NCBI RefSeq assembly: GCF_964204645.1 | Contig: NC_134027.1 | Location: 24,850,485 to 24,914,484 of the forward strand | From: Tubulanus polymorphus | Taxonomy: Eukaryota; Nemertea; Palaeonemertea; Tubulaniformes; Tubulanidae | DNA length: 64,000 nucleotides | Reading direction: 5' to 3' | Shown: in pieces, positions 1 through 64,000 of the stretch | How the letters are laid out: the number at the start of each line of letters is the position of its first letter | Position numbering within the stretch: position 1 is the first letter of the stretch | Position numbers and translations under genes: made by a program | The notes under the pieces: generated by a model | What the model was told of the DNA's origin: nothing | What the model saw: only the letters and a program-made list of their open reading frames with translations | Database searches by the model: none

Positions 1-2
1 TT

Positions 3-545
3 GCAGCTAGAACGGTGGCCACTCCGGCGTTTTCCAGAAAAGTCATTCTAATCATGTCAATATTTTGGAGCGTGTCGTGCATATACATATTCATAGCTAC
101 CAAATTCGATATTAATCTGCAAAGTTGCGTGATGACTTCATTTTGGTATAACATATACTTCAGCGTTAGTCCCGTAACCATAGTCTATATTCCAACCGTT
201 TCAGTTCTTATATGCAACGCATTGTTGATCATCTTACTTCGTCGAAGTAACGGATTCGGTCAGTCGTCGGGTAAATCAGCTTCGGCCACGAAAGCGACGG
301 TCATGGTGCTGATGGTATCGCTTCTGTTTACTGTGTGCACCTTGCCGAACACCGTGTTCGCGTTCATACTGCCGTACGTAAGTTTGAGCCCGCAAACGGT
401 GATCGATATTTCGTCGATCACCAGCGCCATCTACGGCATGAACAGCGCGATCAATTTTTACGTATATCTGCTCTCCGGGGACGAAGTTCGTAACTTCGTC
501 GTTCTTCGTCTGAAATGTGGCCGAATTCCCAAGTCTACTACATAA
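3..545 (+). CDS. Rhodopsin-class GPCR, C-terminal half (partial, runs off left edge)
   Basis: The reading frame is open from base 3, so the gene starts to the left of the window. The visible 180 residues begin in the second intracellular loop and cover transmembrane helices 4 to 7 and a short tail. Helix 5 is rich in V, I and T and followed by a basic loop (LLRRSNGFG). Helix 6 contains the C-T-L-P motif typical of class A receptors. Helix 7 has N-S-A-I-N-F-Y-V-Y, a variant of the NPxxY motif seen in FMRFamide-type and related invertebrate neuropeptide receptors. The DRY motif is upstream and not visible. It should sit in the plasma membrane and couple to G proteins; the ligand cannot be inferred. 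This part has no introns. Class A membership is firm; the neuropeptide subfamily is an inference. Confidence 0.85.
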   Translation, partial: AARTVATPAFSRKVILIMSIFWSVSCIYIFIATKFDINLQSCVMTSFWYNIYFSVSPVTIVYIPTVSVLICNALLIILLRRSNGFGQSSGKSASATKATVMVLMVSLLFTVCTLPNTVFAFILPYVSLSPQTVIDISSITSAIYGMNSAINFYVYLLSGDEVRNFVVLRLKCGRIPKSTT

Positions 546-1312
546 AATTCATTGATGAGAATATTAGAAGAGTGCTGGAGTTTGCTATATATATGTCGAA
601 CATAATAACCCCCAAAAGGAAATGAAATATATATCTGCTATAAACACCTTTTCAAAATGGTGACCTTTAGGTCATATAAGTGAATGTTCTATAGCAGAAA
701 AACGGATAAATCGATGTACTAAACCGCGTTCTTCCCAATTTTATCTTATAACGTGGCTTAACTTTTTACAGAACATTCTTTTAAGAAACAACAAAAAAGT
801 AACTAACTTTCATATATCTTGTTCTAGTTGATATCACGGTTTTACCTGATAATGTATGGATGTACATGTAGAGGTATGAAATGTGCTAGTCAGGTAGATG
901 GGCGTTGTGTTGTCATTCCGACTTCACTCATCCTCGCTTGCCAGGGGTCCAGTATCACTCCCGAACTCCCTTCCACCAGCCCCCTGGCCTCACGAAGCGT
1001 GATTTCATTACTGGCGCTGTTGCACATGACGTCATATATCGATTTGCGAAATACTTCCTTGTTCGGTAAAACGTTCGCTGATTGGTCCATTTAACGGGAA
1101 AACCAACAGAAGTCTACTGTCGGTTTGTTACAAGCGCTGTGATTGGTACGACCGGATTCTGGTCGGCTAGTAACGACTCCAACGACTCGTGAGGTCAAGG
1201 GGTTCGGGGAACAGCTTTAGCGTAGTGGGTTCGAATCTCTTGACGGGTGAAGATGGACTTCACTCAGTTTTGAAAATTATTTTCCTCTAAGAAATCAAAT
1301 TCACAGCCGCTT
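546..1312. other. Intergenic, no gene seen
   Basis: Short open frames on both strands around 828-1094 have no recognisable domain and overlap each other. A GGGTTCGAATC box near 1230 resembles a pol III B box, but no tRNA cloverleaf can be folded around it. Nothing else supportable is seen. Confidence 0.5.
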
Positions 1313-1755
1313 AACCAGAAATCGTAACGACATATTTCAAGGGACAATTAAAGAAACACTCATTAAAAGTTATAGGCCCCCAATTTTGGAACAAATTAAA
1401 TACGGATATAAAAAAATCAAAAAGTTTATTCGTTTTTAAAAAAAGGCTCAAACATTCCCTTGTTGAGCGATATTCGTAATTTATTATGTCAATCAGTGTA
1501 TGTATGTCATTGTTCAGTCAGTATATGTATATATATGTCAATACGTTGTATTATGATCGGTATTATGTCGTTTTTCTACTCAATTTCATTTCATTTTATA
1601 TATTTTCTTTTCTAGGGCTGTTTTCTTGTATAAGCTAACTGTTGCTTCAAAGCAGTCCCTCATCTAATATTATTACAATTTTAATGTATTTGTTTATCCA
1701 TTAATTCTGTAAAAATTTTTACATGAAAATAAATCATATCATATCATATCATACT
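1313..1755 (+). mobile_element. 3' end of a non-LTR retrotransposon with ATATC tail
   Basis: The frame ending at the TAA of 1477-1479 encodes the characteristic last residues of a CR1/jockey-like ORF2: G-P-Q-F-W-N-K-L, then F-V-F-K-K-R-L-K and L-V-E-R-Y-S-stop. A stop near 1308 in the same frame shows the copy is dead or 5' truncated. An untranslated region of about 250 bp follows and ends in an AATAAATCATATCATATC tail. A pentanucleotide tail of this kind is usual for target-primed retrotransposon ends. Family assignment rests on recalled motif shape only. Confidence 0.75.
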
Positions 1756-1924
1756 TACCAATTCGTGTTTGCAACTGCAAAAAGTTATTTGGGAGGTCCA
1801 TACAGTAGTAACGTACATCTTGATGATGGGCTCTATCAGTTCTAACACATGCCTCGTTAGAAGGTCTGTTGAAGCAATTAGGTAATGGTTAGTTGAATGC
1901 TGAAGGGCACCATCTGAAAATAAA

Positions 1925-2037
1925 ACCCTCATCTAATATTATTACAATTTTAATGTATTTGTTTATCCATTAATTCTGTAAAATTTTTACATGAAAATAA
2001 ATCATATCATATCATATCATATCATATCATATCATAT
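1925..2037 (+). mobile_element. Second copy of the same retrotransposon 3' UTR
   Basis: This stretch repeats the 3' UTR at 1657-1755 almost base for base (CATCTAATATTATTACAA through AAATAAATCATATC) and ends in a longer ATATC tract. About 170 bp of unrelated sequence separates the copies, so it is a second, very short insertion or a local duplication of the tail. Confidence 0.75.
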
Positions 2038-4120
2038 ATCACTCCAGAACGAATTAAAGAATATATACATCTACATCTGATTTAGTTACATATATATCTT
2101 ACACAATAATCATCTTTCATAAAATCTGAGTAGATTGTATTAAATTTCTAAGAATTAATTTTTCATTTGATCCTAACAATAAATTGTGAGCTTCAATATT
2201 TTTTCAACCAAAATGAGATCATATCACAAAAAAAACTAAGAAAATTAACAGAATAAACAAACCACACAAAGCGTCATAATGACATTACATGCGTGGTAAA
2301 TTGTGAGCTTCTAATAGATAAGACGTAACGCTGATTCAGACGATCCGTAGCCAGGAACCACACGTTCAGGCCATCAGCAGTCTGGAACCAGTCCTTCTGA
2401 CTGGAACCGCACATTCAGACCATCTACAGCCTGGTAGCACTCCATTGAACTTTCTGAATAATCTCACTGGCGGGATCCCGCAAATCGGCTTCAAATAATT
2501 CGAAAGGCCACCGAGACTTTTCCTTACAGATATGAAACTCATAATCAACATAAAATAGAATGTATGACCTTTATTTTTCAGTCGACCTAAAAATACAGAT
2601 ATCTTAATCCTGTCCTAATGAATCCGGTCTATTCTGCGCTGTTTTGTGCAATCTTTGTGCGCCGTTTTTAACTATGGGAAAATTTCGTCGATATCCTTTA
2701 GAAACGAGGTAATAAATCTGTTTCGGTGTTTGAATTGTTTCAATGCTCATTAAATTATGCCCCGATCCGTAAACGACGGCGAAATTCCCAGATGTTTGAC
2801 ACATTTATTACGATTCCGTTCTAATTTACGGAGACACGACAACCATTTATCTATCTGTAAGAAGACTCGGGCGATCGGTGAGAGTTGATATACGAGACCT
2901 GTCTGTTTTACAGGATGATGGCAGCAGCAGCAGCAGCGAGGTAGATAGATCACTTATATTCGATTTGATTTATTTTGCATGAATAATTGGTACATAGATC
3001 ATGACGGAAGCGTCCTGGGGACATATCTATAAGAAAAATTTTCGAGATTTATTCCGAGTTTGTAACTCGGAATAAACTAGTTTTCTCAGTTAAATGTGAT
3101 TTTTGGAGGTGTAGTAATGATTATCATGATCGCAAATAGAAATGAGGCCTATGCGTTTTGTAAAAGTAAGATCCAGTAAGGACCCAGTTTAGTGGGGAGT
3201 TGAGGCCTCAGAGTCAAGATGACTCCATTTTCAATATCGTTTCCTCTAGAGTCAATTCTAGCAAACACCTTGAAAACTGGATCCTGAATACTTAAATTCA
3301 AGGCTCTTTTCAAATTTAATTTACAGCATAATGTACTCGGATACAAAATACAAAATACATTAAATTAGACTTGGATGGGTCAGTGGAAACTAAGAAAGAA
3401 GTTTAGATAAAACAGGTCCCTCAAAGAGAAAAAGCGAAGAAGAAAAAAAGAGAATGTTAAAACTCGAACACGTACTCGTCAACCGTCAAACACTGGTCAT
3501 CGACGTCATTACAAAAAATTACTAAAGTAATTCTAATAGCAGTTTGATTAAGGGATACTAGTTGTTTTGTTAGATTTTTTAACTGGGGAATTTGCTAAAG
3601 AAACGAAATCACGCTTCATAAAATTCTAGGTGTTTTTTTGGTTACTTTGAAATACTAAACATGATGGTTGAATATTTGAGTTTTTAGCGCTGACTTCGGA
3701 AAATTCGCACTTCCATACATTGAGTAAATATTTGTCTTCGCTCCCAGATAGGTTTAGCGCCCTTAAACGAATTCGAGTTTTCAGCAACCCAGGAAAACGG
3801 AGATGGGCAACCACTAAGCCCTCTCCCGTCATACCTCCGTAACAGGTAAAACCCTTCCACAGCTCGCATTGGGGATGTCAGATTTGAATTGCAGTTTTTA
3901 GAATTGAAAATACATGGATTGAATTTGATAGCAAGCTCGAGAGACAAAGTTCGCGTTTGGACTGATTCTCATTGATTTCTATTCAAAATATTTACGTAAT
4001 TCAAGACAAAAATGGATAGTTAGTAAATGGAGCACAATCGGCGTCATTGGAAAATTGCATATGCCGCGTATTTTCTTTCGATTTTTGTTGTTGAAAAATG
4101 ATCTACCTCTTAGTTTACAG
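2038..4120. other. Upstream region of the CNB gene, no exon recognised
   Basis: The missing 5' exons of the cyclic-nucleotide-binding gene should lie here or further left. No exon could be linked in phase to the exon at 4121. A short frame near 2790-2880 followed by a good donor (CT/gtaaga) is the only weak candidate. A small hairpin (TTTATTCCGAGTT against AACTCGGAATAAA) lies at about 3048-3076. Confidence 0.4.
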
Positions 4121-7100
4121 GTTCCAAAACCTGGTGAAATAAGCGAGGTAGCTAAAATACAGGTAGGTTATGTAACTGGCGTGCGACTGAAGCATTCATA
4201 AATCCTTAATAATCTCGGTGTCGAATGTTCTGCTTATTGAGTGGTTCTGATGTCGGGCTTTTTGAAAACACATAATTTCTCACCGAAATCTGAATAATTT
4301 ACGCGCGCTTATTTTCAACGGGCAGAAAGTGGAACGATGTTTGTTGACGCTGCCATTCGTCGACGCGCTCAGCGACGAAACCATCGACTCGGTGGCGAAA
4401 AAAGCAACGGTGAAAGATTTCGCCAGGACTACGACGTTCATCACAGCCGGTTAGCTTATGTAAATTTATTCAAATTAGTCTCGAGTTCACCGTCGGGTTC
4501 GAATCCCAAATATTCGAAATCATGTATCGAACTTATACAGGGTATTTCCGAGGATCTGGAGCCCTATCCTTCCATCGAGAGACCGTTAAAACCTACACAT
4601 GTAATACTCATGCACTCGAAAGTTGGCTATAAATTGTGTTGGATATAAGTGTGTTGGATTGAAATCGGGTGCCAAATTAAAAATAAATATGCCTTTGGTG
4701 TTAACTGACATTATATGGAAATTGTCCCATTAGTTAGCCATTGAAGTACTCTTACTTCCCGCACATAGTGCTTCGATTTGCTTTTGAGCTCGGAGTACAT
4801 AAATCATTGATTTAGACGAGGGGTAACTCGGAATTTCTGAAAAATCGTCTTCCAAAACATCGGCCACAGTAGCGCAATAAGTGAAATGGTTTTGGATTCA
4901 ACTTCTTTTCGGACTGCAACAGATGCTTTCCTACTTTAAGATTCATCTAAAACCTCATTCGTCAAAAGATAACCACTCATTTGTAAACATTCAAACTAAA
5001 GCGTGGACAAACCAAGCGCATGATTCGATCTGGAATAAGGTGCCTTTATAAATGTCATATTATCATCTTATATTTAGTTAGATTTTATGGCAAAACTCTC
5101 CCGCTTCGTTCGTGCTTTTCAGGCTCCGAAGCGCAGGGGATCTACATATTAGTCGAAGGCCGGGTAGAAATTCTAGCCAACGATGAGACGGTAATGGCAG
5201 AAATCGATGTGAATGATTTTGTCGGCGAGGTGTCAGTGTTGTACGGCACTCCGGCTACTGCTTCTGTCCGAGCTGAAAGTCAGTAAGTCTATATGCAGTT
5301 TAGACGAGAAGATACACAATATCCGTGTATGATGATGACATGATGATGGCGAGAAAAATCCCACAATAACAAAGCCAAAATTGAAAAATTCTATATCAGA
5401 ATGATTGTATTTGAGGAGCGACGTTTCGGCTAACAACTGTTAGCCATCATCAGGCGTTAGCCATCATCAGTACGCCTGACGATGGCTAACAGTTGTTAGC
5501 CGAAACGTCGCTCCTCAAATGCAATCATTCTGATACAGAATTTTTCAATTTTGGCTTTGTTATTGTGGGATTTCTCTCGTCTATATGCAGTTATTTCATA
5601 TCCATTTATTTGGTATCTCACAGTGTTGTAGCTGCTGGCGCCAACCTACACGATTTTCCCTTTCAGAACGGTTATGTTGTTTATCGATAAAAACACGGTT
5701 AAAAGTATCGGTAAATTGAAAAGAGAAATGCACATTAATCAATGGTTCATAACCAGGAAATATTTACCGACCTCGAAACTCGTCGACAAACAGTTGATCA
5801 CCGAAGGCGTTTTGTCGGACGCTCTTAAAAATGTAAGAAAAATGTCTGATCGGGCGGGAGCATGAATAGAAAATCTGACACACTCACAAAAAGGAAAGGG
5901 GCCGTAACGATTTCACGTGTTTCGTTTCTTTTCTAAATGTGGGATTCTATATCGTGTGTGTTTCTTTGAAATCCCAATCGATACCGTTTTTTTTGGTCGA
6001 TCTTAAAACCGGTTCGTTCAATGAAAATACCATTGTTTTATAACGCAGCCAAATCCGTCATAAAGCCATCTTTTTCGTCGGTCCGACTGTGCTGCGAACG
6101 CGGTTTCAGTCGGTGTTTATCGTTCGTTACTTTTTCAGGTTCCTTTGTTTCGCGATTGGTGTCAGGCGTCAATGATTGAACTGATTAAATGTACCGACGG
6201 CATCGTCGTGTATCCGCCGCATTCGTTTATCACGTACACAGGAGATCCGGGACACGAGGTCATCTTACTGATCAAAGGGAAGTACGTTTGAAACCCTGAT
6301 TTAGATCCGAAATTTCTGACAGTGTATTCCGTAACCCCCGATTGCACCAAAATTCGAAACCATGAACTGATTTCAAATGTTGAAACCGGTTGATGGTTAT
6401 TCGGCCTAAAAGGTTAAGAGTGATTCTAAGTTGTTAGATTGATCATAAAAGTGTTTTCAGTCTAATAAATCTGGGGACGGCGCAAGAAAACCTTGTTAGT
6501 GCTAACCGCGGTAGTAAACTGTGGTTAGGCATAAGTGGGCGCAGGAAAACGCCGTTAGCTAATTATTGTCTTCACGTGGCCTCTTATCTTAAGCTTATTA
6601 GCTTAACCACGGATTAGCCACCAATCAAGGTTAGGTTAACAAGATTTTCCTGCGCCTGCCCCTGTATTTTATCATTTTTCGTCAGGATGGAGGCCGATGA
6701 AATATGGTTCATCCCTGCGAAGAAATACCCCTTTGTTCTGTCAGAAGAAGGTACGCTATACATTCTAAAAATACCCATTAATGGATGAGAATGAAGATGG
6801 GAGGCTAGTAGCACAATTTTGACTGAAGTCGAAAAATTGTCTTAATTCTTAAGACTATATAGTCTACTTGTCTTACACATTGTTAGATTTGCTATAGAGC
6901 TTAGTTGGTCGTGGACTAATCTTAAACCTAAGCCAAGACGGGTGCAACTGATAGAACAAATTTGAGAATAATAATTAAATGATGATAATAAAATATGCAT
7001 TTATACAGCGCTATTTTTCTTAGCGCTTTAGATAAAACACTAATTCCAACCGCAACATAAAAAACACTGTAGTATTCTAAGAATTAAAAGCATTAGGAAA

Positions 7101-9208
7101 CATGAAAGTTTTTCACCTATTTTCAAAAGTAGGTACTGTACTTAGTACTTTGTGATTCAACTGATTACACATGAAGTTACGAATTAGTTAGTATACACTA
7201 GAAACGAAAGCTGGTTATTTCCAATAAAATCATTCGACTGGATCAGTTTTATCGAATGGATAAATAAACAACTACTCATTTAGGGTAGATATCTTTCAGG
7301 TTTGTTCACGCAAAGAGACCACCCTTTGACGGTCCGCGCCAAGACCTGCTGTCAAATTCTCCGTTTGAAAAAAGACGACATCGTATTCATAAAAAGTCGC
7401 GTGAGTCAATATCAACATTTCGATACTTCTCCACAGGGAAAAATCCGCGATGAAAACAGAGACATTTAAATGAAATTGCGTTTAAATTGATAATCATATT
7501 TAATAATAATAATGATAATTTATTGAGCCTAAAATGCATATAAAATATGCTCATTGGCTTTACGATATAAAAACACAATTTAAACATGAAGATAGAAAAA
7601 ACATTTTCAAAATATTTTCAATTACAAAATATTTTCAATCATTTAACTCGAAAACCTTTGTCAGCGATTGTGTAAGATAACATTTAAGAATTTAATTTTT
7701 CAAATATTCAACAAGATTCAAATTTAACGGTTGAGGCCCAACGCATACGACGCAGGGAAACATAGAAACAGGTGACAGAAACGTTCCCTCTGTCGTGTGC
7801 GTTTACGAGAAACACAATTTTCCGAGATCAAGCATGTCTGATTCCGTGTTTCCGCGTTCCCCAAGTCGTGCGCGTCGGGCTTTAAAATCCACCATTACAA
7901 CTGATGTTTCGGAATGTAGTAGGCCTACGTACGCCCTCTGTGTGATGAAATTATCGACGAGACGATAAACAAAAGTGTTGACATTCTAATTTCATCATTT
8001 CGATTTAGTTTAGCTCGTCAGCGAGGACGGCCTGGGATTCGGCCAGTGCTAATTGGAAGAAATACATGGCGAGCAGAAATCACGACATTTTCAAGAAACA
8101 CAATAAATACCTGCAACAGGAAGTAAGCTACGACCAAAGATTAGTCTTAAGTCGTCGGATTGGCTCCATAGATAGTGGGCTTAGACTGGTCTTAGATTGG
8201 CTATAAAATAGAGGGTTTTGACAGGTCTAAAACTGCCAGATGAAATTTCAGTTAAGCCCTTTTTGAAACACAATTTTGCTTCAAAAAGATTCATAAATAC
8301 TAGAATAACATAATTGCCAATACACCTATGACAAACATTACATAAAATGATTTTTTAATCTATTCTGTTTCACATTTTCGGCTCGATTCTTCTTTCAGCT
8401 GGTTTTTAAGATGTTACGCGAAAGTTCGGTGTTTCACAATTGCCCAGTTGGTTTCGCCTACTTTCTCAGCATGAACTGCACGTTCCACGATTACGAAGCT
8501 AAAGCCGTTTGTCTCACGGAAAAGGAATACGGTATATTCTAATTTGTAGGAAGCTTTTTGTTCGTGGTAGCTGCCAGTATTGAACTAATTTTTGCCCTCA
8601 GAAAACCAGCAACTGCGAATCAGAACCCAGTTCCGCAAGTCAGAGTTAACTCCGGGTTAACTTAAACGCCATTTTGCATGTCTAACTCTAACCCATAATT
8701 CTGGAAATGGCCAAAAGGTAACTTACAAAATGCTCTACCAGAAACTGGTTAGACTGGTATTATATCCAAGTCACTGACAATATAAAACTATATGAGCCCC
8801 AGGTTTAATAAGTCCCTAAGGAGAACGAAATGATACTAATTCTAGATAAAATGTTACGGTCGTTACTTTTTCAGTGGCGAACGTCAGTTTTCTTATAGTC
8901 GAAGGTAAAGTAGCCTTGATGGAACAGCAGCGAACTATGGACGTGGAAAATGCCGGTGTCAATCTGCAGTTGAAAGCTAATGCCAGAAACGTTTTTGAAA
9001 TGGAGGATCGAGACTTTTTCTGTAAGTCCTCGCCCTCACTGTTAGAAATAATTGCAGTTTTACAAGTACATTTCTTTTCCAAATTCAGGGCATTTGAGAA
9101 TATGTCTGTTTTGCGGAATTTCCTTGTAGAAAACCAATTCTATTCTTGCCAATTTTGCTGATTTACCGTGTAAACCTACAAAAACTACAAACTTCCTCGT
9201 AATGCCGG

Positions 9209-9276
<68 letters not shown>

Positions 9277-10357
9277 TATTATTATTAATCCATGAACAAA
9301 ATTTACACTGATTATTGTAAATCTATCACGATGCGATATTTTAGAAAGCTAGATCATTAAACTTACAAAAACCTTATTTCGAAAGACGCATATTATGTAG
9401 AGGCACGTTTATAGCATTCTAGGCTAAATGTGATCGCGGATTTAGAGCCTGGAGCCAGTTGCATAGTCGTGGCTTAAGTCCAAAAGTGGTCTTAAATCTT
9501 AAGACTGGTCTTAAGTTGTTATAGATTGGTTATACAATCAAAATGTGCTTAGACTGGTCTTAAGTTGTTAGATTGGCTATAGAACTAAGTTGGTCTTAAG
9601 CCCAACGCACACGGCACCGAAAAAACGTTTTTTACTCGTGAAAAAAAAACGTTTTCGATGTTTTTTGTTACGCCGTATGCGGGGGAGGCAAAACACAAAA
9701 CGCCGAACTGAAAAACGTTTTTCGCGAGCAAAAAACGTTTTTCACGAGGAAAAAACGTTTTTCATGCGCAAAAAAACGTTTTTCGCGAAACAAGCACTGC
9801 TTGATTTGCGAAAAACGTTTTGTGTAGTCGAAAACGTTTTTCGTCCCGTGTGCGTTGAACGTTTTATCGTTTGCGGGCAAAACGTTTTACGAAAAACGTT
9901 TTGTGAAAACGTGTTTTCTGTTTCGGCGAAACAAATGTTTTGCCGTGTGCGTTGGGCTAGGCTTAAGAGACACGAAACTTATGACTTTCAGTTGAGACCA
10001 CCGAATAGGCTTAAATCTGATTATCTATTCTCCACGTCTGAGTGGTCTTAAATCTAAGCTGCGACTGTGCAACCAGCCCCTGAAATCAGGAGCTCTATAT
10101 AGGTGGAGTTTCTTCTTGCAGATCGAAGTAACTGGATGCCGCAGACGGCGCACTGCGTAGCGACCGTGGACGATACTGTATTGGTGAAGGTGACCAGAGA
10201 AATGATCGACGAGGGAGTGAAGAGATTCCCCGCGACTAACGTCATCGAAATACAACTTCAGTACATGTCCGACCTGGCGAAGGAGCTGAGAAAGAATTTG
10301 AAATTCAAACCGAAAGGAAAAGCCAGTTTGCTCAAACCAAAAACACCGGTCGCTTAA
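4121..10357 (+). CDS. Protein with three cyclic-nucleotide-binding (CNB) folds, 5' incomplete
   Basis: Eleven exons join in phase: 4121-4162, 4326-4449, 5123-5282, 5667-5832, 6139-6281, 6686-6750, 7300-7400, 8009-8122, 8399-8531, 8875-9021 and 10122-10357 (stop). They encode 476 residues. The first CNB fold (exons 1-4) has I-Y-I-L-V-E-G-R-V and the cassette G-E-V-S-V-L-Y-G-T-P-A-T-A-S-V. This keeps the Gly-Glu but lacks the usual Arg that binds the cyclic phosphate. Two further, more degenerate CNB-like folds follow: about P-L-F-R-D-W to I-V-F-I-K-S-R, and S-S-V-F-H-N-C to the C-terminus, with F-L-I-V-E-G-K-V-A-L in the third. The C-terminus is Lys-rich. No kinase, channel or GEF domain is present. 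The architecture recalls animal CNBD1/CNBD2-like proteins, but orthology is unproven. The donor after exon 2 (G/gttagc) is weak. The 5' end is missing. Confidence 0.8.
5351..5578. repeat. Fold-back element in CNB-gene intron
   Basis: Two arms of about 107 bp are inverted around a spacer of about 14 bp. The left arm is 5351-5457 and the right arm 5472-5578. The arms contain GACGTTTCGGCTAACA and a CATCATCAGGCG core, and end at GAGAAAAATCCCACAATAAC and its complement. It lies in the intron between the exons ending at 5282 and starting at 5667. Related motifs occur at about 36470-36560 and 40400-40430, so it is a dispersed family. Confidence 0.85.
7735..7881. mobile_element. Small element with GGCCCAACGCA-type inverted ends
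   Basis: It starts with GGCCCAACGCATACGACG and ends with a degenerate complement, CGTGCGCGTCGGGCTT, inside the intron 7401-8008. The ends match those of the larger fold-back at 9599-9959, so both look like copies of one non-autonomous inverted-repeat family. The internal sequences differ. Confidence 0.55.
9209..9288 (+). repeat. (TTA)n microsatellite
   Basis: About 26 units of TTA with one ACT interruption, in the last intron of the CNB gene. Confidence 0.95.
9451..10081. mobile_element. Element with inverted ends GGAGCCAGTTGCATAGTCGTGG
   Basis: The left end (GGAGCCAGTTGCATAGTCG) and right end (GCGACTGTGCAACCAGCCCC) are imperfect inverted repeats. The interior carries direct repeats of the phrase TGGTCTTAAGTTGTTAGATTGGCTATAGAAC. 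The same ends and phrase recur across the window (24570-24685, 32920-33050, 37383-37525), which marks a dispersed MITE-like family. This copy has the AAACGTTT fold-back nested inside it at 9599-9959. Confidence 0.6.
9599..9959. mobile_element. Fold-back element made of AAAACGTTTT palindromes, nested
   Basis: The ends are AGCCCAACGCACACGGCA on the left and its complement TGCCGTGTGCGTTGGGCT on the right. The interior is a run of roughly fifteen AAACGTTT-type palindromes with variable spacers. The long Lys/Arg/Phe-rich open frame across it is a by-product of this repetition and is not called as a gene. It sits in the last intron of the CNB gene. Confidence 0.7.
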
Positions 10358-10359
10358 GT

Positions 10360-13300
10360 TCAGAATTCGCACAAATAGTGTTGACTCCCAATCGCACGGA
10401 CGTCGTTCCATCCGACCAAGAGCGGATCGCTGTTTCTGTTTTGAACGAGTATGTAGCGTTCATACGTACCCGGTTCCCCGGAAAACCATGCATCATTGTA
10501 CGTGATCGCAGCACCGTCCGATTGCCAAATGAACTGTTGACCGCTATGCCGTATACCCCCCAAAATAAATCTACATGCTACAAAAAAATAACCAAGAAAA
10601 TATTGTTATAGTTTAGAATTTAAGTTTTGTCGTGGTTTTAAACTATGGCAGGCGCGGAACCAGCGTCATTCGGTGACTACAGCACAGTGAAAGAAGGGCA
10701 CCAACTTTGAAAAGGGCCAGTATTAATGCCCAGCAAGTGAGTTTGAGTGCCATTTATTGGTATCATGTCACTAAATTTGCCTTCACAATCAATTTGCTTG
10801 TGCCTTTTTTTTAGATTTTTGGCGAAATTTGTCCTTTTTCGATTATATTTATAGAGCAACAATAATGTTTCTTTTAGAATAGTGCTCTTTTGAGTAAAAG
10901 AAAATGCCTTAGATTGATTTTGGGCAATTTATTTTCATTCACATTTTGTCCTAGTACAGAAGGGCAATTATTTTTTATGGCGCATTGATATATTGTGTGC
11001 CCTTTTATTTACTTTTTCCCGAAACAAACATTTTTCAAGGGCATTTGAAAACTGCGACTACCGCACGTGCTGCATGTGCGATAGTCTGGATCCGCGCCTG
11101 CATGGACCGTCGATTTGATTTTACTTATTGCGATCTCAAAGATCAAAATACTAATCATTGATTATTATGTATGTATAAAGTTAGAAATCACGACGGACCC
11201 TTCGTATTAGAGCCTAAATCCGGGATTACACGAGCGTTTTGTCCCGTGACTAAAAGGCCCGGAACAACCGTTCACACGGGTTGCAAATAAAGGCCCGACC
11301 GAGGCCAAATCGTCCGAAGGTGATGACTTAAATCTACCACGTGTGCCATATATGTACAAATCTATTGGAGCGGGGATATTGCTTTCAGAAATGGTAAGTT
11401 CTCGCTTTGAACACAATGCTCACAATTGCGTACATGGAGGTTGGATATCAGCAAGATTTTAAGTATACATGTAATCTATAAACATTCTCTTATTGGAAAT
11501 TTCATCAACTTTGAAATAATTCTAAGGAAGAAATTTGAACTTTAATCAACGTTTAGTTGACTATCATTTTTCGAACACAGTTCACAGTGAAACGATCTCG
11601 ACGCTTATTAATCGAAAAGGGGCAGGAGCTCTTCACGTGCCAAGTTTCACTCGGAGTACACCGCATGTTTGCAGCGCTATCTGTGGCATTCAATGAATCC
11701 ACACAACCTAACGCGCTACATGTCTATTCTCATAAGACGTATCGATTAGTCAATACGAATCGGCTAAATGATTTGTGACAACGATAGAAGGTGTGTTTTC
11801 CGATACTTAAATATTGAGGTTATGCTAAGCCGTCTCGCGTATATTGTTCACGTGCGTCGCTGTCCGTCAAATGGAGCTTTTTCTAGAAACCGAAATCCTA
11901 CAAATATGGATCGTGGTTTATTTTTCCCATCACGCATTTCAATCGGGGACCTCCAACGCTCCTGTGGCAGTTGAGGATCCGCAAGGTTCGCTAGTAGTTG
12001 CTCGGTTTTCTGCGTTCAATTTCTTCTACATTTCAATGAAAACCAAATAATAATTGATAATATTGTACCCATATCTGAGTAGAAAATAAATCTAAAGTGG
12101 TTGGCGGGTCATGTGATAATGGATTCTTGGATAATCTTGAATTTGGGATTCCGATTATACTAATGCCAGCAGGTAGTTTCCAATCATCCTGCAGACTAGC
12201 GCTCCAAGCGGATCCTCGACTGCCACAGTAGCGACTTATATAAATCAAAGCAAACACAAATGAAAGGAAATTCGTAATGCGATTTTAGAAAATATTACCA
12301 TTGTTTCTCCATTTGTAGATTTGTTTCATTAAGGCGTAAGTTCTCGGTTCGGCGGCTCTAGCGCCCAGGCCTAGGCAGTAGTTCGAACCGGCAGAAAACC
12401 CCGTTTTTTTCGGACTCAGTTTATAATAGAGGACCTTGATCTTTGTAAATCCGGTTGGGCACTTTCTGTCTATAAAACGAATCGAAGCGTCAGAATGCGA
12501 TCTGAACCGTTAGTAAGAATAACAAAATGTCAGGCCTAAATCAAGCCCGCAGACAGGTTTATTCGAAGGTCTTCTCAATGAAATAAATAGCCTTCGGTTT
12601 AATATCACTGTGGATCCAGTTCCACAGTAAAGCTGTATGGGTTTAATTTTACTGTGAATCCAGTTCCACAGTTGTGTGAGTTTAATTTGACCCAGGATCC
12701 AGTTCCACAGTTGTGTGAGTTTAATTTGACCCTGGATCCAGTTCCACAGTTGTGTGAGTTTAATTTGACCCTGGATCCAGTTCCACAGTTCTGTGGGTTT
12801 AATTTGACTCTGGGTCCAGTTCCACAGTTGTGTGAGTTTAATTTGACCCTGGATCCAGTTCCACAGTTGTGTGAGTTTAATTTGACCCTGGATCCAGTTC
12901 CACAGTTGTGTGAGTTTAATTTGACTCTGGATCCAGTTCCACAGTTCTGTGGGTTTAATTTGACTCTGGGTCCAGTTCCACAGTTGTGTGGGTTTAATTT
13001 GACTCTGGATCCAGTTCCACAGTTGTATGGGTTTAATTGGACTGTGGATCCAGTTCCACAGTTGTGTGGGTTTATTTCGACTCTGGATCCAGTTTCACAA
13101 TGCGTGTGCACGCCGTTTTCCAACTCACCTTTGAAGAAGACAGTTTTTACGCTATTACCGCCGTCAGGATCCTCGTAAGCCATCGCCGCGTAGTTGTAGA
13201 GATTCACTCGCCACGAATATTCAGCGATCATCTCCGTATCAAAGCCCAGGCACTCGTCCTGTGTCGCGCATTCCACCGCGCAAGCGAAGAAACTTCGACA

Positions 13301-13456
13301 ACTTCGTATTTCGTACGGCGCGCTGTCGGCTGGAATCGTTATTTGTCGATACTTATTTCCGCTGCGGGTATTCGACGAAGAAAACGAAGGTGGCATGAAG
13401 TCAGCGATAATCAAGTTTAGGCCGATTACCAGTGAAGCTAATGTACCCTTCATCAC
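10360..13456 (-). CDS. Secreted PAN/apple plus C-type-lectin protein
   Basis: Three exons join in phase: 13456-13129, 12469-12299 and 10577-10360 (stop). They encode 238 residues. The start ATG at 13456 opens a hydrophobic signal peptide (GTLASLVIGLNLIIA). A PAN/apple-like domain follows (residues about 35-109) with the cysteine run R-S-C-R-S-F-F-A-C-A-V-E-C and D-E-C-L-G-F-D. Exons 2 and 3 form a C-type-lectin fold: K-C-P-T-G-F-T near residue 113, N-Y-C-L-G-L-G-A, F-I-W-Q-S-D-G, W-F-S-G-E-P-G and the closing W-N-D ... H-Y-L-C-E-F. The calcium-site triplets EPN and WND are only partly kept (EPG, WND), so sugar binding is uncertain. The donors TTCAAAG/gtgagt and AATG/gtaata are strong. Probably an extracellular lectin. 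The reading frame also runs unbroken into intron 1, a 39-bp minisatellite; I treat that as intronic. Confidence 0.85.
12610..13103. repeat. 39-bp minisatellite in PAN-lectin intron 1
   Basis: About twelve and a half units of a 39-bp sequence (core GATCCAGTTCCACAGTTGTG then GGTTTAATTTGACTCTG), with a few substitutions per unit. The period is a multiple of three and the array has no stop on either strand, which creates long spurious open frames. Related units occur at 18709-18973 and at 21885-21910. Confidence 0.95.
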
Positions 13457-15999
13457 GGCGGGAACGATGTTTTTACTTGAAGTTTATACCGCTATTAATA
13501 AGGCTAGAAACACGCGCTTTGTCGACAGCAGGAATCAACGCGTTTACAATATTGATGAAGTTTCAATAATTGCGCATTGACGAGTTCAGTCACAGTTTGT
13601 ACTCCGTCTTTCAACAATAGACCGTGGACTATAAACCGAACTCGTCCGGATTCGATTGACTAGTCTCAACGACCGGTTTTGCCCATCCCATTTCAAGGAC
13701 TAACTGCCAAACTTACGAAAACTCATCCTCCCCCGGCAGGCATTCGAACCCGATGGTATCGAGATTGCCACGGCACGAAACCCTGCCATAATCGACCGTG
13801 TGCGCAGATACATGCGCAGTTCAGATAATGTGATTTTTGCCAATCAGAAATCCCGTTTTATTAAAATAAAACGGGATTTTCGGTTTTCCCATTCATAGTT
13901 CTTCCTTGAAATTTGCCTCAACGATTATACAACGAGCAATCTGATTGGTGCCGCCAGTTTTCGTTCGGAAAGCTGCGCATGTACCAGCGCACCCGGTCTA
14001 CTGATGCAGGGGTTCGTGCCGTGACTGAGTGTAGCGATGCCTTCAGGTGCGAGTCCCTGCAGAGGGAGGATGACGAAAACTGGACTAAAACATTTTGCTT
14101 TAATAGTTTCACACAGCGTTCCAGCCGTGTATGGAGCCGGGGCCTGATATCATCTTTACTCATGACTTATTTCAGAAGGGGTTATGTACCTGAGATTCGA
14201 TACTTACATGACCGATAGAACATGGTGAATTCATGGATGTAGTATGAAATATGTACTGTTTTGTTTCATGCCAGACCCGTCTGGTAGACCTAGAAGTAGA
14301 ACCTACATTTGACGGGATCCAAAAAATGAAGTTAAGGATTCGAACCCGGGCCCGCAGGCCCGATGACGAATAGATGCGTTGACGAAATCTAAATATACTA
14401 ACGGAAATTCACTAATCAAATTGGTGTCGAATACTTCGGAATGAATCTTCCAATTCCAATCCGCGTCATTTAATAGAAAGGTCACCAACCTTTGCGGTTT
14501 GAACGAACAACAACTATACGAAGATATTTACACGGTTTTAGTCGAGACACGCGGGTATAAAACAGGTTTTTTTACCCGAAGCCGACACTGTGTTGTTATC
14601 GTTTACCTGATAGATGGCGCTTTAGTGCAGCCAGTCGCGCAGCCGAATGCCTCGTAAATCGTGTATTATTATTAGGACGGTAAGCAGCCTTTCCATGCTA
14701 AGAACAAACACATAACGCATTGTGCCCGCGGTTTGAGTTCATCAACAGAGTATTCTGAAACTAAAATGTCTGCCCCGACGTCGCTCGGAATAATCTGAGG
14801 GGAAGGAAGGAGTCCTTTCTTGGTATTTTGCGTGGAGTGTTAGGCAGGTTTCGATTGAACTTATTACGGTTCAAAGATATGAATTATGGATGATGAACTC
14901 TCTACCGGTCGCTTCTATACTGAATGATATTCCAGAATTGGTACAGTGTTTTCTAGTAGAAACGGCGCGGCGCGCCTGAAGAGAATTCCGGAATCGTTAC
15001 CAATCGAAACCAGCTGTATAGTTTCGTCACATTCGAAAGAGGCCGAAGGAAATTCAATAATCGATGCAGAGACATTGTATATCTTGTCTAATGAATTATT
15101 AAGCGGCGTTTTCACGATAATCACATCTGAACTCAAACCGTCGAAACGCGTGTGCCGGATTCGATTATGGATCCCGAAACCGGTTCTGACAAACTGGTCC
15201 GGCTGCCTGCTGCCTTTACCGAGATTATTTGATGTATCAACGGTGTTGAAATTCAAAACTCGTAGCAAAAGTCTAATTTTCATCGTAGGCAGGGGTGGAT
15301 ACAGGAGTTTAGGATAGGGAGCCCAAAACTTTAAGCCAAGTAGTATATGCATGTACATGGCATAAAGTGAGTACGGTATGCTGTTCATGCATTCTATCCT
15401 CCCCCAAGCAAAGAAGATCATTTTTAGCATCTAGAGTGGTCTTAAAACAATATAACCATGCAATCATGTTATTTAGAAAAAAGTAGGAGTGGACCCCTTG
15501 GACATCCCCTTAATATACCACTGGCAGTACCTTTATATAACGGAAACAAACTACCGCAAAATATCACTATCAGTGGATATACTAACAACCATTCAACAAA
15601 TTGTGAATACTTAAGATATACCAGAAAGGTACTTTTGAAGCGGAATTCCGTCAGGTTTCTCCGGAATCTATGTTTTGCGGAATTCCAAGAAAGAAACGTA
15701 ATTTCAAAAACACAAACGGGGTTCAATATAAAAAAGAATTTATTGCTCTAATGAAAACAAACGTGAAATCTACTGTGTATGTTACAGAATGTCGATAATC
15801 GAACAAAAACTGGGGCGGATCCAGGGGCCAATCACATCATCCCAAAAGCGATGATTTCTAAAAAAGGCTATATTAGGTGTACTCCCGTACTGAAATGCAC
15901 AATTGTCTTTATTAACATACAGAGCGCTCAATAAATTTGATGGATATCTACTAGTCTCACTTGTCTTCCTGGATCCACCCCGCTACGGACACGACCGCT
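13457..15999. other. Intergenic between PAN-lectin and P450 genes
   Basis: No supported gene. Contents are a small hairpin at about 13852-13880 (CCCGTTTTATT against AATAAAACGGG), a MITE-like copy at 14845-15020, and overlapping open frames on both strands at 14915-15430 without domain signatures. The P450 mRNA probably ends here: AATAAA on the minus strand lies at 15908-15913, about 90 bases past its stop codon. Confidence 0.55.
14845..15020. mobile_element. MITE-like copy, GTTTCGATTG / ATTCCGGAAT family
   Basis: The ends GGTTTCGATTGAAC and CCAATCGAAACC are inverted. The interior has CTCTCTACCGGTCGCTTCTAT and GAATTCCGGAATCG. The same order of motifs recurs at 16325-16495, 21508-21690 and, doubled, 27790-28080, so this is a dispersed non-autonomous family. 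Confidence 0.6.
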
Positions 16000-18900
16000 T
16001 CAGTTTTCATTCCGCGCCTGAATCATGACCTTGACCCCGTGAGCAGGCGTGATGGTTCCGCCTTCTGACGTCATGAGCGGTACTTCCATCTCGTCTGTTT
16101 TGACGATCGTGTATTTCTTCATGACGTTGGCCAGCGCTAGTTTCGCCTCGAGCAAGGCGAAACGCATCCCGATACAGTTTCGTGGCCCCGCCCCGAACGA
16201 CAGGAACGCCATCGGATGTCGATTTTCTTGCGCTTCCGGTGAAAATCTGTAACGGAATTTATGATTTGAAATTCAAATTAAACACGCGTTATATTGAACA
16301 AACCGTATGAGTTTAAAAACGACTTAGGCGGGCTTCGATTGAACGTATTCCATTTTTAGAATATCAATTCCGAATCACTAACTCTCTACCGCTGTCGCTT
16401 CTATCAGGTTTACAGACTATCATATTCCGGAATAGGTAGAGCGTATTCTGACTGTAACGAACGCTACAGAAGGGAATTCCGGAATCGTTAGACAACATCC
16501 TTTATTTCTTTTCTTTTACTTTTCGTTTTCACTTCATTATCATCCATTTAATTATTAATTTTTGTACAGTTTTCGTTGTTTTATATTGTTTGTTGTTGTG
16601 GACGGAGCCTAGAAGTCTATATCTCACAGATTACAGCCTTAAAGCTTATCTGTGGTCCCCTACGAGATTCCGACCATTGTCATAACAATATTAGAATTAT
16701 CGTTGTAATGAATACAATCAGGGAAGTCTCATCACACTTCCCTGATACAATCAAGGAGAACATTTTACATTATATCAGCTTCTTGAATAGACTAATTGAA
16801 ACCCATTATAATCTGTTATTGATGAAAGCTACAAACCGTTCTGGGTCGAATAGAGATGGGTCAGTCGGACCCCAAACTTCGGGGTCGTTGTGTATGGTCA
16901 GTACGTCTGGTAAAATGGAGACTCCTTCCTTCACTAGAATACCGTTAATCATAACGTCTTTCAAACATCGTCTGGACGTGACCCTTTTAGATGAAAAATG
17001 AAGAGAAAATATTGTTTGTATCCCGATTTCACCCAATAATCGAAATTCTATGACTGCGCATGATTTGAATGACTGGCGGACATTGGTGGTTAATCGGAAT
17101 CAGTAGAAAGTTTACTGAAACGGTTCTCTAAATGTTGAGCAATTGTTAAGTTGAACCTTGACCGTGACAGACTAGACGAATTTTCAAGACGGCGAATCAA
17201 TTCACGCGAATATACGTAACATAAGCCAAAATTCGCCCAGTGTGTGCCGCCAAAACTCAGCGAAAAATTCGCATACTGAATCATGTGAGCAATTTGATGG
17301 GATATTTCAATTCGCGTCTCTCTTATATGACGATTTATTCACCGAAGAAATTCTTTCACAGGCTTTAAGGTACAAGCCTGCAAAGAATCTGAGACATCGG
17401 TTGCAAATTCTGGAAATATTTTTAAAAAAGTCAAACAGCGTGTCAAAAATGTAATATCATTATGATGAACGTCACATTGCGAGCTTTGATAACGCATTTT
17501 TGACACGCTGTTTTTTAATTTGAGAATACTCGCAGATTTGCGACCGATCTTTTAGATATTTTGCTAAATTGTCGACGATGCTCTTAGGATATTTTATGAC
17601 TATTTCCAATGAAGTCGGTTTTTCGAACGCTTAGAATATGGTTTTGATACGTACGATGGCGCAATCGGGTGAAGGCGCAAAACCTCGTTCAATACCATAT
17701 CCAAATATTGCATTTTCTGGATGTTCGTGTAATTCGGTGCCTCCTGAAATGATAAATAGCATTAAATTCGAATGAGATGTAATGAATTTATTGGTCATCG
17801 GTTAAATGGAAATTTAATGAAATCATAAGCGAAGAGTTGATTGAATATTGTTTTGAGGAATTGTCAAGATTTTGGTCAAAGCTGCAACAATTTGTACTGC
17901 TGCCAATGTGCATAGTTTTCAATCCCGTGTCCTGTCAACACTTTGGGGTTAAGAAAACTAGCTAAAATCTTAAAACCGGTTTCTATTATAGTTGACTATC
18001 CGAGATCTAAAGTTGTATATTGTACAATTTCAACTAGATGGGAAACTAGTCACCAAACCTGTAATATGGCAACATGGCGTCATCACGGTATAAGGGCACG
18101 ACCTCAATATGACGGATGCGAACAAAAGCGGTGACGTCAGTGGTGCAGATTTGCCGAAGAGCCTGACACGGGTCATTGGGCGCAACAAGCTCCTCTACTA
18201 GTCAGATGATGTTGTTATGATCGAAACATGTTCAACATTCGGCAAAACATCAAACACACCGCTTACATCCCAGTTAACTTCTGTGCAAAATACTAAGGTC
18301 GTGAACTAATGGCAGACGACAGCAAGTCTATATTTTGATCAGGATGAATTCGACGGTAATAAATCTGCGAATTCAATATCCATTGTATCCATATTTGTAC
18401 AGTTTTCGCAACATTTGAAAAAAATCTACGGATACAATTTACGGTGAATTCAACATTTCTCTTATTCTGAGGTTAATTTCGGTTACCCCGTCCGGCGTAA
18501 ATTCATCGATGTTTTCTTGCAGTTTTTCTTGTTTATCTGGATTCAGCGCCAGTTCGTATGCCGCGTATCCCAAAGCGTTGCTGGTCGTCTCGTAGCCGGC
18601 AATCAAAAACAACTCGCTGTTCGATTTAATCTCCTAGAAATCAGACAGAGACATTGAATGTATTTATATATAGCAAAATAACAAAGGCCAAAGCAGACAA
18701 CCTCTTCGAACTGTGGAACTGGCATCAGAGACCAATTGAACCCACACAACTGTGGAACTGGAGTCAGATTAAAACCACGCAACTGTGGAACTGGATCGAG
18801 AACCGAATTAAGCCCACAAAATTGTGAAATTGGAACCAGAGTCAAATCGAACCCACTCAACTGTGGAACTGGATCAAGAAACGAATCAAACCCACAAAAC

Positions 18901-21900
18901 TGTGGAACTTGACCCATAGCCAGATTAAACCTACAGAACTGTGGATCTTGAACCAGAGTTAGATTAAACCCAAAAATCTCGGAAGAGGATCCGTTCAAAG
19001 TTAAACCAAACATGAAAACTGTTTCATAGGTTTGGGTAAAATTGCAACCAAACCGCGATGGAGTTTGGCCGCAAACTTTGCGCGAAATATCTTACGTTTA
19101 TCGTGAGTCGTTTTGCGAACATCTTTCCTCCGCTCAACACCGATGTATTCGTCGTTTTTTCCTCGGTGATCGCTTCATTTCTATAAACAGATCTTTCGTT
19201 TTCGAAGTCGATGTTTTCGGTTTCTGCGGCGAGCATTATAGTGAGGAAGTCTGGTCTACCGGTCTGCGTGGTAGTCGAATAAAAAAAAAAAACAAGGACA
19301 AAGTTGAATTCAGATTTTTTGCAGCTTTTTCAAAAACCTCCGTAAAATGATTGATTGAATTCTTTACCGGATTCTGTTTTCTATCTTTGATGATTTCCAT
19401 GCACTTTTTCTTCAGGAAACCCGTCATCCACGCATTTTTAACTGGTGCAAATAGTACGCGTAGGAAACTTTTGAACTCGGGTAGAGCCACTGAAAAAAAG
19501 ATGATGAAAGTTAGGTTGAACTTTCAAACAAGAGCCCGGAATTGATGCAACTGCAAGTACATGGTCCTTAGATTGTGTATAGAACAAAAATGAGTTTTGA
19601 CTGGTCTTAAGTTGTTAGATCGGTTATAGATCCAAAATGAGTTCAGACTGGTCTTAAGTTGTTAGATTGGCTATTGAACCAAAATAAGCTTAGACTCGTC
19701 TTAAATTGTTAGATTGGTTATAGATCCAAAATTAGCTTAGACTGGTCCTAAGTTGTTAGATTGGTTATAGACCCATGAAATTATCTTACATTAATGTACT
19801 CGCAATGCGAATGGCCTCAGGGTCCAATCTTTAGATAGACTTAAACGATGAAATTTAAACTAGACACTAGAAATGGCCCGCAAGAATTTCAGTCTATACC
19901 TGCTGATGTTAACATGGCTTTAACGGCGAAAGGCATTTTGTCGGGCTGTAGACGCGAGAATACGTGACGACACGCGACCAAGAACGGATCAGACGGATTA
20001 CTCTGCGACTGTACCTGTATACCAAAAGCCACCGACGCTATCACGTCTAACGTTAACCCTTGGAAAATTCTATATAAAACAAGGAAATAAAACTTCAATT
20101 GAATGATTTTTAAACGATACAATCAACAAGGACTCGATTAGGTCTTGCGGTATCTAAAAACTGAGAGGACAACACCGTCAGCCTATACCAATGGTTTAGA
20201 CTAGGTACTAACTGTAATATGTCGAAAGTTTTTCCCTGTTTGTTTTTAGCGTCTAACGATTCCATCATAGTCCCGATACAATCTTGCACAAGGGGCGTCA
20301 TCTGGAAAGGGCAAACAAAGTCCGAACTTTATATTAAGAAACCTAGGAAAAATTTCGTTTTTTTCAATCGAAGATTTGACCGTGTCGCAATAGGCCTCGG
20401 CAAATGAGTCGTATTTTTTCTTTTTTTTGTATTTTTTTTTTACAATATTCACCTTTTTCATTTTATTTGTCGAAAATGCGGGACTGACAATGCTGCGCAG
20501 GCGTTTCCAGCGGAAGCCCTCGGCGAGAAACATGCTGATATTTTCTGGTTTCGACGGATCATCTCCGATTGCGAAAAGCTAAACAAGATTAGAAAAACAC
20601 AAAGAAACATTATAAATGTTTGAAATAGGGAAAGATTAGAATGTGTCTGATGTCTAGAGAATTGATCTGGTAGTCTTACCTTTCTTGCCGAAAATTTACT
20701 AAATTCTTTCACGAATACTTGCTGAATGACGTCGAGGTCTGACGTCACCAGAACCGGCGTGTTGGCGCTCTCGTAATACCTGTGTCAAAAAACAAGTGTC
20801 ATCGCTGATAACCCTGAGTCACGTGGAAAGTCTGATAAACCTATTAACCTTGACCCCGGTGTTAGTGAAGATATATGAAACCCTAGTAGAATAGGGGACT
20901 GGGTCCAAATCTCCCTATGACATCATCAAATCGATTACTAGTTATTGGACCGTTCAGCCACACACACGATAGGTGCATCTAGGCCGATACTTAGTTCGCA
21001 AAGGTTACCGCACTCCGGGTACAAATTTCATGTGATCATAATTACCCGTATGTTGAACCGTATTTCTGCGTCCATTTTCGGACTGTTTGACTGGGGCCCT
21101 GAAATACAAAACTTGTAATTGAACTCCCTGGAAACTGTAAGTTGCACAGTCGGACGATAAAAGTAGAACATAGTCTTAAAACTAGGACCGCGGTCTCAAG
21201 TTTTAGACTGGCGCAACGTCCCTGATATTCACCAGAAACCTATTTTAGTCAAATGAATAATGATCCTGGTCGAGGCTTTTTCTACTTACTAATTCCTGGA
21301 GTTGAACTGCATTTGCGAATAGGATATTCGGTTGCGGTCCTGGAATACCACGATCTTTGAAAAACGAATATTTTTGTTTTCGCTGCCTATAAATGGAATG
21401 TTTGACACAAGAAAAAACGATTATTCAGATGACGTTCGGGCGGAAATAACGTTCACTTAAAATGCTTTCTGAGGACTTCAACGATTCAATAGCATTATTG
21501 CTGATTTACTTAGGGTAGGTTTCGTTTGAATATATTCCGGTTTAGGAAAAGAAAAGAAATTCCGGATTACAAACTCGCTACCGGTCGCATCTATCAGGTG
21601 TACGGAATATGCTATTCCGAGGAAGAGCGTATATTTCCGTCGAAACGAACGCCTCAGAAAAAAATAGAGACCAAAAGAGAACAATCGAAACTTGCCTTAT
21701 TCTATGAAAATATGCTTGTTATTTGCTAATAACAGCCTTATGGTTCTTGACTCAAACGATCCATGAATTAGTGTTAGGCCATCTTTCAGAAATGTGCGTC
21801 ATTATGTTGGTTCAATTGAAATATTTTTTGTTACAGTTTGAGTAAATACGAGCAAATCACTTTCACTATTATATAATAACTAAGTGGATCCAGTTCCACA

Positions 21901-22080
21901 GTTGTGAGTTAGATTTGAATCGCGAGTTGAAATCTTAAGTTCGTTTCCGATGTTTAAACTCTAAGAGCCAAATCTAAAACTGCAACTGCGAAGCTGGATC
22001 TTGCTGGTGCTTGCGGCTTACCTGTAGAAAATCCACACCAGAACACCGACGATAACAGCTAATACGGCGCTAACATACAT
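16000..22080 (-). CDS. Cytochrome P450, CYP3-clan (CYP3A-like) monooxygenase
   Basis: Thirteen exons join in phase: 22080-22022, 21386-21290, 21098-21046, 20779-20680, 20578-20453, 20301-20213, 20069-19900, 19489-19368, 19263-19096, 18633-18487, 17743-17655, 16983-16837 and 16246-16000. They give 537 residues, slightly long for a roughly 500-residue family. A hydrophobic N-terminal anchor (MYVSAVLAVIVGVLVWIFY) places it on the ER membrane. All signatures are present: R-G-I-P-G-P hinge, W127xxxR131 in helix C, I-helix A-G-Y-E-T-T (340-345), K-helix E397xxR400, P-E-R-F (454-457) and haem loop F-G-A-G-P-R-N-C-I-G with Cys480 as the iron ligand. L-D-V-I-A-S-V-A-F-G-I-Q-V and R-F-A-L-L-E-A-K are typical of CYP3/CYP5-like enzymes. 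It should be an NADPH-P450-reductase-dependent oxidase of lipophilic substrates; the substrate is unknown. Two donors (gttagt at 20212, gtttgt at 16836) were chosen over neighbours because only they keep phase. Confidence 0.93.
16325..16495. mobile_element. MITE-like copy in last P450 intron
   Basis: Contains CTTCGATTGAACGTATTCC, CTCTCTACCGCTGTCGCTTC, TATTCCGGAATAGG and GAATTCCGGAATCGTTA in the same order as the 14845 copy. It lies between the last two P450 exons. Confidence 0.6.
17437..17512. repeat. Intronic inverted repeat in P450 gene
   Basis: CAGCGTGTCAAAAATG (about 17437-17453) is matched by its complement CATTTTTGACACGCTG (about 17494-17510) around a 40-base loop. It is in the P450 intron 16984-17654. 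It could be a transposon remnant or an RNA hairpin. Confidence 0.7.
18709..18973. repeat. Degenerate 39-40-bp minisatellite in P450 intron
   Basis: About six diverged units of ACTGTGGAACTGG plus AGATTAAACCCAC, the reverse-strand form of the array at 12610-13103. It lies between P450 exons 10 and 9 and produces a spurious open frame. Confidence 0.85.
19560..19785. repeat. Tandem ~47-bp repeat (TTAGATTGGTTATAGA unit) in P450 intron
   Basis: Four to five units of TTAGATTGGTTATAGATCC, AAAATTAGCTTAGACTGG and TCTTAAGTTG follow each other in the intron 19490-19899. The unit is the internal phrase of the dispersed TGGTCTTAAG element family. Confidence 0.85.
21508..21690. mobile_element. MITE-like copy in P450 intron 1
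   Basis: Contains AGGTTTCGTTTGAATATATTCC, ACTCGCTACCGGTCGCATCTATCAGG and GAATATGCTATTCCGAGG in the family order, ending near ACAATCGAAACTTGCC. It lies between the first two P450 exons. Confidence 0.6.
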
Positions 22081-22136
22081 GTCGATCGATTCAGGCTATA
22101 GCTACAAGTTTTTACATAAGGCCTCAATCAGCTCCG

Positions 22137-22146
22137 TTTTATATAA
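22137..22146 (-). promoter_or_regulatory. Candidate TATA box of the P450 gene
   Basis: On the minus strand this reads TTATATAAAA, about 60 bases before the ATG at 22080. That leaves room for a start site near 22110 and a short leader. An AGGTCA half-site, the nuclear-receptor core element, lies about 15 bases further upstream on the plus strand. Position and consensus are the only evidence. Confidence 0.45.
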
Positions 22147-25026
22147 CGAGAACGTAGGCTAAAGGTCACGAAATAAGTACGTCGTCGTCGGTGTCGGTGA
22201 TTAATAAAAGACGTGCAGCGCACGAGACACACTTTTCTACAGAGATTTCAAAGCGTCATACGTATTTTCTTTAAGAAACCTCTATTTCAGTTATCAGGGG
22301 TCACAGATAAATGTTATTTATTCAAACATATAAAATCAATGTAACTTAAACGTTGTGGTCGTTATGCGTTATGGAATCTTAACCGATTTGGCGCGAAGCC
22401 CGAACGAACGCTTTCACCTTCTCCTAAGTCGGTTGATAAAAATATTCGTGTGACAATCTTATCATAATTCCATGCTGTTGGTCGCATTTATATACGTTAT
22501 TGTATCGTCTGTCTGTCCGTCCGAGATTCAGGATAGGTTTTATCGATTAGAAAAACCGATTCTACTGATTTGCCCTACATGAAACGTCGATTCACATGAC
22601 ACGAACAACCGCCAGGACCCGGTTTGGGAATGTTAATAAACGACAACCTTCTCATTCTCAATGATTCCAACGATTCAGTGAAATTACGATTAGTTACTAT
22701 TGACGATTTTCTCATTATCAGTGACTTTGACGATTCAGTAAAAACAAGATACTTGTTACTTTGATAAACACCAATCAACATTTATTCTCGCAACCATCAT
22801 TAATTTAAATGGCAAATTACAATTTGCAATATGAGAAAATATATGTAACTTTGAATATTTCAACATTTGGAGTTCACTGAATTATATTGGATATGTTCTC
22901 TTTCAACCCATCATTGCATGGGTGCAACATTCTGAAAATCTAGGTCAAGGCCAAATGCCAAATTTGACTATGTATATTGTTTACTGGTATCTTTGTGGTT
23001 TAACAATCTATGAGTGAAACAATTTTCATTCAAATAAAAGGGGGCTCGGGATCTACAGGGTTATTCTACAATATTGTACATAGTAATTATGTAGCAGAAC
23101 ACATTCAAAAGGAAAGATGAAAGATAAGGCCAAAAAACTGTTCGGGATTATTGGCCATTTACCAGGAATTGAACCGTTATTTCACTGTAAAAGCTCCTGT
23201 AGCGACATTGTTGATCTAATGATGCGCGGGATACGAATGAATAGAATCACAGCCTGTATGAAAAGGCGTCGTTTTTTCATCCGTGTTGCGAAATAAATGC
23301 AAACAATGTGATATAATGACTGGTTCTGTGATATTTGCGCTGGTGCTGGTTAGCAGCTGTATGAATCAAACAACTTATTGAAATTGTTCGCACGACTAGT
23401 GTCAGGACTAGAGTCAGGAAAACGATCGAACACATTTCAAACAATAACATTGCGTCAATTTTGTACAATAACAATAAAGAGCGTGGATGTATTGAAATCA
23501 AATCATATATATTATATCATGTCATATATAATGTTATTGGTCATCGTAACACATTTTGTACATAATCTTAATTATTATCATAATCAGGACCATCACAAAT
23601 ACGTTAATTAGGATCATTATTTAAGCCCGATCTCGTAATTAAATGGTTTGACTATACGCACTAGAAGAGAATCAAACACCGTGATTAACTTGACAATGAA
23701 TTGAAGTAACTTAATCGAGTGTTAGCAGGCTTTGCGAAACCGGCCCTCGGTCGGAACGATTAATAATTATCGTAATGTTATTGTTAATTTTGAGATCAGT
23801 TGTAAATTCGTTGAATCGAAAATCCATTTGCCTATTCGTGCACCTAATGCACTAATGTAACACGTATATAACTCATTAAAGGGAATGGTTATCTGCACAT
23901 ACGTCACAGGGAAACAACACCGCGGTACGTATGTACCGAGCGTTTCGTCGTGTGTACCTGATCTTTAACTCAGAACGATCACACGGGCACGATTTGGTCT
24001 GGCGTCAAATTCGAACTGTGCTAATTAGAAAGCGCGTTCACGCGTAAATCACTGACTCGCAACTAAAATGCTGTGGTAAGTGAGGTTAGTCATGTCAGAA
24101 CCGGTTAGCATTCACATCCAATAATTTGACCCGTCCTGATCCGACGTTTTTCGTCGGGCCAAAATAGGCGCGTGTGTCGTATACAGGTGATGGTCCTAGG
24201 TACCGGTGCGAATGGTTTGCCCGGGCCTAGTCCGGCACGGGCCAAATTTGGCATTGGGTAGATAATGATCGAGTGACAGCACAGTAAAAGTCGTCATTGA
24301 AACACTCGGAACCATTTCTATTTCAAATCACACTTGGAATTCTAGTTCATTTGATTCTTAGGTGAAATATCAACTAATAACTCTGAAATCTCTAAACAAG
24401 TTTTCTAAACAAGGCAATGATTGCTCCATTCAATCGACGGACAGAACCTTGTTGGTGGAGATTGTACTGTGATCCATACTGGACCCACGAGTCAAATAAA
24501 ACCCGGCGTAACTGAATTTGGAACTGGGTTAGATTAAAGCCCTTCAACCGTAGACCAAGAGCCAGTTGTCGTGACTTACTTACAAAAGTGGTATGAAGTC
24601 TTAAAACTGGTTCTTAAATTGGTTATAGAACTAAGTTTTAAACTGGTCTTAAACCTAAAGCCATAGCCGTGCAACTGACCCATGGGCCTAGAGTCAAACA
24701 AAAACTATTAATGTCTAGCTAAGTGGGCAGGCAGTCCATTCTGAAGTGAAGAGTTTTAGAGGCGCCGTGTTAACCAGGTGTCAGGTCAGTAAACGCGAAG
24801 AAACATTGTCCTTAGTAGGAAAACTTGATGTAATTAGAAATACAATACCAGCTTCTGCTATCGAAGCTTCATCCAGTACGGTAAATAAGTTCAGCTTCAC
24901 CAAGTAAATAACTTCACTTGATAATGCTACAAAGTGCTCTCTGTCTAAGTACTACGTAACTGTTTTTAAATTTCCCACTCTGTCCACTGAAACAGTTAAA
25001 CGAGTCATGAATGAAATGCACACTTT
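22147..25026. other. Intergenic between P450 and TMEM26-like genes
   Basis: No supported coding sequence. It holds an imperfect direct repeat at about 22640-22745 (TTCTCATTCTCAATGATT ... GACGATTCAGT), a TGGTCTTAAG-family fragment at 24570-24685, and single degenerate units of the CCAGTTCCACAG minisatellite near 24465-24540. Short open frames near 23277-23611 lie on both strands and lack domain signatures. Confidence 0.5.
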
Positions 25027-28000
25027 TCATCGGCGCAAATGAAGAGATTGTCTTTGCGGGGATGAAGGAGGCAATGCCATGGATCCGTATTCCCTTGCAG
25101 GGCTCTGTCCGATGCGACCGTCATTTCTAGAAATAGACGATACGGACAACGACAGGTTAGTCTCTTCGCTTTGACTCTTATTAGACGCGTTTTGCTCTTC
25201 GTCGCTTTCGCTTTCCTCTTTATGGTGACTGACGCAGACGACAGTCAGTCTGTAAAACTGCAAAATCAACACCAAAATATTCTTACACGTGAAGAAATAA
25301 ATCGTGTACGTGCTCACTTTAAAATACGCCACCGCCACCAGCCTCAGGGCCAAGAAAGGAAGATCCAACATGAATATCATGATCAAAATGCTCCAAACTT
25401 CGCTTTCGCAACAGAAACAACCTTTGTAAGCGGAGTTTTCCATAGTTTCCGGGTTGACCTTGAAGGCGCGGTCCCTCGTGGCGGTCAGCACGAGCGTGAA
25501 CTGCATCAGGCTCCACGACCAGGCGGCCAGAATGCAGAAGATGAACGGCAAACTGTCGAGAATTCCCGGCTCGTCGAATATAGCGAATAGCTCGACGACA
25601 TCGGCTGCCAGACCCAGATAGACCAGCAGGAGCTGAGATAGTTGATCGTGCGACATTTCACCTTTCGGCATCAGCCATCTTGTTATGATGAGGATCAGTA
25701 ACATCGCCTGTTCGATGAATAAAATCCACTCTTCGTCTTCTAGGTTCAGCGGAATCTGAAATGGACAATTATTAAGTTTGAATTTAGTGAGGTGGGCAAC
25801 ATGGTTTAAGAAGCGTTCGGGATGCTGCCAGGTCGATGGGTACGATTCCCGATTGCCACAATAGTCGACGGCTGCGCATTAGTGCATCCTCACTTGCCAT
25901 AAGTGAAATCTTCTAGTTGTTGATGTACTACTGCACACTAGTGACGCCTGGGGATCCTCGCTTGCCACAAATGGAATCATTTATCACCGCAGTAGCTGAT
26001 ATACTACTGTATGCTAGCGGCACCTGGTCGATCCTCAATTGCCACAAGTAGAATTCTCTATTACGGCAGTAGCTGATGTCCTACAGCACACTAGCACGCC
26101 TGGCGGATCCCCACTTCCCATAATGTGGCATCCACGATTGCCACAAGATCGCCGAGTCGTCAATCCCATTTTCCCTCAACCCGTACACACAAAAACAGAC
26201 CGCGGCGTGCACATAAATCACACTGGCGAATTAATAAAATCGAATAGATATCATGTATTTGATTACAACAGCAAGTGTTGCCGAAAATGAATATATTTGA
26301 ACATATGTTTCTCGTATATACAGTGATATTGTGTACGCGGGGTTCACGGTACTCTCGCCATACGACATGCGAACCTTCGAAATCGATACGCAACAAACGT
26401 ATTTATATACACACATACTCGTCTGTTTCATAATCTCATTTTTCTGAAAGTTTCGCTAGATTTTTCGATATTTTAAATCGTTCGGTTTTTTTCCATCGTC
26501 GGTTTGTCGCTGTACCCAGTATTTGCAAACGGGCACGAGATGAACTGTTTAGTGGAAAAACACCACTATTGACATTTCACAACCGCGCTCAAAACACAAA
26601 CGCGCAGTGTCAATACAAAACTGACGGAGATTATTTCAGTCATCGGATCATAGAAATAGCGGGATAAAACTATATGTATATAAAAGTCTAGTAAATGGGT
26701 GCAGCGGGACCCGCCTGAGTTTTAATGGGACGATATTGATAACTAGGCGTCGGCGATATATTCGACGTATGGTGTAGGCGATTCAACGTACTTCAACTTG
26801 CATTAAACCATTAAGCGACTACTTAGGTGACAGAATTTGTATTGACGAACCGATGTAGCAGTTGCCATAGACGCCGATCCTGTCCGACATGACACCGGAA
26901 GTCGCAATACCGGAAGTAATGTCGGTTCTGTATTCGTTGTAAGCTTACGCGCTGATTGGTCGATGTAGGACGGATACAGGATTTTGAAGGGGGGTAAAGT
27001 GCGATCAGAGGACGCTTTTGGAAAACTATAACCCTTGAAATGATTTTCCTGCCCTCGACACGATCAAAATCTGCAAATCTGATTCCAATCCAAATTTTTT
27101 TAAAAACTTTTTTAAGCCCCCGCCTAAATCTCATACTAGAGGCATTTTGTATATCGGCTATTCGTTTAGCCATTGGTAAGCGGTCCGACTGGACACCGTA
27201 AGGATATGGATGTCCATGGCTGACGGATAGAAATAATACCTCAATATCTATAACACGATTTTTTACGAAATAACGTTTTCAATGCCATTTGGTGCACACG
27301 AAATAGCTTAGAATGGCGGCAATATAAAACAGTTAATTCTTCTTTATGTTCCTTTACACACCGCATTATGGACGCCGTCTGTTGAAAAGGATATTGACAA
27401 CAATGAAATATCAGTATTAGTTTTGTTCTCGACGGATCGACTAATATATCACTCGACTTATAATTTTTGCGCACACGGTTTTTCGAACAATATTCAATTA
27501 GCGCTCCAGCTCAAGCCTCCGATATAATTAGCTTATCGAGACGGGTTTTCCAACGTTTAATTCTGAAAGAAAGCGTCCATTTTGACGAAGTTGTACACGC
27601 GCTCGGCTAAGACTCTTAATAACATCTGTGTTGACTTTCAGTACGCCCATTAAAAACATGGATATAATTTGACTTCATGCGCTAATAACTTCAGGCCTCA
27701 TAAACTCTAGTTTTAACGTCCATGCTTCAGGCATTGTAACAGTAAATACGAAACTATGCAAGCCATATTCACGAAAAAAAAACAAACTCTCAAGACAGGT
27801 TTCGATTGGTCCGATTCCGGAAATCTCTTCTGTTGGCGCGTTCATTTTCGACCAGAATATGCTCTACCTATTCCGGAATAGCATAATCTGTAGAACTGAT
27901 AGAAGCGGCCGGTAGAGAGAATGGCGGTTCTACCGATTCCAGAATTATCTTCCGTTTTGACCAGAATATGCTATACCTTCTGGAAAATCTGTTAACCTGT

Positions 28001-29933
28001 TAGAAACAGCCGATAGAGAGTTTGTAATTCGGAATTGCCAGTTATAAACAGTAATACGTTCAATCGAAACCTGTCTTAAGCTTAAGAGTGTCAATCTTCG
28101 AGCGTGCACCTGCACATTGCACCCGGTTTCAAAGAATTGAATTAACAGTGACCTAAGCATTCACATATCGCAGTAGTTCTGATTTTCTCAGCTTACTGAG
28201 GTGTTGTCGTCTGGGATCCAAAATCAAAGCCCCACCTTAGTACCCTAGCATACATCCATCTTTCGACGCTCAGAACTGCGGAGATGACGGGAACGGATCC
28301 ACACGCGTCGGTTTTCACTTTTTCAGACCACTGTCCTTCCAGGTTGCCTTTTGTCAAGACAAGATCAGACAAGACATAAAAAATCACACATTTGACACTA
28401 TTCTCTCGGATTTCTTCAAAAATATTTCTATCACCGAGGCGGCCCGCTTGCGGCATTCGGCGCGGCCACTTCATACAAAGAATAGCCTTATTCTTTTTCT
28501 TTGAAACCAAATCTCAAAACCCATTAAAGCTTTTGATCAAATTAGTTTACGGTTTTTTGTGTCCTCGCTGTATATCGATCATGGAAAGTAAAAAATCATA
28601 TTCAAATGAGTAACAGGGATATTATGTTTTCAAGCCAAGGAAGAGCTAAATTGAATTAACAAATTAACGAACCAATTAAGATTATAGCCATTGTTCTGTA
28701 GCTTTAGACCTGCGAATTCTCGCTGCCTTAAGCTACACAACATTGGATATTTTCATAGCGAAACCAAAACATGTATTGTTAATTTCATTTTACACTTCCT
28801 CTCTTCCTTCGACTTAAAAAAACATGATATCCCTATTACTCATTTGGATTTTAGACTTTTAAATGAACATCATCAACGTAGATCGGTCGGTTGGGATTGA
28901 TATTTACCGTAGCTTGTACGAAATGATTGATGGCTCCGGTAGACTGAGTCGGTCGAGGGGTTCGTTGTTCGCGGCCTTGTCTCTTTTCGTCCAGGCGATG
29001 AAGCTCGAGAAACCAAATGGACGGACACGCCGTACACAGGTAGAAAAACACAGTCGGGCTGAACCTGTTGACACCGACATGGAAAGAGTAAAAGAGAAAA
29101 AATAAACGTTTTTACCAAAAATGAAATGAGATGATTCGCTTTGGGTCCGTTATTATTTTGCCAAGTTCAACTAAGTTGATTCCGAACCGACAAAAATCGG
29201 CGGAACATATTTCTAAAAATTTTGTATGAGCCGCAGTCTTCGTTTCTCAGGTTTAAAGCCAATCTAAGCTCATTTTGATTCTATGGCCAATTTTTGACTT
29301 ACGTGAAACCGATATAAGCTCAGTTTGGTTCGAACGCCAACAACTTTCGTCCGGTCTAAGCTCATTTCGGTTTTGCGTGTATAGTCAATCTAAACTCATT
29401 TTGGTTGTATCGTGTTGTATGTCCAATTTAACAGTTTTAAGACCAGGCTTTACGCCCATTTCCGACTCCAGTCAGGTTTGGAACACTATAAGGCCTAGAC
29501 CACATCAAGCGTCAATATCAATGGCGCCCGTAAAACCTTATTCCAGAATGATACCAAACCTTTATCAACTTTTTAACTCCGCGGTAGGAACTGGCAGCAA
29601 TTTGGGACTAAACATCAGAAAATGTTTGAAGTATTTTCAGATCTATAACTTTGTAAAATCAAGTTTTTTTGTTCACTTTCAGGCAATAGAATATGAATAT
29701 GTGAATTACGAATGATATGATGAATAAAGTGAAACGAACCATTTCCATTCGGCGCCGTGACGTTTTACCAAAACGATCGCCGTATCGACCAGGATACCGA
29801 CAAATCCGAGCAGCAGCAACCAGTAAAAACCGTCGTTTACGACGGCCACCCTCCAGACGGCCAGTAACGCGTGAATAATCAAAATCAACCGGGCTATTAC
29901 TGCCTTTATCACAGATATCAGCACGAATGCCAT
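25027..29933 (-). CDS. TMEM26: TMEM26-like multi-pass membrane protein
   Basis: Three exons join in phase: 29933-29740, 29064-28908 and 25755-25027. They give 359 residues, close to the roughly 370 of vertebrate TMEM26. The ATG at 29933 opens M-A-F-V-L-I-S-V-I-K-A-V. Family marks recalled for TMEM26 are present: L-L-A-V-W-R-V in helix 1, the E-W-K-W-F-S-P-T-V-F-F-Y-L junction across exons 1 and 2, C-P-S-I-W-F-L-E-L-H, and R-W-L-M-P-K-G-E with D-Q-L-S-Q-L-L-L in exon 3. Six to eight hydrophobic helices are separated by short loops. The tail is Ser/Glu-rich and probably cytosolic. The molecular function of TMEM26 is not established. The exon 1 donor (AATG/gttcgt) is weak but is required for the conserved Trp codon. 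Large introns carry repeats only. Confidence 0.85.
25850..26135. repeat. Tandem ~75-bp repeats with TTGCCACAA / GGATCC motif
   Basis: Three to four diverged units of TCCTCRCTTGCCACAARTG, then AGCTGATGTACTACTG and CACACTAGCRCGCCTGG, lie in TMEM26-like intron 2. The unit is the reverse strand of the dispersed GTGGCAGTCGAGGATCC repeat found near 11966, 12222, 42785, 47490, 54692, 61915 and 62150. Confidence 0.75.
27790..28080. mobile_element. MITE-like element with duplicated interior
   Basis: It is bounded by AAGACAGGTTTCGATTGG and its inverse TTCAATCGAAACCTGTCTT. The interior holds two copies of GACCAGAATATGCTATACC with GGTAGAGAG/GATAGAGAG motifs. This is the clearest member of the GTTTCGATTG family in the window and shows the terminal inverted repeats best. 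It lies in intron 2 of the TMEM26-like gene. Confidence 0.7.
29255..29460. repeat. Reverse-strand repeats of the TGGTCTTAAG family
   Basis: Four imperfect units of CAATCTAAGCTCATTTTGGTT in intron 1 of the TMEM26-like gene. They are the complement of the repeat phrase at 19560-19785. Confidence 0.7.
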
Positions 29934-32240
29934 TATTATTTATATATCACATTAAAGAAATCTCTCTGAATTACAAAGTCGCTCCTTCGTTCGTCGAGGA
30001 TTCAGTCGTTATACATGATCTCCGGTAGGGAGAAAATCGTCGGCGACAATTTCGGTGTCTTTTTAAAAAGTTTTCAGAATTCGATCGTTAGTCCTTGTTT
30101 TCATCAGTTCAACGCGCGCACGTTGACGATGCGTTTCGATCGGGGAACTCCTCAGCTTTGATGACGTACGTAATTAGGGAGTTTTCCGAGTATATTGCAT
30201 GTTTGCTGTTTTCGTTTTCGTAATCCGCACGTGTGACGAGTCGCACGGACCGACTAGTGCGCGCTCGGCTGAAATTCGAGTAGTCCGGCGAATATCATAG
30301 ATAGAATATACGCGTAAACGTTAATATCATTACGTCATTCTTTATGAATACGATTAACTCGACCGATCCCACCAACCAGAACGCGTCGAGAGGTTCCTAA
30401 TGAACACCTAGCCATCCCGCGAGCAGTATATATACTATATCAAATGTACTGTGTCGCAGCAGTGTTTTCTGGTGAGTCGAGATGCGATCTCCCGTTTCAT
30501 TTAGGCTTAGTCCAATTAACCAGATGTTGACACAAAACCGCACAGGTCAATAATACAGCCATTAGCATATTTAATACAGTCGCTCCCTATCTAGATTCTA
30601 GGTGCGGTGTACATTTCTCTAAAAACCGTCATTAAAATACAACTATTTTCGGGTCGATATTTCGATACCGATCACACGGTGTTATACATCACACGGATAG
30701 GCTTCGGACGTTCACACCGGTTATAACTTAAAAAGGGTGGAATTTGAAAATATGCGAAGACAATCTGTGTAATATTTGAATCAAGTTATCGTGGCGTTGA
30801 CTGTACGTATGGCAATTACTATTTTGATAACCAGATGGCCGGTTTTAAAGACCAGCCAGTTTTAAGTTTAACCGCCTACTGTCAATGGGTCCATGTGTTA
30901 TAACCTGTCGACAAAACCAGACGCTGATTTAGGATTTTTCCGATTATTTTTTTCAAAATGTGAAATATCTTCATCAGGCTAAACTTCAGTTTTCCTAGCT
31001 AGTCGACTACAGTTGGTCGGAACTAATAACCAAACGCACTATAGTTCGGTCTAGTGTCCGCCATTTTGGAACAGGTCCGGACTACAACGACACTGCTCAA
31101 TCCCGTGGTCGACTATTTGTATTGCTAATTACGTACTTTATGTATCTAAGCAAACCATTTATATTTAATGTGTACAGTATCAAATAATAAAGGAACAATT
31201 GAATCTAAAAAAAAAAACTATATCCGGACTATAGTTTCGAATAACTGACTTTCGGTTTCGCAAATAGTCGATAACCGAAATTCTCGAAGGTCTGTCCGCC
31301 ACAATTCATTCGATCGGCGGATTATGAAATGGGTGATGTTTTTAACCTTTGACAAAATGCTGTGACGATAATATAAAACCCCACGCTAAAATTGATAATT
31401 AAAAAAGTCCAAAAGAGATAGAAAAGAGATTGTCTGAGCTAGTTTCATTCCATGTTTCAATCTTCGGATATTCTTTCAGAAATATTTCATTATTCCCCAG
31501 GAGATGACTATCAGGATTTAGTCGAAACATTTGAAGTTATTTCGGACTGTGTTTTTCCTTACTGCACCATTTCATATAATGTATGGACGATGTTTTCATT
31601 CATCGAAATCTCGGCAAACCTCGCGACTCCCAGCCGCAGACGACAAATGAAGAGTGACGTCATTTGTTATCTTGAATCATAATTCACTCGATGAAATTTT
31701 CCATTTTTGGATAATTTTTTTACTGGCGTTTTCGAGCCGTGCCTTGATTATACGGGAAACAATAAGGCTATACGCGACCTATGCCTGTAGCTGTTTACCA
31801 GGCGAGTATTTGCGCGGATATTCGAAAAATGTTTAGTTTTAATCATAAAATCCACCCAGGATCCGCGGGGTCTGAAAAACTAAAGCGATAATGTTGTGAT
31901 CGTTGCCAAGGTAGCGCGTCACAACCGATCGGACGTTCTATGAACAACCTAGCCTCAAGTATAGACTTGGTATGAAAAATCTACTTGAAATATAAACAGG
32001 AAAATTTAGCCAACAGATCGTACGAAAAATCGAACAGCTTTCAGTTATAACTAGTTCAAATTTATTCCACTTGATAAAAAATATATCTATTTTCACAATT
32101 CATCTAAAACAACTTAACGATATCATAACCCAGATACTGGTAACATGGAATCTCGGAATGGTCATTATTCCTGCTCATTTTGACTGGTTTTACTTTACTT
32201 CTTGTTTGGACTTGTCACTTCATTCTCTCGTTTGGACTGG
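29934..32240. other. Intergenic, TMEM26-like upstream region and fold-back repeat
   Basis: 29934-30400 is GC-richer than its surroundings and carries TGACGTAC (CRE-like) near 30160 and several CpG clusters, as expected for a promoter. 30985-31300 is a degenerate inverted element (next entry). No domain is recognisable in the short open frames near 31452-31836. Confidence 0.45.
30985..31300. mobile_element. Degenerate fold-back element, GTCGACTA / TAACCGAA family
   Basis: Contains TAGTCGACTACAGTTGGTCGGAACTAATAACC at the left and TTTCGGTTTCG with AGTCGATAACCGAAATT at the right. The same blocks form compact copies at 49690-49840 and 56893-57045 inside introns of the Ig genes. Confidence 0.55.
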
Positions 32241-34763
32241 TTATATTTCTTCCTGTGCCTGCGGCTGTTCTTCCTGTGCCAGCGGCTGTTCTTCTCCGTT
32301 TTCTTGCAAGTCTTCTACGATGACGGGCGTGTCCGGTTTTAGAATGAGCCAAACTTCGCTGCGTTTGTTCATCGGTTTGAATGGAGGATCGTAGTGGACG
32401 AAGACCGGTGGATGTTCAGCGAGTACGTAGCCCTTGTCCAAACTCGACACCAACAGCTTCTTCGATTCGGCTATCCATGTCGCTTCCTTACCGGTAAAAC
32501 CGGTAAACTTCCTGCGAACGCAAAATATGAACAACATTTACCTAATCGGAATATAATCGTTGAAATTGTTTTTATCACACGCTCGGAGATTTGACAAACA
32601 CTCGGAGAAGTTAGTACCAGTAACCGCAGTAAGAGGCAGAGTCTGCTGTATTCTCAAACCCTTACTCAGTATTTGACACCAACTTCGGGTAGAATTTCAC
32701 CATCTCAGATTTACCACAGTAAGAGATAGAGTCTAATGTCTTTCTCAAACTCTTACTCAGTATTTGACAACAACTCGGGGTAGAATTTTACCAGAAAGAT
32801 TAACTGAGTAAGAGACATAGTCTAATGTCAGAGTCTTCCGAATTACGCAAACTCTTACTCAGTACAGTATTTGACACCAATTTGGGATAGAATTTTACCG
32901 AACCAGGGTCAAGTTGCACAGTCAGTAAGTCCGAAAGTAGTATTAAATCTTAAGACTGGTCTTAAGGTGTTAGATTGGCTATAGAACTAAATTAATCTTA
33001 GAATGGTCTTAAGTCTAAGCTATGACTATGCAACCAGCCCCAGATTAAGAGTTAACTGTCTTTTGCAAATTCGTATTCGGCATTTGGTACCAACTATAGG
33101 GTAGAATTTTACCAGTACCAAAGAGACAGAGTCGACTGTATTTTCTTTGGTCAGTTTTATATAATGTCCAAATACGCACTCTACCGTAACTATAATTGTT
33201 CAGGTTACCTCACAAGCAGTTTCATCGATGGTTTCTCTTCGATGTACACACCCTCCTCGGTCGGTCTGGGGATGCCTTTGCCCTCTTCAATCGCCGACTC
33301 GTCGAGATAGAAGGACGTCGTAAACGTGTCGTCCACTTCTGTCTCAGTTTCTTGTCGGTCGACCACCGATATCACCGGTAAGGTCACTTCGAATGATTTT
33401 TCTGCAAAACGATTACATAGAACAGCTTGAATTCTAAATTTCATGATGATGTCACCTTGGTGTGTTATAAGTCCTTAGATACAGCAACGAACGTGCAATT
33501 TTTTAAGATTACAATTTTGTTTCTTTAATTACGATGCATGAACGAGCGTGTAATTTTAGAATCTTAAAACGTTTAACGTTTGCTTTTTCATCTGTTATGT
33601 TAACGTGCTCTTATAACGATTCTAGAATGCCTCCATAGAATAAATAGCCCGATAACGTCCTCAAAGTCGGCCATCGCTATGGTCATACCTTGATCGTTTT
33701 TGCCCTGGATATATCTGTAACATTTCCAGAATCCATCGCTCAAAGCGTCACTGTATTTCTTCGATGTTACCGTGCAGCTGATCCAGCGAGTCGTCGGATA
33801 CTCGCGTTCCTCGTAGTCATTCTGCGCAAAGAAGACAAATTAATAAATCATTTATGAATCTACTACTTTGAGTATTATATTATATTATATCATGTTAAGC
33901 TGTTGTTCCTTAATTTTGTAAAAATTCTTTAGAAAATAAAATCATATCATATCAACGCACTGGGCACTTATACTTGTATAAACTCATTATATGTATTGCA
34001 TGAATGGAACGCGTAAAACAAATATTCTATATTATGAACTGGAACGGAAAAAGGGGGAAAAGGTGAAAAAGGTCAAGTACGAGAGTGACATTCCGAGTCT
34101 TGCGGAGTTATTTTTAATGCAATGTATATCTATAGATTGTGTCAATCACGAGAGGTGTGGATCTGCACTTACGAATTGAAGTTATGGTTAAGTAAAGAGA
34201 AATACCCGTATAAGGGACAATAAGGAAACGGGAGCCGCTGTCAAATTTTCTCTTCCGTTTAGTAGCGCAGTGCAATGAGGGTGCGATGATTTTGCATTCG
34301 CTGCGTGACAAGCGGGTTCGAGTCCTGCTGGTTGCTTACAGTGTGCGGCCAACACTTCACGTGGTCCCGTCGCGAGGCTTAGTGAACGGTCCAGGTGGGA
34401 AAACCAAGATCCAAACAATTAGTAAGGTTTAACAAAAGTAAAAAAAATGTATGAATATGCATTGCGTCCCTTCCAGTAAAGATGGCTGTACCCTTAATCC
34501 CCACACGACATCATCAGCCTACTAATTGTGATTCGATCTAAACAGACTCCACCAGAAAACATGGCTGAAAATATCCAATCACCAGGAGGAAGCTGTGTGA
34601 CGTCATATCAAATATAGAAGTCGGCCATTTTCTACGGAATGGTAAGCTGGTTTTTTAGTCTCATACTTACAAAGCTTTCGATGACGTCGAATTTCGGGGA
34701 AGCCGTTTTCTTAAGGCCAGTCGCCACCAACAGACCGCTACCCGTAGCTTTCAAATAGTTCAT
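32241..34763 (-). CDS. SOUL family haem-binding protein (HEBP1/HEBP2-like)
   Basis: Four coding exons join in phase: 34763-34671, 33821-33689, 33401-33209 and 32511-32241. They give 229 residues; vertebrate HEBP proteins are about 190-205. SOUL-domain marks run in order: F-D-V-I-E-S-F, E-E-R-E-Y-P-T-T-R-W-I-S-C-T-V, G-F-W-K-C-Y-R-Y-I-Q-G-K-N, then V-T-L-P-V, T-T-S-F-Y-L-D-E, I-P-R-P-T-E-E-G-V-Y-I, and W-I-A-E-S-K-K-L-L with Y-D-P-P-F-K-P-M-N-K-R-S-E-V-W-L near the end. SOUL proteins bind haem or other tetrapyrroles in the cytosol. The extra length is an acidic, Gln-rich tail holding E-E-Q-P-L-A-Q-E-E-Q-P-Q-A-Q-E-E. The ATG at 34763 lies 12 bases after an acceptor-like TTTTCACAG, so a 5' UTR exon probably lies upstream. 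A minus-strand AATAAA is at 32061-32066. Confidence 0.92.
32920..33050. mobile_element. TGGTCTTAAG-family element in SOUL intron 3
   Basis: Left end AAGTTGCACAGTCAGTAAGTCC, interior TTAAGACTGGTCTTAAGGTGTTAGATTGGCTATAGAAC, right end TATGACTATGCAACCAGCCCC. The ends are inverted. Just upstream, 32620-32900 holds three loose repeats of ACTCAGTATTTGACACCAA plus GTAGAATTTTACCA. Confidence 0.6.
33865..33955 (+). mobile_element. Retrotransposon 3' tail (AAATCATATCATATC) in SOUL gene intron
   Basis: CTGTTGTTCCTTAATTTTGTAAAAATTC followed by AATAAAATCATATCATATC matches the 3' tail of the element at 1313-1755. It is about 90 bp long, so it is a severely 5'-truncated insertion. Confidence 0.65.
34255..34340 (+). 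repeat. Possible tRNA-derived SINE head
   Basis: TAGCGCAGTGCAATGAGG resembles a pol III A box, and GCGGGTTCGAGTCCTGC about 45 bases on matches a B box. No complete tRNA cloverleaf forms and the flanks are not those of a functional tRNA, so a SINE fragment is more likely. Weak call. Confidence 0.35.
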
Positions 34764-37252
34764 TGTCGAAATAAGCTGTGAAAACAATTTTGAAAACTTT
34801 TGAAAAATATTGATGAAATACACTGCATTATAGATGCCCCGCCCCTTCCTTCGCGCCACACCCCCTCCAGCGGTTCAAACCAAAACTGGGTAGAATCGAT
34901 CATGTTTTTATGAAGATTTTTTCCAAAAATTCCAAAATGAAATGAAAAGTGTTAGATATCTTCTGTACCTTTGAAAGTCTGTGCTTCGTGCATCTTAATT
35001 TCATGTTTGCTTCTAGAAATTTCTAACGGGATTTCTAACTAATTTTCCGAACGGGACAAAAATAACTTTTCAGTCGAAACGATTAATTTCTCGCCAAATT
35101 GTTAAACTGCTATAATTTCAAAACGAATATCTATTGAATCCCTTATAGTTATATCCCGTTGCCATGGTGAAATTCGCGACAGTAGGCCTAGGTCAAACAG
35201 GCATATAATAAAGTATATACGAACTATAACATATAAAACTAAAAGGCTACAATCAGAAGCGAAGACCAATTGAGAACTGTGCTAAAATTCAACTGCTAAA
35301 TAAGCAAACTTTGAAAAAAATATGTTACTTACGTATTCTGCTTTCTTTAAGTTAAGGACGGCAGTACTGCTTATGATCTAGGTTCGGCCTACTCGCAGCG
35401 GACTGTACGTTAATGAATAAGTTTACAATATATATATATATATCAAAGTCACAGGGAGTTAGGTTTTCTGGTCGGGTGACTTAATACAAACATTCTGGCG
35501 AAATTAGCGCCCGTGAATCTTCGTAACGACGGATTAAAAGGCCTTCGAAGAAAACATTAGAATCTCGTTTGTGCGTGTACTCGGGTTGTGTAGAGGCGCG
35601 TACTATTATATAGACGGTCGCTAGACGATTTGAGGGATTAGCGTGGATTAAAGGGTTGTTTTTGCTTCGTGAATTGAGACTTTTTAGTTACCGGCACCCC
35701 ACGTATAACTATCTGCATTCACGAATTAGAAAATTTTAGAATGTTTACGTAATCGTAGATCCGCTGTCGGAATTTTGTGTTGCCATAAAGTTTGATTTAA
35801 TAGTTACATTTGAAATGAACTTCTAATTCTCTTGTGGAACTGGGCCCAGGTGCTGCTGCCATAGTCGAGACTTAAGTCCAAAAGCTGAAGTCTGGTTGTT
35901 AGATTGGCTTAAGAACTAAGATGATCTCGAACTGGTCTCATGGCATAACTAACAGGTTCGAGGTTCATTTTTCCCTCCCGCAACCCGCTGAGCGTTACTC
36001 AGTCTATATCACGTCCATTCGGCCCATAGGATACATATTTTTCTGAAATTCCTCAGCTATATTTAAACTAAGCTCTGCTCATAGTTCAGCTCCTGATCAT
36101 CAAAATTCCCATCTTAAAAGGGGAAGCGGACAGAAAAGAATAGTCGCCCAAGAAAGCCTACCTAATACTCGATTGATCAAACCGAGCCAGGGATTTGTAC
36201 CGCCAACGTCAACATTGAGGAAAACCTCACTAGCAGGCACGATAACAACTATTTTCGCTTTTTTCTTACGTTTCGAATGGAGTAATTCCATGCAGCTTCC
36301 GATGTAAGAAAACAAAGAATAGCACTCTGAACTGGTTAGGATTGCTGTTGTTTCTACGGTACCCCTTGATGTTTTTATTGCTCGGTCTGTTTATCTTTAG
36401 TTTTGACACACTGCTTCTATTTTAGATCCTGTGAGTTTATATGCTTTGTTACTTGTTTTTCTGGTCATTCAACCTGATGATGGCTGTTAGTCAACAGTCG
36501 AAATGTTGTGGTTTCAAAATGATAAATTCTATCCTATAATCTAATTCGAAGTGTGGGATTTCTTCATTTATCAAAGAATAGCAGTTGTTTGAATTGACAT
36601 CATTGGTGTCTCTTAATGATATTCACCAAAGCTGGAAAAAGTCATAACTATCAACTATTTACTTCAAAGCGCGTTCTGTCGACCAAACTCTATAAATCTA
36701 TACATCGATGTTGAAACCAATTATCATTCAATCTACATGAAGAATCTATACCCGACTGTAAACGTCTCTCATTGAGAGAGAATTCACGATAACAATTCAA
36801 ACAAATCTTCTTTTTTTATCCTAAGTTTCGGATGGCGCTTCCAATGAAATAAACAAACAAGAAACACGAACAGTTGTTTTGAATTGATATTGTGAACTTC
36901 TCGTAATGATGTTCATCAATACTGGTAATCTCAGCCGAAAAAATTGACGACCAACATTCTACCCCGCATTGATGAAACCGATTATTGTTACACAGGAAAT
37001 GACACGAGGCTAATCACGATGCAAGCATTATACGATAGAATTATAAATTTACCAGGAAGTAAAATAGTCAAATTATTGCTATGAATCGAATTGAAATTCC
37101 CTGAATAGTTGATGTTTTGCGGTCGTTGTTTTCGTCGGGGAGGTCGGGATGACAAGTCACTCCTCAACAAAACTCCGCTGACGCAACGAGTTTCAAGAAG
37201 TGCGTGTATTTATATATTGTATGCCTGGTTAATATGTAAATCTACCGAAGAA
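34764..37252. other. Intergenic between SOUL gene and Ig gene A
   Basis: No supported gene. 35845-35945 carries a TGGTCTTAAG-family fragment. 36470-36560 has CCTGATGATGGCTGTTAG plus GTGTGGGATTTCTTC, related to the fold-back at 5351-5578. 36580-36760 and 36865-37000 look like an old internal duplication (CAGTTGTTTGAATTGA ... AATGATATTCA). The 5' UTR of gene A should lie just before 37253. Confidence 0.45.
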
Positions 37253-40200
37253 ATGGCGATGAATAAAAGGAGTCGGGTAAGCCCATTGTTAATTATCATT
37301 CGTAAGCTGTTGACCCGGTCAAGCTAATACAGACCTACCCGCGGCCGGTCCATGTCAGGGATAATACTTAAGACCAGTCTCACTTGGGGCCAGTTCCATA
37401 ATTGAGACCTAAGTCTAAAAGTGGTCTTAAAAACCTTAAGGTTGGCCTTAAGCTGTTAGATTAGCTATATATGAAACTAAGATGATCTTAAGTCTAAGAG
37501 CCACGACTGTGGAACCGGCTGTTTTATGAAAACACTAAAAACTCTACATAACGGTTTCAGCAGTTCTGAGCTATATCATTATGAATGTTAGTTCAGGGGC
37601 TGGTGCGACTTGGAAAAACCAAGATCCAAACGACGAACAAGCGAAAAAAATACGAACAAAAACAAGAGAAAAACCAAAACTTCGAAATCGATTAAGGTCA
37701 AACGCTTTCAGTGACTGAACCCAGGGCGTCGTTTATCTAAACCAACCGTAATTCCGAACGAAATTTTGATACATTACACAATACCGTACTTTCAAGCAGT
37801 TCAATGTCTGTCGGTATAGTCTAATTCACCCGCCGAGATAACCTAAGGAAAAACAATTTTGACATTTTGAATAATTGGCCTCATTTACTTTCTGATAAAG
37901 AAACTGTTGGTCAAATTAGAGCCAATGGACATCTGTGTCGAGCTATATAAACCAGTTTAAGAAGTTCTGCAAAATTAAGTTGTTTTCACGATTTTGCTGG
38001 TTTTGTTGTTCATCCAGGTTATTGGTATTTCGGTAGTGTTGATATCGGTCTTATTCTATCTAGCTGATCACACTGTTATCGGTGCGTATTAAACCATGTA
38101 AACTGGAATTAACTATATATATATACTAGATTTGACATTTGTCTTCATAGTTCGATATTTTTCGACCTTGTAAGTAAGGCCCTCGAGTTAACTGTACCCA
38201 TTCTACCGTGCGCGCGATCCAGATTCATGGATTCAGAAATGTCTTCATTTTTCTTGAAAAAAAAATGGTTTTCACGTGTTCGTTCATTTGCTCTGATCAT
38301 CGCACCGAAACAGCGCATAGAGTCACGAAACAAACATAGGACCTTTTTAAAACCCCTATAGCGGGTGCACCCAGCATTAACATTGCAACAATGGTACAAT
38401 TTAATTCCTTTCTGAGTACATTATTGTGCGGCTTTATTCATTCATTGTTTTTTGTTCTTGTTTTGTGTGCGTGTGTTTAGGGCAGATATGTATCACAGAG
38501 AATACGACATTGACAATGGTAGTAAGACCGGAAGTTCTAAAACTAGGAGGTACCGCAGTTATACAATGCCAGGTTTTACCGCCACCTAAAACAGGTCGCT
38601 GCATATTTAACATGCACTTGTTAAGCCCTTCGGTACTAAGATTTTTTCCTAGAAGTATATGTCATTCATTTGGTGACGAAGAACCTCGGTACGTTGAACG
38701 ATGTGACGTCACAGCCGGCCGTTATGGTATACGTATCACTAACGTAGAAATGGCTGATGCTGGAAGATGGGGTTGTCATTTCAGGTACTACATGTCCTAC
38801 CACAATAGTGTACATGTAGATGTAGTGGGTAAGAATACTTAAAACGAATTTCACAATATCCAAAATATATGGAATAATCAAAATCATAAGAAACAATCAT
38901 AAGAAATACTAGAAATCTAATATGATATCAATTAAATATTTCGGGCACTATCGCCGTACTTTTGGATTTAAATAGGAGCAATTTAACATTTTCACCTCTC
39001 ATGATTGCGTCTTTTTGATTACATTGATATTCGATATTTAGAGGTGTCATTAGTTTACATATTAAGATTCTCGCCGATTGTTTGAAGACGCAAATGTTAT
39101 TTTAAGCGCCCCCGAGTGGACCAGTGCTAACGTCTGAACCAACCACCGCCATCGGTAACATCGTCACATTGCAGGAGAATTCATCATTAACGATCACATG
39201 TAACGGTTCACAGTATGAAGCTACAGGACTGATGTATAAATGGAATGGTGTCAATCTATCAGGAGAGTCTAATAATACACTCAACTTCACAAGAATTAGT
39301 AAAACTGATTCAGGTGTTTATACATGTAACGTATCGAATATAGTAGATACAGTTACTGGTAGTGTTACTGTCAATGTTCTATGTAAGTATAAGTTCCATA
39401 GAAAATACATCTCCCTTATCCATATTTGTTGCATACATAATTAAAATGAACAATATTGATCATTGCTTACGTTAGGTTATCGCTTATTCATCATTCATTT
39501 TTAAACTTTTAAAGTTGATTGCGTTATAATTTAAAGTCGAAAGGAGTAAGATGGAATCTTTTCGCTACACGTGTATACATTCAATGTTTTTGCAATAGAT
39601 GCGCCGGTGTTGTCCGAACGAGTCGAACCCGTTGTTGCGCAGATCGGGGAAACTGCCGAATTCACGGTGAAGTTCGACGTGAATCCGCCGATTGGAACGA
39701 CTCTCTGCTGCGTTAAGAACGCGACGACGAACGAATCGGTGATAACCTCGAACGAATTGAAAACGATCCCGGTTAGCAAAACTCAATGGGATGTTGTCGT
39801 ACAGTCGGTGCAAGCGTCTGATTTCGGAACGTATTTGTGTGAACTCAAGAATGCAATCGGTAGTGTCGAGGTTACTCTGCATCTTACAAAGTCTGGTGGT
39901 AAGTATAGGGCACAAAATTTATTCTCCGAGAAAGCGATTACATTGAGCTCCACATCGACGTACAACTTTCCACAGCATCCCGTCGAGCGCCATACCTCTT
40001 TAAGATCCAACTTGAGTATTTCGTTCTGAACGGTTTTCTTTTTTAAATTTCACGAAAATTTGAATTGTTCGTATACCAGGAAGTGGACGGTGTATATACT
40101 ATCCACAGTACCGTCCACTTCTGGCTCCAGTATCCACGAAAAAAGTAGAAAAGACCGGGAGAAAAAAAAACGACTAAACCTTTTAGTTAAACTTGTTCAC

Positions 40201-42186
40201 GTTTCATTAAAAGAAAATGAACTCTTAACACTGATCTAACACTGGGGACGGTTTCACAAAATAATGTTTAACTCTAAATCGATTTAAAACTTTCTTAATC
40301 AGTTCGGTTTATATCAATCAGTACACTTTGTTACGACTATATTAGGATATAATCGAAACGTTGAATAAGCTACTAGCTTCAGTTACATTTTCGGACTGTT
40401 TTTTCGTTATTATTGTGGGATTCTCTCTACATCGCTTCAACGCGGATATAGTGTTTTATCAATCGTGAAATAAGAGAATAGCTTTATCTTTTTAGAAAAT
40501 GTATACATTATATTAAGTTAGAGCGTTACTCAGGTTATCACGTCTACTCATAGCATTAAGCATTCATATTTTTGGTTTCCATCTACAGATGCCAATTGCG
40601 GGCTGTTGACGTGCGTGGCACTGGGAGCTATCGTTGCCTCATTGGTCGTCACCATCATCATTCTCGTTGTTTTCGTGATTCTATTTGTGAAAAGACGCAA
40701 AAACAACTCGAAAAGGTTAGACACAAATTCTATCTCGATAATACTTCAAAAATAGTACACTCTTTTTACTCGGCTCTTTACGCTCAACGATATTCGCTTT
40801 TTTTCCAGTTCTGCTGCCACTAAGAAAAAAAGGAGAAATAAGGCGGCGAAGATAGGTATATTTCTATTTCTAGCCCCTATACTCACTCAAAATCTAGTTT
40901 CGAATCGGAATAGGACACTTATCAACATACAAATTCTAATTCAGGGGCTACACGCTAAGCCAGGTTCCCGGTTAGATTTCAATTGAGGGTTGAAATTCAT
41001 TCATTGTCGACATTTGAATTTAATTTCAAACGAGAAGTTTATATCTGATTCAGATCTATTGAAGAAAATACCAATAAAGGCCTTCGAGGGGGGGGGGTAC
41101 AAATCGTTAGATAGTATCTATATCTATCCGGGGATATGTCATAAGATTAATATTGTACTCGGGAGAGAACGCAAAGGCCTCGTAGACAAACAGAAAACAC
41201 GTTCCCAAATGTTTGGATACTTTCTCAGTTTGTATCAAAAATATTGCCAATTTCTGGTCCTTAAGTCCTGAAAAATGATAGATTTACAGCGTAAAATCGT
41301 ACAAACGTGTCAATTATACTTCTAAACACTTTATTTGCGGGCCAGGTAATGAATCGAGCGTGGGCCATAGAGCGCTATATCCACCTGTGATCTCGACTTT
41401 CAATTATAACTACGTAAGCTATTCGTGAACAAAATGCGGCCGGCGCACAATAGAAACTTCGCGCTATGTATTCTTTCATTACCGCCGACAGAGAGGACCG
41501 ATATTTCGCAAATTGGATTCGGGAGGTTTAAACCTCCCTAAGTCAAATCACTAAAATTGTGACCTTCGTGGAGATTATCTAAAAAACCTCCCAAGGTCAA
41601 ATCACTAAAATTGTGACCTTCGTGGAGATTACCTAAAAAGCCGATCGTAATCAATTTTAGCAGAACTTTTCACCCAAACGTTCAATGGTTTCAAAATCTT
41701 TCAATCAAAACATTTGAGAACGCGTTAGAAGCAAAATTATGAAAATATACTTCAAATATTACCAGTCAGTTTCGTGAACTACGTCGAATCTCGGCAAGCA
41801 GGGTTAGTTCACTTTATACTTCCATTACAAATGCAGCATATTCTTTTTCGCCGCATCTTATTGTCTTTGTTTCAGCTAAAAAAGAAGCTGACACAGATGA
41901 CGTATACGAAGTGTACACGCACAGGCCTACGAGACAACGTGCGGTGAACACGAGCGAAAATATTTACGGAAATCGCGAGGTGTGTGAATTGTTTTTTTGC
42001 TGAAATTATTCAGCTGCATATTTCTAGTCATTTCAATTCTGTTCGATCAAAAATACATGTATTTCTGTCCAATTGATTTTCCTGTTCACGGTCTAGATAC
42101 TTTTATTTATTATTTTACAGATGGTCAACGTCGCCAGAAACGCGTCCGCGTTCAGAGACCTTGGCGAGGAATATGAGGAAATCTAG
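37253..42186 (+). CDS. Ig-domain receptor A: three Ig domains, TM helix, YEEI tail
   Basis: Nine exons join in phase: 37253-37276, 38018-38081, 38481-38828, 39107-39382, 39599-39898, 40589-40715, 40809-40855, 41876-41979 and 42121-42186. They give 451 residues. Exons 1 and 2 form a leader (MAMNKRSR, then VIGISVVLISVLFYLA). Exon 3 is a V-like Ig domain with six cysteines and D-A-G-R-W-G-C. Exon 4 is an I-set-like domain (L-T-I-T-C to D-S-G-V-Y-T-C). Exon 5 is a third Ig domain whose B-strand Cys is replaced by Phe (A-E-F-T-V-K-F) but which keeps G-T-Y-L-C-E. Exon 6 gives one helix (about 343-370) and a basic stop-transfer. The tail of about 80 residues has D-V-Y-E-V-Y, I-Y-G-N-R-E (Tyr426) and ends in E-E-Y-E-E-I. 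All Ig exons are phase 1-1. AATAAA lies at 42437. A type I surface receptor or adhesion protein; the ligand is unknown and no named family is recognised. Confidence 0.88.
41520..41640. repeat. Tandem duplication of ~59 bp in gene A intron
   Basis: TCAAATCACTAAAATTGTGACCTTCGTGGAGATT followed by TCTAAAAAACCTCCC occurs twice in a row with only a few changes, in the intron before exon 8 of gene A. Confidence 0.9.
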
Positions 42187-44519
42187 CAGAAACTCGGTCA
42201 AGAAGTCATCGCATTACTGAGGGTCGTCTCTATTTTCGAGTCTCAATTCTTCAAATCTATTTACTAAGTTTACGCCGGTGGTTCATAGCCTACCCGAGAC
42301 TAATGAAAATGAATTCAAACATTTTGTTCTATTCTAACCGATCAATTTAGGTTAAAATTCTACTTGTATTGCTTTTTAACCTAGAAGATTTATAACCCCC
42401 TAACGTTGTGTCTTTCAATTCTATATTTTTGAATTCAATAAACTATCAATTTTCTATACTTTTATACGGTGAATAGTAGGTTTTTATTGTATCGTTCCCT
42501 CTCCACGTTTGAGTGTGGCTATTCTACCACGATACGAAAATGCGAGTAGTTGATAATAGGATAATTTTAAACTTTGAATTTGCCCATTTTGTTAAATTGT
42601 TGATTTTTGTATAAACTGAAGACGTCAATATACACGACTGAATGCATGTACGTACACATTGTTGTTCTGATTATTTAGTTTTTCAAATGTTTTTTTCTCT
42701 AATGACAACGACTCGAAAACCAATAATATCGGATTGAACAGCACAATCGATGATACGTCGCGCGACCAACACAGACAATGAGAACTGTGGCAGTCGAGGA
42801 TTCCGCTTATGGCAAGCGAGGATCCACCAGATTCAGCCGCTGGATACGACGCTCGGATTTCTCCAAATTCTATCATTAATTCCTCAAATTCTGTGAATGG
42901 TAGTTGAAAACCGCCCCATACAAAGCCGTAGCATCAATTTGAGGCTATCAAGAGACGTGATAAACCCAAGCTCAGGTGTAGAAGGCTAAAGATTAGACCG
43001 TAAGACCAACATTTTGACAGGATTGTCTACTGATGTATGCGCCATCTAGCGGAATAGACGGTGACGCGTCAAGGTCCTCATTGACTACATGTACGAAGGT
43101 ATATTGCGGGATACCTAGTTTCGCCTTCAATCTTCTTGGGTTTTACAGCGAAGCGAATCCTATCCTGAAAAAAATCTACTTCGAGAGAACTAAATCCGGA
43201 TATCCAATAGATGGAAAAGATAGGAAAAAAACGTATCTATTCGAAACAAAAAATGTGTATGCCTTAAATTTTGGAAGCCTAATTCTTCTTCTGACGGTGG
43301 GGATTCCGCAGGAAAGAATGGGATTTCTAAATCTTCTCATCGAATTGGTTTCCATTCGTTGACAACCGATGAGAACCACTAAGAGAAACATTGACCAAGA
43401 AAACATGTCGCCACGAAGATCTGAACACATTTTTCCTCTTATGGGTCAATACAAGAAACGGTTAGTACTTTATACGTTAACTATTTTATTTGACGCACGA
43501 GCTTTCGCTACTAGTGAATAGTGTAGCTTCATCAGGTGAATCAATATTGACGTAAAGCCTAGCCTACATCGACACTGCGATTGGAGAAAACTAGTTGCCG
43601 GGCAGTTTTCGGCGATTGAGAGCAACTGGCTGGATGCAATCAGTTGCTCGAACGTGTCGATGTGAGCTAGCTTACGACTGGTTAGCGTCCATCTATCTCC
43701 AGTTCCAGCCAGTTGCCCATGTTCTACTTTTGAGCAACTAGTTGTACTCGGTTACTGTCATATCCGTCAAAAAAAGTCAAAAAGGAAAAAATGTTGACTA
43801 CCGCATTAGCGGCAAGTGCGGTAGGCTAAATCCGCCACTGATAATAGATTCACCTGATGAAGCTACTTTAAACTAGTAGCGAAAGCTCGTGCGTCTTATA
43901 AAATAGTTAACCTATAAAGTACTATTCACCTTGTTGTATTTATTCTGCAGCCGGCTCCTCCGTGAATCTTAATTATTGCTGGGTCCTCCTGGATAAATAT
44001 AATCAGATATAGGCTAAATCTTTGAACCCCGGAATATGTTTTTTTTTCAGATTCCGCGGTATATTAAGCGTCGTCTCCTAATGAGAAATTCCATATTTCC
44101 CTCTTAGAAAAGGAAAGACAGAAAAGTTCAGTCGACCTACCTAAGAAATCTGGTCATTGGAATGATGAAACTCTTTATTGTAACACGGGACTATAGTCGA
44201 TCATAATACACATGTTATTATGATTCAATTATAATATGATGCATTATTACTCTGAGTGTTTAAAAGAACTCATACAAAACCCTGTTAATTTTTCTATCGT
44301 GATGTAATTTTGAAATGCACAAAAAAAACTAATTGATTCATTCAGGTATGTTTCACCAGGATGTTCAATTGTCGTAATAAATGAATTGAAATGGTTGTTT
44401 ATAGGGTTGGGGTTATAACCCACTCATCAATAGAACTGTTGAACAGATGCACGCAGTGGTCTAGTGTGTATCTGTATCGAGGCAGCGTCAAAATGTAAAT
44501 CTATCGAGGAATCGGCAAA
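42187..44519. other. Spacer between Ig genes A and B
   Basis: 42590-42920 is homologous to the start of the 7.2-kb unit (compare 47275-47630), including TGGCAGTCGAGGATTCCGCT and GCAAGCGAGGATCCACC, so the shared 3' flank predates the C/D duplication. 43033-43430 is open on both strands without domain signatures. 43466-43925 is a fold-back element. Confidence 0.55.
43466..43925. mobile_element. Fold-back element with ~75-bp inverted ends
   Basis: The left arm, TTAACTATTTTATTTGACGC and on to AGCTTCATCAGGTGAATC (43475-43545), is inverted at 43848-43922 (GATTCACCTGATGAAGCTAC ... AAAATAGTTAACC). The interior of about 300 bp includes repeated CAACTAGTTGC / GCAACTGGCTGG motifs and no transposase frame. 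It is non-autonomous. Confidence 0.8.
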
Positions 44520-47074
44520 ATGACAATAAACAAAAGGAGTCGGGTAAGCGAAACATGAATATCAAGTATGAATGTCGGTTGCTGTAGTAAGCCATGACTA
44601 CGTATGAAACCGGACGAATGATTTACATTGAAATAAGAGTATGTATTTAAAAAGAGAAATATAAGAAAACTGAGGCGAATTTATCGTGTCATATCAGATT
44701 TGATTTTCCTAATCATAATTTGCTAGTCACGTGTAATCTAATCAAATAAGATTTGCACAACAGCATGAATTTGACGCCTTGTTCCAAACAACAGCTGACA
44801 AGAAAATACTGTCGCACTTTTTAAAATATTATTTCCTATCAATGAGTTTCAGGTGTCTCTTTCAGTTTTGACATTTATATCAGTTTTTCGAAAAAAAAAA
44901 TCGTGAGTCTAACATTTTCAAATCGTATCAAATCACCTCCGGGGGTGATTAGATGATTTGACAAATCGATTTGAATTTGATGCCGTGTTAAATTCAAAAA
45001 TTAGACCAAATCAAATTTGATTTGGCGTGATAAATTCGCCTCTAATTTGAAAGTCTTTTTGACGGAAGTTTATTCCTTCGATTCATTATTTTGCCTTAGT
45101 TTCTAATAAAGAAACGGTTGTTCTCGAATTTAGTGTTCATTTGAAGCTTTATTTTCAAACCAGTTCAATGAACAGTTATAAAACTAGCTGTTGTTTTTGT
45201 TTATCCAGGTTATTGGTATTTCGGTAGTGTTGATATCGGTCATATTCTATTTAGCTGATCACACTGTTATCGGTGCGTATTAAACCATGAAAACTGGAAT
45301 TAACGATACAAGATTTGTTGTATGTTCATTACCTATCAGTGAGCTACTCAGAAATGTCCATGTTCATTCCATCTAGTAATTACGGTTTTTTAATCATCTC
45401 ACTGATTTGTAAACGTAAGGCCTTTGTGATCTAGTTTTAAAAACTGCTCTCGCGGTCATTTTTCGTCTCACTGTAGTTCGTATTCACTCAGAGTAGTTAT
45501 GATCATGCTAGTCTTTGCCCGTGGTTCCGACGAAAAGAACACGTCGATTAAGTTTAAATCAACTACCAATATATAGCTGTCTATTCTGTCTTGTTTAGGA
45601 CAGCAGAAGAACTGTATAAACGCAGCAGATACGACAATCAAGACCGTAACACCGGCAAATGTAAAAGTTGGTGGCATCGCTGTCGTACAATGTCAGGTTT
45701 CGCCTCCCAGTAAGGACTTCTGCGGTCACAGAATAGACATGTATCGCCCTTATCCGGGACGGTTTGCGTTTGATAAAACAAACTGTCCTCGGGGAACTCC
45801 CGCATCCCGGTTCACAGCACAATGTAACGTCACAGCTGGACGTTATGGTATACGTATCACTAATGTACAGATGTATGATGCTGGAAGATGGTCATGTAAC
45901 TATATGAACTCTTTCCCAAATAATGGAACAGTACTTGCTGTAGAAGGTGAGAATGAAAAGCAATTGAATAAAACTAAAATGTTTCCAAAAACGATTGAGT
46001 TGTCCGGGAGAATGTTGCTATTGTTGTCGTTATAATCATGTTTACGACTCTCATGACAGTTCTTCAACATTTATTCATGACTATGCTAATTGTTGCCAGT
46101 TGTTCTGACTAAGCGAAAATCGTGAAATCTAAATTAACAACAAAATATGGGATAATGCATGATTGTTTATTGTGTAATGTTTAGGACAGCAGCAGAACTG
46201 TATAGACGCAGCGGATACGACACTCGCGACAGTTGTAACACCGGCAGTCGTAAAGCTAGGTGGCACCACTATCGTACAATGTCAAGTTTCACCACTCGGT
46301 AAAAATTTCTGCGGTCACAGAATAGACATGTTTGGTCCATTTCCGGTACGGTTTTGCGTTTGATACGACAAACTGTCCTCGGGGAACTCCCAGGGAATCC
46401 CGGTACACTGGAGAATGTGACGTCGCAGCTGGACGTTATGGTTTACGTATCAATGATGTACAGATGTCTGATGCTGGAACGTGGCGATGTGACTACATGA
46501 ACTCTTTCCGAAATAGCAGTGCAGCAATTACTGTAGAAGGTGAGAATGAAAAGTGGTGTCAATCTATCAGGACAGTCTGATAATTTGCTCAACTTCACAA
46601 GAATCAGTATATATATATATATAATAATATATAATGTTTCATTTACGAATTAAATTACAATATAAAGTAAAAGAAAATTCGTATGTAGAACTAAATTTCG
46701 AATTTTCAAAATATGTGCACAAGGCTAGAACTGTGGCGTTCAAAATGATCACGGAAACATGCTTCATAATCAACGTTAATCACCACTAGTTATTCAAACG
46801 TAATTTAACAACAATTTTTCCACGTATTTCATTCCTCGATTGCAAAAGATGTACCGACGGTGTCCGCGCAAGTCGAATCCGCAGCAGCAAACTTAGGAGA
46901 AACCGCTAAATTCACGATAAACTACGACGCGAATCGATCGGATGGGATAACAATTAGTTATGTTAAGAATGAAACGAACGGAACAACATCCACGTTCAGA
47001 TTGACTGATGTTGCTAGTGAAACTCAATTGAACGCCACTATTCGATCAGTTCAGGCGTCTGACTACGGAACTCT
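44520..47074 (+). pseudogene. Ig-domain receptor B, broken and truncated
   Basis: The leader exons 44520-44543 (M-T-I-N-K-R-S-R) and 45209-45272 and the first V-like exon 45599-45946 are intact and in phase. A second V-like exon, 46185-46539, has one extra T in the run at 46352-46355, so its frame stops at TGA 46361-46363. Downstream the frame resumes with normal Ig sequence (R-I-N-D-V-Q-M-S-D-A-G-T-W-R-C). At 46554-46607 only the middle of the I-set exon survives, fused directly to the intron start of the V exon. The third Ig exon (from 46849) is cut at about 47071, right after the S-D-Y-G-T codons, by the edge of the 7.2-kb repeat unit. No membrane or tail exons remain. A short secreted one-domain product from the first exons is conceivable; otherwise this is a decaying gene. 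Confidence 0.85.
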
Positions 47075-48486
47075 GGTCTTGTCAAATATGTTTTAAAAAA
47101 TAGGTTAACTGATTGTGGCTAATTCGGGGTTCACGAAAGGAATAAAAGAATAACTTAAAAACTTAAAGATTTAGTAGTTCAACTGTATGGAAAGAATACT
47201 CGTACAGAAATACACCTGAAAAACTGACTCGATTTACTTACATAATGAAAGTGCAAATACTTGTTGAGCATTATTAAACTCGGTTTTGTTAAATCGTTGA
47301 TTTTTGTAAACTTATGACGCCAATAAACACGACTGAATGCATGTGAAAATTTCTGTTCTTAATATCTATTTTTTCAAATGTTTTTTTTTTCTCTAATGAC
47401 ACGCAATAACAGCGACTCAAAAACCCATAATTAACCGGATTGAACATCACAATCGATGATACGTCGACCAACGCAGACAATGAGGCCTGTGGCAGTCGAG
47501 GATTCCGCTTGTGGCAAGCGAGGATCCACCGGATTCAGCAGTAGTCTACTTTCAGAAACGACGCTCGAATTTCTCCAAAATCTATCTTTATCTTCTCAAC
47601 TTATACGAATGGTAGATAAAAGCCGCACTATATATATGAAAAATGAAACATCAATCTTAGTTGACAGTAGCGGAGCTGTCCGGATCACCAGATGCCAAAA
47701 AGAAAAGAACGATAAACTCCGGTATCAAATCAAGCATATCCTTTATTCCACGGTTATCAACAAATAAATTCCAGCAATATTCGTTCACAAAATATATCGC
47801 GCGCACACTGAGAGTTCGGCAGGAATATAAACTACGGGCAAACGAATAAAGATGAAATATGCGGGAAGAGAAAAGAACCTGAAATATAAGTAAAAATGTA
47901 AGATTAGTGTACCGCTGGTAAAACCGGTAGGGGCAATGTTCCAGAAACGCCAGAATTAATGTAATTGACTGACACCACCGTAAAATACAAATAATCAATA
48001 ATAATTAATATCCCCTTAATCAAAGTAAACCCACCATAGCGAAATTGATATAAAAGTTAAAAAAAGCGATGGGAAGAGACTCGGTTCCCACGCGTCTGCT
48101 TCTAGATAGTTCTCATAACGATGTGCCGAATAAGACAACTCATCCCGGAAGGGATATTTTCTCAATTGCTAGGACCCCCACACCTCCACGAGTCTTACCA
48201 CGAACCTGCGATCCTAGTCACGTAGGCAAGTTGCACCGGTAAACCAGGATGGGCAGCAATCAGGACATTGGGGTACGATAACCACACTCAAACGTGGTGA
48301 ACTTTTATCTTTTTAATCTGGACATTGTTTGTTTTAACCATTGTATATATCAGGAAGATTTGCTATGACTGCAATGGGTATCCCCTGGATGTGATAACTG
48401 AATATATTGACGCCACAAGTACAAGTTCTGAATGAGGTTTTATAAACTGTATCGATGCAGGGTCAAAATATAAATCTACCGAAGAA

Positions 48487-51400
48487 ATGGCAATAAACAA
48501 AAGGAGTCGGGTAAGAGAAACGTGAAGATCAGGGTCAGGGTGCTCAATTTACAACAAATGAGACTATATTCAAAAATAGAAAACCAACTTGACAGTTTAG
48601 TGATAGAAGTTCATTTTTTCGATCAAGTAATTTTTTGGCCTTAGTTTCTAATAAAGAAACGGTTGTTCGAATTTTAGAGTGATCAAGCTTTATTTTCAAA
48701 CCAGTTCAATGAACAGCAATAAAACTAGGTGTTGTTTTTGTTTATCCAGGTTATTGGTATTTCGGTAGTGTTGATATCGGTCATATTCTATTTAGCTGAT
48801 CACACTGTTATCGGTGCGTATTAAATCATGTAAACTGGAATTAAAAAAACAAGATTTGTTGTATGTTCATTACTCTTCATCAACAATGAGCTACTCAAAA
48901 ATGTCCATGTTCAATCCACCTAGTAAACGCGGTTTTCGATCATCTCAATGATTTGTTAACGTAAGGCCTTTGTGATCTGGGATAAAATTGTTCTCATATC
49001 GCGTTCACTTTTCGTCCGTCCAATCGTTCCGTTCGTCTTTCCGTAAACGGAATCCAGTATTTTTCTCGAAATTTCTACCCTAGTCACAGTCATCTACGGC
49101 CCAAAAACTGGCCCTGTTAGAACTAAGATGGCCGACTGGCGGCCATTGTTGCTCGCCGAAATCAGTACTTTTTACACATTTTTGAAGTTTTCAACGGGAA
49201 CTTTGAATTGTTTTAAATTTTCTTGATCTTTGATATATATTTGTATGCCCAAGGGCCCATCAGCATAAGATGAAATTGAATCGATCGTACCCAGGACGGC
49301 TGTGCTGTGACCGTTTTGTGCCCAAAATTTCGTGTTAGGCATGAATTGCGAGACCTGTAGCTTCCTACTGGTTTGCAATTTTTCACCAAATTCATTTCAT
49401 CTTAAATTTCAAAACGATGAGTCAGTTTTATATTGATCATATATCTAATAGCTCTGGCCGGGTGGTGAAATGGGTAGAAAAATAACGAGCCCAAAGAAGA
49501 AAGACTATGTAATAAATGTAACGCAAGACGCCTTGGTGATGAACGACATTTTCTCCTGACATCAGGGGCAGATCCAGGATTCTAGGAAAGAGGGGGCACC
49601 CATCTCAATAATATCCTCACCTGCGGAAGCGCGAAGCGCGCTCGGCTCCGTTACAAGCGCAGGAACGAACAGGGAGGGCCAAATTCGGTTTTCGTACCTA
49701 GTCGACTAGTGGTCGGAACTAATAACCGAATGCGCTTGATTTTCGAACTAGTTCCGGAATATAGTTCTGACTAACTGACATTCGGTTTCGTTTAGTTCGA
49801 CTATAGTCGACTAACTCAGATAACCGAAGGTGGTCGAGAGAGCGCGACGGGGATTCGCCGCAGGTTGGAACTTTTCGAAATTTCTGCTTCTCAGACTCAT
49901 TCTGAGACAATCTGAAGACCCAAAATTCAAATAATATGTCTTAATTTAAACTTGACCGTTGACCGTTTTCTCTTTTAAATCATTCATATAAGTGATAAAC
50001 GCCGGCGCCCCCTCCCCATGGATCTGTCACTGGGAATGCAACTTTCTAACGACCAATAGAAACCAACTGATTCCCTCTATATTTAGGAAAATCCGAACAA
50101 ACTTTTTAGTGTAAAACAGAAAAAGAACACTAATTTGAATTCTGTGCCCGCGTCTAGTGGAAAACCTGTGTAAACCGTGTCCCTAATGCAGCCGTCAATG
50201 AAATGGATTTAACCCCCAGCTCATCCACTCGACGATCTTTCGACCGATTCGATGTCTATTCGATGTGCTGGCAGCATGAAAATATGTGAAAATCGATTTT
50301 CTTGCGAATGCGCAGGAAAGGAATTTTATCTTCTTTCGAATGGACGGTGGTTTCGTATAACTGAAATTCGAAACACAGTCGAATCCCAGACGGAAGAAAA
50401 CTCCTTTTGTGAAACTCCGAATGCGAACACAAAATTATAGCACGTGCATCACAAACGGCCGTGTTCCAGACGTTCGGGCGGGCCATGTTTTAGTGGCTAT
50501 GCTGCAGCCGTGTCTAAGATGATACTCAATGTTTGTACAAATGAATTACTTAAACATTGAATACCGGTATTCAATATGGTAGACTCAGAGTTTACCGGTT
50601 TAAAAAGCGTGTGAAAATCAATGTAGCAAAACATCAATGTAGCGAAAAACATTTCGTTCAAAGGAAAAAAACATTTATTTCTCACCATGACACCCATCCG
50701 GGGCTCCGTATTACGATGAAATGAAATGAATGAAATTTAAATTAACTACAAAATATAGGATAATGCATGTCGTTTATTCTGTTATTTTAATGTTTAGGAC
50801 AGCAGCAGAACTGTATAGACGCAGCAGATACGACAATCACGACAGTTGTAACACCGGCAGTTGTAAAACTAGGTGGCACTACTGTCGTACAATGCCAGGT
50901 ATCACCTCCCAGTAGAAAATTCTGCGGTCTCAGAATAGCATTGAGTAGCCCTTCAGTGCAGTTCGCGTTTGAAAAGACAAACTGTCCTCGTGGAGCTATC
51001 ACAAATCCAAGATACACTGGACAATGTGACGTCAAAGCTGGGCGTTATAGTATGCGAATCACTAATGTACAGATGTCTGATGCTGGAAGATGGTCATGTA
51101 ACTATATGAACTCTTTCCCAAATAGTGGAGGAGTACTTGCTGTAGAAGGTGAGAATGAAAAGCAATTGAGTAAAACTAAAATGTTTCCAAAAACGATTGA
51201 GTTGTCCGGGAGAATGTTGCTATTGTTGTCGTTATAATTATGTTTACGACTCTCATGACAGTTCTTCAACATATATTCATGATTATGCTAATTGTTGCCA
51301 GTGTTGTTCCCATATCTGATCTGAGTCTTTTTTAAATACTGTTTTGTCTACTAAAGAAAATTGTGTTATTTCTTACAGCACTTCCGAGTGGACCGGTTCT

Positions 51401-53799
51401 AACATCTGAACCAACCACCGCCATTAACAACATCGTTACAGTACAGGAGAATTCACCGTTAACAATCACATGTGACGGTTCACAGTCTGGAGCTAAAGGA
51501 CTGACGTATAAATGGAATGGTGTCAATCTATCAGGACAGTCTAATAATAAACTCAGTTTTACAGAAGTCAGGAGAACTGATTTAGGTGTTTATACGTGTA
51601 CAGTGTCGAATACAGCAGGAACAGTTGCTGGTAGTATTATTATCAATGTCCTATGTAAGTAAATTAACATATTGATACAACCTATACAAAAAAAAACTTT
51701 TCGATATGGCTCCGGCATCCAGTTCTTCAGTCGTGGTTTAATTGAAATGATTTTAGATATTTCTGTAACTCTCGATCCGACCTTAGGCAAGACGGATTCA
51801 AACATAAAAGGTATGCCCACTATTTCATCCTTGTGCATTTGACTTAAAGTTGATCAGATTCAGAATTTCGGGTTTCTAGCTAATTTGAGCTTCTTTCACT
51901 TCCATTTATTTTGGCTAATTCTTTTTGAGGTGATTGCTCTGAACCGGCTGCCCTGCCTAGGCGTAGGCTTTATTCAAAGTATAAAGACAGCCTGGACGTT
52001 TGTATGTTCCAGATGAATAGTAATTATCACTTCGCGCATTAGGCATAAGTTACGAAATATCTCAACGCTCGTAGACATAACTTACGAACCAAAAAGTAAT
52101 TGAACGAGCAAATCATCCAGAAATACAATAAATGCATATGTGTTTTTCAAATTTTAAGACCTTAGGTTTTTATATCTATCAATATGTTCAAAACTTCACA
52201 AAACATTTTCAATCAGTGTAAATAGCTTCCTTTTAATTTATGTCAATGTTAAATGAAAGTATAAAGTTCCATCAAAAGTACATCCCTGTTAAGCCTGGTG
52301 CCGCCTGATTTGCCCTAGCACAATTCAAGAAGAAAGCCCTTATGCTGTACGTGCCGCCCGTACGGAACGGGGTCAAAACGTCGCACGGTGGGGGAGGTAT
52401 GTGACAGTAGTATGCGTGTGTATATGGGGGCGGGCGAGGGGTTGCGGCTTTATGTGTTTTACATTCCTTTACCGTAGAACCATATTCAGCGTCTTAATTT
52501 GTTTCCATCGACAGATTCTACTACCATTAATTGGGGACCGTTGACTCGTGGCCCACCGGGAGGTATCGTGGTTTCACTTGTTATCATCACAATTATCGTT
52601 GTTAATGTCGTAATTCTATTTGTGAAAATACGCGAAAAAAATTCGAAAAGGTAGGACACAAAATCTCACCAATATATTTCAGAAAGTTACGTCCTGTATT
52701 ATACCGACCTTTATCCGATATATTTTATTCGGATCTGATAATTTTTCCAGTTCCGCTGCTACAAAGACAAACATTAGAAGCAAGAGTGAGGCAACGACAA
52801 GAGGTATATTTATATTTATATACATAGTTCCCTACTCCGTACCTCCACTCAGAATCTAGTGTCAACTCGGAATATGACACTTATGGATGTACAATTTCTA
52901 AGTGAGTGATAACATGTAAAATCAGGTGCCTGGTTAAATTTGACTTGAGATTAATTCATTTTCACTGTTTCAACTCAGATTGAGTCAGATTTCAACCGAG
53001 AATGAATTTGTATTCAGGTCTATGCAAATAAAAAAGTGGACTTACTTTAGGCCAATGTCATTAGATTTAGTATTTTGAACATGCGATGACAAATCCAAAA
53101 AACAGAATATTCCAAGGATCACCGAAAATAGGATCACCATTTTGCATTTTTAAATATAATCTATTTGATAACGAAATTTTGCAAGATTTCATATATCAAT
53201 ATACTATTAGGTGCATCATCTTAACTTCAAAGTCGAATATATTCTGTTTACTCTTGATTTTCAGCTCGAAAAGATGAAGCCGAAATGTCTACGAGAAAAC
53301 AACGATCTTCCGCTAAAACGAAAGAACCGATTTACGGAAATCGCGAGGTGCGAAATATTCAACTGCATCATTAATTTTATGCAGTTTAACAAATCAGTTA
53401 AAGCAGTTTAACAAATTACAGTTTTCGAGTTCATCGAAATCTGGGGTGGATGCTTACGGCAAAAAGTGTACATCTCTTCTTAGTAACGCCACACTTTTTT
53501 TTCAATCGAATTTTATGCCTACCGGGGATCAAATCTATATAATGAAAAACAGTTAAGCGTCTCAGTAGAGATAACAGATGTTATTGTAACCATATGTCAT
53601 CATTTGGGACTGAGAGCGCCCAGTTCAGAGATAATCGAAGTATCCAAGATGACTTGAAGAATACTGTCCTGCGTCGCCAAATCTACTGATTTTCTTTTTC
53701 ACGATCAATGGACATTTATCTATTATTTTACAGATGGACAACGTCGCCAGAAACGCGTCTGCGTTCAGAGACCTTGGCGAGGAATATGAGGAAATCTAG
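48487..53799 (+). CDS. Ig-domain receptor C: two Ig domains, TM helix, YEEI tail
   Basis: Eight exons join in phase: 48487-48510, 48750-48813, 50798-51148, 51379-51654, 52515-52650, 52751-52803, 53265-53347 and 53734-53799. They give 350 residues. The leader is M-A-I-N-K-R-S-R plus the shared hydrophobic exon. Ig1 is a V-like domain with six cysteines and D-A-G-R-W-S-C. Ig2 is I-set-like (L-T-I-T-C-D-G to L-G-V-Y-T-C). The third Ig exon of gene A is absent: 51655-52514 contains no matching frame. The helix (about 255-276, I-V-V-S-L-V-I-I-T-I-I-V-V) is followed by K-I-R-E-K. The tail of about 70 residues keeps I-Y-G-N-R-E (Tyr325) and terminal E-E-Y-E-E-I but lacks the D-V-Y-E-V-Y of gene A. 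Intron 2 carries repeat elements. Presumed surface receptor with tyrosine-based signalling; partners are unknown. Confidence 0.88.
49560..49870. mobile_element. Repeat insertions in gene C intron 2
   Basis: 49565-49690 begins GGGGCAGATCCAGGATTCTAGG and includes GCGAAGCGCGCTCGGC, a style common to dispersed invertebrate repeats. 49690-49840 is a compact fold-back with CCTAGTCGACTAGTGGTCGG and CGACTATAGTCGACTAA. The same pair sits at 56767-57045 in gene D, so insertion predates the duplication. Confidence 0.6.
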
Positions 53800-55688
53800 C
53801 ACAAACTATTTTTCGAGTCCAAATTTGTATTTGCAAATCAATTTACTATAAGTTTAAAAATCCTTTGGATTATTTGTAAGCACCATGATCATTCCAACTT
53901 TCTCGGCGAATCTGACTGTAAAAAGTCTTCGTTGCGTAGTAATAACGTTTGGCTGTGAGCCTAAAACATGTTCTAGGCAGCATATTATACAGATCGCTGA
54001 TTTCTTTTAGAATCTGCACATTTTTAGCTGCAATAATGATATAATAATGTAGTTCATAACCTATCCAAGACTTAATTTTCAATCGATTCAAGCACCTTTA
54101 TTCTAACCCTAACATCAATCTATTTTAAAAAATTTCACTTGTATTGCTATATAACCTCGAACATTCGTTTAGTATTTTATAAATCATAGTATAGGTGGAA
54201 CTCATTTATAAGTTAGTGCTCTATTCAGTAACAAACATTTCTCGGGGAAGTTTTCATCAGCATCAGGCTCAGAAGGTCTTGTTAAATATGTTTTAAAAAA
54301 TAGGTTAACTGATTGTGGGTTAATCCGGGGTTCACGAAAGGAATAAAAGAATAACTTGAAAACTGAAAGATTTAGTAGTTCAACTGTATGGAAAGAATAC
54401 TCGTACAGAAATACACCTGAAAAACTGACTCGATTTACTTACATAATGAAAGTGCAAATACTTTTTGAGCATTATTAAACTTGGTTTTGTTAAATCGTTG
54501 ATTTTTGTAAACTTATGACGCCAATAAACACGACTGAATGCATGTGAAAATTTCTGTTCTTAATATCTATTTTTTCAAATGTTTTTTTTTTTCTCTAATG
54601 ACACGCAATAACACTGACTCAAAAACCCATAATTAATCGGATTGAACATCACAATCGATGATACGTCGACCGACGCAGACAATGAGGCCTGTGGCAGTCG
54701 AGGATTCCGCTTGTGGCAAGCGAGGATCCACCGGATTCAGCAGTAGTCTACTTTCAGAAACGACGCTCGAATTTCTCTAAAATCTATCTTTATCTTCTCA
54801 ACTTATACGAATGGTAGATAAAAGCCGCACTATATATATGAAAAATGAAACATCAATCTTAGTTGACAGTAGCGGAGCTGTCCGGATCACCAGATGCCAA
54901 ACAGAAAAGAACGATAAACTCCGGTATCAAATCAAGCATATCCTTTATTCCACGGTTATCAACAAATAAATTCCAGCAATATTCGTTCACAAAATATATC
55001 GCGTGCACACTGAGAGTTCGGCAGGAATATAAACTACGGGCAAACGAATAAAGATGAAATATGCGGGAAGAGAAAAGAACCTGAAATATAAGTAAAAATG
55101 TGAGATTAGTGTACCGCTGGTAAAACCGGTAGAGGCAATGTTCCAGAAACGCCAGAATTAATGTAATTGACTGACACCACCGTAAAATACAAATAATCAA
55201 TAATAATTAATATCCCCTTAATCAAAGTAAACCCACCATAGCGAAATTGATATAAAAGTTAAAAAAAGCGATGGGAAGAGACTCGGTTCCCACGCGTCTG
55301 CTTCTAGATAGTTCTCATAACGATGTGCCGAATAAGACAACTCATCCCGGAAGGGATGTTTTCTCAATTGCTAGGACCCCCACACCTCCACGAGTCTTAC
55401 CACGAACCTGCGATCCTAGTCACGTAGGCAAGTTGCACCGGTAAACCAGGATGGGCAGCAATCAGGACATTGGGGTACGATAACCACACTCAAACGTGGT
55501 GAACTTTTATCTTTTTAATCTGGACATTGTTTGTTTTAACCATTGTATATATCAGGAAGATTTGCTATGACTGCAATGGGTATCCCCTGGATGTGATAAC
55601 TGAATATATTGACGCCACAAGTACAAGTTCTGAAAGAGGTTTTATAAACTGTATCGATGCAGGGTCAAAATATAAATCTACCGAAGAA
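53800..55688. other. Spacer between genes C and D, including the unit boundary
   Basis: 3' flank of gene C up to the repeat boundary at 54275, then the upstream part of unit 2. No gene is seen. The short opposite-strand open frame at 53870-54091 lies in 3' flank and recurs in gene D without any domain. Confidence 0.6.
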
Positions 55689-58600
55689 ATGGCAATAAAC
55701 AAAAGGAGTCGGGTAAGAGAAACATGAAGATCAGGGTCAGGCTGCTCAATTTACAACAAATGAGACTATATTCAAAAATAGAAAACCAACTTGACAGTTT
55801 AGTGATAGAAGTTCATTTTTTCGATCAAGTAATTTTTTTGCCTCAGTTTCTAATAAAGAAGCTGTTGTTCGAATTTTAGAGTGATCAAGCTTTATTTTCA
55901 AACCAGTTCAATGAACAGTAATAAAACTAGGTGTTGTTTTTGTTGATCCAGGTTATTGGTATTTCGGTAGTGTTGATATCGGTTCTATTCTATTTAGCTG
56001 ATCACACTGTTATCGGTGCGTATTAAATCATGTAAACTGGAATTAAATAAACAAGATTTGTTGTATGTTCATTACTCTTCATCAACAGTGAGCTACTCAA
56101 AAATGTCCATGTTCAATCCATCTAGTAAACGCGGTTTTCGATCATCTCAATGATTTGTTAACGTAAGGCCTTAATGATCTGGGATAAAATTGTTCTCATA
56201 TCGCGTTCACTTTTCGTCCGTCCAATCGTTCCGTTCGTCTTTCCGCAAACGGAATCCAGTATTTTTCTGGAAATTTCTACCCTAGTCACAGTCATCTACG
56301 GCCCAAAAACTGGCCCTGTTAGAACTAAGATGGCCGACTGGTGGCCATTGTTGCTCGCCGAAATCAGCACTTTTTACACACTTTTGAAGTTTTCAACGGG
56401 AACTTTGAATTGTTTTAAATTTTCTTGATCTTTCATATATATTTGTATGCCCAAGGGCCCATCAGCATAAGATGAAATTGAATCGATCGTACCCAGGACG
56501 GCTGTGCTGTGACCGTTTTGTGCCCAAAATTTCGTGTTAGGCATGAATTGCGAGACCTGTAGCTTCCTACTGGTTTGCCATTTTTCACCAAATTCATTTC
56601 ATCTTAAATTTCAAAACGATGAGTCAGTTTTATATTGATCATATATCTAATAGCTCTGGCCGGGTGGAGAAATGGGTAGAAAAATAACGAGCCCAAAGAA
56701 GAAAGACTATGTAATAAATGTAACGCAAGACGCCTTGGTGATGAACGACATTTTCTCCTGACATCAGGGGCAGATCCAGGATTCTAGGAAAGAGGGGGCG
56801 CCCATCTCAATAATATCCTCACCTGCGGAAGCGCGAAGCGCGCTCGGCTCCGTTACAAGCGCAGGAACGAACAGGGAGGGCCAAATTCGGTTTTCGTACC
56901 TAGTCGACTAGTGGTCGGAACTAATAACCGAATGCGCTTGATTTTCGAACTAGTTCCGGAATATAGTTCTGACTAACTGACATTCGGTTTCGTTTAGTTC
57001 GACTATAGTCGACTAATTCAGATAACCGAAGGTGGTCGAGAGAGCGCGACGGGGATTCGCCGCAGGTTGGAACTTTTCGAAATTTCTGCTTCTCAGACTC
57101 ATTCTGAGACAATCTGAAGACCCAAAATTCAAATAATATGTCTTAATTTAAACTTGACCGTTGACCGTTTTCTCTTTTAAATCATTCATATAAGTGATAA
57201 ACGCCGGCGCCCCCTCCCCATGGATCTGTCACTGGGAATGCAACTTTCTAACGACCAATAGAAACCAACTGATTCCCTCTATATTTAGGAAAATCCGAAC
57301 AAACTTTTTAGTGTAAAACAGAAAAAGAACACTAATTTGAATTCTGTGCCCGCGTCTAGTGGAAAACCCGTGTAAGCCGTGTCCCTAATGCAGCCGTCAA
57401 TGAAATGGATTTAACCCCCAGCTCATCCACTCGACGATCTTTCGACCGATTCGATGTCTATTCGATGTGCTGGCAGCATGAAAATATGTGAAAATCGATT
57501 TTCTTGCGAATGCGCAGGAAAGGAATTTTATCTTCTTTCGAATGGACGGTGGTTTCGTATAACTGAAATTCGAAACACAGTCGAATCCCAGACGGAAGAA
57601 AACTCCTTTTGTAAAACTCGAATGCGAACACAAAATTATAGCACGTGCATCACAAACGGCCGTGTTCCAGACGTTCGGGCGGGCCATGTTTTAGTGGCTA
57701 TGCTGCAGCCGTGTCTAAGACGATACTCAATGTTTGTACAAATGAATTACTTAAACATTGAATACCGGTATTCAATATGGTAGACTCAGAGTTTACCGGT
57801 TTAAAAAGCGTGTGAAAATCAATGTAGCAAAACATCAATGTAGCGAAAAACATTTTGTTCAAAGGAAAAAAACATTTATTTCTCACCATGACACCCATCC
57901 GGGGCTCCGTATTACGATGAAATGAAATGAATGAAATTTAAATTAACTACAAAATATAGGATAATGCATGTCGTTTATTCTGTTATTTTAATGTTTAGGA
58001 CAGCAGCAGAACTGTATAGACGCAGCAGATACGACAATCACGACAGTTGTAACACCGGCAGTTGTAAAACTAGGTGGCACTACTGTCGTACAATGCCAGG
58101 TATCACCTCCCAGTAGAAAATTCTGCGGTCTCAGAATAGCATTGAGTAGCCCTTCAGTGCAGTTCGCGTTTGAAAAGACAAACTGTCCTCGTGGAGCTAT
58201 CACAAATCCAAGATACACTGGACAATGTGACGTCAAAGCTGGGCGTTATAGTATGCGAATCACTAATGTACAGATGTCTGATGCTGGAAGATGGTCATGT
58301 AACTATATGAACTCTTTCCCAAATAGTGGAGCAGTACTTGCTGTAGAAGGTGAGAATGAAAAGCAATTGAGTAAAACTAAAATGTTTCCAAAAACGATTG
58401 AGTTGTCCGGGAGAATGTTGCTAATTGTTGTCGTTATAATTATGTTTACGACTCTCATGACAGTTCTTCAACATATATTCATGATTATGCTAATTGTTGC
58501 CAGTGTTGTTCTGACTATGAGATTGATACCGGTTACCCATATCTGATCTGAGTCTTTTTTAAATACTGTTTTGTCTACTAAAGAAAATTGTGTTATTTCT

Positions 58601-61498
58601 AACAGCACTTCCGAGTGGACCGGTTCTAACATCTGAACCAACCACCGCCATTAACAACATCGTTACAGTACAGGAGAATTCACCGTTAACAATCACATGT
58701 AACGGTTCACAGTCTGGAGCTAAAGGACTGACGTATAAATGGAATGGTGTCAATCTATCAGGACAGTCTAATAATAAACTCAGTTTTACAGAAGTCAGGA
58801 GAACTGATTTAGGTGTTTATACGTGTACAGTGTCGAATACAGCAGGAACAGTTGCTGGTAGTATTATTATCAATGTCCTATGTAAGTAAATTAACATATT
58901 GATACAACCTATACAAAAAAAAACTTTTCGATATGGCTCCGGCATCCAGTTCTTCAGTCGTGGTTTAATTGAAATGATTTTAGATATTTCTGTAACTCTC
59001 GATCCGACCTTAGGCAAGACGGATTCAAACATAAAAGGTATGCCCACTATTTCATCCTTGTGCATTTGACTTATAGTTGATCAGATTCAGAATTTCGGGT
59101 TTCTAGCTAATTTGAGCTTCTTTCACTTCCATTTATTTTGGCTAATTCTTTTTGAGGTGATTGCTCTGAACCGGCTGCCCTGCCTAGGCGTAGGCTTTAT
59201 TCAAAGTATAAAGACAGCCTGGACGTTTGTATGTTCCAGATGAATAGTAATTATCACTTCGCGCATTAGGCATAAGTTACGAAATATCTCAACGCTCGTA
59301 GACATAACTTACGAACCAAAAAGTAATTGAACGAGCAAATCATCCAGAAATACAATAAATGCATATGTGTTTTTCAAATTTTAAGACCTTAGGTTTTTAT
59401 ATCTATCAATATGTTCAAAACTTCACAAAACATTTTCAATCAGTGTAAATAGCTTCCTTTTAATTTATGTCAATGTTAAATGAAAGTATAAAGTTCCATC
59501 AAAAGTACATCCCTGTTAAGCCTGGTGCCGCCTGATTTGCCCCAGCACGATTCAAGAAGAAAGCCCTTATGCTGTACGTGCCGCCCGTACGGAACGGGGT
59601 CAGAACGTCGCACGGTGGGGGAGGTATGTGACAGTAGTATGCGTGTGTATATGGGGGCGGGCGAGGGGTTGCGGCTTTATGTGTTTTACATTCCTTTACC
59701 GTAGAACCATATTCAGCGTCTTAATTTGTTTCCATCTACAGATTCTACTACCATTAATTGGGGACCGTTGACTCGTGGCCCACCGGGAGGTATCGTGGTT
59801 TCACTTGTTATCATCACAATTATCGTTGTTAATGTCGTGATTCTATTTGTGAAAATACGCGAAAAAAATTCGAAAAGGTAGGACACAAAATCTCACCAAT
59901 ATATTTCAGAAAGTTACGTCCTGTATTATACCGACCTTTATCCGATATATTTTATTCGGATCTGATAATTTTTCCAGTTCCGCTGCTACAAAGACAAACA
60001 TTAGAAGCAAGAGTAAGACAACGACAAGAGGTATATTTATATTTATATTTATAACTCCCTACCTCCTACCTCCACTCAGAATCTAGTGTCAACTCGGAAT
60101 ATGACACTTATGGATGTACAATTTCTAAGTGAGTGATAACATGTAAAATCAGGTGCCTGGTTAAATTTGACTTGAGATTAATTCATTTTCACTGTTTCAA
60201 CTCAGATTGAGTCAGATTTCAACCGAGAATGAATTTGTATTCAGGTCTATGCAAATAAAAAAGTGGACTTATTTTAGGCCAATGTCATTAGATTTAGTAT
60301 TTTGAACATGCGATGACAAATCCAAAAAACAGAATATTCCAAGGATCACCGAAAATAGGATCACCATTTTGCATTTTTAAATATAATCTATGTGATAACG
60401 AAATTTTGCAAGATTTCATATATCAATATACTATTAGGTGCATCATCTTAACTTCAAAGTCGAATATATTCTGTTTACTCTTGATTTTCAGCTCGAAAAG
60501 ATGAAGCCGAAATGTCTACGAGAAAACAACGATCTTCCGCTAAAACGAAAGAACCGATTTACGGAAATCGTGAGGTGCGAAATATTCAACTGCATCATTA
60601 ATTTTATGCAGTTTAACAAATCAGTTAAAGCAGTTTAAAAAATTTCAGTTTTCGAGTTCATCGAAATCTGGGGTGGATGCTTACGGCAAAAAGTGTACAT
60701 CTCTTCTTAGTAACGCCACACTTATTTTTTCAATCGAATTTTAAGCCTACCGGGGATCAAATCTATATAATGAAAAACAGTTAAGCGTCTCAGTAGAGAT
60801 AAAAGATGTTATTGTAACCATATGTCATCATTTGGGACTGAGAGCGCCCAGTTCAAAGATAATCGAAGTATCCAAGATGACTTGAAGAATACTGTCCTGC
60901 GTCGCCAAATCTATTGATTTTCCATTTCACGACCAAGAGACATCTATTCATTGTTTTACAGATGGACGCTGTCGCCAAAGACGCGTCCGCGTTCAGAGAC
61001 GTCGGCGAGGAATATGAGGAAATCTAGCACAAACTATTTTCGAGTCCAAATTTGTATTTGCAAATCAATTTACTATAAGTTTTAAAAGTCCTTTGGATTA
61101 TTTGTAAGCACCATGATCATTCCAACTTTCTCGGCGAATCTGACTGTTAAAAGTCTTTGTTGAGTAGTAATAACGTTTGGCTGTGAGCCTAAAACATGTT
61201 CTAGGCAGCATATTATACAGATCGCTGATTTCTTTTAGAATCTGCACATTTTTAGCTGCAATAATGATATAATAATATAGTTCATAACCTATCCAAGACT
61301 TTATTTCCAATCGATTCAAGCACCTTTATTCTAACCCTAACATCAATCTATATAAAAAATTTCACTTGTATTGCTATATAACCTCGATTCTATTAACATT
61401 TAATAAATCCTAGTATAGGTGGAACTCATTTATAAGTTAGTGCTCTATTCAGTAACAAACATTTCTCGGGGAAGTTTTCATCAGCATCAGGCGCAGAA
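54275..61498 (+). repeat. 7.2-kb direct tandem repeat, unit 2 (carries gene D)
   Basis: Second copy of the unit described at 47075-54274. It differs by scattered substitutions, a 26-bp insertion near 58510-58536 and a patch of higher divergence near 60915-61027 around the last exon. Confidence 0.95.
55689..61027 (+). CDS. Ig-domain receptor D: two Ig domains, TM helix, YEEI tail
   Basis: Eight exons join in phase: 55689-55712, 55952-56015, 57999-58349, 58606-58881, 59742-59877, 59978-60030, 60492-60574 and 60962-61027. They give 350 residues, the same layout as gene C. Differences visible from C: Gly to Ala near the end of Ig1, C-D-G to C-N-G in Ig2 (creating an N-G-S glycosylation sequon), S-E-A to S-K-T in the juxtamembrane exon, and four changes in the 21-residue final exon. 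The Y-G-N motif and the terminal E-E-Y-E-E-I are kept. Reading past the Ig1 donor at 58349 stays open to 58546 and would encode a hydrophobic segment (M-L-L-I-V-V-V-I-I-M-F), a possible alternative short form absent from gene C. A polyadenylation signal AATAAA is at 61402-61407. Confidence 0.88.
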
Positions 61499-62058
61499 GG
61501 TCTTGTCAAATATGTTTAAAAAAATAGGTTAACTGATTGTGGCTAATTCGGGGTTCACGAAAGGAATAAAAGAATAACTTGAAAACTTAAAGATTTAGTA
61601 GTTCAACTGTATGGAAAGAATACTCGTACAGAAATACACCTGAAAAACTAACTCGATTTACTTACATAATGAAAGTGCAAATACTTTTTGAGCATTATTA
61701 AACTTGGTTTTGTTAAATCGTTGATTTTTGTAAACTTATGACGCCAATAAACACGACTGAATGCATGTGAAAATTTCTGTTCTTAATATCTATTTTTTCA
61801 AATGTTTTTTTTTCTCTAATGACACGCAATAACAGCGACTCAAAAACCCATAATTAACCGGATTGAACATCACAATCGATGATACGTCGACCAACGCAGA
61901 CAATGAGGCCTGTGGCAGTCGAGGATTCCGCTTGTGGCAAGCGAGGATCCACCGGATTCAGCAGTAGTCTACTTTCAGAAACGACGCTCGAATTTCTCCA
62001 AAATCTATCTTTATCTCCTCAACTTATACGAATGGTAGATAAAAATCGCGCTATATAA
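61499..62058 (+). repeat. Partial third copy of the 7.2-kb unit
   Basis: The first ~560 bp of the unit recur (GGTCTTGTCAAATATGTTT through ACGAATGGTAGATAAAAATCG), then homology stops before the gene part. This marks the right breakpoint of the tandem array. Confidence 0.9.
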
Positions 62059-62750
62059 AAATCAATCTATCTGAGTTTATCACGAGACTTGATTAGCTCT
62101 ATTTCTGATGCGGGAGGTTAAAAAAGAGTACTCTACGTTCGACTGTGGCAATCGAGGATTCTACTTGTGGCAAGCGAGGATCCACCAGGTTTGCTAGTGT
62201 GCACTCAGACAACAACTCCCCAATTCCTTCTCTGATTCAATTAAAGTCTATCCATAATTTCTCAAATTCTTTGAATGGTGATTAGTAAAATTCACCTTAT
62301 GAACCTAAAGACCGTCTGAGGAGTGATATTGCCTAATTTCTGATGAGGGAGGCTAGCAATCTAGATGAAAGTCATATAGTGGGCTAGCTGGTGGCACGGA
62401 GTCCTCATTAGACTGCAAGCACTAAAATCCATCCGAGTTGTCGTATTGATGCGCACGCCATCTAGCCGGATATCTAGCGGCACGACACCGTCCTCATCGA
62501 ATGAGGAACGATCAACCGAATTTGTGTAAACGGCGCATCGACAGGCTCGCGCAGTGTCGACAGTTCTAGCCTTATATGTAAAAACATGAAACGAAAGGGA
62601 AACAATAAAACTAACTAGAAGATCATTAACGCCTTGAAAACTAATAAAGATATTGCTTAGTATTGTCGACAATGAGTGACATACAGGTTTTTCCAGTCCT
62701 CAATGATGTACTTTTATCAGCAAGTAAATTCTGGACGTATCGGCCCCACC

Positions 62751-62808
62751 GCTGCTTCGCGTAAATCCCGCGCGGTGGCGCCACCGCGCGGGATTTACGC
62801 GAAGCAGC
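62751..62808. repeat. Perfect 58-bp palindrome, no spacer
   Basis: GCTGCTTCGCGTAAATCCCG and the next nine bases up to 62779 are followed at once by their exact complement through 62808. The axis is inside GGCGCC. Both arms are GC-rich in an AT-rich setting. Confidence 0.97.
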
Positions 62809-63311
62809 AGAACACAAACACGGCCACTCTCTCAATTTTCAATGATAGAAATCGTGTGTGCATTTCAATTATTTCGGCTTTTAAGGTTTTAAGGCACAAT
62901 ATCAGTTGATGATGTGATATGGCGATGTTAATTAATGATAATTCCGCAGTGAAGCTAGTCACGAACGGTGCCGATTGAGTGTATAGCTGCCAAAAACACT
63001 GAAATGTGCGTAGTTGCGTAACTATTTGCAGTGAATTGCAGACGAAACATGAAGCCTTAACGGCCGTTTGAAAAAAAATTATACCAATCGCAATTGTAAA
63101 ATAAAAATGAGATAGAACCTAAGTTAAAATTCTGGCCATTTCTAAAATGTTATTAATTATTATTACTAATTTTTAGTCAGTGCGGAACGTTTAGTTTTCC
63201 AACAATAATGAGGGGTGGTAGGTAGTCATGCAATTCAAGTCATCATTTATTACACGTTACTACCGTGTTGTTGAAAATCTCGCGAGGCCTGGATCAAACC
63301 CCATTGAACAA

Positions 63312-63350
63312 TGTGATCTGTGTGCTGGCCACAAATGCACACAGATCACA
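63312..63350. repeat. Hairpin, 14-bp perfect stem
   Basis: TGTGATCTGTGTGC (63312-63325) pairs with GCACACAGATCACA (63337-63350) around an 11-base loop. There is no U-run typical of a bacterial terminator and none would be expected here. Probably a small repeat end or a chance fold. Confidence 0.75.
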
Positions 63351-63407
63351 CTACAATACCCACAGCTTTCATATATCCATCCAAATATTTAGTGGCTTTC
63401 TTCCTGG

Positions 63408-63900
63408 ATGTCTATAATGACGTGTAATCCTAATAGTTTAGTTTATCAGTGTCTCCTTGATATGTATAGGGATGACAGCAATAATAACTGTAATTTTATA
63501 ACGGGCATTAAGACTTTACTCACTCATCTGAATTTGAATAACCTGTTGGGAAATCTAGGTGCCTGTAGCAATCCTGAATATATTTTAAGTAGCATCATAT
63601 CCAAATTACAAGACAATTTAATTCATTTTTGGAGTGAACAAGCCGCAAGTCAGAGCAAATTATCTAGAATTTTAGTATTAGAAGTGCAAATGCCAAACTC
63701 CGTACCTCATCTCACCGACTTATGATATAAAAAGGCAGACACCTGGGATTGAGTAGAGAAAACAGGCTTTGTGATACGTGTAACGGTGTCGAAGATGAGC
63801 TGCACTTCAACGTGTAGTAAATTCAACAATCTTAGGAAGAAATTTAATTTGGTAAATGTTGGTGTAAATGATGTAAATGAAATTCTATATATCGCGATAT
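63408..63900 (+). mobile_element. Decayed non-LTR retrotransposon ORF2 C-terminal region
   Basis: The frame 63408-63725 has L-V-Y-Q-C-L-L-D-M-Y, L-Q-D-N-L-I-H-F-W and S-Q-S-K-L-S, the pattern found downstream of the reverse transcriptase in many invertebrate LINE-like elements. After its stop, a second frame continues with R-H-L-G-L-S-R-E-N-R-L-C and D-T-C-N-G-V-E-D-E-L-H-F, the usual Cys-containing motif, then C-S-K-F-N-N-L-R in yet another phase. The frame breaks show it is not functional. Assignment is by recalled motif pattern. Confidence 0.7.
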
Positions 63901-64000
63901 GTCGACATAAATATGGCGACTTGTCGAGTTGGAACGCGACAACTGGAGGCACAATGAAAATGCAGATTGTCGATGATAAAATAATATTGAACAAATTCTG

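Follow-up and report, generated by a model that had tools for sequence, protein, structure and literature searches.

The 64,000-nucleotide stretch of the Tubulanus polymorphus genome analysed here (the window; NC_134027.1, positions 24,850,485 to 24,914,484) carries three genes, A, C and D, for immunoglobulin (Ig) receptors, together with a truncated copy, B (Table 1). When exons bordered by GT and AG are spliced, A, C and D each yield a single clean reading frame for a signal sequence, a V-set Ig domain, one or two further Ig domains, a transmembrane (TM) helix and a tail. An AG acceptor is present at the last exon of all three, and the last-exon peptides read MVNVARNASAFRDLGEEYEEI in A, MDNVARNASAFRDLGEEYEEI in C and MDAVAKDASAFRDVGEEYEEI in D, each followed by a stop, confirming the claim of an earlier sequence-only reading that these genes end in E-E-Y-E-E-I-stop. 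Its claim that the ectodomains lose and gain Ig domains is also borne out, with Ig1-Ig2-Ig3 in A and Ig1-Ig2 in C and D. Some 70 residues separate the YEEI motif from the membrane.

Table 1. Receptor genes of the window and their principal exons (window positions)
Feature	Position	Strand	Basis
Gene A: V-set Ig1, Ig2, Ig3, TM, tail with VYEVY, IYGN and terminal YEEI; 9 exons, 451 aa	37253-42186	+	open spliced frame, GT-AG borders; Pfam Ig/I-set/V-set
Gene A signal exon, 95-97% identical across all copies	38018-38081	+	exon comparison
Gene A V-set Ig1 exon	38481-38828	+	
Gene A Ig2 exon	39107-39382	+	Pfam
Gene A Ig3 exon; C, D and F are without Ig3	39599-39898	+	Pfam
Gene A transmembrane exon	40589-40715	+	
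Gene A cytoplasmic exons, two (YEVY, IYGNRE)	40809-40855, 41876-41979	+	
Gene A last (END) exon, GEEYEEI-stop	42121-42186	+	
Gene B, truncated copy: start, signal, Ig1, second frame-shifted Ig1, partial Ig3; without TM or tail exon	44520-47073	+	
Gene C: Ig1, Ig2, TM, tail with EPIYGNRE and YEEI; 8 exons, 350 aa	48487-53799	+	open frame, GT-AG borders
Gene C END exon, GEEYEEI-stop	53734-53799	+	
Gene D: Ig1, Ig2, TM, tail with EPIYGNRE and YEEI; 8 exons, 350 aa	55689-61027	+	open frame, GT-AG borders
Gene D V-set Ig1 exon, used to search the genome for the family	57999-58349	+	44 genome matches; V-set fold in model
Gene D END exon, GEEYEEI-stop	60962-61027	+	

A degenerate pattern search for E-E-Y-E-E-I-stop returned six matches in the 267.8 Mb genome, all of them in one tandem array, and none with a reversed-pattern control, placing this end far above chance. 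The array is split between the window, which holds three copies, and the region just downstream (C3:24914819-24935664), where three further intact genes, E, F and G, are located. When the last exon is set aside, the identity among C, D and F is 96-100%.

The tip domain, Ig1, has a V-set character. Residues 51-139 of gene E match the Pfam V-set domain, and the AlphaFold model of the gene D domain (pLDDT 80) shows a V-set fold that superposes on an antibody VH over 102 residues at 2.7 A (VIA Z 10.7), with CD300lf as the top Foldseek match. Weak sequence matches of Ig1 include Kirre-like and CAR-like Ig domains. Among recent duplicates, divergence in the V-set exon exceeds that in its introns 6-10 times, an excess that is confined to the exon.

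A wider family with three kinds of tail

About 40 relatives of the V-set exon are present in the genome, mostly at C3:22.8-23.2 Mb. The window genes represent one class, designated Y, within this set of some 40 Ig receptors, which share a diversifying V-set tip and carry three unrelated kinds of tail. The Y class consists of the six tandem genes, whose tail combines Y-G-N with the terminal Y-E-E-I. Two further classes, in which the tail of most genes is assigned to its Ig1 exon by adjacency only, are S, with at least 16 genes, and L, with 11. S genes have longer ectodomains than Y genes and a different last exon, which ends in Y-E-[ED]-[IV]-x-x-stop and usually also contains Y-V-N-V; this end was read in 13 exons and, separately, gave 13 pattern matches against one in the control. 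L genes have long tails with many Y-x-x-[VIL] motifs, and in nine of the 11 the tail ends in the ITIM S-T-Y-[ST]-E-L (control 0), the other two missing the pattern. FN3 domains occur beside Ig domains in the family's ectodomains.

The S and L genes are arranged head to head. In the C9 pair (L057/L058), Ig3 is 98% and the FN3 domains are 98% and 93% identical, while the tails are unrelated. Near-identical ectodomains on different tails, one mark of paired receptors, are therefore found in this pair, and a second mark, an ITIM in one partner class, is found in the nine L genes. The third would be, in the other partner, an ITAM or else a charged residue in the TM helix to engage an ITAM adaptor; the Y and S tails contain no strict ITAM, the Y tail having a single Y-x-x-I, and no charged residue lies inside the Y-class TM helix. 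Over the Ig1 tree the tail class is scattered, with 8 changes compared with 7.7 in shuffles.

Some relations between the classes can be proposed from exon comparison. The Y and S END exons (VNVA...YEEI against YVNVA...YEEV) show a suggestive resemblance but differ in intron phase, 0 versus 1, and give no significant alignment. The Y-class signal exon (72% of nucleotides) and TM helix (45% of amino acids) are closest to those of an L gene at C3:22.80 Mb, which suggests that the Y class may derive from an L-type gene with a changed tail.

Conservation of the YEEI end and its possible partners

The sequence-only reading took the strict retention of YEEI as a sign of a selected signalling output. 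The END exon of the array is homogenised: none of its 13 synonymous sites distinguishes A from G, and both have the same 3' flank after it, in contrast to most other exons, where pS is 0.37-0.70. Retention within the array is thus weak evidence of selection, and its use as direct evidence of purifying selection was rejected; constraint at the nucleotide level was judged less likely once the common flank of A and G had been seen. Recency of the copies confounds it as well. In the S class, a selection test on the last exon, of the kind suggested by that reading, gave a pN/pS of 0.22 on the motif versus 0.53 on the rest of the exon, with Y-E-[ED]-[IV] kept although synonymous sites are near saturation. 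This retention in S-class relatives is the better evidence, whereas selection for an exact C-terminal YEEI is unsupported, because the array exon is homogenised and the relatives have two residues after the motif. The explanation that YEEI persists merely through recency and conversion of the last exon, without being a selected output, draws on the near identity of C, D and F and on the homogenised A/G exon. It appears improbable, since the END copies differ by up to 8 nucleotides, every one of them within codons 1-14, with GEEYEEI-stop unchanged, and since the S genes have kept their motif over such divergence.

The reading of YEEI as a Src-family SH2 ligand has gained ground. Phosphorylated YEEI is the best ligand of the Src SH2 domain (PMC7337045; PMC5876402), and the tails carry Y-E-E-I or a close variant in a genome that encodes a Src-family kinase (SH2 exon L074; FRK 4e-36, Lck 5e-30) as well as CSK (2.5e-29). 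The presence of these kinases, the low pN/pS of the motif and its occurrence in relatives whose last exon differs together strengthen this reading. SH2 exons of SHP2 and SHIP-like type are also encoded. One SH2 exon, L078, had been called Grb2 by eye; it matches SHP2 better, so a Grb2 gene is not established.

Other uses of the motif have to be weighed against Src-family docking. A hemITAM-like site for a tandem SH2 kinase of the Syk/Shark type would fit a single Y-x-x-I preceded by acidic residues, and hemITAMs occur in the tails of Botryllus FcoR (PMC12065747). The usual hemITAM, [DE][DE][DE]-x-Y-x-x-L, combines three acidic residues with a Leu at +3, whereas GEEYEEI has two acids directly before the tyrosine and Ile at +3, and neither Syk nor Shark is among the genes identified here, leaving this explanation with a small share of the probability. 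A similarly small share falls to a Y-x-x-phi sorting signal or a class III PDZ ligand. The latter has the form x-[DE]-x-phi-COOH, and lysosomal membrane proteins carry Y-x-x-phi C-terminally, so that the exactly C-terminal motif fits both consensus forms. However, sorting signals of this type do not require the invariant E at +1, the motif is distant from the membrane, and the PDZ form is ruled out for the S class, whose tails end two residues after Y-E-[ED]-[IV]. The family could also be real and coupled to Src kinases, yet serve cell adhesion or neural or epithelial recognition in place of immunity or self-recognition. Ectodomains of Ig and FN3 domains are typical of adhesion molecules, and the Kirre-like and CAR-like matches point the same way, but about 40 clustered recent duplicates, an exon-limited V-set excess and head-to-head partners with ITIMs resemble immune or allorecognition clusters more, making an adhesive role rather doubtful, although less so than the other alternatives.

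A possible paired-receptor complex

It is about as likely as not that these genes form a paired-receptor complex of an invertebrate, in which the YEEI branch serves to recruit a Src-family kinase. In such a complex, the V-set tip would bind a ligand, and clustering would lead a Src-family kinase to phosphorylate the tail. Phosphorylated Y-E-[ED]-[IV] could then bind the SH2 domain of that kinase, which would open the enzyme and keep it with the receptor, and a Grb2-type adaptor may dock at the Y-x-N site. The signal would be opposed by L partners that recognise a similar ligand and use their ITIM to bring in phosphatases of the SHP2 or SHIP type. The earlier suggestion of lineage-specific immune or self-recognition receptors remains plausible, being backed by the head-to-head genes, the ITIM partners and the divergence of the V-set exon above its introns; the role itself, like phosphorylation, SH2 binding and opposing outputs, is what we infer for the family. 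More tentatively, the genes might constitute an undescribed complex for self/non-self recognition, with a single pool of V-set ectodomains that exon-sized sequence exchange would have diversified and that would be shared among three outputs (Src-recruiting Y-E-E-I; Y-x-N with Y-E-[ED]-[IV]; ITIM), the last two in divergent head-to-head pairs.

Ig receptors that come in activating and inhibitory pairs are a defining feature of innate immunity in vertebrates. In other animals, tails of a comparable kind have been described mainly from tunicate and hydroid allorecognition (PMC12065747). If the proposal is true, the family would add another independent instance of paired receptors, with direct docking of Src-family kinases in place of the ITAM. 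A set of about 40 genes in which ITIM tails, head-to-head partners and one branch with an optimal Src SH2 ligand occur together would provide another system for asking how often paired-receptor logic evolved, and whether direct docking can replace the ITAM. The predictions are concrete, naming a peptide, an SH2 domain and a divergent gene pair.

Comparison with known receptor systems

No described family with this combination of features was found in the open-access literature. Vertebrate paired receptors of the SIRP, CD300, Siglec, KIR and NILT types likewise place related ectodomains on ITIM and non-ITIM tails, in tandem clusters and with a V-set tip; the similarity of the Ig1 model to CD300lf is one of fold, which does not imply orthology. 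Where those receptors combine a short uncharged tail with an ITAM adaptor, the non-ITIM partners here have tyrosine motifs of their own. Hydractinia Alr appears to differ from the present family in its tails and FN3 content. By description, it is similar in comprising clustered invertebrate Ig receptors with ITAM/ITIM-like tails (PMC12065747). The pYEEI ligand of the Src SH2 domain (polyomavirus middle T peptide, PDB 1SPS; PMC7337045) is the identical tetrapeptide with upstream acidic residues; in the Y class this predicted site, known from sequence, stands at the extreme C-terminus of a host-encoded Ig receptor. In Botryllus schlosseri, the fester co-receptors (FcoR) encoded at the fuhc histocompatibility locus have a sushi domain between their V-type and C2-type Ig domains and pair with a different family, fester (PMC12065747), whereas here FN3 is present and partners share a common ectodomain; in Pfam searches neither genes A and E nor the exons of the C9 S gene matched a sushi domain. 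The YEEI end and the Y-V-N-V...Y-E-[ED]-[IV] tail are not described for FcoR, whose tails contain an ITIM, a hemITAM or a core Y-x-x-[ILV] motif (PMC12065747). Like the nemertean genes, FcoR form a multigene set, clustered and paired, with a V-type Ig domain, additional Ig domains and a TM helix (PMC12065747).

Architecture of the array and its wider family

The window lies at C3:24850485-24914484 in an animal genome of 267.8 Mb, whose assembly contains no COX1. The sequence-only reading had three Ig receptor copies, genes A, C and D, ending in E-E-Y-E-E-I-stop, and models built from genomic DNA alone agree, each giving one open spliced frame. Their exons run in the order start, signal, V-set tip domain (Ig1), Ig2, (Ig3), transmembrane, two cytoplasmic and END, the last coding exon. 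In a degenerate pattern search EEYEEI-stop has six matches genome-wide, every one in the array of genes A-G, and the reversed-pattern control has none. The ectodomains vary in Ig content, as that reading proposed: Ig3 is found in A and is absent from C and D, while downstream it occurs in E and G, not in F. No FN3 domain was found in the array. The tail of gene A reads ...DDVYEVY...SENIYGNRE, then MVNVARNASAFRDLGEEYEEI and the stop; that of genes C-G reads ...EPIYGNRE, then M..VA...SAFRD.GEEYEEI and the stop. Gene B has start and signal exons, a first Ig1 exon followed by a frame-shifted second one, and a partial Ig3 that is 94% like gene E; it has neither transmembrane segment nor tail.

Coordinates of the array genes and of other features
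Feature	Position	Strand	Description
Gene A	37253-42186	+	GT-AG bordered exons, one open frame
Gene B	44520-47073	+	Truncated copy
Gene C	48487-53799	+	GT-AG bordered exons, one open frame
Gene D	55689-61027	+	GT-AG bordered exons, one open frame
Genes E, F, G (L045-L047)	C3:24914819-24935664		Three more intact YEEI genes, directly past the window end
Minisatellite	12510-13483		Long open frames run through it, NCGTGSRVKL-type repeats; no Pfam match
Open frames	20246-20784	-	By eye like part of a cytochrome P450; scanned piece without Pfam match
TMEM26 gene exon	25030-25878	-	Pfam E 3e-57
Class L tail gene (L058/L060)	C9:~205.6-207.5 kb		Long intronic minisatellite, ~20-base units (gaatgggtgagtaacacactgtatag), splice-donor-like gtgagt within each

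With the Ig1 exon of gene D as query, 44 genome places are matched, some of them fragments, at C3:22.80-23.21 Mb, C3:24.34, 24.65 and 24.89-24.93 Mb, C9:0.21 Mb and others; this wider family was read as a sample of its genes. Ectodomains of the genes read outside the array are longer (Ig1, Ig2, usually two more Ig, Ig3, one or two FN3-like domains), and their tails fall into two classes, S and L, both unlike the window tail.

Exchange and possible constraint at the YEEI tail

With END set aside, exons and introns of genes C, D and F match one another at 96-100% identity, and the C/D duplication is very recent, since the non-coding parts of its 7.2 kb unit (47.1-50.7 kb vs 54.3-57.9 kb) are nearly identical. 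Gene A is old relative to the other copies, being 62-65% identical to them in Ig1 and 63-64% in the cytoplasmic exon CY2. Its introns are not alignable with theirs, although about 30 bases 3' of the signal exon are common to the array copies; the signal exon itself is 95-100% identical across all seven, A included (38018-38081, 48750-48813, 55952-56015). END of A is nevertheless one base off G and two off C, with synonymous differences at 0/13 and 1/13, whereas the synonymous proportion (pS) between A and G is 0.37-0.70 in most other exons (Ig2 0.23 and signal exon 0.17 excepted). Because A and G also have in common the sequence past the stop codon, which is missing from C-F, END has been exchanged between copies. 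The C and D END exons differ at 8/66 bases within surroundings at least 96% identical, which again looks like an exon-sized exchange. All END differences among array copies fall within the first 14 codons, and their absence from GEEYEEI-stop speaks for constraint. Recency and conversion nonetheless account for retention within the array, which alone gives no basis for the selection that the sequence-only reading suggested; they leave class S unexplained.

Class S tails terminate in two short exons, on C9 for example DSYAAATPYVNVAFS and EAGNDPNPYEEVKH before the stop. All 13 END exons read finish in YEEV, YEEI, YEDV or YEDI plus two residues. A degenerate pattern has 13 genome matches, all inside family clusters (control 1), and three further members (L048, L059, L067) lie outside its reach, so the class holds at least 16 genes. 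Among 10 distinct END exons only Y and E are invariant; pN/pS is 0.22 for the motif and 0.53 for the remaining exon (pS 0.48-0.63). Class S thus gives Y-E-[ED]-[IV] independent support that the array cannot. An upstream Y-x-N (YVNV, YMNV, YINT) occurs in 10 of the 11 class S genes whose preceding exon was read, its tyrosine being lost in L049. By its form, the YEEI terminus could also serve as a sorting signal (Y-x-x-phi) or as a PDZ ligand of class III; the two residues beyond the motif in class S argue against the PDZ reading, and a plain sorting signal is made less likely by the invariant Glu.

Contrasting tails and candidate signalling

Class L comprises eleven genes, on the minus strand throughout, with long multi-exon tails. 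The tail of the C9 copy carries DEYATV, DPYSNI, PLYALV, PIYSTV, NPYQTV, NPYQDV, PTYLHI and STYTEL, and S-T-Y-[ST]-E-L-[GD]-R-V-V-E-P lies close to the end in 9/11 genes (control 0); by consensus, S-T-Y-[ST]-E-L is an ITIM. Within the cluster at 22.8-23.2 Mb, the plus strand holds every S end except two at the right edge, and the minus strand holds 10/10 L ends. With tails assigned to Ig1 by adjacency, about seven S/L pairs (C9 counted) would stand head to head, Ig1 exons 3.6-11 kb apart. The C9 pair, read nearly end to end, is 98% identical in Ig3 and 98% and 93% in the FN3-like domains, and its tails have no recognisable likeness. Tail class is scattered on the Ig1 tree (8 changes vs 7.7 in shuffles).

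Alongside this gene anatomy, the genome contains the signalling partners: SH2 exons match a Src-family kinase (FRK 4e-36, Lck 5e-30), CSK (2.5e-29) and SHP2 (1.5e-36), and a further match, to a SHIP protein, is less decisive (1.7e-13 vs 3e-13 for SHP2). The Src SH2 domain has pYEEI as its best ligand, Src-family SH2 domains even from unicellular relatives of animals bind it (PMC7337045, PMC5876402), and changing ZAP-70 Y319SDP to YEEI causes gain of function via the Lck SH2 (PMC10525366), which illustrates how strong the motif may be. Most likely, ligand would cluster the receptors, a Src-family kinase would phosphorylate the tail, and its SH2 would dock at pYE[ED][IV], so that the kinase opens and spreads; Y-x-N could be a second docking site, and ITIM-bearing L receptors would oppose via SHP2 or SHIP. 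All these binding steps are ones that we infer. YEEI might also be read as a hemITAM of the Syk type, and an adhesion or neural role for the family is conceivable.

The V-set tip and known receptors

Genes E and G are recent duplicates, their introns mostly 98-99% identical. Their Ig1 exons are 89% identical, with pS 0.12 and pN 0.11; as synonymous and amino-acid changes rise together, the import of tracts from other copies is a likelier source than positive selection acting point by point, and the V-set tip is the site where variety accumulates. The AlphaFold model of Ig1 (pLDDT 80) matches V-set domains, first CD300lf in Foldseek (E 7e-5), and antibody VH (VIA Z 10.7, 102 residues, 2.7 A). 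The S/L arrangement corresponds to a paired-receptor layout, and the likeness of the modelled Ig1 to CD300lf and antibody VH is one of fold, not of membership.
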